In this document: positions 1 to 64,000 of the stretch, piece by piece
How the letters are laid out: the number at the start of each line of letters is the position of its first letter
Numbering within the stretch: position 1 is the stretch's first letter
NCBI GenBank assembly: GCA_001931875.2
Contig: MSJH02000215.1
Location: 1-64,000 of the forward strand
Source of the DNA: Byssochlamys sp. IMV 00236
Lineage: Eukaryota; Ascomycota; Eurotiomycetes; Eurotiales; Thermoascaceae
Length of the DNA: 64,000 bases
Reading direction: 5' to 3'
Program-made: the position numbers and the translations under genes
Notes under the pieces: generated by a model
What the model saw: the letters and a program-made list of their open reading frames with translations, nothing else
What the model was told of the DNA's origin: nothing
The model's database searches: none

Positions 1-244
1 GGCGAGAAAGCTGCGAAATATAAGCAGCAGGAATGGTCTGAGAAGGTTCTACTCTAGGTCTTCCCCTGCATCTTATTGGTCTGCCTTCCTGCTCTTCTTG
101 TTCAGCTCGACGTCTACGTCGTGATGCTGCAACCCATTCTCTGCACACTTGACAGGTGCGATAACGTGAATCTGCTGGTAAAGATGCATGGCAGGATGAG
201 CAGTTGGTAGTAAGTACGGTAGCGGTATTATTATTATTGTTCAT
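1..244 (-). CDS. 5' part of an unidentified CxxC zinc-motif protein, cut by the window edge
   Basis: An open frame begins at an ATG (244, minus) after which no stop occurs for 81 codons, to the window edge. It starts with an Asn run, then carries a Cys pattern C-x2-C-x12-C-x2-C at about residues 15-34 (pieces CSSCH and TCQVCRE), followed by a very Arg/Glu-rich stretch. The 'TCxxCR' ending resembles short zinc motifs in many Mucoralean proteins, some linked to mobile elements. That link is from family memory and unproven. The frame could end at an intron beyond the window. No function is assigned. Confidence 0.45.
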   Translation of the reverse strand, partial: MNNNNNTATVLTTNCSSCHASLPADSRYRTCQVCREWVAASRRRRRAEQEEQEGRPIRCRGRPRVEPSQTIPAAYISQLSR

Positions 245-796
245 GTACTAATGTAAGATCAAGCGTTAGTGAAACAGGTTCTAGTGCAATGCTTTTAAGA
301 AAGAGCTTATTTTTGGATGTATGTACCTAAAGGTTCTTATTGAAGGTGCAATATATATTATATATTATGAATATAAGAAAATAAGAAAAAAAAAAGAAAA
401 GAAAAAAAGAGAGTAAAATGGGATCAAGGTACGACGGTGGCAATATAAAGCATGTGTGCTCGTGCATGCGTCGCATGTTCGGTCCGGTACAGGTGGTAAA
501 GAAAAAAGCAGTCCTTTTCTTTATTACTCCGGCGTTTGTGCGGTAAATGTGCGGCAAAATGCTTGTGTAACTTGCATATTTTTTTTTCTAATTCGAGTAT
601 ATATATTAGTGATTCGACTTGTCGCATTTTGAAATCTTGTCGTGTTCTGTAATACACTTGCCACATTTTTTGTTCCATTTGTTGTTTTGCAAGATAGCTT
701 TTTCGAGATGAGCAAGGCATTAAATTGATGGAAATGTTCAAGCTAAGACCTTGGTTACGATGAATGCTGAAACTGAGTTGACAAGCAACCACAACG
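245..796. other. AT-rich intergenic region, no gene recognised
   Basis: Between the CxxC ORF and the transposase relic. It contains A/T runs and several short open frames on the minus strand without recognisable domains or splice logic. It may hold decayed upstream sequence of the transposase relic, but I could not read any of it in frame. Confidence 0.5.
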
Positions 797-980
797 TGTC
801 AGTGTCTGCGCTTCTTGAAAGAGACTCTTGATATCATGAGTAGCTTTGAATACATGCGTGGCTCTTATCTTATTATGGATAACGCTCCCATACATAAATG
901 AACCGATATTCAAGAAATGGTTGAAAAGCGATGTTATAAGTGTGTATATTTGCCACCTTCGTCGAATAATTTCTGAATAA
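797..980 (+). pseudogene. Tc1/mariner (IS630-type) transposase relic, catalytic-core fragment
   Basis: Reading the plus strand from about 797 gives a passage containing RFLKETLDIM, then YLIMDNAPIHK, an in-frame stop, then KRCYKCVYLPPSSNN and another stop. The MDNAPIH motif holds the second catalytic Asp of the DDE/D superfamily, and LPPSSNN corresponds to the LPPYSP block before the third acidic residue. The fragment matches the region that crosses the spacer of the inverted repeat (35601-35726) and extends beyond where that copy is cut. Two in-frame stops and the lack of an N-terminal part show it is dead. No terminal repeats were identified. Confidence 0.7.
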
Positions 981-1067
981 AACATACAACGTGAAAGTAA
1001 AGAAATCATGCAACAAAACCAACTTTATTTCTAATTTCATACTTACACTTTTGTTTATATTATTAGT

Positions 1068-2220
1068 TTATTTAGTGTCAACCTTTTCTTCTTTAGCTTT
1101 ATTATCTGCTTCCTTTACGCTTGTGGATTCCTTTTTATCTTTGATTTCTTTAATATCCTTGGTATCTTTTACTTCTTTGACGTCTTTATCATTCTTGGTA
1201 TCCTTGATTTCTTTGGCTTCTTTCTTTTCTTCTTTGATTACTTTGGCTTCTTCTTTGACTATTTTGACTTCTTCCTTCTTTTCTTCTTTGACTATCTTAA
1301 CTTCGTCTTTCTTTTCTTCTTTGATTACTTTGACTTCTTTCTTTTCTTCTTCTTTGGCCTTATCCTCTTGTAATTCTTCTTTCTTTTCTTTCGCTTTCTC
1401 TTTATTCTCATTTCTTTCCTGTCTAGAATAAGCAACCTTGAGGTAGACAGAACGACCTTCCAAAGTCACATCCTTCATATTTTCAATCGCTTTCTTTTGT
1501 TCCTTATCGTTTTCAAATTCAACAAATCCATATCCCCTTGACCTTCCCTTTCTCATACGAACGACATAAACTGAGGCCACCTTATAATCCTTAAAGAGCT
1601 CTTTCAAGTCTTCTTCTTTTGTGGTAAATGGCAAGTTAGCGACAAAGATAGTTGTCTTTGAGCGATCTCGATCAAGCTTTTCGGTTTGTGTGGTATTTGG
1701 AGAGGCACTATTTTCTTCCTTCTTGGCCTTTACACTGGTCAGTTACTTCAATATTAGTAGTATTTTGTTTATTACCTTGTTTACTTTTTTGACACGTCTT
1801 TTTCTACGAGATGATGATACTTTAGGTGTCCTTTTGGAAGGAAGCTCCGACTTGGGACGGGCCACTTCGACATTAATCTCGCGACCGTCCAGTTCCTTCT
1901 TGTTAAGATCCTTGGCTGCTCTTTTGGCTTCCTCTTCTTTTTCAAAAGTAATGAAACCATAGCCAAGATGTCTTCGGCGACGTTTGATGATGATTGTCTC
2001 TAAACTACAACACACGTATATGAATATATATCCCATTTTCCAGATATATTTAAACTTACATTTTACCAGACTTTTCCGCAAATGCAGTTAACGACTCCTT
2101 TGTGGTCTTGAATGATAAGTTGCCCACAAATACCCTGTTTTCAAAGGATTGTTCATTCATCACTAGCCTAACAGGTGCTGTAGGTTGAGTGTCAGATAGA
2201 GTAGCAACAGTTGTAGTCAT
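1068..2220 (-). CDS. RNA-binding protein with two RRM domains and a Lys/Glu-rich tail
   Basis: Three exons fit the frame and GT-AG rule: 2220-2060, 2004-1776 and 1727-1068, giving about 349 residues with introns of 55 and 48 bp. RRM1 spans about residues 34-105: RNP2 is RVFVGNLSF and RNP1 is GYGFITF. RRM2 spans about residues 155-230: RNP2 is TIFVANLPF and RNP1 is RGYGFVEF. After RRM2 comes a highly charged tail of degenerate EEKK/VKIVKEE units to the C-terminus. Such proteins bind RNA in the nucleus or nucleolus, but I cannot name the orthologue. Exon 3 could begin at a different AG; GCC at 1727 was chosen because it keeps phase. It is divergent from the E1-like gene at 2970. Confidence 0.85.
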
Positions 2221-2969
2221 GGTTTGATGTTTAAGAAAAGAAAAAGAATAGGAGAGAAAGGAAAAAAATCAGAGGCTCCAATTTATGTGAAATAATCTCT
2301 AACCGCAGCTGTTTGATAGAATCGTAAGGTTACGGGCCAATTAAGAATACCACATGACTTTTTGCACGCTGTCACACGTATCTCCTCATACTGACTGTGA
2401 AACTCAGGGCAATGCTCTATTTATTTATTTTTTTTACTGCTGCAAAGCTTGGGGCAATGTTTTTCACACTGTTGGGAAGTGTTGACAGTGCCAATTGGCG
2501 AGTTCATTGTTACTCAAATTACAGGTTTGTATGGTTCAATTGGCGTCTTTATTACCTAAAGTAAAAGATGCCCTAAAACCTCCTTTTACGCGAATTCTTG
2601 TCGTAAGATTGGTGAATAGAAAGATAAAACGCATGAGGTGTAATTTCAAGTAAACGCCTAATACAAAAAGTTGTACAACAGCTACAAATCCCCATTTGAT
2701 GATAAGACATGTCATGAGCCATTAAAGCAAATTCAATAAACCCTCACTTTCTTTAATTATATTTAATGGCAATGTGACAATTTGCTTATAAACAAACCGA
2801 GAATAGATGTATATTTCTACTAGGAAGCGTCCATTCACCCGTCTTAATTCGGTTAGATCGGAATCTCAATAGACCCTTCTGTGGATTGTAATGGGAGGTA
2901 AGCGTCAGTCACAATCTTGCTTGAAAGCAAGTAGGTATTCCCTTTTTTACACTTGTTTGATCAAAGAAT
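2221..2969. promoter_or_regulatory. Divergent intergenic region between the RRM gene and the Tcd-like gene
   Basis: 749 bp containing both 5' flanks. There are T-rich tracts near 2420-2440 and CCAATT copies near 2490 and 2540, which may be CCAAT-type elements. No ORF or RNA gene was recognised. Confidence 0.45.
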
Positions 2970-4456
2970 ATGCTTGAACAAACAGCAACTTCTATATCCA
3001 ATTTCTTAAATAAGCATCAACATGGTGCACGCATAACCTTAACAGCTCTCTCAGCCTCAGTCTTAACAGCTATGGCCATATTAAGCTATCAAAAAATAAC
3101 TCGACGTCATTTGAGAACAGAAGAAACAAAAGAACGAAGATCGTCCATCATTTCTCTAATTAATGACGAGTATGAAGAAAAAGATCCCTTGGACGAAGCG
3201 CTCGTTTTGGAATTCCTTGCTCGAAACATTGCATTTTTGGGCGAAGAAGGTGTATCAAAGATTCGTAAATCGTTTGTTATCGTCGTGGGTAATGGAGCCA
3301 TTGGTTCCTATACTTCCTTGATGCTCGTGCGATCTGGTATTCAGCATATTCGTATTATCGATAAAGGCGTGATCCGTTTAAGATCCTTGACGTGTCATGC
3401 TGTAGCAAAAGTTGCTGATGTTGGTAAAAGGAAGGTAGACACGATGAAGAAGCATCTAGCACATATTGCTCCCAACGCGACAATAGAGCCAGTGTGCGAA
3501 ACACTTGGTCCAGACAATATGGATAGCTTACTATCAGGTAAAAAGGAAATACATTAGACATTGAGCAATAGAAATGTTAACCACTTTTATGTAGGTCAAC
3601 CTGATTTTGTTGTAGACACGCTATCTTCTGTGAAGGATAAGGTCTTGTTGGCAAAGTATTGCAAAGAGCACAATATAAAGATCATCAGTAGCATCAGCGC
3701 GCATGGAAAAGCAGACCCTTCTCAAATTCAATTGACAGATATTAGCAGCAGTGCGCAAGATCCACTGGCACGTATGTACAGAAGGCAGCTAAAAAAATAC
3801 AAGATAGATAGGGGGATACCTGTAGTCTATTCTATTGAGAAAAACTTGAACTTTGACAAGGTGTCTGATTTCACTAAGCGATCACTACCTGTGTTTGGAC
3901 CTATCGCAAGTATGTTTGGCATGTCTTTGACTACCTATGTTATTTTACAGTTGGCTGGATTTACTGCTTATGAATTACCAGAGACAAAGGGACGTGATGG
4001 CGTCTATTCACGCATTCAAAAGGAAGTTGCAAGAAAAGAAGAAGCTGTTTATGGCAACAAGTAAAGAAATATACCTATCTTATGAATATTACAGTGCTAA
4101 ACTACTGAGTATAGAACGGATATTCTTGATGTTGATGATATTGGATACATATTTGAAGAACTGTGGCAAGGAAAGAGTGCATTTTCAGATACATTGGACA
4201 GAGCACTCGTTATGACCAGATGGGATAGATCAAAGCCATGTAGTTATACAAATACTATTCTTGTAACAAAACAAGAAGCAAAAGATCATGAAGCTCTTCC
4301 AGCAGAAACTGATCTTCATGCGCATTATGGCCCAAGTGAGTTAAATATTAAAAAATGATATAATCAGTCTAACTTGGTTTAATAGTTGCAGAATATGTAG
4401 AAAAGCAGCTTAATCTAGAAAAGAAAGTTCAGCAGCTTTGGGAATCATGCCAATAA
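2970..4456 (+). CDS. Tcd1/Tcd2-type E1-like protein (tRNA threonylcarbamoyladenosine dehydratase family)
   Basis: Four exons fit: 2970-3537, 3595-4060, 4115-4335 and 4386-4456, about 441 residues. An N-terminal hydrophobic segment (about residues 23-42) suggests anchoring in the outer mitochondrial membrane, where yeast Tcd proteins lie. A ThiF/E1 Rossmann fold follows, with GNGAIG (GxGxxG) at residues 107-112. Later blocks match the family: KIISSISAHGKADP, DPLARMYRRQLKK and the C-terminal DVDDIGYIFEELWQGKS. Family members use ATP to dehydrate t6A37 of tRNA to the cyclic form. Two conserved nucleotide-pocket blocks are altered: the usual IDFD reads IDKG (130-133), and the usual SLNRH reads SLTCH (139-143). 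Activity is therefore doubtful, and it may be a non-catalytic paralogue. It is convergent with the sorting nexin. Confidence 0.85.
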
Positions 4457-4553
4457 ATAACTGTGTCTATATTGTTTGAAACTGCATTTACATAATAACA
4501 AGTTATTTTTATGAAGAAAGAAATAATGAATATAGAATTGTACAATATATTTT

Positions 4554-6274
4554 TTAAATTGGTATTTTCTCGACTTCAGCACGAGCCTCTTGCCATGCTT
4601 CCAAATTCTATATAAATGTTGGTCTTGGGTATAAGAACAGTTTATATAAATTACCTTTTGACAATAACGTATGTGTATCTTTGCATAAGCAATCAGCATA
4701 TCTCGTAAATCCTGGATTTTTTCTTTTTGGAATCGATCCAAGTCTGATTGTAGTTCTGTAGAGATTGCACCCAAGTCTTTACTTGCGATACTTAGAGCTT
4801 CTTCCAACACATGAATTGCATCTTTAGACATGCCAATCTGATTACGTCTTGTAGCTTCGGGATTAGCATCAATAATATTCTGTAAGGTATGTCCAACTGC
4901 ACTGATAACACGCATTGGTTTACCAGCCCAGTTACTGTTATGTGGTAGTGGTCTAGTCGTCTGTCTTGATGAATAAGCCCTGTTATTCAAACCTTCATCC
5001 ACATCGCCTGTCGTGTCTACAGCGGAACTGTCCCTGGTGAGAGCTGCTTCAAGACGTCTAGCCTCATTTTCCATGTTTTGTAAGCTATTCAGGTACTCTT
5101 TTCTGTTATTTAATGATGTCTCAATCATCTCTACTTGAGCGTGCTTCATATGACGAAACTTTAGCACCTGTTTAATAATTTGGGCAAATTGGGCATGTTC
5201 TTGGATAGGCTCAGCAAATTCACCTTCTAAAGAAGTGACCATCTGACCTGTTTCAGTATAGCCAACATCTACTGCTTGTCCAATCTTTTCTATAGCATTT
5301 GCAATCTCGCCTGTTTCATTCAAGCTAAATCCATTATAAACTGCACCTAATTCTGCATAATCATTTGCTAGTTCTATTAAAGAACATGATGAGTATATGT
5401 ACGACTTTATGATAGCCTTCTTTTACCTCCCAATCGACGTATAACCTTACGTTGACTTTTATCCAGGTTATTGTTCATATAATTGGCTATCCTGAAAGTA
5501 AACTTTTCTGACTCTTCAAACCTTGGATCAGGATTTTGCAACTGATAAGCTGCTGAAGGAGAAGGAATCAAATTGCTTGATAGGACAGGATTGAATGTAT
5601 GTGTTGGTGCATTCACTGATTTACTGACTACCATCTGTAGTGGGTTCTTTGGCATAGTCGATAAAGGAGGAGAATGAAGGACGTCAGACTAAGATGATAT
5701 TAGCAAAGAACGATCAGAAATTACACACATGATAATGATAGACTGTTTACCCAGGAAACACCGCTCTCCAGAAACAAGTGAAATATGTGTTCTTTACCCA
5801 ATTCAGGATGTTTAGCTATTCTATTCAAAAAGGTTTGAAGCATTCGTTTTCTTTTCTCAATCATGGGCAAATCGTCTTTTACTCTTGTCTGTAAAGCAGC
5901 ATAATCAACTATATATTTATAAAAGGATATCAGTATAATTGTTGCTTATATTCTTATTATACCTAATGAATGCTTCTCGGGTATAGGCGGTACAATTAGA
6001 GCAGGATGAAGTAAGGTCATTGCTTTTCTAAATGACTCAAATTCGCTATATCTACGTTTAGTTTCAATATCCTACATTCATAAATGAGTAACTCTTTAAT
6101 AAAGCTGTTGCTATGTCTTACACCAATACGTAAACAGTAAGCAATATAACTTTTGCCTGAAGGTGAATCAGACTGTTTCTGTGCTCCAGTTATAAAAATA
6201 TAAGTTTCGTCATGACGAAGTAGCCGATCAATGGCACAACCACAAGTTGGCTTTAATGAGTTTCTTTGAGACAT
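4554..6274 (-). CDS. Sorting nexin of the SNX41/ATG20 type (PX-BAR)
   Basis: Several exons join on the minus strand from ATG 6274 to a stop at 4554-4556. The first exon gives the start of a PX domain (ETYIFITGAQKQ, SYIAYCLRIG). The next gives IETKRRYSEFESFRKAM and the lipid-pocket block LIVPPIPEKHSL. A further exon gives MLQTFLNRIAKHPEL and VSWSDVLHSPP. A C-terminal helical BAR region follows (5323-4680), ending in EAWQEARAEVEKIPI. Family members bind PI3P on endosomes and work in retrograde sorting, the Cvt pathway and pexophagy. The C-terminus is on the short side, and the last exon (about 4628-4554) is inferred from splice sites. The open frame continues past that intron donor, so an alternative longer end is possible. 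Confidence 0.85.
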
Positions 6275-6463
6275 AATATTATCCGAAAATAAAAATAAAA
6301 GGGAAACAAAGGGTTAAAAGGAGAAAAAAAGAACCTCTTGTAAGTATGTCACGTGCCACAATGACGATAGAAGGGCATAGTTGATACAATGTTTATGACA
6401 AAACAATAACAATGGATGTTTGTAACACAATAACAGTGAAGAATATATAAATACTCCTTGTCT
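6275..6463 (-). promoter_or_regulatory. Upstream region of the sorting nexin with a CACGTG E-box
   Basis: The gap between the sorting nexin ATG and the 3' end of CotH A. It carries GTCACGTGCC with the palindromic core CACGTG at 6350-6355, about 76 bp before the nexin start. CACGTG is a bHLH site (Pho4/Cbf1/TFEB-like), and regulation of this gene through it is inference. Confidence 0.4.
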
Positions 6464-8317
6464 TTATTTACGATAAAATGCCAAGATGTTGCTTGCCTTT
6501 TTGTGAATGAACCTCAGAACGCCATCCAACCTTTTGTCTATAATCTCTGGACTATAAACAGCAACAGTGAATGGTGCGGTAGCAGGAGGATCCGTTGGGT
6601 TAGCGATCAAGAATCCACTTGGAAGCTTCTTGAGTGCTTGAACGATGATATCAAGGTTAATCTGGGTAAGATCAGAAGGAGGTCTGCTAAATGTGCCAAC
6701 TTTGGGTAATTGCTGATCCCATTCTACGTCAACTTTAATCATCCGGACTATACTGTTGACGTAAACATCCATTATCTCAGGGTTCACCAAGGTCTTGGTT
6801 ATATATACCAACAATTCCTGGTAGTATTTCAAGAATGGTTCATAAACAAACACTTTGGTCGTTAATGGACGCATAAGGAAACCTGGATGCTCTTTAAAGT
6901 CACCACTCGTCATCAATTCTTCTTTAAATGAATATCTTCCTACGGTTGCATCCATATCGTGAGGCATATAAATGATTTGACCACCATTTAAAGGATCCAT
7001 ATAGAGATAATAGTTATTGGCAGTCGCCATGTAACCGTCACTCAATCCTAACAAGTTCTCTATGACCATTCTATATATAAACATTTAGTTTGTATACTCT
7101 GTTATTATGCCCCATATCTACTTACGCTCGAATAAATGATTCCATATTCATCTTTTGTTCCCAAACTTCAATAGGCGTCGTCTCCACTGAAGAGTCACGT
7201 ATGAATCTAGTAAAATCTTGAAGAGGGACTAAATCTTTCAGAGTGACACCTTCCGAGGGCTCTTCGACATCGTATTGTCCTACAGCGTACTTGGTAATAT
7301 CTTCTTCATAAGCCAAATCTGATACAGCAAATGCAAGACCTTGTTTAAAGAATCCTTGACCTTGATACAAACGCCCTACTCGGTAATTTTTAATGTTGCC
7401 TGCAAACTCGTTCTGAAGCCATTGTGTGTTGAAGTCTTCGATGATTCCAAATAACCCAATAGGTCGATTATTTATAAATAATCTAAAGCTCATAAAGTAA
7501 GCTATCGCGTCTAGCGTGCATCTCCTCCTTTCACTTACCGAACATAAGAAAACCCACTGACAGGTAAACCAACAGACTGTAGAACAGAGTGACATATAGC
7601 CTCACGCACATATGAAGGGTCCTTGGCAAGGGCACGCAACCTGACGTTTGTATAGCCAAATAAGGATGTACCATCTTTTATCTTTACGGTGTAAGACACC
7701 TTAGGAACCCAACGCGAACCACGACCAGCCAAAGAGAGTTTGACGGTCTTGTAAGTGTAAACATCATCCAGCCTATAAATAAAATTAGCCAATTTTATCA
7801 CTTGCGCCATATGCTTAAATTACCCAATATAAGTCATACCAACGTCTAACGTGATGTCTTGGAGTTGATTTCCGTGCAAGTAATCAATAGCCGTCTGATT
7901 ACCACGGAGATGAATAGTGGGTATCTGGTTTGCAATATGCAAATCGGACCTTATTCTGCGGATAGGTGCCAAATCGGGCATGACTTTAGGTAAAGTGAAA
8001 ATGTCGTGTACATTGATGGGCCTGTTGAAGAATTCGTGGCCGGTTACATCGACATCAAAATCAATTCGACGGTTAAAGGACTCAGATTCGACGATTTGAT
8101 GTTGTCCATCTACAATCACATATCTGTAGTACATGGCTGGATCCTGAGCTCGACCTTTGTAAAGAAGTGGCTCGTAGCTTGAAGGGCTTAAAAGGGTAAG
8201 ACGACCATCGACCAAGACACCTACAGACTGTCCAGCAGAAACAGAGACAATCACGCTATATGTTACCCATCTGGCATGAACAACGGACAGGACTATAGAT
8301 AGCAATACTTTTTGCAT
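6464..8317 (-). CDS. CotH-family protein A (spore-coat protein H-like, secreted)
   Basis: Four exons: 8317-7824, 7772-7539, 7482-7126 and 7070-6464, about 560 residues. Residues 1-15 form a signal peptide (MQKVLLSIVLSVVHA). The CotH kinase-like fold shows RRIRSDLHIANQIPTIHL, KLSLAGRGSRW, YVREAICHSVLQSVGLP, LFINNRPIGLFGIIEDF, MVIENLLGLSDGYMA and IYMPHDMDATVG; the last resembles the metal-binding DxD segment. Bacillus CotH phosphorylates spore-coat proteins, and in Mucorales the family is spore- and hypha-surface-associated, with some members acting as invasins. The protein ends just after the domain with no Ser-rich tail or GPI signal, so it is probably secreted rather than anchored. The inverted-repeat boundary visible in this window (7353) falls inside exon 3 only because the window ends there. 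Confidence 0.9.
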
Positions 8318-8612
8318 TTGTCAGTAACCATGGTTATCCTTTTTCTTGTTCTTTACCAAAGACTATAGTCATCATTAAATGAATAATGGAAAGAAAGAAG
8401 GGGGATAAGAAATGTACAGATTAAATACACATTTGTATAATAAAAAGTTAATCTTGCCCAAAAGAATAATTTGATACCAAAACAAGTGGACATCTGCCCA
8501 TCAAGGGCACACCCCCTTGAAGAATTCTTCATAACTTATTAAGCTGTACATATGAAAGGTAGAAAATATATAATAACGTTTATTTGATTATTATTTTTTT
8601 TAAGAAGGGGAG

Positions 8613-11600
8613 TTATGAGATTGCTAAAAGCACAATTTGAGATACATTTACATCTTCACTTCTAACTGCCAATTCAAAAGCAACTCCAGTACTTGTGCTA
8701 AAGGTCATTCTACACCTTGCCAACACTCTGCTTCCATCCAAAAATGTGCCAGATAAAAGTAAAGTATGTACACTATTGTTCTTTGGTGCCTCAGTGCCTT
8801 CCAAGGGTTGCATACCCAATAAGTCGATTATTGAATCACATGCACCTATTGAGATATGGTTAGCTTAAATATGCTCAATAGTTCTGTCATACTTACTCTT
8901 CAAGTTGTGAGCCTTTTCCTTATCCAGGGCAAATGTATCAATCGCTTCATTTTCCTCCAACTTTTCAAATTCTTCAGCAAAGTTAGAGACATAGGATGCA
9001 CGGATGTAATCACTCGTGGTCACTTCGATATCTTCAACTTGGTATTCATCATCAAATCCTTCAGGATCTGCCTCTCCTGTAGTAGGATCGCAGTCTTTGA
9101 CAACAAACTTGAGTGTGTTTGTGAAGGTGACTATGGACAAATAAGCACAAGGCTTCTAATTTATATATATGTATATATTTACCATTCGCGAGCTCCTCAG
9201 GGTCTTCTTGCTCAAAGGCAACATAGATTGCGCCTGTGACATTGTATTCGAGCTTCTCTGCAGGCAGCTCGGCTACCTGTACAAGCCCATCTATCTCAGG
9301 TTGCATAATCATATGGACATTTTCTAACAATTGGTCATTCAACGTGTTTGTGCAGTTGAATTGGAACACGATGTGCTTGGCAAACGTGTGCTTGATACAG
9401 TGGATGACGTATTCCGTTTCACTTTCTGTTAGTTCAATAGGTTTACTTGAGCTCTTGAACAGTGTGCCGAATGATGCAAATTCAGGAATAGCTGCCAATT
9501 GTTCTGCATAGATTGCTTGTTGATCCAAGCTGGAAATGAGCGTATTCTTTCCAGAGACAGGTGTGGCCACACCAGGACTGGAAACGGCAGGTGCTCCTTT
9601 GGCGGAGGGAGCTGATAATAAAGGAAGAATAGCAGTATCATTAGATCGGTTACCTATATAAAAGTTATATTGACCGCATTCTCTCTTCTTTATAAAGACT
9701 TACGGCGTCGCTCTTCTTCTTCTTGCGATTTGCTGATAACTGGAATTGTATCAAGCTTGAATTCTTTTGCATTTTCATGTGAATTGTTGATGTATTCGAC
9801 AAGTTGGCGCTCAAGCATAGGCAAAGCGTATGTAGAATCTTTACAAGAATGAGTAAAAACGCGCTTATCTCATTTCTCCCTTTCTTACCGTCTGTAACGT
9901 ATTTCTTGGCAATATCTTGGTTGTCCATTGTAGAAAGATACAATGTAGCACGATCACGAACTTCATCATTCACATCATCCAAGCAACGATTCAACAACAC
10001 ACGAACACTCTTCCTAACTTCTTCATCATGGCTATTAACACCAAATTTGGCAAGAGCACTGACGGCAGCAGCACGTACGATGGAGTTTTCCAAGATAACA
10101 CGATTATAAATATATCGAATGTATTTGGTAGGAGTTGCCGTCTTGGGGCCTTCGATACCCAACAGATGCAAGACACGCACAGACAGTTTGGTGAATTCAC
10201 AGTCTTCAATAAATTCACACAGGTGGGAAAGGGCAGTATCTTTGGATTCTGGAATATACTTGACCATATCAAAGATAGCCTCGACAACTGCTTTCTTAAA
10301 GTTGTATCCTCCTTCATCACGCAAGACGTTGCTCAAGAAGGAAAGCATGACGGCTTGTTTAGCTGGGAACTTTAAGCAAAGTGATCGAATGGCCTCTACG
10401 ACGATCACCTTGAATTCATCAGAGATATCGTTCATAAAACCAGAAATCTGCTTCATCAATCGATCGACGGATGCTTCATTGCCTGTCTTTAACAATGTAG
10501 TGATGGCGAATGTAGCAATACTACGATTAGAATCAGTAATCAAATTTTCAATATCTAAATTGCAAGGAGCAACGACTGATGGGTTATTGATGGAGAGTTT
10601 GTTAAGTGTACGAATGGCAGCAAATCGAAGCGTGGCTTTTGGAGATGACAAGAATAATTGAAGAACTGCTATGGCAGGGTGAAGCTCTTTAGCTGAAATG
10701 TCTGTCATGTCACATATAGCACGGGCTGCTTCCAAATTGACCATGTCGCTCTTGTGTCTAAGGAAACCCTCGAATAATTCATACACTTTGCGAGTAGAGC
10801 TATGATTATTTGTTATACATGGTTAGAAACCAGGATCATGTTGTCTTTTTAATTTTTTATGTGTACCTTGGATCATCTTCCATGACTTTGGAAGCAAATC
10901 GAATCAACATACAGACTGCAGAAGGATTCTTGAGGACGTTGGAGCTACTGCCTCCACCCAAGAAGCCACCAGAGCTACGTGCACCTGAAAAGGTTTGGAC
11001 CAATTTTGCAATAGCCATACGATCATGTTGACGAATCAAGTACAATAAACCAATAGCATGGTACTGGTGGATATTGCTTGTAGAAATAACAACTTGGTTT
11101 TGGTTACTTGATCCAGAACTAAAATAACTTGAAGCAGAAGCAAAACTTAAACCACCTGAGGGCTTTGTGTTGATAGCTTCTTGAACTTCATTTGACCATC
11201 GACGGATGATATCTCTGGCAACATCAAATAGATGATAGGATGAAACTAAAGCTGCAGAAGAGACAGAAGGTGTCTTGTCAACAATAGCAGCCTTCAAAAT
11301 ACGTTCGATGCCTTGGATCATAGAGGGCTATACATTATGTTATTGTCGTCTGATATATGTGTCTCATTCTTTTTGCCCTTACATCTGTAATTAAACATAA
11401 AGCACGAATGGCGTTTGCTCTGTAGATAGTTTCTTGTTTGGACTGAATGTCTTTAATAAGAGATTGAGTCACCATAATAACATCTTCAGCAATTCCTGAA
11501 AGCTCCTTGATGACCAAGTACATCATTTGACGAAGAGATGTCTATTATATAAACTATAAGACACACACACATTTCGGTTGTTATTCTTGTTTTACTTTAC

Positions 11601-11891
11601 ATCTTTTGATTGAAACAATTTAATGACGTTGAAGAATAAGTCGGTTGCTTCCTTTACAGTGAAAGGTTCACCAATGTAAAGCAAGTAAATAATCTTGGTC
11701 AATAACAATCGACATTTTCTCGCGTTAATAGGTGAACTGTTAAACACTCTGGCTTCTTGAAGTACAACAGTTTTATCGACGTGGTAAAATAACCCAGCGT
11801 CTCCTCCTATTAAGTAAAAGAGATGAATATACTTTTTGTTGTTGCTGATGTCTGTTTTACCTGCTTCTTCGTCACGCTTATTATAGTTCAT
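8613..11891 (-). CDS. SEC21: Coatomer subunit gamma (gamma-COP)
   Basis: A multi-exon gene from ATG 11891 (short first exon encoding [11 protein letters not shown]) to a stop at 8613. The N-terminal adaptin-like HEAT/ARM solenoid shows [55 protein letters not shown] and [15 protein letters not shown] linker rich in Ala/Pro/Ser ([14 protein letters not shown]) joins it to the appendage domain (about 9570-8613) with [30 protein letters not shown] and the C-terminal [19 protein letters not shown]. It is an essential subunit of the COPI coat, binding Arf1 and dilysine cargo for Golgi-to-ER retrieval. It lies between the two CotH genes on the same strand, which appears coincidental. Confidence 0.95.
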
Positions 11892-12188
11892 GAGGAATGC
11901 GTTACTTTAGGATGAGCTGTGATTGTATATGAAAAAGGGAAAAAAGGGAAACAGCCAAATGTGTGTTTAAATTTTACAGGTCGATTTGATTGGATAATGT
12001 AACAGGCTGCTACACTCTCTGCCTTAGTGCAGCCAATTAGAGAGCTAAACAACTGAGATTGAACTAGATATGATGGGTTTAATCATGAAAAAGAATGCCC
12101 TGAGCATATCCAAAGCATAGTAAATATAGCAAGTTTTATAGTGTAAAAGAAAATCTATTTTAAAAAAGTATTTCTTTATTCTGTTTCT

Positions 12189-14039
12189 TTATAAACTTTG
12201 ATTATAAAAACTAAGTACAGCAGCACTCTTTTTAGCAATGAACTCTTGTGGAGGTAGATATTGCTCAGGGATCTTGGTCCAATTGGTCAAAAAGCCAGGT
12301 GGCATAATTTTGGCTATTTCAGTCATGTTCCCCCCAGGCTCAGGAGATGGAGCTCCATGAGTAAGCTTTGGCAGAGACATATCCCATTCGATATCAGGCT
12401 GAATCATTTTCGTAACACTGTCGAAGAATGGGTTCATAACAGTAGGATTTATCAATGATTTTGTGACGTTGACCAGCAGATTTTGGTAAGGTGCAGAAAA
12501 GTAATCATAAGAAAAGAACTTCTTGGACAAAGGTCGGAAGGTCAAGCCAGGGAATGCAGTGTAGTTTCCTGTGAGTAACAGGTTCATCTCAAATAGGCCA
12601 GTACCAAGCGTAGTATCAAAATCGTAAGGGATATAGATCATACGGCCATCCTCAGGGTTCTTGTAAAAGTTGAAATTATTTGACATTGTCATCAGGGCAT
12701 CAGAGAATCCCAACAAGTTCTCAATAGTCATACTATAGAAAAAGAATTAGATGAATACAGTCACTCATGTTTGTCACTTACGCTCGAAGGAAAATGTCAA
12801 CATCTATGCGTTTTTGCCAATCATCAATAGTTGTCGTGTTTGAAGCGTCATGAATAAACTTTGTAAATTCTTGTAAGTCAGAAAAGTCTTGTGAGCTATC
12901 CTTTGAAGGACCGGCTTTGATTTTGTATTCTCCCAAGGTGTATGTGGTAATGTTATCATAATAACTAAGATCAGACATGTACTGCCATTCTTGTTGGTTC
13001 ATACCCGCAAGAATTGCTTGGTAAAGGTAACCAGACTTGTAGTTCTTGTCTCCGTCTTTGAATTCACTTGCCAGCCAAGGATCTTGAAATGTTTCGATAA
13101 CACCATATAAACCAACAGGCTTATTATTAATAAACAATCTAGATATTAGAGTATTAGCGTATGTATGACTACAGGCAGAACATGATTACCTAACATATGA
13201 GAAATCACTGGCAGGTACACCCACAGCCTTGAGTGCAGAATGAACAGCTTTTTCACGTACATAAGTGGGATCCATTGCCATGGCTCGTAACTTTAGATTT
13301 TTGTAGCCAAACAGTGTATCATCACTCTTCTTTTTTAACTTTATTCCGAATGAAACTTTGTCGACCATACGTGAGGAGCGACCAGCCAAAGATACTTTTA
13401 CACCTTCAAATGTTTCGATTTTATCCAGTCTACAGTAACGCATGTTAATAAACTCATTAAAGGGATATCATAGGATGCTATACCCAATATAAGTAAAGTT
13501 CAATTCAATGTCAATATCCTCAGTAGCGTTCTTGAGCAAATAGTCCACGGCCGTCTCATTTCCCCATAAATGATAGGTAGGTATTTGACCTTCAGCATGA
13601 AGATCTGATTTTATTCTGTGCAAGATAGGCACAGGAGTCATCACTTGTGGGAGAGACGTGATGTTGTGCGTGTTGAGAGTACGATTAAAGAATTCATTTG
13701 ATGTATCCTTTTGAATTGGACCTCTAGTGAATGGTTCAGGAACTTTAACAGTATTGGATTCTATGATCGCATAGTGATATTCCTTTTGAGCAATAGGAGC
13801 TTTGCCTTGATACAAGATGCCTTGGTTTGCTTGTAAGGGAAATGGAGTACCGTCTACTACAACTGCGATACCCATATTGGGTGGAGGTGAACTGATGACA
13901 CTATAAGTAATATTTTGTTGCTGTGCTTGAGCACTTGCAAATATCGTCACAAAAAAGGGGACGGCTAGAAGTGGCAAGTATATTAATAATCAAGTATCTC
14001 TTCCAATAAACCTTACTTACATATTTTGCTGAATAACAT
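12189..14039 (-). CDS. CotH-family protein B (secreted)
   Basis: I place the start at 14039: a short first exon (MLFSKI) spliced at an ATAT|GTAAGT donor to VPFFVTIFASAQA completes a good signal peptide of about 20 residues. Without that exon the frame would need a non-ATG start. The body parallels CotH A block for block: LHRIKSDLHAEGQIPTYHL, KVSLAGRSSRM, YVREKAVHSALKAVGVP, LFINNKPVGLYGVIETF, MTIENLLGFSDALM and IYIPYDFDTTLG. Several N-glycosylation sequons are present (NIT, NRT, NET, NAT, NFT). It ends right after the domain (FYNQSL) without a GPI tail. It is a clear paralogue of CotH A, separated from it by SEC21, and divergent from the AIR-like gene. Confidence 0.9.
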
Positions 14040-14731
14040 CCTTTAACGATTGTAAAATGAAAAAAGGCAAAAGAAGAGCCGAGACAGGATTATTTATTTG
14101 TTTGGTGTCAATCATCAGTCTTACACAAACGAACAAAAAAAAAATGCTTAGCAATGCTTAGCCCAATGTCAATGTTCACTGACGTCTGTCTCCATCAAAA
14201 AAGACCGTGAGACCGGATCAAGTATGGTGATACCTGAAGAAGATCTTTTCATTTCAAAGTGGCTGACCGTACGACCAAGTTTGGAAGGTTAGACAGAATG
14301 CATGAAGTATATTTTAGCCAAGCTAATCACGAAGAGATAAAAAAAGTAACAGTTGCTAAGCAGTAGTTGGTGTTACGTCAAAAGAAAAGCTCCATTGTCT
14401 CGCAGCACATTTCTGTCCAATAGGAATAATAGACAGCTGTAGAGATCACGCTATTAAGCAAATCTTGCTCTCTGTGGCGCTGATAATAAACTCTTTTATT
14501 ACTAAGCAGATTAGCGTATGGCATGAGTTCATTGAATAGACAGATCTAACAATCAAATGATATCAAGTCTATTTATCTTTTTCACTTTAATCACACACAG
14601 CATAAAGAGTTGCATTAACCAAGAGGCGCCCTCCTTTGAGAGACCGAATGAAGCTGAGCTGCATTTGCAGTCACTGCTCATTTTTTTCTCTTTTTTTTTT
14701 CTCTCTTTCTTACAGCTCTAATAAATAAAGA
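14040..14731. promoter_or_regulatory. Divergent intergenic region, CotH B / AIR-like
   Basis: 692 bp holding both 5' flanks. A direct repeat of AATGCTTAGC occurs at about 14149-14162. A long pyrimidine tract precedes the AIR-like start (about 14680-14710), a common layout for fungal core promoters. No ORF with support. Confidence 0.45.
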
Positions 14732-16538
14732 ATGTATGACGATGATGAGGAAGAACTAGAACTGTTACGACAGTATGAAGAAGAAAACATTGTGGGAGAT
14801 GGTCAAGACACATATTCTAGGTAAATGTCAAATCCTAATCATAATTACATATATAAACCTCCCCCTTTTTTTAAGTGAAGAGATGGATAGCGATTTAGAA
14901 GAAAAGATCTTGAGCGTGACCCATTATGATGTGGGTGTAGACAAGAAAAAGAAAAAGACTGAATCTGCAGCAATTGAACGATCAACACTAACAGCGCCTG
15001 CATCGGCGCCTGATGCTAGAGGTAGAGTATTACCCAGTAAATCAGCGCGTCGCACTGTGAGCACAGTCCATGCACCTATAGATCTTGATCGAAAGAGGGC
15101 TGACTTCTCTGCTGCCAGTGAGCTCAAACTTAATTCTTCAGATGAGGAAGGAGAATACAGATCAGAAGAGGAAAAAGAAAAGGAGATGGCTGATGTAGTT
15201 GCCTCAGACTCGTCTTCTGAAGAAGAAGAATTAAGGGAAGCACCTCCTCCAGTGACAAGACATATCAATTTGGATGATAAGCAGTACATGGACGATGTGG
15301 AAACCTCTGAGGAAGAGCGTGAACTTGGTGCTGAGCTTCGTGTGTTGATTGATGATTCTATACAGGTGAAGTGGTTAATCAAGATATGCTGTCATTTTTA
15401 TTAATGATGGTTTTTTTTTCTTAGGCGCGTGGTGGTCAGAGTAGGTTAGGTCGTCCTCCTAATGCACGAGTGATTATCTGTTATAGATGCAAACAGCCTG
15501 GACATCAGCAACAGTACTGTTTAATGGTAGGAGAGATGAATTGATTGTTTGCATGTCGTTAAAAAATAGTTTATGGCTTGATAGTGTACAGAGTGTGGTT
15601 TGAAGCATAGGGGCCCATGTATGTGGCCAAGATACTGTAAACTATGCAAAATGGACGATCACTATAAGGAGGTATAAGACGCAGCAGGTCATAGAAGGGT
15701 AATTCTTAACAATCATCATAGGACTGTAGAGGGAAGAGAGAAACACACGACTGTGAACTATGTGGCGATAAATACCATAATACAGAAGTAAGGAAATACA
15801 TGTTGAGTGTATAATGATCAAACTAACATCTTAAATAGATTTGTACCAAGATGCTACATATTTATGATGGTGAAAAGCCTGCAAGTAAAAATATGACCAT
15901 ATTTTGCTACAATTGTGGTGATTATGATCATTTTGGTGATGTAAGTTAAATATATTATGTTTATACTTTTTTTAACTTCATCATATATTTAGCAATGCCG
16001 CAGATATGCTTATAATTCAATTATACCGTCTGTATTTAGTGAGCAAAGTATAAACTACAGCGAGCTCAACAAGAATAGAAAGAAATCAAACAAGCGAAAA
16101 CGAAGAGAGCATTATTACTTTGAGAGTGATGATGATGATGTTTCTAGGAAAAAATCAAAGAGTTCAAGAGATTATCGACACCCAAGCAGTAGTAACAACA
16201 ACAATAATAATAGTAGTAGTAGTAGTCATCGCATGTATAACAAAGGAAGCCCTAGCAGCTCCAGTACCACCTCTTCTGTCTATAGTCGAGACGAAGGTAA
16301 AAAGCGAAAGAAGGGAAAGAAGGTATTGGATGATTTCTTTGGAAAGCAGAAAGGAAACAAGTCTCCTGGATCAAATCAACCCATTACTGGAAATAGTAAT
16401 TGGAAAGCCATCAATAATTATATGAACTCGCTTCCTCAGCCATCAAGGTCAGGCACTGTTCAACTAAATAAGAATAAGAACAATAGAGAGAGAGCAGATC
16501 TTCCAAAGCCTAGTAAAAGTGGGGTCATTGACTTTTAA
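14732..16538 (+). CDS. AIR1/AIR2 (ZCCHC7)-like zinc-knuckle protein, TRAMP-type RNA surveillance
   Basis: Start ATG 14732 (MYDDDEEELELLRQYEEE), first exon spliced to SSEEMDSDLEEKIL. A long acidic/Ser-rich N-terminus is followed by a run of CCHC knuckles spread over small exons: CYRCKQPGHQQQYC, CKLCKMDDHYKEDC, CELCGDKYHNTEIC and CYNCGDYDHFGDQC, plus a less regular CGLKHRGPC. The C-terminal half is basic and low-complexity (Asn/Ser runs, KKRKKGKK) and contains VLDDFFGK. In yeast, Air1/2 bind RNA and bridge Trf4/5 poly(A) polymerase and Mtr4 to feed the nuclear exosome. That role is by homology, and another zinc-knuckle nuclear protein is possible. Its 3' end is 36 bp from that of FRA10AC1. Confidence 0.75.
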
Positions 16539-16574
16539 AATGTACATAAACCATTACAATATCATGAATTAGCT

Positions 16575-17456
16575 TTATTGTAGCAAATCTGCAAAGTAAT
16601 CTTCATATTCTTCTTGTTTAGATTTCTCTTGCTTACTTTCAATCGGTTTACTCCAAATAGCTGAGGCCTGTTCTTTCTCTTTTTCTTCTTCTAAAGCATT
16701 TGTTAATACAAACAATAAAAGCAACAGGATAATAATTACCATCTGTCTCACCACTAATACTACTTTCTTCAGTCGATGCATCTTTATCATCTTCATCTTC
16801 TCTACTCTTTCTTCTTCTTTTTTGCTTCTTTTCCTTTCTTTTGGCTGCTCTTTTCTTTGTTTTGTAATTGAGTTTATCAGAACATTCTGGGCAAAGTCTA
16901 ACCTTGACCAGCTCATTTTTCTTTTCGCCATCCTCAATATAACCAAAATTTACTTCCCAGCTCTTGAGAGAAGCTGTTGATTCACAAGACGTGGATGCAC
17001 ATATAAACTGTCCCTTTCCTGAAACGACTTCCCTTTCCATACGCCAACGTAACGCAATCTTGCCCTCTTTGTAATACTTTAATTCACAAATGGCATATTC
17101 TTTAAATAATCTGTCATAATATTTTTTGGCTACTCGTTGTTCCCAACTATCTGTCTCTTCATTATTTGATCTCACAAACCTTAAGGAAAACAAAGAGTCA
17201 GTTAAAGAAAGACCATGCTTTAACCTTACCTATGATTCTCTCTAATAATATCTGCCTCTGTTTTATATTCGGCAGGGACGGTCGAAGGCACTTTACCTCC
17301 GTAATATGTTAAATAGCTGTGAATAAGTTTTTTATGTCGAGTGTACTATGGACAAGGTGAGTTTATGAAAAGACGATGTTTTCCTTTTTTTTTTATACTT
17401 ACAGCATCAACACCTTTTAGTTCATTACGAAAGGCTAAACTTGTTTTTGAAGTCAT
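16575..17456 (-). CDS. FRA10AC1: FRA10AC1-family nuclear protein
   Basis: The start exon encodes MTSKTSLAFRNELKGVDA, followed by YLTYYGGKVPSTVPAEYKTE and then FVRSNNEE...WEQRVAKKYYDRLFKEYAIC. Diagnostic blocks follow: GKIALRWRMEREVVSGKGQF, SLKSWEVNFGYIEDGEKKN and LCPECSDKLNY; the paired Cys (CASTSC, CPEC) probably bind zinc. A strongly basic stretch (KKRAAKRKEKKQKRRRK) is a likely nuclear localisation signal, and the last exon is acidic. The human homologue sits at fragile site FRA10A and associates with late spliceosome components. A splicing role here is by homology only. The start lies 74 bp from that of MED4 on the opposite strand. Confidence 0.88.
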
Positions 17457-17530
17457 GAAGAAGAAAGAGAAATACAATCAAGTCACAGGAGAATGAGCTT
17501 ACTTTTTCCTTGTTTAAAAAATAAAATAAA
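17457..17530. promoter_or_regulatory. 74-bp bidirectional promoter region, FRA10AC1 / MED4
   Basis: The whole gap between two divergent ATG codons. It is A/T-rich with a TTTAAAAAATAAAATAAA stretch just before the MED4 start. Both 5' UTRs and core promoters must fit here or overlap the neighbouring gene. Confidence 0.5.
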
Positions 17531-18362
17531 ATGCAACACTCAATGCGCGATCAAGTCAATGCTTGCTTGACAGAGTATGCAGACTTGATAAAGAAATACT
17601 TTGTATCCTTATCAACAGCTGCGGATCACGTTACTTTGGACGAAGCAAATAATCCTGAACATACCATCAAGGAAATAGTCGCGCTTGAAGACAAGTTACA
17701 AAAGTCAGTTGAACAAAGTAAATAAAGACGACGACAAAATAGAGAAACACAGAACCTGACATTCTTTCTAGTTGAAGAACATCAAAAGAGACAACAAAGG
17801 ATCATTCAAGTTCAGGATGAGATTCATCAGTACAACAAAACGCTACTAAATCTTGTACAGAAATTAAATACGAGTAGAAATGAACTCGATCAGCATTTGT
17901 CAAGTGCAAAGATAGAATTAAAAGCTACAGAATATGCTAGAAAATGTAAATTATAAGAGACACCATGTTCAACTTATTGACTTTTTTACATAGCCAACAT
18001 ACAATTTACTGATATACTGTCTTATGCCTCAAAACTATCAAAATATACCTCAGCACCACCCAACTTTGATGTCTTGAACAGGGAGATGAAAATGGACTTT
18101 GAAAAGCCTTATCCTGATGAAGAGCGTATGCGTAGAGGCTTACTCTACTGGCAAAACTCTTCACAGCCACATACAGAAGAACGATGTAAGGAAAAAGGAA
18201 TGATATATCTTATTCATACTCAATTTCTTTATAGTTGAAAGTTCGGATAGTGAGATGTCAGCCGCTGAAGACACAACAGAGCAAAATGCAAATAGACAGA
18301 ATGAAGACGCGGGTGGTGACCCGTTCTGGATATTGGATCTCAACCCTGATATGCAATCATAA
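17531..18362 (+). CDS. MED4: Mediator complex subunit 4
   Basis: Four exons: 17531-17717, 17772-17945, 17994-18185 and 18235-18362, about 226 residues. The N-terminal half is a helical coiled coil (KEIVALEDKLQKSVEQ, HQKRQQRIIQVQDEIHQYN). The Med4 signature is in exon 3: DILSYASKLSKYTSAPPNF followed by KPYPDEERMRRGLL. The C-terminus is acidic and ends DPFWILDLNPDMQS. Med4 is a core middle-module Mediator subunit linking activators to RNA polymerase II. It is divergent from FRA10AC1 and convergent, 24 bp apart, with the small secreted protein gene. Confidence 0.9.
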
Positions 18363-18386
18363 TGAAATACAATATATTTATTTTTG

Positions 18387-18873
18387 TTAGGCGTTTTTAA
18401 TAGTGAAATAAGGAGAGTAGCTAGTATAGCTGTTATTTCCAACAATAGTCAAGACATCTACAAGATGAGGTTAGAACTATGTATGTTTTTTGATATCCAT
18501 TATAACTTACAGTCACTCTCTGATGTCAAATTGGTTGGAACGGTCCAGTTGTATGTTGGTGGGTTAACAGGAATGGAACCATTTTTGAGAATATTCAGGA
18601 TGACAGGAGTAAGATAGGCTGCATTGCCTTTCCATAAACCAATCTTTTCGATACGAGTAGCGTTCTTGTTGAGAATAGACCATGAGATTGTAAAGTTGGA
18701 TCCTCCCTTGACAACAGTCTAGTCATTGTTAGAAAGAGGGATAAACTGTACTAAACAAGACTTACATTGAGCACAGGTGAAGTGATAGCTACACCAGCAT
18801 TAAGTGGTGCTTGAGCATAAACATATAAAATAGATTGAATAAGTAAAGTGCAAACAATGGCAAAGAACTTCAT
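18387..18873 (-). CDS. Small secreted Kre9/Knh1-like domain protein
   Basis: Three exons (18873-18766, 18718-18511, 18457-18387) give 128 residues; the start and splice sites come from reading the DNA. Residues 1-20 are a signal peptide (MKFFAIVCTLLIQSILYVYA). The single domain matches the Ser-Thr-rich/Kre9-Knh1 N-terminal family: NAGVAITSPVLN, GSNFTISWSI, IPVNPPTYNWTVP and a YSPYFTI ending. It has several N-glycosylation sequons and no GPI tail, so it is probably secreted to the wall. It is a paralogue of the gene at 25797-26582. Confidence 0.82.
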
Positions 18874-19488
18874 TTTGATATAAAAAGGAAAACTGCTGAT
18901 GGCTTTTTTTCTGTCATTTTCTTACTCTTTGCTGTATTTATACGTTCTGCTTTCCACGGAGGAACGATGTTTGATGAAGTAATAAACAGCCATTTATTAC
19001 TCAATCCTTACATGCACTTCTCTACAATACCCACATCGGATGCTTTTTCTTTCTTTCTCAGATATTTCCCCTTCCCCTGTATCCCCATCCGTACATGTTT
19101 TCTTTCTGTCTGTGCAAACGTCTTTTTCGTTTATACATGGTTAGACCCTCTTTTTTCTTACGTTCTCAATCCATGGGCTTTGTTTGTATCACCAAAATTC
19201 TGCATGTCAAAAAGGCAATACGTAATGCCTCATCCTTGGCATTTGGAACATGTGTATATTGTTACTCTTTCTCTCATCGACTATGATCAGACAACACCAT
19301 CTTACTCTATGAATAGTTCTCCCTTCTCCCCTTGACCTTTTTTTAACTCTTTTACTCTAAACATTTGCATGACATCACTGATACAGAGTACAGCGGAATA
19401 TTGATCCGTGTGTCATCTGATTATTTATTTTTATCTTTAAAGTTTATCTAATCCACACTTGGGCCACGGTTACTTTGTGAGGGAATAT
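18874..19488. other. Intergenic region, no gene supported
   Basis: Upstream of the secreted protein gene and downstream of the bestrophin-like gene. An open frame on the plus strand (18967-19335) has no recognisable domain, signal or introns and is probably chance. Confidence 0.5.
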
Positions 19489-21374
19489 TTAGTGTCCGCT
19501 GAGGAGAATGCTGGTTGATTTGGAGGGAATATGGTAAATGATATATTCAACTTCTCTCTTTAACTCATCACAGTATCTATTCAATGGCAAATCATTGTCA
19601 TCATATCCAACTATAGAATGTGAGAAATTGTACGTCAGGTTATGATTAAGACTTACATGGATTTTCGATTTCTGCACCAATTGCTTCAATACCAAAGAGA
19701 GTAAAAGAGACCAGGGCAACAATAGGGGCAACAAGCCAGCCGAGGGATTCTACCAAGGCAAAGGGCAAAAAGAAGATATACAGCATGACTGCTTGTTTTC
19801 TAAAGTGGAATAGAGTCAGCAGATGAGAGACGATAAAGATAACAACTTACAGATGGATATTGTATGCTTTGGGAATAGGTGTATGCACAATTCTTTCAAA
19901 CGCAGTCAAGGAATTAGCCAAGATATCAAGCGAATTTACTGTAACAGACACAAAGGATGAATCAATTCTTTTTTCAGCTTTGGCCTGATTGATGAACAGG
20001 GCGATACGGAATAGGATCTCCAGAGGCAAGGAGAGATCAGAGTCCCCTTGGTAAGGCAAGTCCTCTGGACTTGTAAACTTGGAATGATCCAAGTGTCTCT
20101 TGATGCCTCGATGATGCTGTTGCTTAAATCGGTTAATAAGGTTTGTCTCGTCTTCAAAGTACGATTTACCCCTGCCGTTAGGGGCAGAGGAACAAGTGGG
20201 TGCGTCGGTTCCGGCAACTTCAGATGGCGATTGAACAGTTTCGTCCAACAGATGAACGTCCTCGCGCTGCTCTTCTTCATCTGATAGATTAGGTGAAGCA
20301 TCTGCGCCCGTAAGAGATCTTTGGAGTTGTGCAGCGGTTAAATGGCAAAGGTTTGAGTTGGGAAATTCCTGTTGTATTAAAGAGCGTCGGATGTTTGCAA
20401 TATCCGTAGGCTCATCCGAATCCATGTATTCACCATGTGTGGCAGGCTTGACCGAGTTTTTCGAGTTGACAGATATTGCTGGATCTTTTGACAGTACGTT
20501 GACAGAGATACGACGACGACGTAATGACGTATCCCCTTCGCCTAGTAGAATGTCCTTGTGCGATGCGTTTGATGTAATACCTCCATAACTCTTTCGTTTA
20601 CCACTACCTGCTCGTTTCAATTTTGCTACACTGGCTGGTTCCCAATGAGGCGGTAATAGCTCCTTTACTATGTTTTTTGATTATTTATTAAGGAAGGGAG
20701 GTGTATGCATGTTTCACTTACAATCATGATAATCGGTTCCGTATTCCTGACGAAGATGATGCTTTGTTGCAACAAAAAAGGCTAATAAAAGTTTAATACA
20801 CCGCATTTTTGCTAAATGATCCTCATCAGTCTCTTCTGGAATATTGATCCACACCTGCCGAGCCACATTTCGGATGGTGCCCATGACCGTCTGAATCAGC
20901 TTGCGACCCTCCCAGTACCGATCATAAGCAGTGTTGACGCGAAATGCGAGTAGTAAACCCAAAGCGACAGAGACGGTTCCTACTGTTGGACAAAGGTTAA
21001 GCTGCGCGTACCCTGCTTGGTTTTAATTCGAGACTTACAAACTGAGACAGGAACACTAATGGTAACAGCGAATGTGATATTAAAAAGACAGACCAGGCAT
21101 GAAAACATGGTTGTAATAGCGATACCAGGCAACGTTGGCAGAAAGACCTATAGGAATTAAGATCAATTGATTACTCTCTCCTTAATATGTAAACTTTACT
21201 GATCCTTTCCAGCGTAAGACATCTGGCCAGACAAGTTGACGTTTGATATAAAAAGAAAAATCACCAAGCAAAGTTGGCTTCTTTAAATAAGGATAGCCTT
21301 TTGAATGTTAATGTGATAAATTGGACATTGATATAGTATTTACCCTCTACAGTGTGTGTGTTTAATGTAGGCAT
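19489..21374 (-). CDS. Bestrophin-like/UPF0187 anion channel protein
   Basis: A short first exon (MPTLNTHTVEG, ATG 21374) is spliced to YPYLKKPTLLGDFSFYIKRQ and LVWPDVLRWKGS. Hydrophobic segments follow (LPGIAITTMFSCLVCLF, ITFAVTISVPVSV), then the family hallmark LLLAFRVNTAYDRYWEGRKL and GTIRNVARQVW. A long polar insert (about 20630-20040), rich in Ser/Arg/Asp, separates this from the C-terminal membrane part (IPKAYNIHL, QAVMLYIFFLPFALVESLGW, FGIEAIGAEIENPF). RFP-TM/bestrophin proteins form pentameric chloride-type channels. The large insert is longer than in most fungal members I know and may be a regulatory cytosolic loop. Confidence 0.87.
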
Positions 21375-21889
21375 AAAAATAGATATTTTGTGCAAAAAAA
21401 GAAAAGAAAAGAAACAAACAGAAAGGTACACAAGGTACAAAGCTTTTTGCTGTAAATCTGCGCTTGTGTCTTTATAATTTTTTTTTTTAATTCACGCACT
21501 GCATCAAATTATTCCTCAGATTGACGTCTTTTTCCCACTTTTTTTTCCCACTTTATATAGTCTGCTTCTTTTCATGCACTGAACTATATATTTATAGTTT
21601 GGAGCCATGTTGTAATAACATTGGGTAAGCTTTTGATTTGAATCTCGTTTCTAATTCAATCTTAGTCTGTCTCCTATTTCAATGTCAGATGTGGTACATT
21701 CGCAGTTTAAAAATAATACAATAATAAAGTGTCCCCCTTTGTAGTTTCTAAACTGCATTGGTGGAATAAGCGATAGGACATTTTACAATTCTTGATGAAA
21801 ATGTGGCACAAATCAACAATCACACTTCAATGAGCAACTACAGCTCCCCCTTCAGATACTTTGGTCTTCTTTCCTCGTCTTGGAAAGCA
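21375..21889. other. Upstream region of the bestrophin-like gene
   Basis: 515 bp, AT-rich, with poly-T/poly-A tracts and a near-duplicate CCCACTTTTTTTTCCCACTTTATATAG segment around 21533-21560. No gene recognised. It may include non-readable parts of the LINE relic that follows. Confidence 0.4.
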
Positions 21890-22510
21890 AATCATGTACC
21901 TCCGCAAAAGGACAAGACGGTCTCGGTTTATTTCATGTGCCTAATCAGCAATTAACTTTACAATTTCGATATTTGCAAACTCTCTTAGAAGTGCCTTCAC
22001 AAAATGACATGTCCTCCTACTTATGGCTGTGTTTTATTTTATAGTCATCCTATGATTGCCCTTCTCCTCAAGTAGTACTATTGTTTACTGCCTCTCGTCT
22101 TGATCGCTCGTTGACCGGATCTCGCCCTTTTTTATTTCAAGCTGTGAATTGTTGTCCACGCGACGCATTGTTGAATCCAGCCTTGTCTCAGGTTACTTGC
22201 CTTAATCTACCGTTGGCTGATGTTTGTCACATTCAAAGAGATAGTGTATTCTCATTTAGCCGCTTTATTCGCATTACAAGGGTCGCAGACTTCTTTATAT
22301 AAGACTCTGCTTCTGACTGCTTATATCCAAACGTTCTGTTAAAGATTCGTACCGCAGTTCTTCATCGTCAGCTACAGTTCCACAGATATTCCTGGATACT
22401 CTTTGTATCAACGCATCAGGAAAATATGAACAGTGCAAGCTGATATGGTGTCGTATTTCTACGTTTATATTAAAAGAAGATACCACCCTTTGATGAAATA
22501 TACTCAATAT
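21890..22510 (+). pseudogene. LINE (non-LTR retrotransposon) relic, region after reverse transcriptase
   Basis: Plus-strand reading gives SAKGQDGLGLFHVPNQQL then TLQFRYLQTLLEVPSQ at about 21900-21990. This follows the 'GGLGL...QALQLRWL' block typical of the segment after the RT domain in fungal LINEs. Further fragments in shifted frames (SHPMIALLLK, RSLTGSRPFLFQAVNCCPRD, QVTCLNLPLADVCH) continue the pattern. Stops and frame changes show decay, and no endonuclease or RT core and no poly-A tail were recognised. The identification rests on pattern similarity. Confidence 0.5.
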
Positions 22511-22839
22511 ATACTTCATACACAAGCCAAAGTCTTCTTAAATATTAGTATAATATCTTATATTAAGCCCACAACGCTGATGCATGGTATCTCTAGTCTG
22601 TAGTAGTTGATGACGCGTCAAATGATATAATTCACTAGATGTAATTGACTGGCAGCATTTATTCTTGCATACAAAGATTAATTCCCCCTTTTGCCATGAA
22701 TCTCTTCTCTTTTCATAAAAAGGTTAAAAGGCTTATTCCATCTTGCTGTATTCTTATGCTTCCAAGGTAAACTTTTGTTCATAGACAATACCACATGCTT
22801 ATCTTTTGAGGCAATCATAAATGAGGTAAGCTTTGGCAG
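22511..22839. other. Gap between two relics
   Basis: AT-rich, no readable gene. It carries the 10-bp palindrome TGACGCGTCA at 22611-22620, containing an ACGCGT (MCB-like) core. Confidence 0.4.
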
Positions 22840-24060
22840 AATAGGCCACAATGATAGCTGAAGTACTGATTACATTAAATAAGTTGCTGCAGCAACTCGT
22901 GGTGGCGGAATCAGCAGCAGTTCTACAAATGCTGCTAGCATTGATGTTCTTGACGATCAAGTACATGAAATGTATGTTTGTTTAACTCTAGATACATTTT
23001 TTATTACGTTTAATTAACTTCTTTTCTGTTATACACAGGCTTGATGAAAAGTTTGTCGTCTTGGACAAAGAAGATGCCATTGAGGCAATGGAGCTGTTAA
23101 GAAGCTGTATGATATGACAAATATTTTTGGCAAGTCTCTGACCATGGCCTGTCAGATGCTTATTTCCAAACTAATAAGCTGTCCACCAAGTACGAGAGAG
23201 ATTAGGCATGTTCTGCGATGCCATCCCTTGAACATGGAAGTGCCATTCGACTTTATTGTCCGCTCGGATTTGAATTTTGTGGAGGTGGTTTGCACCCACT
23301 TGTAAGTATTTTCATTTTTACACCTTGAACAAACACAAATAAGCTAACTAATTTAAATAAGCACAGTATCAACATGTTTGATAGCCTACGAAACTCGATG
23401 CAGCAATCCCAGCTGGAAAGGAACGCTGCTTTCCTTACGACAATACCAATTCTCCATAATCTGTTTCCTGATTGCAACGATTTAATAAGTATGGAATGGT
23501 AAGTATCGATATTATATTTATTTCATAGACTCACAAACGACATAGGATTGAGAAGCAGACGCCTTGACGGGCGACATAAAGTGAGATGGTGTTGTTTTTA
23601 TGGTGATCAATTCAAAAGTAGCACCATTATTTGTTGAACTGTCTGGAGGAATCCGGTTCAACAATGGGGCTGAAAAAGCAAGAAGTGACAAAGAAAAGCT
23701 GGTAAAGTAATTCGTTAAATTGCTGAAATTGAAGAAGACCGAAGGGTCAAAGCTCCCATGTCAATTTTATGTCAGATATCATAGTAAGGTCACTATAAAC
23801 CATTACATAGTATATAACATAAACTAGCCAATTAACAAAAATGCATCTTTTTAGATTTGAAGTTGTACTTTGAATCATTGACTTGAGAGACTGTTTTGTA
23901 AATCGAGTTCACTTTGAGCTTCCATGTCCCACGACGCCCAGGGAGCTGAAGTAATTCGTATACAAGATACCGCAGCTGTTTGGATATCGAGAAGCTCTTG
24001 AGCAATTAAAATATTGTTTCACATTACAAGTATACGCCCTTTGGCGATACTTAATAAACC
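22840..24060 (+). pseudogene. Decayed multi-exon gene, family not identified
   Basis: The plus strand contains consecutive exon-like pieces with plausible GT-AG junctions: LDEKFVVLDKEDAIEAMELL (about 23040), KLYDMTNIFGKSLTMACQML to VVCTHL (about 23110-23302), INMFDSLRNSMQQSQLERNA to DLISMEW (23370-23500), then VAPLFVELSGGIRFNNGAEK (about 23610-23670) and pieces such as ELPCPTTPREL and KIPQLFGYREALEQLKYC (about 23920-24020). Stops and frame changes interrupt the later part. 'VELSGGIxFN' blocks recall a repeated Mucoralean protein family linked to mobile DNA, from memory and unverified. Probably a pseudogene; a diverged live gene with unusual splicing is less likely. Confidence 0.4.
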
Positions 24061-25796
24061 ATTCTTTTTCATATAAAATGATGTTGTTTCTAATAATGAA
24101 CCCCCCCTTGTCTCAACATAATAAAGTGTTTATTGCAGACTCGTCGATATATGCTTCTCTTACACTTTAGTGTTGCACATAGGGTGCAGACGTGCTGTGC
24201 AAATAGCAAAAACCCAACAAGGTTAAAAAAAAAATGGCAGCCACACATTTGTGAAGACCAGTCATGAAGAGAATTTACCCTGCTAAACTACGAAAGCTGT
24301 ACACTCGGGCATACTGATATGTACGCACATAGAGCCTTATTATCTCACTTGTAATATTTCCAATGTTTTTTATTTTATTTTTTCGTTTAGATTTTTTATA
24401 TACATAAAGAGATTTAGCCAGAGCATGAAGCCTAAGACAAATTGACAGTTGCCGTCGGTGATTAATCTGGCTGCATCTATTTTACCTGTTCTTTTTTAAA
24501 TAAAAAGAAACCGCTTTTAAACCATCAAACAGCTTAAAAGGTCGGCGGTAGCAGGTGTGGATTAAAAAAGAAAAAAAAAAAAAAACAAAAAACGAGATGA
24601 GAGATTAAATACTCGATAATAGGTTTTAGCAGTCATGTCAAAGCTGAGTTTATTTGTATTGTTGATGCCTCTTCTTTAATCGTCTTCATCTCGATTAACT
24701 TGAATGCTCAAATCATTAAGACATAAGAAAAGGGAAAAGAGAACAAAGGTAGAGAAAAAGACTGCTGGTGATCTTTAGGTTAAAGGATACCTATTTAGTA
24801 TCTTCAGCATCAAGAAAAAAAAATTTATGTTTAAACTGCCGAAGCGTGACCATTAAAAGGCATGGATCATCTAAAAGAGCTTGTACAAAAGTATAGCAAG
24901 AGTGTATATTGCTACCCTGATTTACTCAAATGAATTATAATCGACAAGTCATTGTTTATTCAATGTTTTCTATTTTAAGATATAAACAAGTATAAACATT
25001 CATTAAGTATGCTTATATAAAAAAAGAGTCCTCTTTTCTGCTTCTAATTTAGTGTCACATGCACTTGCATTTGTCTGCCTTGGATCTACTGGACGTTCTT
25101 AGACATCTACTGCTTGCACTACACGAGGACTTCTGAACTAATTATTCTTATACTGACAATATTGAATTATATAAATAAATATCCAGTTTTTAAGGAGAAA
25201 AAGAGACATAGCAATGATATTCTACAAATGTCGCGTCATTTTATTTTTCAACATCACTTTCTGACAATAGCATTCTCGATCGATCATGAAAGGGACGCTG
25301 CATTATTAACCATAGACATATTATCATGTTATTCATCCTTTCCTCTGCACGAGGAGGCAGATGGTTTTTCCCTTACAAACTACACACACACAAGACAGCT
25401 GCAAGCTCGTAATTTCGATTCTCCTTCCCCCTTTTTCTCCTTTTCCTAAACACATTTATACAAAAACAGTACTTAAGTGGCAACTGTATTTAATAAAGCA
25501 TATACAATTTATTCGAGGGCGCAAAACGAGTGCCCGGAGCTCTTGTACCTTCGCATTTCAGCTGCAAAAAGGGAAAAAGTTTATGTTTAAAAATATATCA
25601 TTCATGTCGTACAAATCAAAAATAGGACCTCGATGTCCAGAACTCAGCTTCTGAGAAAGGCAACTCCTTTGTGAAAGAATAAAGAAAGTTTTATTATGGA
25701 ATCAAAAGAAAAAGTTGTAAAGGGAAGCAATTTTTCTCTATTAAATTAATTTAATTAAATTATGCTGCTATTAAGAAGAAAAAAAGATGTAGAAAA
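24061..25796. other. Gene-poor region, 1.7 kb
   Basis: AT-rich with homopolymers (15-A run near 24571-24585) and no supported gene. Open frames at 25114-25449 and 25361-25654 have no domain, start context or intron support. Just downstream of the GPI protein stop there is an AATTAAATTAATTTAATTAAATT near-palindrome (about 25739-25761), likely part of that gene's 3' end. Confidence 0.45.
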
Positions 25797-26582
25797 TTAA
25801 AAGAGGAGGGCGACGGCACCAGCGACACCAGCACCAACGATACCAGCCTTGAGAGATGAAGCACCGCTGGAAGATTTGTCAGAAGAAGTGGAGTTGCCGG
25901 CAGCAGAAGAAGCAGCAGGAGAACCAGACTTGGAGGCAGCAGCAGAATTGGAAGCATTGGCAGCAGGGGCAGAGGTGGCAGCAGAGGAAGTTACATTGTT
26001 GTTGGTTGTACCAGGAGCAGCACCGACAATGGTAAAGTAAGAAGAGTAAGTGGATTGTCCGTTATCACCCTTGAAGACGAGAACATCTGGTGATGGGCAA
26101 TTAGTTTATATAATTTTTGTAACCATGGCATATGTAACTTACAGGAAGGATTGGTCTCGACGGTAGCAGGGATGTTCCAGGTATACTGAGGAGGGTTGAC
26201 TGGAATAGGAGCAGAGAGGATATTGGCAGTGTAGATCTCTAAGTTGGATGATTGACCCTTCATCAAAGCAATGGAATTGATGTTCTTTGCGTTGTTGTCG
26301 TTAACAATCCTATCGAAAATCATATTAGCCATCAGTTACATCATTCAATTTAATTCGCTCGTACCAAGAAATGGTGTAGGGTTGACCAGCATGGAGAACT
26401 TCCTATTAAACGAGGCATTGAGTTTACCCTGTTTGTTGATCTATGTTACTACTTACACCCAAGCTAGGATGAGTGGAGGCAATACCAGCATTGGCAGGAG
26501 CAGCAGGAGCAGCAGGAGCGGAAGTTTGAGCACAAACAGCAGAAATAGCAGTGACAAAGATAGCAGCAATAGAGAACTTCAT
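25797..26582 (-). CDS. GPI-anchored Kre9/Knh1-like cell-wall protein
   Basis: Four exons (26582-26457, 26402-26365, 26309-26143, 26086-25797) encode 206 residues. Signal peptide MKFSIAAIFVTAISAVCA. An Ala/Pro spacer leads to the Kre9-like domain: NAGIASTHPSLG, GQPYTISWIVND, IPVNPPQYTWNIPATVE and SSYFTIVG. The C-terminal third is Ser/Ala/Thr-rich and ends in SLKAGIVGAGVAGAVALLF, a classic GPI-attachment hydrophobic tail after a Ser/Gly site. It is likely wall- or membrane-anchored. It shares the domain order of the secreted protein at 18387-18873 but adds the stalk and anchor. Codon use is C-biased at third positions, suggesting high expression. Confidence 0.88.
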
Positions 26583-28658
26583 TTTGTGATTAAGAAAAGG
26601 AAGAAAGACGAAAAAAGAGGAGACACATTTTTAAATCCTTATAGAACCTTTTTTCTCGAAAAAAAATTAATGTGTAACAAGAAGTGCACAAACTGTCTGT
26701 GTTCATCATTCGACCAATCAGATACATAGAAATTAAATTCACCCAAAGTCGAACCCCGCCATTCGACCAAAGGTCACAGGCACGAGAAAACATCTGTTTT
26801 GACTATTACTTGTGTCCCATCTATCTGGTGCTTGTTCTCTGTCTAACTTGTCTTTTTTTATAGTGCACATAATGAATCAAGATTCATTAATTTAGATGCA
26901 ATACTTTATAATACTGATACTAAATTAAAAAATCCAAGGTTCAACAGTTCTAAATGGCATGTGGAATAATACCTTATCGAAGCTGACAGCAGTGTATTTT
27001 TGTTAATCTTGTAATAGTTGGTACAGTTATTAATGCATGAATCTTTTGTTTATTCTGTCAAGGTGCTTGAAATGAGTGAGACACTTGTAACAAAGCTTGA
27101 TACAAAGAATATCTTTGGTGAGGCAAGAAAACAATTTAAAATGATCATCATTTTACTGTGCAACTTCATCAAGCTTCCATTTTTTATTATAATGGTGTGT
27201 TATTACCGAGTTTTCCATACCGATACAGAAGAATATTCCATCCCATTTTATCCTATTTGTGACGTAGAAATCATTTTCTAGACAGTCTAGATCGATGATG
27301 CCATCTGTTAAGGAATTTTTGTTGACAACAAACATATTGGCTGAACCTTTTCAAGTATTGTTGTCTTTAGATGGTTTGTTGGGTGATTCTGTCAGATAGA
27401 GTCTTGAGATCCATATTTAAATGACGCGTCATAATGTACGATGGCATTAGGGTTATGTAGAAACTTAAACTCTGTAAATAGTAATTCTTTATGATAAAAG
27501 TAGATACATCAGCAACCATTTCAAATACGCAAAAAGATAATGATATCATGAAATATTAAAGTAAAGCAAAGGACTGACTATATGCTTTATTCTTTTTGTG
27601 TCAAGAAATGCCCAGTTTTACTTTAAAAACCTCGTCTACAACATCTCAAAGTGGGCACTTTTTAAAATAAAAGAATAAGCTGCTATTCAATCTGAATTAG
27701 ACAGTAAAAAAGCACCAGCAAGATCAATTCAACAGGATAATGAAGCAAGGTAAATATCAACACAATCAGTTAAAATGTGCTCGTTGTGATCAGAGGCAGT
27801 GTTTCTATGGTGTTACAACCGATCAGATCAAAGTTGCACGTCAAATTGGAGCCTTGCTAGCAACAATTTTGAAGATTATTGTTGACAGAAGCTAATTCGT
27901 ATCTTGTGTGTAGTTTCGTTGCAGTGGTTAAGAAAACAACAAAGCAATATAGAAAAAAAACTACATTAGATTTATAACAATGAATTTAATTTCACTAGTT
28001 CCATACATTAATTCTATTATCAATTATTTGATTGTGTACAAGCAGTGTTAATAGAGAAAGGCGGCTTACTATCATTGTTGACAACTGGATTTTCAATAAC
28101 CGATAGATACTTTTCGACAACCGACAGTTGTTTTTATAAACCGACAAAACCTACAGGCCGATTGTACAACCCGCAATGGCCAATGTTGGCTGAAGTAAAG
28201 ACTGAGGATGAATGGTTACCTAACACAGGTACACCAAACAATGATACCTGACAGATTATTTATATTTGTCATCATTCCTTCAAACACATTTCACGCACGG
28301 CTTGAAAAGATACAAGAAAGGAGCGATCATAAAAAATTTTAATTTGCTGTATTTCTGAGAATAAAGCGCGGTTAGAAAGGCTTGTCCATATCCTTGGTTT
28401 CTCATAACATAGCTCATTACTATGATATAGTGTCTAGTTTCAATCTCTGGTTATTATTCAGGAAATAGAAACATTCAAAAAAGGCTCTTGCAACTGTCCA
28501 ATTTAGGTTAAAGGACTGCACTATAGTGCTGTGATATAAAAAAGAAAGGAAAAAAAAAAACAAGTAACGCCATTACTCCGCTCACGCACACTTACACACC
28601 CATTTACATAAACAAATCGTCCTATTTTCTACCCTTTGTACTTTTTTTTTTCTTAATC
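26583..28658. other. Gene-poor region upstream of SIN3
   Basis: 2.1 kb between the divergent starts of the GPI protein gene and SIN3. It includes a second TGACGCGTCA palindrome (27422-27431). Short coding-like fragments occur on the plus strand, such as KCARCDQRQCFYG followed by ARQIGALLATILK (about 27773-27880), without start, stop or splice context. These may be relics. Near 28060-28250 a small frame of 68 codons is open but unrecognised. The last 100 bp before SIN3 are pyrimidine-rich. Confidence 0.45.
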
Positions 28659-31600
28659 ATGTCTTCGCCTATTCAACCTCCTCCAAATATACGGTAAATA
28701 ATGGTATATAAGCTAAAGACAGTCTAGCTAAACTTGTCTATTAGGTCTCCTTCGGGTACTTCTCAGACAACGGCAGCAGCAACCTCTGTAGGAGCAACAG
28801 CAACAGTAGCAGTGGTATCTCCATATGCTCATCATCTCCCACCTCCCAATTTACCACCTGCTAATACAGCAACTACAAACGGAGCTTTACCTCCACCACC
28901 CAGGGTAACAGAATTGCCTTCTATTCTCTCTCCTCCACACGGCACTTCACCTTCGGCATTTAGTAATTCAGCACCACAGCAATCTCAAGTACAGCAACCA
29001 CACACAACTCTACCACCACCTAGTTCACTTGCGTCGGAATCTACCGTCTTACCTTTACCACCACCATTAATCCCATCGCGTACATCAACCCCTCCTTTCA
29101 CAGAACGTAGACCTAGCATTGTTCGTACCCCAGCTAATCCGCCTCCCCCTCCACCTTCTCAGCCAGCAGCACCCCCAGCAACACAGCAACAACAACAGCA
29201 GCAACAAGCAAGCTCTCCTCAAAGTGGAGGATATAGACCACTGAACGTACGAGACGCATTGACCTACCTTGATCAAGTCAAGGTACGATTCTCTGACCAG
29301 CCGGATGTTTATAACCGATTCTTGGACATCATGAAAGATTTTAAGAGCCAAACGTATGTTTTAATAATGAAATGATTTCATAATAGACCGACTAAAAAAA
29401 AGCTTGTTATAGCATTGATACGCCAGGCGTGATTGAACGCGTCTCTGCACTATTCAAAGGCCACCCAACACTCATTTCAGGTTTCAATACGTTTTTACCA
29501 CCAGGTTATCGCATCGAGTGTTCTACGGATCCTCGTGAGCCTGATCTGATTACAGTCACAACACCCAGCGGCGTTACAACGACAACAGGACGACGATTAC
29601 CAGATCAAGAACATCATTTCCCCCATGGACATCATCCTCACGTTCCTCCACCACAGGCTTATTATCCTTATAGTCAGATGCATCATCCATTACCTGTGCC
29701 TCCTCCCAATACAGCCGTTCCACCACAAAATATGATGCCTCCTTATCGTTCAGCGGTTATGCCACCACCACCGACAGTGCCTCCCATTCCACATCATCAT
29801 CAACAGCAGCAGTCACTACCTCCACAACAACAACAACAAACTATGCCGTCGCAACCAATGATGGTTCCTCCACGTCATGCGAGCCCTTCACGCCAATCGG
29901 TTGTAGATGATGACGAATCACCTCTGGAATTCAATCATGCAATCAACTATGTCAACAGAATCAAGGTATATCCCTCTCTTTTAAAGGGGATCATGGTTTA
30001 CTTATCTTTCTTTGTAGACTCGATTTGCACATGATCCAGATACTTATAAACAATTCTTGGAAATTCTTCAAACATATCAAAAGGATAATCGACCCATTCA
30101 AGAAGTAAGATATTTTTTTTAAAAAAAAAAGGAAAAAGTATTCATGTTTCTAGGTATATGCTCATGTTCAATATCTGTTCAATGGCGCACCTGATCTATT
30201 AGACGAGTTTAAGCAGTTTTTGCCTGATTTTACAGGACAATCAGCAGGCAGTCTATTTGACTCAATATCACACAGTGGGTCTAAACGAAGTGTTGGCACA
30301 GGTGGTTCAGTATCCCAAAGTATGCTTCCACCCGGTAAAAAGAAGCGAACGAATAATGTAAGACAAAAGAGAAAAGAAAAAAGCAAGATATTGAACCTTT
30401 TTTATAGATGATCAAGAGACCCAAATATAAGTCAGATGTAGACCCATTTAGCTTTTCGAATTTTGATCCCGCAAGACCATCCGTGTCAACAGAAGAGATT
30501 GAGTTATTCGAACGTATACGTAAACACATTGGTAATAAACCATCCTATGAAGAGTTCCTCAAGACCTTAAACTTGTACACACAACAAATTGTGGATATGG
30601 ATACACTGGTCGACCAGGTGTCTATCTTTATTGGTAACAATCAAGAACTGTTTGAATGGTTCAAGAATATGATTGGATACGAGCCAAGAGAGAAGCCTAT
30701 TGAAAAGCCGACGACGATCATACCCAAACCAGACCTGAATCTCTGCAAGACGACGGGAAATCCTCATGAGAGTCCTAGTTATCGTATCGTACCCAAGGAA
30801 TGGCAGAATCAACCATGTTCAGGTCGTGATCAGCTATGTTGGGAGGTGCTGAATGATGAATATGTGTCGCATCCTATCTGGGCAAGTGAGGAGGACGGAT
30901 TTGTGGCGAGTAAGAAGAGCCAGTACGAAGAGGCAATGCATCGATGTGAAGAAGAGCGATATGACTACAATATGAACATTGATGCCAATTTGAATGTGAT
31001 TGCGTTATTAGAGCCCATTGCTCACAAGATTGAACAGATGACGCCAGAAGAAAAAAATAACTTTAAGCTGAAGCCAGGACTGGGAGGTCAATCAGTTAGT
31101 ATATATGAAAGAATCATCAAGAAGATATACGATAAAGAAAGAGGAAGCGAGATCATCGAGTTGCTCTACTCTAATCCAGCGCAGGTGGTGCCTATCTTGC
31201 TAAAGAGGTTGAAACAAAAGGACGAAGAATGGAAGCGAGCACAACGGGAATGGAATAAGATATGGAGAGAGCAGGATGCAAAGAACTTTTATAGATCATT
31301 AGATTATCAAGGCATTACGTTTAAGAGTAACGATAGGAAAGCAATGGCGCCAAAATCCTTGGTCAATGAAATCGAAAGCCTGTTTCAAAAGAACAGCAAT
31401 AAAAAGAATAACAATAGCAACTGTCAATTCAAGTTTGAATTCAAGGATCAGGGCGTGTTCAAGGATTGTACAAGAATCATTTATTCATTTATTGACAGAC
31501 AGTCTGGTTATACAAACAGCGACAGAGAAAAGATACGACTGTTTATCGAATCATTTATCCCTCTTTGCTTTCAAGTCGATAGTTCCATTATTTATGAGCA

Positions 31601-32980
31601 CACTGTGGATGATAACCAGGATGAAGATGAAGACGGCGATAATGACGATGACCAAGCCAGTGTAAACACAACTGACTCTGTTGACAAATCAAGGAAGTCG
31701 TCCACTCCTACCAAAAAGGCAGAGGATGACCATACCATCGAATCCTTACGTGAAATACTGACACAGGCTGTAGCAAGCCGGAGTACAAACCTATTAGACG
31801 CTGCAGCTGTAGCTATTGCTCCTGATCAGACAAAGAGAAACTTTTATACGTTCTTTTGTAACACGGCCTTCTATTGCTTCTTTAGGTTATATCAAATGCT
31901 TTATGAAAGATTAGACAGACTGAAAGCTATGGATGATACGATGCGAAAGAATCCTAGTATGGGTAAACGCGTGAATAAAGTAGCTCTTGACCTTGGATTA
32001 TATAGTACGCGTTACGATGGTAAGAAAATGTTTATGTATTATGACAGTATTCTTACCTTTTTTTTTGTAGACATTGATCTTTCCAAAGGTTATTATCAAG
32101 CTGTCTTGGAATTGATTGACAAGTTCTTTGATGGTGACATTGATCAAACACTATTTGAAGAATATACTCGTTATGTCTTTGTGACTGACGCGTATCTTTT
32201 GTTTACAATTGACAAATTGGTTCATACAATGATTAAGCAGGTAAAAAAAGAAAAGAACCTTTTGATGGTAATCTAATCCATTGACAATAGATACAAACTA
32301 TTATTACTGATTCAAAATCTCTTGAATTGATTCGATTATTCAAATGGGACAAAGGACTGGAATCTATGTCACCTAGATCATTAGCTATTTATCGTTTAAG
32401 GGCTGAAGATATTGCTGGTTCATCAGATAACCTGTTTAAAATTAATTTTGTAAGAAAGATATGTGTATGCAATACAATGTTATACTTAAACTCAATAGAA
32501 TAATGAATCTCAATACATGACTATTCAATTAATTGGTAAAGATGACTATATGATGGAGCCAACGGCAGAAGACAAGTATGAGGATTATGTTGCAAGCTAT
32601 ATGGACTGGCTTAATGTAACTGATGGTATTGACCTTTCCAAGACAAAGAAATCGTTTTTGCGCCGGTAAGTGGGGCAATACTGTATCTGGCTTTTTGCAT
32701 CTAACTCCTTAAAAGTAACTTGAGGCCACAGGATGAACACTTGAATAGAATTTTCGTGCGATCTAAACTTCAATACAAGATTGATCAAAGTAGCTACCAC
32801 ATGTATTATATCGTTGGCTCAGAAGATGTCTTTATTCGCCCTCAACCAAAGAAAGAAAGAGAACGGGCATCCAACTGGGAAAAATGGCTATCATCTCCTA
32901 CCACAGGTTGGTCAAAAGGCTTAGATGAAGAAACACGTACTCTAATGGAAAGAGAAGCAAAAGTTTTATTTAAACAATAA
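28659..32980 (+). CDS. SIN3: SIN3 transcriptional corepressor scaffold
   Basis: ATG 28659 ([12 protein letters not shown]) is spliced to a long Pro/Gln/Thr-rich N-terminus. Three paired amphipathic helix domains follow. PAH1: [18 protein letters not shown] to [10 protein letters not shown] (29240-29520). PAH2: [15 protein letters not shown] to [10 protein letters not shown] (29930-30235). PAH3: [20 protein letters not shown] to NMIGYEP (30495-30690). The histone-deacetylase interaction region is clear ([48 protein letters not shown]). The C-terminal conserved part runs to 32980, with an acidic [14 protein letters not shown] loop. SIN3 recruits Rpd3-type deacetylases to promoters. Its 3' end is 50 bp from that of LCB1. 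Confidence 0.95.
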
Positions 32981-33030
32981 AGTGAGAAATCATTAAAAAA
33001 AAGAGATTAGTATTAGTGTATATGTAAATA

Positions 33031-34820
33031 TTATTTCTTCCATTTGCTAAAGATTTTAATGATGGCTGCTTTTACAACATTGGCTGCCTTGTCATTTTCC
33101 TTTTTACTAAGTCCTATTGTCGTGTGAATCTTGATGCTTGGCTTGGGACACTTCAATTCTTGGTCATAGACATATTTGGCTCTTGTCACCAGTACGCCTT
33201 GTGCGGCACATTCATCAACAACATCCTGTAACAATCTTTCTTCTGTTTCCCTGCTTGTTTGAGGAGGAAGAAAAGTGTCCTTGATACGGATATGAAAGAA
33301 AGGTGAGGGGCATTGCGTATCAGATGATTCCAAATAGATGTAAGGTTCTAGTGATTTGTGCAAGAGTATCTGACGGAAAGAGGAGACTCTTTCCTGTAAT
33401 TCGTCAAGAAGTGTGGGCTGTTGGCTGATTATACGGAACGCTTCGGATGCAGACACAGCAAGCATAGCAGGCATGGAAGCTGAGAAACAATAAGCAAGGC
33501 CTGACAGACGTTGATGATCAATCACTTCAACACTGCCAGCACAGAAACCACCTGAGCCACAAAGTGCGTTGGCTAAAGAACCAACGATCATGTCAATCTC
33601 TTTAGCCTATGATAACAATGAGTCCCTTTGTTTTCATCTTGTTTTTGTTACTTACATCAATGTTGTACAAGTCGGTTAAACCTGCCCCGCGCTTGCCTAG
33701 AACACCAATCGATTGGGACTCATCCAATATCAATCTGTACTTGAATTTCTTTTTGATTTCAACCTAAAGAGGGGTTATTTACAGGAAGGAAAACCCATGA
33801 TCCAAACTTACCAATTTATCCAAGGGAGCAATGTCACCAAAATTGGCGAAAAGACCCTCTGTGACAATGAAGCGACGAGTTAAGCGTTTCTTATGCTACA
33901 TATGATATAAGATACATGATTTTTTAAGGGTATATATATTCTTACCTTGATATGTTCAGCTTGAATTTCATTCAATACCCTTTCTAAATCTTCCATGTCA
34001 TTATGTTTATAGAAACGAACGATGGAACGTGAGATTTGGACACCCTTTTGAACGGCAAAGCATACACCATCATCTCTATTAAAAGATTAATTTCTATAAA
34101 TGAAAAAGTATGTGTCAGCTTACACAACAAGATAATCACCGCGCTTAGCAAATGCTGGGATGACAGAAGAGATGGTAGAGAAACCTTGAGCGTAAATGAT
34201 GGCATCATCAGTACCGATAAAGCGAGCGATATCACGTTCCAACTCCATATGAACGTCAATTGTACCATAGAAACCTGGAGGACCACAAGAGCCAACACCA
34301 TAGTTTCTTAAAGTGTCTACTGCCTTTGTACGAATTTGTTCGGAAGCAGTTAAATTTAAAAAGTTTGAAGTTGCCAAGTTCATCAAGGACTTGGCATGTC
34401 CAACGACTTTAGCTTTAGCAGATTGAGGTCCGGTGAGAACAGGTATTTTTTCGAGATTGAAGCGATCATAAGAAGACAGTTTAGGTGCTAATGGCTCTGG
34501 CTGCCACTCTTCAACAAGGTCGTCAATTTCCTAACAATTTTAAATAAGCTTTTATAGACAAATATATATGTGTTTTTTACTTTTTCGGTTAAAATGACAT
34601 TATTATCATTGGGTTTATATTTTCTTGAAAGCATATATTTGATAGCAAAAAAGACTAGGAACAGTTCAAGAGCCACACGAAATGGATCATTTTGGTAAGC
34701 ATTCTTTAAATAGGATATAGCTAAATTAGAGCCAGGAATAGATATTATAAGTTCAAGTAGATGACTGATGGTCGAATTCATGAACAGGGCAAGATCTTGC
34801 ACCACCTGTTCATTAGACAT
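33031..34820 (-). CDS. LCB1: Serine palmitoyltransferase subunit 1
   Basis: Start ATG 34820 ([20 protein letters not shown]). A hydrophobic segment ([16 protein letters not shown]) is the ER anchor. Six or so exons carry the alpha-oxoamine synthase fold: [19 protein letters not shown] (with the Cys at the position mutated in human HSAN1), [55 protein letters not shown] and [20 protein letters not shown]. As expected for LCB1, the PLP lysine block lacks Lys, since catalysis is by LCB2. The complex condenses serine and palmitoyl-CoA, the first step of sphingolipid synthesis. This is the innermost intact gene of the left arm and is transcribed away from the repeat tip. Confidence 0.95.
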
Positions 34821-35048
34821 CTTCTATAAAATAAAAGAAAGAAAGAAAGAAAAAAAGGGCGTCCAAATACAGAAACACAGCCATTTTAAGTGTTACACTT
34901 TAATTTTATCCAATCACAAATTATAGTTCCTTCACTTTATACTTGATCAATCGATCGTATATGTCAAGAGAGACAAGTTGCGATGGACATTTCGATCGGA
35001 TATCTTAAGGAGAGAGAAAAAGGGGGAGGAATGATATAATAAGGTCTG

Positions 35049-35726
35049 ATGACTATTTTCTGGGTTAAGCAGTATAGCATGTGTCCTGACAACATCTTTG
35101 ACAGTTGTAACAGAGCAGACCGTAAATGTATTATGACCAAAGAGCATAAAAAGGCTCTCGTCAATTTCATTGATGCTAATCCATCTGCTGCTGTGGTTGA
35201 AGTAACTGAGCACTTGTTAAGCCGATTCAATGATCTTAAAGTTTCACGCAGTACTGTTTATAACTTTATGAAAAGAGAATGCAACCTTTCGTTGAAAAAG
35301 GCTGATTTTCATTCCATCGAAAGAAACAGCCCAGCAAAATACAGATATGAGATTTCTGACGAACTGTGTGTTCCTTGATGAGTCTGCTTTTGATATAAAC
35401 ATGAAACGGCCAAGAGCTTGGTCTACAAAAGGTACCCGTGCTATTGTTACCAGACCTACCATGAGAGCAAATACGACGTCTATATATTGGCCGCTATTTC
35501 TGCCTCAGGTTTGATTGCAGTCGACGTAAAAAAAAAACCAAGACCTGCGAAAAAGAGAAAGGCTGAAGGATATGTAAGCTCTGGAACTGTAACAGGCCAC
35601 TATGTTAGTTTCTTAAAAATGACTCTCGATGAAATGGACAAACATCCACATATGAAAGGCCATTATATAGTTATGGACAATGCACCCATTCACACGCATG
35701 AAAACATAAAGAAGTACATTGAGTAT
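35049..35726 (+). pseudogene. Tc1/mariner (IS630-type) transposase, frame-damaged and cut at the inverted-repeat junction
   Basis: The N-terminal helix-turn-helix part reads EHKKALVNFIDANPSAAVVE and FNDLKVSRSTVYNFMKREC. The frame then breaks near 35340-35347, with an apparent small deletion. FLTNCVFLDESAFDINMKR (first catalytic Asp) reads in the next frame, and the original frame resumes near 35480 after an apparent TA-repeat change, with YILAAISASGLIAVDV and HYIVMDNAPIH (second Asp) in the 100-bp spacer. After EYR (about 35724) the DNA turns into the reverse complement of its own upstream sequence, so the third acidic residue and 3' terminal repeat are missing. Certainly inactive as it stands. 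Confidence 0.88.
35627..35726. other. Unique 100-bp spacer at the tip of the inverted repeat
   Basis: The left arm (…AAAATGACTCT) and the inverted right arm match up to 35626/35727 and diverge at 35627/35726. The spacer continues the transposase frame with no insert, adapter-like sequence or N run. Only an A/T base or two could be junction microhomology. Confidence 0.9.
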
Positions 35727-36304
35727 AGAGTCATTTTTAAGAAACTAACATAGTGGCCTGTTACAGTTCCAGAGCTTACATATCCTTCAGCCTTTCTCTT
35801 TTTCGCAGGTCTTGGTTTTTTTTTTACGTCGACTGCAATCAAACCTGAGGCAGAAATAGCGGCCAATATATAGACGTCGTATTTGCTCTCATGGTAGGTC
35901 TGGTAACAATAGCACGGGTACCTTTTGTAGACCAAGCTCTTGGCCGTTTCATGTTTATATCAAAAGCAGACTCATCAAGGAACACACAGTTCGTCAGAAA
36001 TCTCATATCTGTATTTTGCTGGGCTGTTTCTTTCGATGGAATGAAAATCAGCCTTTTTCAACGAAAGGTTGCATTCTCTTTTCATAAAGTTATAAACAGT
36101 ACTGCGTGAAACTTTAAGATCATTGAATCGGCTTAACAAGTGCTCAGTTACTTCAACCACAGCAGCAGATGGATTAGCATCAATGAAATTGACGAGAGCC
36201 TTTTTATGCTCTTTGGTCATAATACATTTACGGTCTGCTCTGTTACAACTGTCAAAGATGTTGTCAGGACACATGCTATACTGCTTAACCCAGAAAATAG
36301 TCAT
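35727..36304 (-). pseudogene. Mirror copy of the transposase fragment
   Basis: Same N-terminal and first-Asp parts and the same two frame breaks as the left copy, but it lacks the MDNAPIH block, because the arm stops 100 bp short of where the left copy is cut. The antisense frame runs on into the complement of the spacer and ends after a short nonsense tail. Confidence 0.85.
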
Positions 36305-36532
36305 CAGACCTTATTATATCATTCCTCCCCCTTTTTCTCTCTCCTTAAGATATCCGATCGAAATGTCCATCGCAACTTGTCTCTCTTGACATATACGATC
36401 GATTGATCAAGTATAAAGTGAAGGAACTATAATTTGTGATTGGATAAAATTAAAGTGTAACACTTAAAATGGCTGTGTTTCTGTATTTGGACGCCCTTTT
36501 TTTCTTTCTTTCTTTCTTTTATTTTATAGAAG

Positions 36533-38322
36533 ATGTCTAATGAACAGGTGGTGCAAGATCTTGCCCTGTTCATGAATTCGACCATCAGTCATCTACTTGA
36601 ACTTATAATATCTATTCCTGGCTCTAATTTAGCTATATCCTATTTAAAGAATGCTTACCAAAATGATCCATTTCGTGTGGCTCTTGAACTGTTCCTAGTC
36701 TTTTTTGCTATCAAATATATGCTTTCAAGAAAATATAAACCCAATGATAATAATGTCATTTTAACCGAAAAAGTAAAAAACACATATATATTTGTCTATA
36801 AAAGCTTATTTAAAATTGTTAGGAAATTGACGACCTTGTTGAAGAGTGGCAGCCAGAGCCATTAGCACCTAAACTGTCTTCTTATGATCGCTTCAATCTC
36901 GAAAAAATACCTGTTCTCACCGGACCTCAATCTGCTAAAGCTAAAGTCGTTGGACATGCCAAGTCCTTGATGAACTTGGCAACTTCAAACTTTTTAAATT
37001 TAACTGCTTCCGAACAAATTCGTACAAAGGCAGTAGACACTTTAAGAAACTATGGTGTTGGCTCTTGTGGTCCTCCAGGTTTCTATGGTACAATTGACGT
37101 TCATATGGAGTTGGAACGTGATATCGCTCGCTTTATCGGTACTGATGATGCCATCATTTACGCTCAAGGTTTCTCTACCATCTCTTCTGTCATCCCAGCA
37201 TTTGCTAAGCGCGGTGATTATCTTGTTGTGTAAGCTGACACATACTTTTTCATTTATAGAAATTAATCTTTTAATAGAGATGATGGTGTATGCTTTGCCG
37301 TTCAAAAGGGTGTCCAAATCTCACGTTCCATCGTTCGTTTCTATAAACATAATGACATGGAAGATTTAGAAAGGGTATTGAATGAAATTCAAGCTGAACA
37401 TATCAAGGTAAGAATATATATACCCTTAAAAAATCATGTATCTTATATCATATGTAGCATAAGAAACGCTTAACTCGTCGCTTCATTGTCACAGAGGGTC
37501 TTTTCGCCAATTTTGGTGACATTGCTCCCTTGGATAAATTGGTAAGTTTGGATCATGGGTTTTCCTTCCTGTAAATAACCCCTCTTTAGGTTGAAATCAA
37601 AAAGAAATTCAAGTACAGATTGATATTGGATGAGTCCCAATCGATTGGTGTTCTAGGCAAGCGCGGGGCAGGTTTAACCGACTTGTACAACATTGATGTA
37701 AGTAACAAAAACAAGATGAAAACAAAGGGACTCATTGTTATCATAGGCTAAAGAGATTGACATGATCGTTGGTTCTTTAGCCAACGCACTTTGTGGCTCA
37801 GGTGGTTTCTGTGCTGGCAGTGTTGAAGTGATTGATCATCAACGTCTGTCAGGCCTTGCTTATTGTTTCTCAGCTTCCATGCCTGCTATGCTTGCTGTGT
37901 CTGCATCCGAAGCGTTCCGTATAATCAGCCAACAGCCCACACTTCTTGACGAATTACAGGAAAGAGTCTCCTCTTTCCGTCAGATACTCTTGCACAAATC
38001 ACTAGAACCTTACATCTATTTGGAATCATCTGATACGCAATGCCCCTCACCTTTCTTTCATATCCGTATCAAGGACACTTTTCTTCCTCCTCAAACAAGC
38101 AGGGAAACAGAAGAAAGATTGTTACAGGATGTTGTTGATGAATGTGCCGCACAAGGCGTACTGGTGACAAGAGCCAAATATGTCTATGACCAAGAATTGA
38201 AGTGTCCCAAGCCAAGCATCAAGATTCACACGACAATAGGACTTAGTAAAAAGGAAAATGACAAGGCAGCCAATGTTGTAAAAGCAGCCATCATTAAAAT
38301 CTTTAGCAAATGGAAGAAATAA
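36533..38322 (+). CDS. LCB1: LCB1, right-arm copy
   Basis: Identical mirror of 33031-34820 in every block compared, including the Lys-less PLP region and all introns. Its start faces that of the left copy across the tip, so the two are a divergent pair about 1.7 kb apart. Intact, with no mutation that would make it a pseudogene. Confidence 0.93.
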
Positions 38323-38372
38323 TATTTACATATACACTAATACTAATCTCTTTTTTTTAATGATTTCTCACT

Positions 38373-41300
38373 TTATTGTTTAAATAAAACTTTTGCTTCT
38401 CTTTCCATTAGAGTACGTGTTTCTTCATCTAAGCCTTTTGACCAACCTGTGGTAGGAGATGATAGCCATTTTTCCCAGTTGGATGCCCGTTCTCTTTCTT
38501 TCTTTGGTTGAGGGCGAATAAAGACATCTTCTGAGCCAACGATATAATACATGTGGTAGCTACTTTGATCAATCTTGTATTGAAGTTTAGATCGCACGAA
38601 AATTCTATTCAAGTGTTCATCCTGTGGCCTCAAGTTACTTTTAAGGAGTTAGATGCAAAAAGCCAGATACAGTATTGCCCCACTTACCGGCGCAAAAACG
38701 ATTTCTTTGTCTTGGAAAGGTCAATACCATCAGTTACATTAAGCCAGTCCATATAGCTTGCAACATAATCCTCATACTTGTCTTCTGCCGTTGGCTCCAT
38801 CATATAGTCATCTTTACCAATTAATTGAATAGTCATGTATTGAGATTCATTATTCTATTGAGTTTAAGTATAACATTGTATTGCATACACATATCTTTCT
38901 TACAAAATTAATTTTAAACAGGTTATCTGATGAACCAGCAATATCTTCAGCCCTTAAACGATAAATAGCTAATGATCTAGGTGACATAGATTCCAGTCCT
39001 TTGTCCCATTTGAATAATCGAATCAATTCAAGAGATTTTGAATCAGTAATAATAGTTTGTATCTATTGTCAATGGATTAGATTACCATCAAAAGGTTCTT
39101 TTCTTTTTTTACCTGCTTAATCATTGTATGAACCAATTTGTCAATTGTAAACAAAAGATACGCGTCAGTCACAAAGACATAACGAGTATATTCTTCAAAT
39201 AGTGTTTGATCAATGTCACCATCAAAGAACTTGTCAATCAATTCCAAGACAGCTTGATAATAACCTTTGGAAAGATCAATGTCTACAAAAAAAAAGGTAA
39301 GAATACTGTCATAATACATAAACATTTTCTTACCATCGTAACGCGTACTATATAATCCAAGGTCAAGAGCTACTTTATTCACGCGTTTACCCATACTAGG
39401 ATTCTTTCGCATCGTATCATCCATAGCTTTCAGTCTGTCTAATCTTTCATAAAGCATTTGATATAACCTAAAGAAGCAATAGAAGGCCGTGTTACAAAAG
39501 AACGTATAAAAGTTTCTCTTTGTCTGATCAGGAGCAATAGCTACAGCTGCAGCGTCTAATAGGTTTGTACTCCGGCTTGCTACAGCCTGTGTCAGTATTT
39601 CACGTAAGGATTCGATGGTATGGTCATCCTCTGCCTTTTTGGTAGGAGTGGACGACTTCCTTGATTTGTCAACAGAGTCAGTTGTGTTTACACTGGCTTG
39701 GTCATCGTCATTATCGCCGTCTTCATCTTCATCCTGGTTATCATCCACAGTGTGCTCATAAATAATGGAACTATCGACTTGAAAGCAAAGAGGGATAAAT
39801 GATTCGATAAACAGTCGTATCTTTTCTCTGTCGCTGTTTGTATAACCAGACTGTCTGTCAATAAATGAATAAATGATTCTTGTACAATCCTTGAACACGC
39901 CCTGATCCTTGAATTCAAACTTGAATTGACAGTTGCTATTGTTATTCTTTTTATTGCTGTTCTTTTGAAACAGGCTTTCGATTTCATTGACCAAGGATTT
40001 TGGCGCCATTGCTTTCCTATCGTTACTCTTAAACGTAATGCCTTGATAATCTAATGATCTATAAAAGTTCTTTGCATCCTGCTCTCTCCATATCTTATTC
40101 CATTCCCGTTGTGCTCGCTTCCATTCTTCGTCCTTTTGTTTCAACCTCTTTAGCAAGATAGGCACCACCTGCGCTGGATTAGAGTAGAGCAACTCGATGA
40201 TCTCGCTTCCTCTTTCTTTATCGTATATCTTCTTGATGATTCTTTCATATATACTAACTGATTGACCTCCCAGTCCTGGCTTCAGCTTAAAGTTATTTTT
40301 TTCTTCTGGCGTCATCTGTTCAATCTTGTGAGCAATGGGCTCTAATAACGCAATCACATTCAAATTGGCATCAATGTTCATATTGTAGTCATATCGCTCT
40401 TCTTCACATCGATGCATTGCCTCTTCGTACTGGCTCTTCTTACTCGCCACAAATCCGTCCTCCTCACTTGCCCAGATAGGATGCGACACATATTCATCAT
40501 TCAGCACCTCCCAACATAGCTGATCACGACCTGAACATGGTTGATTCTGCCATTCCTTGGGTACGATACGATAACTAGGACTCTCATGAGGATTTCCCGT
40601 CGTCTTGCAGAGATTCAGGTCTGGTTTGGGTATGATCGTCGTCGGCTTTTCAATAGGCTTCTCTCTTGGCTCGTATCCAATCATATTCTTGAACCATTCA
40701 AACAGTTCTTGATTGTTACCAATAAAGATAGACACCTGGTCGACCAGTGTATCCATATCCACAATTTGTTGTGTGTACAAGTTTAAGGTCTTGAGGAACT
40801 CTTCATAGGATGGTTTATTACCAATGTGTTTACGTATACGTTCGAATAACTCAATCTCTTCTGTTGACACGGATGGTCTTGCGGGATCAAAATTCGAAAA
40901 GCTAAATGGGTCTACATCTGACTTATATTTGGGTCTCTTGATCATCTATAAAAAAGGTTCAATATCTTGCTTTTTTCTTTTCTCTTTTGTCTTACATTAT
41001 TCGTTCGCTTCTTTTTACCGGGTGGAAGCATACTTTGGGATACTGAACCACCTGTGCCAACACTTCGTTTAGACCCACTGTGTGATATTGAGTCAAATAG
41101 ACTGCCTGCTGATTGTCCTGTAAAATCAGGCAAAAACTGCTTAAACTCGTCTAATAGATCAGGTGCGCCATTGAACAGATATTGAACATGAGCATATACC
41201 TAGAAACATGAATACTTTTTCCTTTTTTTTTTAAAAAAAATATCTTACTTCTTGAATGGGTCGATTATCCTTTTGATATGTTTGAAGAATTTCCAAGAAT

Positions 41301-42694
41301 TGTTTATAAGTATCTGGATCATGTGCAAATCGAGTCTACAAAGAAAGATAAGTAAACCATGATCCCCTTTAAAAGAGAGGGATATACCTTGATTCTGTTG
41401 ACATAGTTGATTGCATGATTGAATTCCAGAGGTGATTCGTCATCATCTACAACCGATTGGCGTGAAGGGCTCGCATGACGTGGAGGAACCATCATTGGTT
41501 GCGACGGCATAGTTTGTTGTTGTTGTTGTGGAGGTAGTGACTGCTGCTGTTGATGATGATGTGGAATGGGAGGCACTGTCGGTGGTGGTGGCATAACCGC
41601 TGAACGATAAGGAGGCATCATATTTTGTGGTGGAACGGCTGTATTGGGAGGAGGCACAGGTAATGGATGATGCATCTGACTATAAGGATAATAAGCCTGT
41701 GGTGGAGGAACGTGAGGATGATGTCCATGGGGGAAATGATGTTCTTGATCTGGTAATCGTCGTCCTGTTGTCGTTGTAACGCCGCTGGGTGTTGTGACTG
41801 TAATCAGATCAGGCTCACGAGGATCCGTAGAACACTCGATGCGATAACCTGGTGGTAAAAACGTATTGAAACCTGAAATGAGTGTTGGGTGGCCTTTGAA
41901 TAGTGCAGAGACGCGTTCAATCACGCCTGGCGTATCAATGCTATAACAAGCTTTTTTTTAGTCGGTCTATTATGAAATCATTTCATTATTAAAACATACG
42001 TTTGGCTCTTAAAATCTTTCATGATGTCCAAGAATCGGTTATAAACATCCGGCTGGTCAGAGAATCGTACCTTGACTTGATCAAGGTAGGTCAATGCGTC
42101 TCGTACGTTCAGTGGTCTATATCCTCCACTTTGAGGAGAGCTTGCTTGTTGCTGCTGTTGTTGTTGCTGTGTTGCTGGGGGTGCTGCTGGCTGAGAAGGT
42201 GGAGGGGGAGGCGGATTAGCTGGGGTACGAACAATGCTAGGTCTACGTTCTGTGAAAGGAGGGGTTGATGTACGCGATGGGATTAATGGTGGTGGTAAAG
42301 GTAAGACGGTAGATTCCGACGCAAGTGAACTAGGTGGTGGTAGAGTTGTGTGTGGTTGCTGTACTTGAGATTGCTGTGGTGCTGAATTACTAAATGCCGA
42401 AGGTGAAGTGCCGTGTGGAGGAGAGAGAATAGAAGGCAATTCTGTTACCCTGGGTGGTGGAGGTAAAGCTCCGTTTGTAGTTGCTGTATTAGCAGGTGGT
42501 AAATTGGGAGGTGGGAGATGATGAGCATATGGAGATACCACTGCTACTGTTGCTGTTGCTCCTACAGAGGTTGCTGCTGCCGTTGTCTGAGAAGTACCCG
42601 AAGGAGACCTAATAGACAAGTTTAGCTAGACTGTCTTTAGCTTATATACCATTATTTACCGTATATTTGGAGGAGGTTGAATAGGCGAAGACAT
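38373..42694 (-). CDS. SIN3: SIN3, right-arm copy
   Basis: Mirror of 28659-32980. All three PAH domains, the deacetylase-interaction region and the acidic loop are present in the same exons with the same lengths. The Pro/Gln-rich repeats, which usually drift fast, also match in length. Confidence 0.93.
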
Positions 42695-44770
42695 GATTAA
42701 GAAAAAAAAAAGTACAAAGGGTAGAAAATAGGACGATTTGTTTATGTAAATGGGTGTGTAAGTGTGCGTGAGCGGAGTAATGGCGTTACTTGTTTTTTTT
42801 TTTCCTTTCTTTTTTATATCACAGCACTATAGTGCAGTCCTTTAACCTAAATTGGACAGTTGCAAGAGCCTTTTTTGAATGTTTCTATTTCCTGAATAAT
42901 AACCAGAGATTGAAACTAGACACTATATCATAGTAATGAGCTATGTTATGAGAAACCAAGGATATGGACAAGCCTTTCTAACCGCGCTTTATTCTCAGAA
43001 ATACAGCAAATTAAAATTTTTTATGATCGCTCCTTTCTTGTATCTTTTCAAGCCGTGCGTGAAATGTGTTTGAAGGAATGATGACAAATATAAATAATCT
43101 GTCAGGTATCATTGTTTGGTGTACCTGTGTTAGGTAACCATTCATCCTCAGTCTTTACTTCAGCCAACATTGGCCATTGCGGGTTGTACAATCGGCCTGT
43201 AGGTTTTGTCGGTTTATAAAAACAACTGTCGGTTGTCGAAAAGTATCTATCGGTTATTGAAAATCCAGTTGTCAACAATGATAGTAAGCCGCCTTTCTCT
43301 ATTAACACTGCTTGTACACAATCAAATAATTGATAATAGAATTAATGTATGGAACTAGTGAAATTAAATTCATTGTTATAAATCTAATGTAGTTTTTTTT
43401 CTATATTGCTTTGTTGTTTTCTTAACCACTGCAACGAAACTACACACAAGATACGAATTAGCTTCTGTCAACAATAATCTTCAAAATTGTTGCTAGCAAG
43501 GCTCCAATTTGACGTGCAACTTTGATCTGATCGGTTGTAACACCATAGAAACACTGCCTCTGATCACAACGAGCACATTTTAACTGATTGTGTTGATATT
43601 TACCTTGCTTCATTATCCTGTTGAATTGATCTTGCTGGTGCTTTTTTACTGTCTAATTCAGATTGAATAGCAGCTTATTCTTTTATTTTAAAAAGTGCCC
43701 ACTTTGAGATGTTGTAGACGAGGTTTTTAAAGTAAAACTGGGCATTTCTTGACACAAAAAGAATAAAGCATATAGTCAGTCCTTTGCTTTACTTTAATAT
43801 TTCATGATATCATTATCTTTTTGCGTATTTGAAATGGTTGCTGATGTATCTACTTTTATCATAAAGAATTACTATTTACAGAGTTTAAGTTTCTACATAA
43901 CCCTAATGCCATCGTACATTATGACGCGTCATTTAAATATGGATCTCAAGACTCTATCTGACAGAATCACCCAACAAACCATCTAAAGACAACAATACTT
44001 GAAAAGGTTCAGCCAATATGTTTGTTGTCAACAAAAATTCCTTAACAGATGGCATCATCGATCTAGACTGTCTAGAAAATGATTTCTACGTCACAAATAG
44101 GATAAAATGGGATGGAATATTCTTCTGTATCGGTATGGAAAACTCGGTAATAACACACCATTATAATAAAAAATGGAAGCTTGATGAAGTTGCACAGTAA
44201 AATGATGATCATTTTAAATTGTTTTCTTGCCTCACCAAAGATATTCTTTGTATCAAGCTTTGTTACAAGTGTCTCACTCATTTCAAGCACCTTGACAGAA
44301 TAAACAAAAGATTCATGCATTAATAACTGTACCAACTATTACAAGATTAACAAAAATACACTGCTGTCAGCTTCGATAAGGTATTATTCCACATGCCATT
44401 TAGAACTGTTGAACCTTGGATTTTTTAATTTAGTATCAGTATTATAAAGTATTGCATCTAAATTAATGAATCTTGATTCATTATGTGCACTATAAAAAAA
44501 GACAAGTTAGACAGAGAACAAGCACCAGATAGATGGGACACAAGTAATAGTCAAAACAGATGTTTTCTCGTGCCTGTGACCTTTGGTCGAATGGCGGGGT
44601 TCGACTTTGGGTGAATTTAATTTCTATGTATCTGATTGGTCGAATGATGAACACAGACAGTTTGTGCACTTCTTGTTACACATTAATTTTTTTTCGAGAA
44701 AAAAGGTTCTATAAGGATTTAAAAATGTGTCTCCTCTTTTTTCGTCTTTCTTCCTTTTCTTAATCACAAA
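42695..44770. other. Gene-poor region, mirror of 26583-28658
   Basis: Same short coding-like fragments and TGACGCGTCA site (43922-43931). No gene is supported. Confidence 0.45.
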
Positions 44771-45556
44771 ATGAAGTTCTCTATTGCTGCTATCTTTGTC
44801 ACTGCTATTTCTGCTGTTTGTGCTCAAACTTCCGCTCCTGCTGCTCCTGCTGCTCCTGCCAATGCTGGTATTGCCTCCACTCATCCTAGCTTGGGTGTAA
44901 GTAGTAACATAGATCAACAAACAGGGTAAACTCAATGCCTCGTTTAATAGGAAGTTCTCCATGCTGGTCAACCCTACACCATTTCTTGGTACGAGCGAAT
45001 TAAATTGAATGATGTAACTGATGGCTAATATGATTTTCGATAGGATTGTTAACGACAACAACGCAAAGAACATCAATTCCATTGCTTTGATGAAGGGTCA
45101 ATCATCCAACTTAGAGATCTACACTGCCAATATCCTCTCTGCTCCTATTCCAGTCAACCCTCCTCAGTATACCTGGAACATCCCTGCTACCGTCGAGACC
45201 AATCCTTCCTGTAAGTTACATATGCCATGGTTACAAAAATTATATAAACTAATTGCCCATCACCAGATGTTCTCGTCTTCAAGGGTGATAACGGACAATC
45301 CACTTACTCTTCTTACTTTACCATTGTCGGTGCTGCTCCTGGTACAACCAACAACAATGTAACTTCCTCTGCTGCCACCTCTGCCCCTGCTGCCAATGCT
45401 TCCAATTCTGCTGCTGCCTCCAAGTCTGGTTCTCCTGCTGCTTCTTCTGCTGCCGGCAACTCCACTTCTTCTGACAAATCTTCCAGCGGTGCTTCATCTC
45501 TCAAGGCTGGTATCGTTGGTGCTGGTGTCGCTGGTGCCGTCGCCCTCCTCTTTTAA
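44771..45556 (+). CDS. GPI-anchored Kre9-like protein, right-arm copy
   Basis: Exons 44771-44896, 44951-44988, 45044-45210 and 45267-45556 total 621 bp, 207 codons including the stop. The plus-strand orientation lets the signal peptide, Ser/Ala-rich stalk and GPI tail be read directly. Same product as 25797-26582. Confidence 0.88.
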
Positions 45557-47292
45557 TTTTCTACATCTTTTTTTCTTCTTAATAGCAGCATAATTTAATT
45601 AAATTAATTTAATAGAGAAAAATTGCTTCCCTTTACAACTTTTTCTTTTGATTCCATAATAAAACTTTCTTTATTCTTTCACAAAGGAGTTGCCTTTCTC
45701 AGAAGCTGAGTTCTGGACATCGAGGTCCTATTTTTGATTTGTACGACATGAATGATATATTTTTAAACATAAACTTTTTCCCTTTTTGCAGCTGAAATGC
45801 GAAGGTACAAGAGCTCCGGGCACTCGTTTTGCGCCCTCGAATAAATTGTATATGCTTTATTAAATACAGTTGCCACTTAAGTACTGTTTTTGTATAAATG
45901 TGTTTAGGAAAAGGAGAAAAAGGGGGAAGGAGAATCGAAATTACGAGCTTGCAGCTGTCTTGTGTGTGTGTAGTTTGTAAGGGAAAAACCATCTGCCTCC
46001 TCGTGCAGAGGAAAGGATGAATAACATGATAATATGTCTATGGTTAATAATGCAGCGTCCCTTTCATGATCGATCGAGAATGCTATTGTCAGAAAGTGAT
46101 GTTGAAAAATAAAATGACGCGACATTTGTAGAATATCATTGCTATGTCTCTTTTTCTCCTTAAAAACTGGATATTTATTTATATAATTCAATATTGTCAG
46201 TATAAGAATAATTAGTTCAGAAGTCCTCGTGTAGTGCAAGCAGTAGATGTCTAAGAACGTCCAGTAGATCCAAGGCAGACAAATGCAAGTGCATGTGACA
46301 CTAAATTAGAAGCAGAAAAGAGGACTCTTTTTTTATATAAGCATACTTAATGAATGTTTATACTTGTTTATATCTTAAAATAGAAAACATTGAATAAACA
46401 ATGACTTGTCGATTATAATTCATTTGAGTAAATCAGGGTAGCAATATACACTCTTGCTATACTTTTGTACAAGCTCTTTTAGATGATCCATGCCTTTTAA
46501 TGGTCACGCTTCGGCAGTTTAAACATAAATTTTTTTTTCTTGATGCTGAAGATACTAAATAGGTATCCTTTAACCTAAAGATCACCAGCAGTCTTTTTCT
46601 CTACCTTTGTTCTCTTTTCCCTTTTCTTATGTCTTAATGATTTGAGCATTCAAGTTAATCGAGATGAAGACGATTAAAGAAGAGGCATCAACAATACAAA
46701 TAAACTCAGCTTTGACATGACTGCTAAAACCTATTATCGAGTATTTAATCTCTCATCTCGTTTTTTGTTTTTTTTTTTTTTTCTTTTTTAATCCACACCT
46801 GCTACCGCCGACCTTTTAAGCTGTTTGATGGTTTAAAAGCGGTTTCTTTTTATTTAAAAAAGAACAGGTAAAATAGATGCAGCCAGATTAATCACCGACG
46901 GCAACTGTCAATTTGTCTTAGGCTTCATGCTCTGGCTAAATCTCTTTATGTATATAAAAAATCTAAACGAAAAAATAAAATAAAAAACATTGGAAATATT
47001 ACAAGTGAGATAATAAGGCTCTATGTGCGTACATATCAGTATGCCCGAGTGTACAGCTTTCGTAGTTTAGCAGGGTAAATTCTCTTCATGACTGGTCTTC
47101 ACAAATGTGTGGCTGCCATTTTTTTTTTAACCTTGTTGGGTTTTTGCTATTTGCACAGCACGTCTGCACCCTATGTGCAACACTAAAGTGTAAGAGAAGC
47201 ATATATCGACGAGTCTGCAATAAACACTTTATTATGTTGAGACAAGGGGGGGTTCATTATTAGAAACAACATCATTTTATATGAAAAAGAAT
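45557..47292. other. Gene-poor region, mirror of 24061-25796
   Basis: Holds the matching 15-T run and AT palindrome; nothing else recognised. Confidence 0.45.
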
Positions 47293-48513
47293 GGTTTATT
47301 AAGTATCGCCAAAGGGCGTATACTTGTAATGTGAAACAATATTTTAATTGCTCAAGAGCTTCTCGATATCCAAACAGCTGCGGTATCTTGTATACGAATT
47401 ACTTCAGCTCCCTGGGCGTCGTGGGACATGGAAGCTCAAAGTGAACTCGATTTACAAAACAGTCTCTCAAGTCAATGATTCAAAGTACAACTTCAAATCT
47501 AAAAAGATGCATTTTTGTTAATTGGCTAGTTTATGTTATATACTATGTAATGGTTTATAGTGACCTTACTATGATATCTGACATAAAATTGACATGGGAG
47601 CTTTGACCCTTCGGTCTTCTTCAATTTCAGCAATTTAACGAATTACTTTACCAGCTTTTCTTTGTCACTTCTTGCTTTTTCAGCCCCATTGTTGAACCGG
47701 ATTCCTCCAGACAGTTCAACAAATAATGGTGCTACTTTTGAATTGATCACCATAAAAACAACACCATCTCACTTTATGTCGCCCGTCAAGGCGTCTGCTT
47801 CTCAATCCTATGTCGTTTGTGAGTCTATGAAATAAATATAATATCGATACTTACCATTCCATACTTATTAAATCGTTGCAATCAGGAAACAGATTATGGA
47901 GAATTGGTATTGTCGTAAGGAAAGCAGCGTTCCTTTCCAGCTGGGATTGCTGCATCGAGTTTCGTAGGCTATCAAACATGTTGATACTGTGCTTATTTAA
48001 ATTAGTTAGCTTATTTGTGTTTGTTCAAGGTGTAAAAATGAAAATACTTACAAGTGGGTGCAAACCACCTCCACAAAATTCAAATCCGAGCGGACAATAA
48101 AGTCGAATGGCACTTCCATGTTCAAGGGATGGCATCGCAGAACATGCCTAATCTCTCTCGTACTTGGTGGACAGCTTATTAGTTTGGAAATAAGCATCTG
48201 ACAGGCCATGGTCAGAGACTTGCCAAAAATATTTGTCATATCATACAGCTTCTTAACAGCTCCATTGCCTCAATGGCATCTTCTTTGTCCAAGACGACAA
48301 ACTTTTCATCAAGCCTGTGTATAACAGAAAAGAAGTTAATTAAACGTAATAAAAAATGTATCTAGAGTTAAACAAACATACATTTCATGTACTTGATCGT
48401 CAAGAACATCAATGCTAGCAGCATTTGTAGAACTGCTGCTGATTCCGCCACCACGAGTTGCTGCAGCAACTTATTTAATGTAATCAGTACTTCAGCTATC
48501 ATTGTGGCCTATT
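47293..48513 (-). pseudogene. Decayed multi-exon gene, right-arm copy
   Basis: Mirror of 22840-24060 with the same stops and frame changes, so the decay predates the duplication or the copy is artefactual. Confidence 0.4.
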
Positions 48514-48842
48514 CTGCCAAAGCTTACCTCATTTATGATTGCCTCAAAAGATAAGCATGTGGTATTGTCTATGAACAAAAGTTTACCTTGGAAGCATAAG
48601 AATACAGCAAGATGGAATAAGCCTTTTAACCTTTTTATGAAAAGAGAAGAGATTCATGGCAAAAGGGGGAATTAATCTTTGTATGCAAGAATAAATGCTG
48701 CCAGTCAATTACATCTAGTGAATTATATCATTTGACGCGTCATCAACTACTACAGACTAGAGATACCATGCATCAGCGTTGTGGGCTTAATATAAGATAT
48801 TATACTAATATTTAAGAAGACTTTGGCTTGTGTATGAAGTAT
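48514..48842. other. Gap between relics, right-arm copy
   Basis: Contains TGACGCGTCA at 48733-48742; no gene. Confidence 0.4.
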
Positions 48843-49463
48843 ATATTGAGTATATTTCATCAAAGGGTGGTATCTTCTTTTAATATAAACGTAGAAATAC
48901 GACACCATATCAGCTTGCACTGTTCATATTTTCCTGATGCGTTGATACAAAGAGTATCCAGGAATATCTGTGGAACTGTAGCTGACGATGAAGAACTGCG
49001 GTACGAATCTTTAACAGAACGTTTGGATATAAGCAGTCAGAAGCAGAGTCTTATATAAAGAAGTCTGCGACCCTTGTAATGCGAATAAAGCGGCTAAATG
49101 AGAATACACTATCTCTTTGAATGTGACAAACATCAGCCAACGGTAGATTAAGGCAAGTAACCTGAGACAAGGCTGGATTCAACAATGCGTCGCGTGGACA
49201 ACAATTCACAGCTTGAAATAAAAAAGGGCGAGATCCGGTCAACGAGCGATCAAGACGAGAGGCAGTAAACAATAGTACTACTTGAGGAGAAGGGCAATCA
49301 TAGGATGACTATAAAATAAAACACAGCCATAAGTAGGAGGACATGTCATTTTGTGAAGGCACTTCTAAGAGAGTTTGCAAATATCGAAATTGTAAAGTTA
49401 ATTGCTGATTAGGCACATGAAATAAACCGAGACCGTCTTGTCCTTTTGCGGAGGTACATGATT
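48843..49463 (-). pseudogene. LINE relic, right-arm copy
   Basis: Mirror of 21890-22510, with the same GLGLF-type block read from about 49436 on the minus strand and the same frame breaks. Confidence 0.5.
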
Positions 49464-49978
49464 TGCTTTCCAAGACGAGGAAAGAAGACCAAAGTATCTG
49501 AAGGGGGAGCTGTAGTTGCTCATTGAAGTGTGATTGTTGATTTGTGCCACATTTTCATCAAGAATTGTAAAATGTCCTATCGCTTATTCCACCAATGCAG
49601 TTTAGAAACTACAAAGGGGGACACTTTATTATTGTATTATTTTTAAACTGCGAATGTACCACATCTGACATTGAAATAGGAGACAGACTAAGATTGAATT
49701 AGAAACGAGATTCAAATCAAAAGCTTACCCAATGTTATTACAACATGGCTCCAAACTATAAATATATAGTTCAGTGCATGAAAAGAAGCAGACTATATAA
49801 AGTGGGAAAAAAAAGTGGGAAAAAGACGTCAATCTGAGGAATAATTTGATGCAGTGCGTGAATTAAAAAAAAAAATTATAAAGACACAAGCGCAGATTTA
49901 CAGCAAAAAGCTTTGTACCTTGTGTACCTTTCTGTTTGTTTCTTTTCTTTTCTTTTTTTGCACAAAATATCTATTTTT
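49464..49978. other. Upstream region of the bestrophin-like gene, right-arm copy
   Basis: Mirror of 21375-21889; A/T tracts only. Confidence 0.4.
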
Positions 49979-51864
49979 ATGCCTACATTAAACACACACA
50001 CTGTAGAGGGTAAATACTATATCAATGTCCAATTTATCACATTAACATTCAAAAGGCTATCCTTATTTAAAGAAGCCAACTTTGCTTGGTGATTTTTCTT
50101 TTTATATCAAACGTCAACTTGTCTGGCCAGATGTCTTACGCTGGAAAGGATCAGTAAAGTTTACATATTAAGGAGAGAGTAATCAATTGATCTTAATTCC
50201 TATAGGTCTTTCTGCCAACGTTGCCTGGTATCGCTATTACAACCATGTTTTCATGCCTGGTCTGTCTTTTTAATATCACATTCGCTGTTACCATTAGTGT
50301 TCCTGTCTCAGTTTGTAAGTCTCGAATTAAAACCAAGCAGGGTACGCGCAGCTTAACCTTTGTCCAACAGTAGGAACCGTCTCTGTCGCTTTGGGTTTAC
50401 TACTCGCATTTCGCGTCAACACTGCTTATGATCGGTACTGGGAGGGTCGCAAGCTGATTCAGACGGTCATGGGCACCATCCGAAATGTGGCTCGGCAGGT
50501 GTGGATCAATATTCCAGAAGAGACTGATGAGGATCATTTAGCAAAAATGCGGTGTATTAAACTTTTATTAGCCTTTTTTGTTGCAACAAAGCATCATCTT
50601 CGTCAGGAATACGGAACCGATTATCATGATTGTAAGTGAAACATGCATACACCTCCCTTCCTTAATAAATAATCAAAAAACATAGTAAAGGAGCTATTAC
50701 CGCCTCATTGGGAACCAGCCAGTGTAGCAAAATTGAAACGAGCAGGTAGTGGTAAACGAAAGAGTTATGGAGGTATTACATCAAACGCATCGCACAAGGA
50801 CATTCTACTAGGCGAAGGGGATACGTCATTACGTCGTCGTCGTATCTCTGTCAACGTACTGTCAAAAGATCCAGCAATATCTGTCAACTCGAAAAACTCG
50901 GTCAAGCCTGCCACACATGGTGAATACATGGATTCGGATGAGCCTACGGATATTGCAAACATCCGACGCTCTTTAATACAACAGGAATTTCCCAACTCAA
51001 ACCTTTGCCATTTAACCGCTGCACAACTCCAAAGATCTCTTACGGGCGCAGATGCTTCACCTAATCTATCAGATGAAGAAGAGCAGCGCGAGGACGTTCA
51101 TCTGTTGGACGAAACTGTTCAATCGCCATCTGAAGTTGCCGGAACCGACGCACCCACTTGTTCCTCTGCCCCTAACGGCAGGGGTAAATCGTACTTTGAA
51201 GACGAGACAAACCTTATTAACCGATTTAAGCAACAGCATCATCGAGGCATCAAGAGACACTTGGATCATTCCAAGTTTACAAGTCCAGAGGACTTGCCTT
51301 ACCAAGGGGACTCTGATCTCTCCTTGCCTCTGGAGATCCTATTCCGTATCGCCCTGTTCATCAATCAGGCCAAAGCTGAAAAAAGAATTGATTCATCCTT
51401 TGTGTCTGTTACAGTAAATTCGCTTGATATCTTGGCTAATTCCTTGACTGCGTTTGAAAGAATTGTGCATACACCTATTCCCAAAGCATACAATATCCAT
51501 CTGTAAGTTGTTATCTTTATCGTCTCTCATCTGCTGACTCTATTCCACTTTAGAAAACAAGCAGTCATGCTGTATATCTTCTTTTTGCCCTTTGCCTTGG
51601 TAGAATCCCTCGGCTGGCTTGTTGCCCCTATTGTTGCCCTGGTCTCTTTTACTCTCTTTGGTATTGAAGCAATTGGTGCAGAAATCGAAAATCCATGTAA
51701 GTCTTAATCATAACCTGACGTACAATTTCTCACATTCTATAGTTGGATATGATGACAATGATTTGCCATTGAATAGATACTGTGATGAGTTAAAGAGAGA
51801 AGTTGAATATATCATTTACCATATTCCCTCCAAATCAACCAGCATTCTCCTCAGCGGACACTAA
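49979..51864 (+). CDS. Bestrophin-like channel, right-arm copy
   Basis: Mirror of 19489-21374; start ATG 49979 and stop at 51862-51864. The first exon is spliced at GAGG|GTAAAT, and the hallmark NTAYDRYWEGRK lies near 50420-50455. Intact. Confidence 0.87.
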
Positions 51865-52479
51865 ATATTCCCTCACAAAGTAACCGTGGCCCAAGTGTGG
51901 ATTAGATAAACTTTAAAGATAAAAATAAATAATCAGATGACACACGGATCAATATTCCGCTGTACTCTGTATCAGTGATGTCATGCAAATGTTTAGAGTA
52001 AAAGAGTTAAAAAAAGGTCAAGGGGAGAAGGGAGAACTATTCATAGAGTAAGATGGTGTTGTCTGATCATAGTCGATGAGAGAAAGAGTAACAATATACA
52101 CATGTTCCAAATGCCAAGGATGAGGCATTACGTATTGCCTTTTTGACATGCAGAATTTTGGTGATACAAACAAAGCCCATGGATTGAGAACGTAAGAAAA
52201 AAGAGGGTCTAACCATGTATAAACGAAAAAGACGTTTGCACAGACAGAAAGAAAACATGTACGGATGGGGATACAGGGGAAGGGGAAATATCTGAGAAAG
52301 AAAGAAAAAGCATCCGATGTGGGTATTGTAGAGAAGTGCATGTAAGGATTGAGTAATAAATGGCTGTTTATTACTTCATCAAACATCGTTCCTCCGTGGA
52401 AAGCAGAACGTATAAATACAGCAAAGAGTAAGAAAATGACAGAAAAAAAGCCATCAGCAGTTTTCCTTTTTATATCAAA
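51865..52479. other. Intergenic region, mirror of 18874-19488
   Basis: No gene supported. Carries the same unassigned open frame on the minus strand. Confidence 0.5.
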
Positions 52480-52966
52480 ATGAAGTTCTTTGCCATTGTT
52501 TGCACTTTACTTATTCAATCTATTTTATATGTTTATGCTCAAGCACCACTTAATGCTGGTGTAGCTATCACTTCACCTGTGCTCAATGTAAGTCTTGTTT
52601 AGTACAGTTTATCCCTCTTTCTAACAATGACTAGACTGTTGTCAAGGGAGGATCCAACTTTACAATCTCATGGTCTATTCTCAACAAGAACGCTACTCGT
52701 ATCGAAAAGATTGGTTTATGGAAAGGCAATGCAGCCTATCTTACTCCTGTCATCCTGAATATTCTCAAAAATGGTTCCATTCCTGTTAACCCACCAACAT
52801 ACAACTGGACCGTTCCAACCAATTTGACATCAGAGAGTGACTGTAAGTTATAATGGATATCAAAAAACATACATAGTTCTAACCTCATCTTGTAGATGTC
52901 TTGACTATTGTTGGAAATAACAGCTATACTAGCTACTCTCCTTATTTCACTATTAAAAACGCCTAA
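52480..52966 (+). CDS. Small secreted Kre9-like protein, right-arm copy
   Basis: Exons 52480-52587, 52635-52842 and 52896-52966 total 387 bp and encode 128 residues. Same signal peptide and single domain as the gene at 18387-18873. Confidence 0.82.
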
Positions 52967-52990
52967 CAAAAATAAATATATTGTATTTCA

Positions 52991-53822
52991 TTATGATTGC
53001 ATATCAGGGTTGAGATCCAATATCCAGAACGGGTCACCACCCGCGTCTTCATTCTGTCTATTTGCATTTTGCTCTGTTGTGTCTTCAGCGGCTGACATCT
53101 CACTATCCGAACTTTCAACTATAAAGAAATTGAGTATGAATAAGATATATCATTCCTTTTTCCTTACATCGTTCTTCTGTATGTGGCTGTGAAGAGTTTT
53201 GCCAGTAGAGTAAGCCTCTACGCATACGCTCTTCATCAGGATAAGGCTTTTCAAAGTCCATTTTCATCTCCCTGTTCAAGACATCAAAGTTGGGTGGTGC
53301 TGAGGTATATTTTGATAGTTTTGAGGCATAAGACAGTATATCAGTAAATTGTATGTTGGCTATGTAAAAAAGTCAATAAGTTGAACATGGTGTCTCTTAT
53401 AATTTACATTTTCTAGCATATTCTGTAGCTTTTAATTCTATCTTTGCACTTGACAAATGCTGATCGAGTTCATTTCTACTCGTATTTAATTTCTGTACAA
53501 GATTTAGTAGCGTTTTGTTGTACTGATGAATCTCATCCTGAACTTGAATGATCCTTTGTTGTCTCTTTTGATGTTCTTCAACTAGAAAGAATGTCAGGTT
53601 CTGTGTTTCTCTATTTTGTCGTCGTCTTTATTTACTTTGTTCAACTGACTTTTGTAACTTGTCTTCAAGCGCGACTATTTCCTTGATGGTATGTTCAGGA
53701 TTATTTGCTTCGTCCAAAGTAACGTGATCCGCAGCTGTTGATAAGGATACAAAGTATTTCTTTATCAAGTCTGCATACTCTGTCAAGCAAGCATTGACTT
53801 GATCGCGCATTGAGTGTTGCAT
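52991..53822 (-). CDS. MED4: MED4, right-arm copy
   Basis: Mirror of 17531-18362 with the same four exons and the KPYPDEERMRRGLL signature. Intact, again 74 bp from FRA10AC1. Confidence 0.88.
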
Positions 53823-53896
53823 TTTATTTTATTTTTTAAACAAGGAAAAAGTAAGCTCATTCTCCTGTGACTTGATTGTATTTCTCTTTCTTCTTC

Positions 53897-54778
53897 ATGA
53901 CTTCAAAAACAAGTTTAGCCTTTCGTAATGAACTAAAAGGTGTTGATGCTGTAAGTATAAAAAAAAAAGGAAAACATCGTCTTTTCATAAACTCACCTTG
54001 TCCATAGTACACTCGACATAAAAAACTTATTCACAGCTATTTAACATATTACGGAGGTAAAGTGCCTTCGACCGTCCCTGCCGAATATAAAACAGAGGCA
54101 GATATTATTAGAGAGAATCATAGGTAAGGTTAAAGCATGGTCTTTCTTTAACTGACTCTTTGTTTTCCTTAAGGTTTGTGAGATCAAATAATGAAGAGAC
54201 AGATAGTTGGGAACAACGAGTAGCCAAAAAATATTATGACAGATTATTTAAAGAATATGCCATTTGTGAATTAAAGTATTACAAAGAGGGCAAGATTGCG
54301 TTACGTTGGCGTATGGAAAGGGAAGTCGTTTCAGGAAAGGGACAGTTTATATGTGCATCCACGTCTTGTGAATCAACAGCTTCTCTCAAGAGCTGGGAAG
54401 TAAATTTTGGTTATATTGAGGATGGCGAAAAGAAAAATGAGCTGGTCAAGGTTAGACTTTGCCCAGAATGTTCTGATAAACTCAATTACAAAACAAAGAA
54501 AAGAGCAGCCAAAAGAAAGGAAAAGAAGCAAAAAAGAAGAAGAAAGAGTAGAGAAGATGAAGATGATAAAGATGCATCGACTGAAGAAAGTAGTATTAGT
54601 GGTGAGACAGATGGTAATTATTATCCTGTTGCTTTTATTGTTTGTATTAACAAATGCTTTAGAAGAAGAAAAAGAGAAAGAACAGGCCTCAGCTATTTGG
54701 AGTAAACCGATTGAAAGTAAGCAAGAGAAATCTAAACAAGAAGAATATGAAGATTACTTTGCAGATTTGCTACAATAA
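53897..54778 (+). CDS. FRA10AC1: FRA10AC1, right-arm copy
   Basis: Mirror of 16575-17456. The ATG at 53897 opens the MTSKTSLAFRNELKGVDA exon, and the stop is at 54776-54778. Intact. Confidence 0.87.
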
Positions 54779-54814
54779 AGCTAATTCATGATATTGTAAT
54801 GGTTTATGTACATT

Positions 54815-56621
54815 TTAAAAGTCAATGACCCCACTTTTACTAGGCTTTGGAAGATCTGCTCTCTCTCTATTGTTCTTATTCTTATTTAGTTGAACAGTGC
54901 CTGACCTTGATGGCTGAGGAAGCGAGTTCATATAATTATTGATGGCTTTCCAATTACTATTTCCAGTAATGGGTTGATTTGATCCAGGAGACTTGTTTCC
55001 TTTCTGCTTTCCAAAGAAATCATCCAATACCTTCTTTCCCTTCTTTCGCTTTTTACCTTCGTCTCGACTATAGACAGAAGAGGTGGTACTGGAGCTGCTA
55101 GGGCTTCCTTTGTTATACATGCGATGACTACTACTACTACTATTATTATTGTTGTTGTTACTACTGCTTGGGTGTCGATAATCTCTTGAACTCTTTGATT
55201 TTTTCCTAGAAACATCATCATCATCACTCTCAAAGTAATAATGCTCTCTTCGTTTTCGCTTGTTTGATTTCTTTCTATTCTTGTTGAGCTCGCTGTAGTT
55301 TATACTTTGCTCACTAAATACAGACGGTATAATTGAATTATAAGCATATCTGCGGCATTGCTAAATATATGATGAAGTTAAAAAAAGTATAAACATAATA
55401 TATTTAACTTACATCACCAAAATGATCATAATCACCACAATTGTAGCAAAATATGGTCATATTTTTACTTGCAGGCTTTTCACCATCATAAATATGTAGC
55501 ATCTTGGTACAAATCTATTTAAGATGTTAGTTTGATCATTATACACTCAACATGTATTTCCTTACTTCTGTATTATGGTATTTATCGCCACATAGTTCAC
55601 AGTCGTGTGTTTCTCTCTTCCCTCTACAGTCCTATGATGATTGTTAAGAATTACCCTTCTATGACCTGCTGCGTCTTATACCTCCTTATAGTGATCGTCC
55701 ATTTTGCATAGTTTACAGTATCTTGGCCACATACATGGGCCCCTATGCTTCAAACCACACTCTGTACACTATCAAGCCATAAACTATTTTTTAACGACAT
55801 GCAAACAATCAATTCATCTCTCCTACCATTAAACAGTACTGTTGCTGATGTCCAGGCTGTTTGCATCTATAACAGATAATCACTCGTGCATTAGGAGGAC
55901 GACCTAACCTACTCTGACCACCACGCGCCTAAGAAAAAAAAACCATCATTAATAAAAATGACAGCATATCTTGATTAACCACTTCACCTGTATAGAATCA
56001 TCAATCAACACACGAAGCTCAGCACCAAGTTCACGCTCTTCCTCAGAGGTTTCCACATCGTCCATGTACTGCTTATCATCCAAATTGATATGTCTTGTCA
56101 CTGGAGGAGGTGCTTCCCTTAATTCTTCTTCTTCAGAAGACGAGTCTGAGGCAACTACATCAGCCATCTCCTTTTCTTTTTCCTCTTCTGATCTGTATTC
56201 TCCTTCCTCATCTGAAGAATTAAGTTTGAGCTCACTGGCAGCAGAGAAGTCAGCCCTCTTTCGATCAAGATCTATAGGTGCATGGACTGTGCTCACAGTG
56301 CGACGCGCTGATTTACTGGGTAATACTCTACCTCTAGCATCAGGCGCCGATGCAGGCGCTGTTAGTGTTGATCGTTCAATTGCTGCAGATTCAGTCTTTT
56401 TCTTTTTCTTGTCTACACCCACATCATAATGGGTCACGCTCAAGATCTTTTCTTCTAAATCGCTATCCATCTCTTCACTTAAAAAAAGGGGGAGGTTTAT
56501 ATATGTAATTATGATTAGGATTTGACATTTACCTAGAATATGTGTCTTGACCATCTCCCACAATGTTTTCTTCTTCATACTGTCGTAACAGTTCTAGTTC
56601 TTCCTCATCATCGTCATACAT
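54815..56621 (-). CDS. AIR-like zinc-knuckle protein, right-arm copy
   Basis: Mirror of 14732-16538; all CCHC knuckles and the Asn/Ser repeats have the same length. Intact. Confidence 0.75.
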
Positions 56622-57313
56622 TCTTTATTTATTAGAGCTGTAAGAAAGAGAGAAAAAAAAAAGAGAAAAAAATGAGCAGTGACTGCAAATGCAGCTCAGC
56701 TTCATTCGGTCTCTCAAAGGAGGGCGCCTCTTGGTTAATGCAACTCTTTATGCTGTGTGTGATTAAAGTGAAAAAGATAAATAGACTTGATATCATTTGA
56801 TTGTTAGATCTGTCTATTCAATGAACTCATGCCATACGCTAATCTGCTTAGTAATAAAAGAGTTTATTATCAGCGCCACAGAGAGCAAGATTTGCTTAAT
56901 AGCGTGATCTCTACAGCTGTCTATTATTCCTATTGGACAGAAATGTGCTGCGAGACAATGGAGCTTTTCTTTTGACGTAACACCAACTACTGCTTAGCAA
57001 CTGTTACTTTTTTTATCTCTTCGTGATTAGCTTGGCTAAAATATACTTCATGCATTCTGTCTAACCTTCCAAACTTGGTCGTACGGTCAGCCACTTTGAA
57101 ATGAAAAGATCTTCTTCAGGTATCACCATACTTGATCCGGTCTCACGGTCTTTTTTGATGGAGACAGACGTCAGTGAACATTGACATTGGGCTAAGCATT
57201 GCTAAGCATTTTTTTTTTGTTCGTTTGTGTAAGACTGATGATTGACACCAAACAAATAAATAATCCTGTCTCGGCTCTTCTTTTGCCTTTTTTCATTTTA
57301 CAATCGTTAAAGG
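56622..57313. promoter_or_regulatory. Divergent intergenic region, mirror of 14040-14731
   Basis: Same AATGCTTAGC-type repeat (about 57191-57204) and purine/pyrimidine tracts; no gene. Confidence 0.45.
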
Positions 57314-59164
57314 ATGTTATTCAGCAAAATATGTAAGTAAGGTTTATTGGAAGAGATACTTGATTATTAATATACTTGCCACTTCTAGCCGTCCCCTTTT
57401 TTGTGACGATATTTGCAAGTGCTCAAGCACAGCAACAAAATATTACTTATAGTGTCATCAGTTCACCTCCACCCAATATGGGTATCGCAGTTGTAGTAGA
57501 CGGTACTCCATTTCCCTTACAAGCAAACCAAGGCATCTTGTATCAAGGCAAAGCTCCTATTGCTCAAAAGGAATATCACTATGCGATCATAGAATCCAAT
57601 ACTGTTAAAGTTCCTGAACCATTCACTAGAGGTCCAATTCAAAAGGATACATCAAATGAATTCTTTAATCGTACTCTCAACACGCACAACATCACGTCTC
57701 TCCCACAAGTGATGACTCCTGTGCCTATCTTGCACAGAATAAAATCAGATCTTCATGCTGAAGGTCAAATACCTACCTATCATTTATGGGGAAATGAGAC
57801 GGCCGTGGACTATTTGCTCAAGAACGCTACTGAGGATATTGACATTGAATTGAACTTTACTTATATTGGGTATAGCATCCTATGATATCCCTTTAATGAG
57901 TTTATTAACATGCGTTACTGTAGACTGGATAAAATCGAAACATTTGAAGGTGTAAAAGTATCTTTGGCTGGTCGCTCCTCACGTATGGTCGACAAAGTTT
58001 CATTCGGAATAAAGTTAAAAAAGAAGAGTGATGATACACTGTTTGGCTACAAAAATCTAAAGTTACGAGCCATGGCAATGGATCCCACTTATGTACGTGA
58101 AAAAGCTGTTCATTCTGCACTCAAGGCTGTGGGTGTACCTGCCAGTGATTTCTCATATGTTAGGTAATCATGTTCTGCCTGTAGTCATACATACGCTAAT
58201 ACTCTAATATCTAGATTGTTTATTAATAATAAGCCTGTTGGTTTATATGGTGTTATCGAAACATTTCAAGATCCTTGGCTGGCAAGTGAATTCAAAGACG
58301 GAGACAAGAACTACAAGTCTGGTTACCTTTACCAAGCAATTCTTGCGGGTATGAACCAACAAGAATGGCAGTACATGTCTGATCTTAGTTATTATGATAA
58401 CATTACCACATACACCTTGGGAGAATACAAAATCAAAGCCGGTCCTTCAAAGGATAGCTCACAAGACTTTTCTGACTTACAAGAATTTACAAAGTTTATT
58501 CATGACGCTTCAAACACGACAACTATTGATGATTGGCAAAAACGCATAGATGTTGACATTTTCCTTCGAGCGTAAGTGACAAACATGAGTGACTGTATTC
58601 ATCTAATTCTTTTTCTATAGTATGACTATTGAGAACTTGTTGGGATTCTCTGATGCCCTGATGACAATGTCAAATAATTTCAACTTTTACAAGAACCCTG
58701 AGGATGGCCGTATGATCTATATCCCTTACGATTTTGATACTACGCTTGGTACTGGCCTATTTGAGATGAACCTGTTACTCACAGGAAACTACACTGCATT
58801 CCCTGGCTTGACCTTCCGACCTTTGTCCAAGAAGTTCTTTTCTTATGATTACTTTTCTGCACCTTACCAAAATCTGCTGGTCAACGTCACAAAATCATTG
58901 ATAAATCCTACTGTTATGAACCCATTCTTCGACAGTGTTACGAAAATGATTCAGCCTGATATCGAATGGGATATGTCTCTGCCAAAGCTTACTCATGGAG
59001 CTCCATCTCCTGAGCCTGGGGGGAACATGACTGAAATAGCCAAAATTATGCCACCTGGCTTTTTGACCAATTGGACCAAGATCCCTGAGCAATATCTACC
59101 TCCACAAGAGTTCATTGCTAAAAAGAGTGCTGCTGTACTTAGTTTTTATAATCAAAGTTTATAA
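57314..59164 (+). CDS. CotH-family protein B, right-arm copy
   Basis: Read on the plus strand: ATG 57314, donor after ATAT at about 57332, acceptor CTTCTAG before CCGTCCCC at about 57389, completing the signal peptide. The body and stop (59162-59164) match 12189-14039. Confidence 0.9.
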
Positions 59165-59461
59165 AGAAACAGAATAAAGAAATACTTTTTTAAAATAGAT
59201 TTTCTTTTACACTATAAAACTTGCTATATTTACTATGCTTTGGATATGCTCAGGGCATTCTTTTTCATGATTAAACCCATCATATCTAGTTCAATCTCAG
59301 TTGTTTAGCTCTCTAATTGGCTGCACTAAGGCAGAGAGTGTAGCAGCCTGTTACATTATCCAATCAAATCGACCTGTAAAATTTAAACACACATTTGGCT
59401 GTTTCCCTTTTTTCCCTTTTTCATATACAATCACAGCTCATCCTAAAGTAACGCATTCCTC

Positions 59462-62400
59462 ATGAACTATAATAAGCGTGACGAAGAAGCAGGTAAAACA
59501 GACATCAGCAACAACAAAAAGTATATTCATCTCTTTTACTTAATAGGAGGAGACGCTGGGTTATTTTACCACGTCGATAAAACTGTTGTACTTCAAGAAG
59601 CCAGAGTGTTTAACAGTTCACCTATTAACGCGAGAAAATGTCGATTGTTATTGACCAAGATTATTTACTTGCTTTACATTGGTGAACCTTTCACTGTAAA
59701 GGAAGCAACCGACTTATTCTTCAACGTCATTAAATTGTTTCAATCAAAAGATGTAAAGTAAAACAAGAATAACAACCGAAATGTGTGTGTGTCTTATAGT
59801 TTATATAATAGACATCTCTTCGTCAAATGATGTACTTGGTCATCAAGGAGCTTTCAGGAATTGCTGAAGATGTTATTATGGTGACTCAATCTCTTATTAA
59901 AGACATTCAGTCCAAACAAGAAACTATCTACAGAGCAAACGCCATTCGTGCTTTATGTTTAATTACAGATGTAAGGGCAAAAAGAATGAGACACATATAT
60001 CAGACGACAATAACATAATGTATAGCCCTCTATGATCCAAGGCATCGAACGTATTTTGAAGGCTGCTATTGTTGACAAGACACCTTCTGTCTCTTCTGCA
60101 GCTTTAGTTTCATCCTATCATCTATTTGATGTTGCCAGAGATATCATCCGTCGATGGTCAAATGAAGTTCAAGAAGCTATCAACACAAAGCCCTCAGGTG
60201 GTTTAAGTTTTGCTTCTGCTTCAAGTTATTTTAGTTCTGGATCAAGTAACCAAAACCAAGTTGTTATTTCTACAAGCAATATCCACCAGTACCATGCTAT
60301 TGGTTTATTGTACTTGATTCGTCAACATGATCGTATGGCTATTGCAAAATTGGTCCAAACCTTTTCAGGTGCACGTAGCTCTGGTGGCTTCTTGGGTGGA
60401 GGCAGTAGCTCCAACGTCCTCAAGAATCCTTCTGCAGTCTGTATGTTGATTCGATTTGCTTCCAAAGTCATGGAAGATGATCCAAGGTACACATAAAAAA
60501 TTAAAAAGACAACATGATCCTGGTTTCTAACCATGTATAACAAATAATCATAGCTCTACTCGCAAAGTGTATGAATTATTCGAGGGTTTCCTTAGACACA
60601 AGAGCGACATGGTCAATTTGGAAGCAGCCCGTGCTATATGTGACATGACAGACATTTCAGCTAAAGAGCTTCACCCTGCCATAGCAGTTCTTCAATTATT
60701 CTTGTCATCTCCAAAAGCCACGCTTCGATTTGCTGCCATTCGTACACTTAACAAACTCTCCATCAATAACCCATCAGTCGTTGCTCCTTGCAATTTAGAT
60801 ATTGAAAATTTGATTACTGATTCTAATCGTAGTATTGCTACATTCGCCATCACTACATTGTTAAAGACAGGCAATGAAGCATCCGTCGATCGATTGATGA
60901 AGCAGATTTCTGGTTTTATGAACGATATCTCTGATGAATTCAAGGTGATCGTCGTAGAGGCCATTCGATCACTTTGCTTAAAGTTCCCAGCTAAACAAGC
61001 CGTCATGCTTTCCTTCTTGAGCAACGTCTTGCGTGATGAAGGAGGATACAACTTTAAGAAAGCAGTTGTCGAGGCTATCTTTGATATGGTCAAGTATATT
61101 CCAGAATCCAAAGATACTGCCCTTTCCCACCTGTGTGAATTTATTGAAGACTGTGAATTCACCAAACTGTCTGTGCGTGTCTTGCATCTGTTGGGTATCG
61201 AAGGCCCCAAGACGGCAACTCCTACCAAATACATTCGATATATTTATAATCGTGTTATCTTGGAAAACTCCATCGTACGTGCTGCTGCCGTCAGTGCTCT
61301 TGCCAAATTTGGTGTTAATAGCCATGATGAAGAAGTTAGGAAGAGTGTTCGTGTGTTGTTGAATCGTTGCTTGGATGATGTGAATGATGAAGTTCGTGAT
61401 CGTGCTACATTGTATCTTTCTACAATGGACAACCAAGATATTGCCAAGAAATACGTTACAGACGGTAAGAAAGGGAGAAATGAGATAAGCGCGTTTTTAC
61501 TCATTCTTGTAAAGATTCTACATACGCTTTGCCTATGCTTGAGCGCCAACTTGTCGAATACATCAACAATTCACATGAAAATGCAAAAGAATTCAAGCTT
61601 GATACAATTCCAGTTATCAGCAAATCGCAAGAAGAAGAAGAGCGACGCCGTAAGTCTTTATAAAGAAGAGAGAATGCGGTCAATATAACTTTTATATAGG
61701 TAACCGATCTAATGATACTGCTATTCTTCCTTTATTATCAGCTCCCTCCGCCAAAGGAGCACCTGCCGTTTCCAGTCCTGGTGTGGCCACACCTGTCTCT
61801 GGAAAGAATACGCTCATTTCCAGCTTGGATCAACAAGCAATCTATGCAGAACAATTGGCAGCTATTCCTGAATTTGCATCATTCGGCACACTGTTCAAGA
61901 GCTCAAGTAAACCTATTGAACTAACAGAAAGTGAAACGGAATACGTCATCCACTGTATCAAGCACACGTTTGCCAAGCACATCGTGTTCCAATTCAACTG
62001 CACAAACACGTTGAATGACCAATTGTTAGAAAATGTCCATATGATTATGCAACCTGAGATAGATGGGCTTGTACAGGTAGCCGAGCTGCCTGCAGAGAAG
62101 CTCGAATACAATGTCACAGGCGCAATCTATGTTGCCTTTGAGCAAGAAGACCCTGAGGAGCTCGCGAATGGTAAATATATACATATATATAAATTAGAAG
62201 CCTTGTGCTTATTTGTCCATAGTCACCTTCACAAACACACTCAAGTTTGTTGTCAAAGACTGCGATCCTACTACAGGAGAGGCAGATCCTGAAGGATTTG
62301 ATGATGAATACCAAGTTGAAGATATCGAAGTGACCACGAGTGATTACATCCGTGCATCCTATGTCTCTAACTTTGCTGAAGAATTTGAAAAGTTGGAGGA

Positions 62401-62740
62401 AAATGAAGCGATTGATACATTTGCCCTGGATAAGGAAAAGGCTCACAACTTGAAGAGTAAGTATGACAGAACTATTGAGCATATTTAAGCTAACCATATC
62501 TCAATAGGTGCATGTGATTCAATAATCGACTTATTGGGTATGCAACCCTTGGAAGGCACTGAGGCACCAAAGAACAATAGTGTACATACTTTACTTTTAT
62601 CTGGCACATTTTTGGATGGAAGCAGAGTGTTGGCAAGGTGTAGAATGACCTTTAGCACAAGTACTGGAGTTGCTTTTGAATTGGCAGTTAGAAGTGAAGA
62701 TGTAAATGTATCTCAAATTGTGCTTTTAGCAATCTCATAA
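59462..62740 (+). CDS. SEC21: SEC21 (gamma-COP), right-arm copy
   Basis: Mirror of 8613-11891; solenoid, linker and appendage are all present, with the stop at 62738-62740. Intact. Confidence 0.93.
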
Positions 62741-63035
62741 CTCCCCTTCTTAAAAAAAATAATAATCAAATAAACGTTATTATATATTTTCTACCTTTCA
62801 TATGTACAGCTTAATAAGTTATGAAGAATTCTTCAAGGGGGTGTGCCCTTGATGGGCAGATGTCCACTTGTTTTGGTATCAAATTATTCTTTTGGGCAAG
62901 ATTAACTTTTTATTATACAAATGTGTATTTAATCTGTACATTTCTTATCCCCCTTCTTTCTTTCCATTATTCATTTAATGATGACTATAGTCTTTGGTAA
63001 AGAACAAGAAAAAGGATAACCATGGTTACTGACAA

Positions 63036-64000
63036 ATGCAAAAAGTATTGCTATCTATAGTCCTGTCCGTTGTTCATGCCAGATGGGTAACATATAGCGT
63101 GATTGTCTCTGTTTCTGCTGGACAGTCTGTAGGTGTCTTGGTCGATGGTCGTCTTACCCTTTTAAGCCCTTCAAGCTACGAGCCACTTCTTTACAAAGGT
63201 CGAGCTCAGGATCCAGCCATGTACTACAGATATGTGATTGTAGATGGACAACATCAAATCGTCGAATCTGAGTCCTTTAACCGTCGAATTGATTTTGATG
63301 TCGATGTAACCGGCCACGAATTCTTCAACAGGCCCATCAATGTACACGACATTTTCACTTTACCTAAAGTCATGCCCGATTTGGCACCTATCCGCAGAAT
63401 AAGGTCCGATTTGCATATTGCAAACCAGATACCCACTATTCATCTCCGTGGTAATCAGACGGCTATTGATTACTTGCACGGAAATCAACTCCAAGACATC
63501 ACGTTAGACGTTGGTATGACTTATATTGGGTAATTTAAGCATATGGCGCAAGTGATAAAATTGGCTAATTTTATTTATAGGCTGGATGATGTTTACACTT
63601 ACAAGACCGTCAAACTCTCTTTGGCTGGTCGTGGTTCGCGTTGGGTTCCTAAGGTGTCTTACACCGTAAAGATAAAAGATGGTACATCCTTATTTGGCTA
63701 TACAAACGTCAGGTTGCGTGCCCTTGCCAAGGACCCTTCATATGTGCGTGAGGCTATATGTCACTCTGTTCTACAGTCTGTTGGTTTACCTGTCAGTGGG
63801 TTTTCTTATGTTCGGTAAGTGAAAGGAGGAGATGCACGCTAGACGCGATAGCTTACTTTATGAGCTTTAGATTATTTATAAATAATCGACCTATTGGGTT
63901 ATTTGGAATCATCGAAGACTTCAACACACAATGGCTTCAGAACGAGTTTGCAGGCAACATTAAAAATTACCGAGTAGGGCGTTTGTATCAAGGTCAAGGA
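63036..64000 (+). CDS. CotH-family protein A, right-arm copy, 3' part outside the window
   Basis: Exons 63036-63529, 63581-63814 and 63871 onward. The window ends in exon 3 after YRVGRLYQGQG. No break is seen before the edge. Confidence 0.88.

Follow-up and report, generated by a model that had tools for sequence, protein, structure and literature searches.

Most chimeras formed during multiple displacement amplification (MDA) are inverted (406 of 475) and carry short complementarity; the report describing them rules out hairpin self-priming as a main source and prefers annealing to a different displaced strand (PMC1855051). After whole-genome amplification, palindromic PacBio reads have been reported at 43.6–47.8% for Arabidopsis and 11.8% for gorilla, against 0.5% in unamplified material, and a missed hairpin adapter is described as a source of palindromic reads even when no amplification is involved (PMC6218980). 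Fold-backs are put at about 0.55–0.6% of nanopore genomic reads and are virtually absent from PacBio HiFi data (PMC12870357). Comparable structures also arise in cells. In yeast with working MRE11 and SAE2, the hairpins of fold-back inversions are described as having large loops, with a median of 36 nt and sometimes many thousands (PMC7467729), and hairpin-capped extrachromosomal DNA has been named as a route to inverted copy-number variants (PMC10766183).

Here, we analysed a contig (C215) that folds back on itself in an assembly of 840 contigs and 47,425,162 bases (G000). The window, that is, the whole stretch of DNA analysed, consists of the first 64,000 of the 71,352 bases of C215. While the contig does contain the inverted repeat, there is no good evidence for its presence in the fungus, and C215 is very probably a technical fold-back, produced by sequencing or assembly, and not a giant chromosomal palindrome.

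Results

C215 is a single perfect inverted repeat

A preliminary description of the window had proposed a near-perfect inverted repeat under one constant mirror sum (71353), with arms of at least 28.3 kb, a 100-bp spacer at 35627–35726 and an outer end lying outside the window. The mirror comparison bears out this geometry. In the window, 37 of the 28,324 mirrored pairs failed, all at 35627–35676 and thus within the 100-base spacer, and when the full contig was compared under the same sum the same number failed, with none outside the spacer. The arms proved larger, at 35.6 kb each, and perfect where they had been called near-perfect: bases 1–35626 and 35727–71352 mirror each other as reverse complements without a single mismatch over 35,626 positions. 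Judged by its length, this identity is beyond chance. The outer ends of the arms are the two contig ends, at mirrored bases, so that the whole of C215 forms one inverted repeat, with the following parts.

1–35626, + strand: left arm, apparently in native orientation (the spacer is colinear with it); 0 mismatches against the mirrored right arm
35627–35726, + strand: spacer of 100 bases, the unduplicated native continuation of the transposase relic of the left arm
35727–64000, continuing to contig base 71352 beyond the window, − strand: right arm, exact reverse complement of the left arm

Fold-back artefacts have identical arms that are symmetric about the tip, as is the case here (0 mismatches in 35,626, co-terminal ends), and PMC12870357 describes an opposite-strand partner no more than 200 bases away, to be compared with the 100-base spacer of C215. 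In a chromosomal inverted duplication, unique DNA would be found flanking at least one arm; in C215, both arms reach the contig ends. A real inverted duplication in the strain would have begun with a break or a stalled fork within the transposase relic, which folded back at a short inverted repeat around a loop of some 100 bases; copying of the arm would then have produced a large chromosomal palindrome. The absence of unique DNA beside either arm, the ends at mirrored bases and the lack of a single base difference in 35,626 all speak against this scenario, as does the instability of long perfect palindromes in vivo. A real palindrome of more than 35.6 kb would nevertheless also show perfect arms and shared ends if it had been collapsed into one unitig.

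Both ends of C215 lie inside a dispersed repeat, and a repeat is an ordinary stopping place for an assembly.

1–611, no strand assigned: dispersed repeat truncated at base 1 by the contig end and, by the mirror, also present at the other contig end; the best other copy is on C771 (90%)

Besides that on C771, many copies of this repeat were detected, all shorter or weaker. The location of the ends bears on a second biological scenario, in which C215 would exist on its own as an extrachromosomal amplicon: a palindrome of about 71 kb, linear or hairpin-capped, that truly ends where the contig ends. Arms that stop exactly at the contig ends are what a complete linear palindrome would give, and the hairpin-capped route named in PMC10766183 would provide a precedent, but ends placed inside a dispersed repeat argue against it, and we consider such a molecule extremely unlikely. 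Since no exact TTAGGG triplet occurs anywhere in the assembly, this search does not inform on a telomere-proximal end.

Three stretches of the arm (2,001, 1,869 and 1,001 bases) each had two matches at 100% in the assembly, all within C215, and no third, unfolded copy of these three stretches was found. This last result would fit a real inverted duplication.

The tip lies in a dispersed transposase

The preliminary description had also placed the tip inside a transposase, and this was indeed found to be the case.

35049–35726, + strand: broken transposase copy with two ORFs (35049–35378 and 35418–35753), cut by the junction, which the second ORF crosses

We take this transposase to be of the DDE type from its DNAPIH motif. 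It is dispersed, with at least 44 matches to 34300–35726 in the assembly, C215 itself included. Twenty loci with related copies were aligned to 35561–35960 with the strand of the spacer fixed. Eighteen of them align along the spacer, while L021 and L022 do not contain that stretch; these 18 loci are not all independent copies, as they include the duplicates L007/L008, L009/L010 and L016/L017/L018. The left-arm edge (35626/35627) is crossed by 17 of the 18, with a 2-base gap at 35623–35624 in L020, and the remaining one (L068) starts at 35640, where its own contig starts. On the other side the alignments stop at the tip, at 35725 (3 loci), 35726 (1), 35729 (1), 35730 (11) or 35736 (2). In the control, in which copies were aligned to one of their number (L013), 11 of 11 reached positions 367–399 of 400, at least 200 bases beyond the equivalent place. 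These alignments mark the left arm and the spacer as native, with only the right edge of the spacer broken, and the right arm as the copy.

One of the aligned loci, L068 (C551:1–1820), lies at the start of its contig. C551 starts within this transposase family, about 13 bases after the equivalent of the left edge of the spacer, and is another case of a contig end in the transposase repeat.

The native character of the spacer bears on two technical alternatives. Exactly 100 bases is the usual length given to a scaffolding gap of unknown size; a gap fill was rejected, as the related copies run from the left arm into the spacer. A missed long-read hairpin adapter, by which both strands of one molecule are read without being cut at the adapter, would yield palindromic reads even in unamplified material, as reported in PMC6218980. 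It should leave an adapter, or nothing, between the arms. The spacer of C215 is instead 100 bases of native transposase, a one-sided loop not expected from this route, and four adapter fragments had no exact match in 35301–36050. We therefore regard a missed adapter as very unlikely.

Sequence at the fold-back junction

The following positions were defined at the join.

35726/35727, no strand assigned: fold-back junction, native GAGTAT followed by AGAGTC of the copied strand
35625–35630, + strand: possible 6-base priming site CTCGAT; its complement ATCGAG occurs in many related copies at the place of 35725–35730

Where C215 reads GAGTAT-AGAGTC, many of the related copies have GAGTAT-CGAGGATA or a similar sequence (GAGTAT-CGAGG). 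The CTCGAT site lies about 94 bases from the place of the complementary ATCGAG. In a comparison made after the fact with 11 of 14 flanks (three were left out), 7 of the 11 gave a match of 6 bases no more than three bases out of register, and random fold points gave matches of at least 6 bases in 2.0% of 20,000 trials. The observed join lacks two bases (CG) of the product expected from this pairing. Pairing of ATCGAG with CTCGAT at 35625–35630 is thus only hinted at by the flanks of the related copies, and would apply if the C215 copy had the common flank.

The preliminary description had named reads that continue past 35726 into a normal transposase 3' end as one part of what would speak against its proposal. 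No contig continuing the C215 copy past 35726 was found in the assembly, where the best other match to 35540–35726 is at 91%, on C72. C551, which starts at the equivalent of 35639 or 35640, was considered as the continuation and rejected: it matches at 90% over 86 bases, and its onward sequence resembles that of the C152 copy. The lack of a continuing contig cuts both ways. It counts against an artefact, which should leave the normal locus somewhere, and is expected of a real inverted duplication whose native right flank was lost; it is also expected of an assembly without short contigs. Contigs below 10 kb may indeed have been dropped from this one, the shortest of 57 other contigs being 10,398 bases long.

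Redundancy and palindromes elsewhere in the assembly

The rest of the assembly shows redundancy. At 7 of 19 sampled points (19 contigs), a full 80-base second copy was present on another contig, at 10 extra places in all and at 98–100%. C230 and C231 (13,137 and 13,135 bases), compared at their ends and with one 80-base piece at mirrored places, are reverse complements at the ends over 598 of 598 and 600 of 600 bases. Members of the pairs C200/C302, C262/C263 and C361/C364 differ by 2, 13 and 53 bases respectively and their first 300 bases agree. C175 and C295, both 14,944 bases long, match at 231 of 232 aligned positions of the first 300 and at 99.89% over 2,662. Perfect stretches of 2.6–3.5 kb are shared by C192/C24, C58/C7, C250/C227 and C608/C105; by their coordinates, these look like overlapping ends, and multi-kilobase perfect matches between contigs suggest a long-read assembly. 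C212 and C731 were rejected as co-terminal twins: their shared hits fall under one constant coordinate sum, but they measure 33,598 and 59,590 bases. The assembly therefore looks inflated by duplicate contigs, one pair of them in reverse complement. That other contigs were emitted twice is a further point against a real inverted duplication.

The 57 other contigs range from 10,398 to 59,590 bases with a median of 19,938 (C495 and C810 are longer and stand outside this count). Half of C215 falls within this range, and its full 71 kb lies above all 57.

Full palindromes were not found among 20 other contigs of the 840, examined by mirrored 600-base stretches. The fold is thus not pervasive, which counts against an artefact. 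When 82 other loci (161,741 bases, partly overlapping) were compared with themselves, inverted repeats of at least 60 bases were detected only in L020, L029, L030 and L072, the longest being 367 bases at 93%. Among the matches listed and judged by eye, no other contig gave an equal pair of opposite-strand matches to one part of a query.

A stretch common to C608 (L029) and C105 (L030) contains an element whose inverted ends measure about 367 bases (93% identity). C608 and C105 each stop at one end of this element.

Gene content of the arm

Of ten ORFs compared with Pfam, nine have a match, and the families on the arm are Sin3, Adaptin_N (two), aminotransferase class I/II, CotH (two), ThiF, Vps5 and RRM. 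Two ORFs were followed in more depth.

30408–32276, + strand, mirrored at 39077–40945: ORF of a Sin3 co-repressor, apparently with retained introns (Pfam Sin3_corepress, Sin3a_C and PAH)
9665–10786, − strand, mirrored at 60567–61688: exon of an Adaptin_N protein, a coatomer or adaptor subunit (Pfam Adaptin_N)

The closest protein to the Sin3 ORF, among the best 120 of 531 proteins listed, is Sin3b of Rhizopus microsporus, encoded on a contig of 89,251 bases. The two differ by three substitutions when the intron-like gaps and adjoining residues are left out. In the assembly, the Sin3 stretch (1,869 bases) matches at 100% twice in C215 and otherwise only as two pieces of 70–74% on C476. Similarly, the Adaptin_N exon matches at 100% twice in C215, with a paralogue of 65–71% on C495 and a weak match of 21% on C810. 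No RNA genes were detected on the left arm by ARAGORN (bacterial code) or by Rfam at gathering scores.

The CotH-domain ORFs (6464–7084 and 12189–12731, − strand, also mirrored) are about 5 kb apart. Upstream of each lies one of two look-alike ORFs (7820–8317 and 13468–13977). The four ORFs are perhaps a tandem pair of CotH-type genes.

Discussion

Several features together favour a technical fold-back: neither arm has a unique flank, the arms are perfectly identical and co-terminal, and the assembly is redundant. The biological origins put forward in the preliminary description (amplification, fold-back repair, isochromosome-like ends and mating regions) found no support beyond C215 itself: there is no third copy of the three stretches searched and no unique flank, the ends are mirrored, and near-duplicate contigs occur elsewhere.

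A plausible course of events can be proposed. A Rhizopus stretch of 35.7 kb, with a transposase relic at its end, would have become joined to its own reverse complement. The join most likely arose during amplification or library making, when the 3' end of a DNA strand stopped within the transposase, paired with the opposite strand some 100 bases upstream and was extended back along it. A long-read assembler would then have walked one unitig both ways from the chimeric molecule, and both walks would have halted at the same outer base, within the dispersed repeat. If PacBio HiFi was used here, an artefact becomes less likely, as such data are described as virtually free of fold-back reads (PMC12870357). 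That hairpin self-priming is ruled out as a main source of MDA chimeras (PMC1855051) also counts against it. A literature search combining R. microsporus with multiple displacement amplification returned nothing beyond work on urban aerosols.

Alternatively, C215 could be a real, perfect 71-kb Rhizopus palindrome, chromosomal or hairpin-capped and extrachromosomal, fold-back primed on a 6-base inverted repeat within the relic of a transposon, which would double the dose of housekeeping genes (Sin3 and an adaptin-type subunit) and of CotH-domain genes. We consider this unlikely taken as a whole, and its chromosomal form, despite a junction that resembles the large-loop hairpins of yeast fold-back inversions in PMC7467729, to be improbable in its own right. 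Were it real, fold-back amplification could be examined on a perfect and very long palindrome from a fungus.

If C215 is the technical fold-back that we favour, an annotation of this assembly contains each right-arm gene in duplicate, and the redundancy at 7 of 19 points elsewhere makes the genome size and the number of genes too large. Duplicate contigs matter for R. microsporus because assembly sizes of 25 to 75 Mb have been taken there as evidence of genome duplication, according to PMC5982828. C215 should be flagged and its arm genes counted once, one arm being left out of gene counts.

Among the systems described, the inverted chimeras of MDA (PMC1855051; PMC6218980) share with C215 the inverted joining of nearby segments with an unduplicated stretch between them. 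The short complementarity reported at their joins is possible in C215, to judge from the related copies. They differ in scale, the arm of C215 being an assembled 35.6 kb and not one read. Long-read fold-back artefacts, as described in PMC12870357, have the same symmetric fold at one point with the opposite-strand partner within 200 bases; that account concerns reads, whereas C215 is a contig, and typically gives more than 11 non-mapping bases between segments for less than half of the flagged reads, whereas C215 has 100 native bases. The yeast fold-back inversions of PMC7467729 follow a comparable hairpin model, with a short stem and a loop from which the arm is copied. They are described as mostly stabilised by secondary rearrangements, whereas the arms of C215 run to the contig ends with no such join seen.
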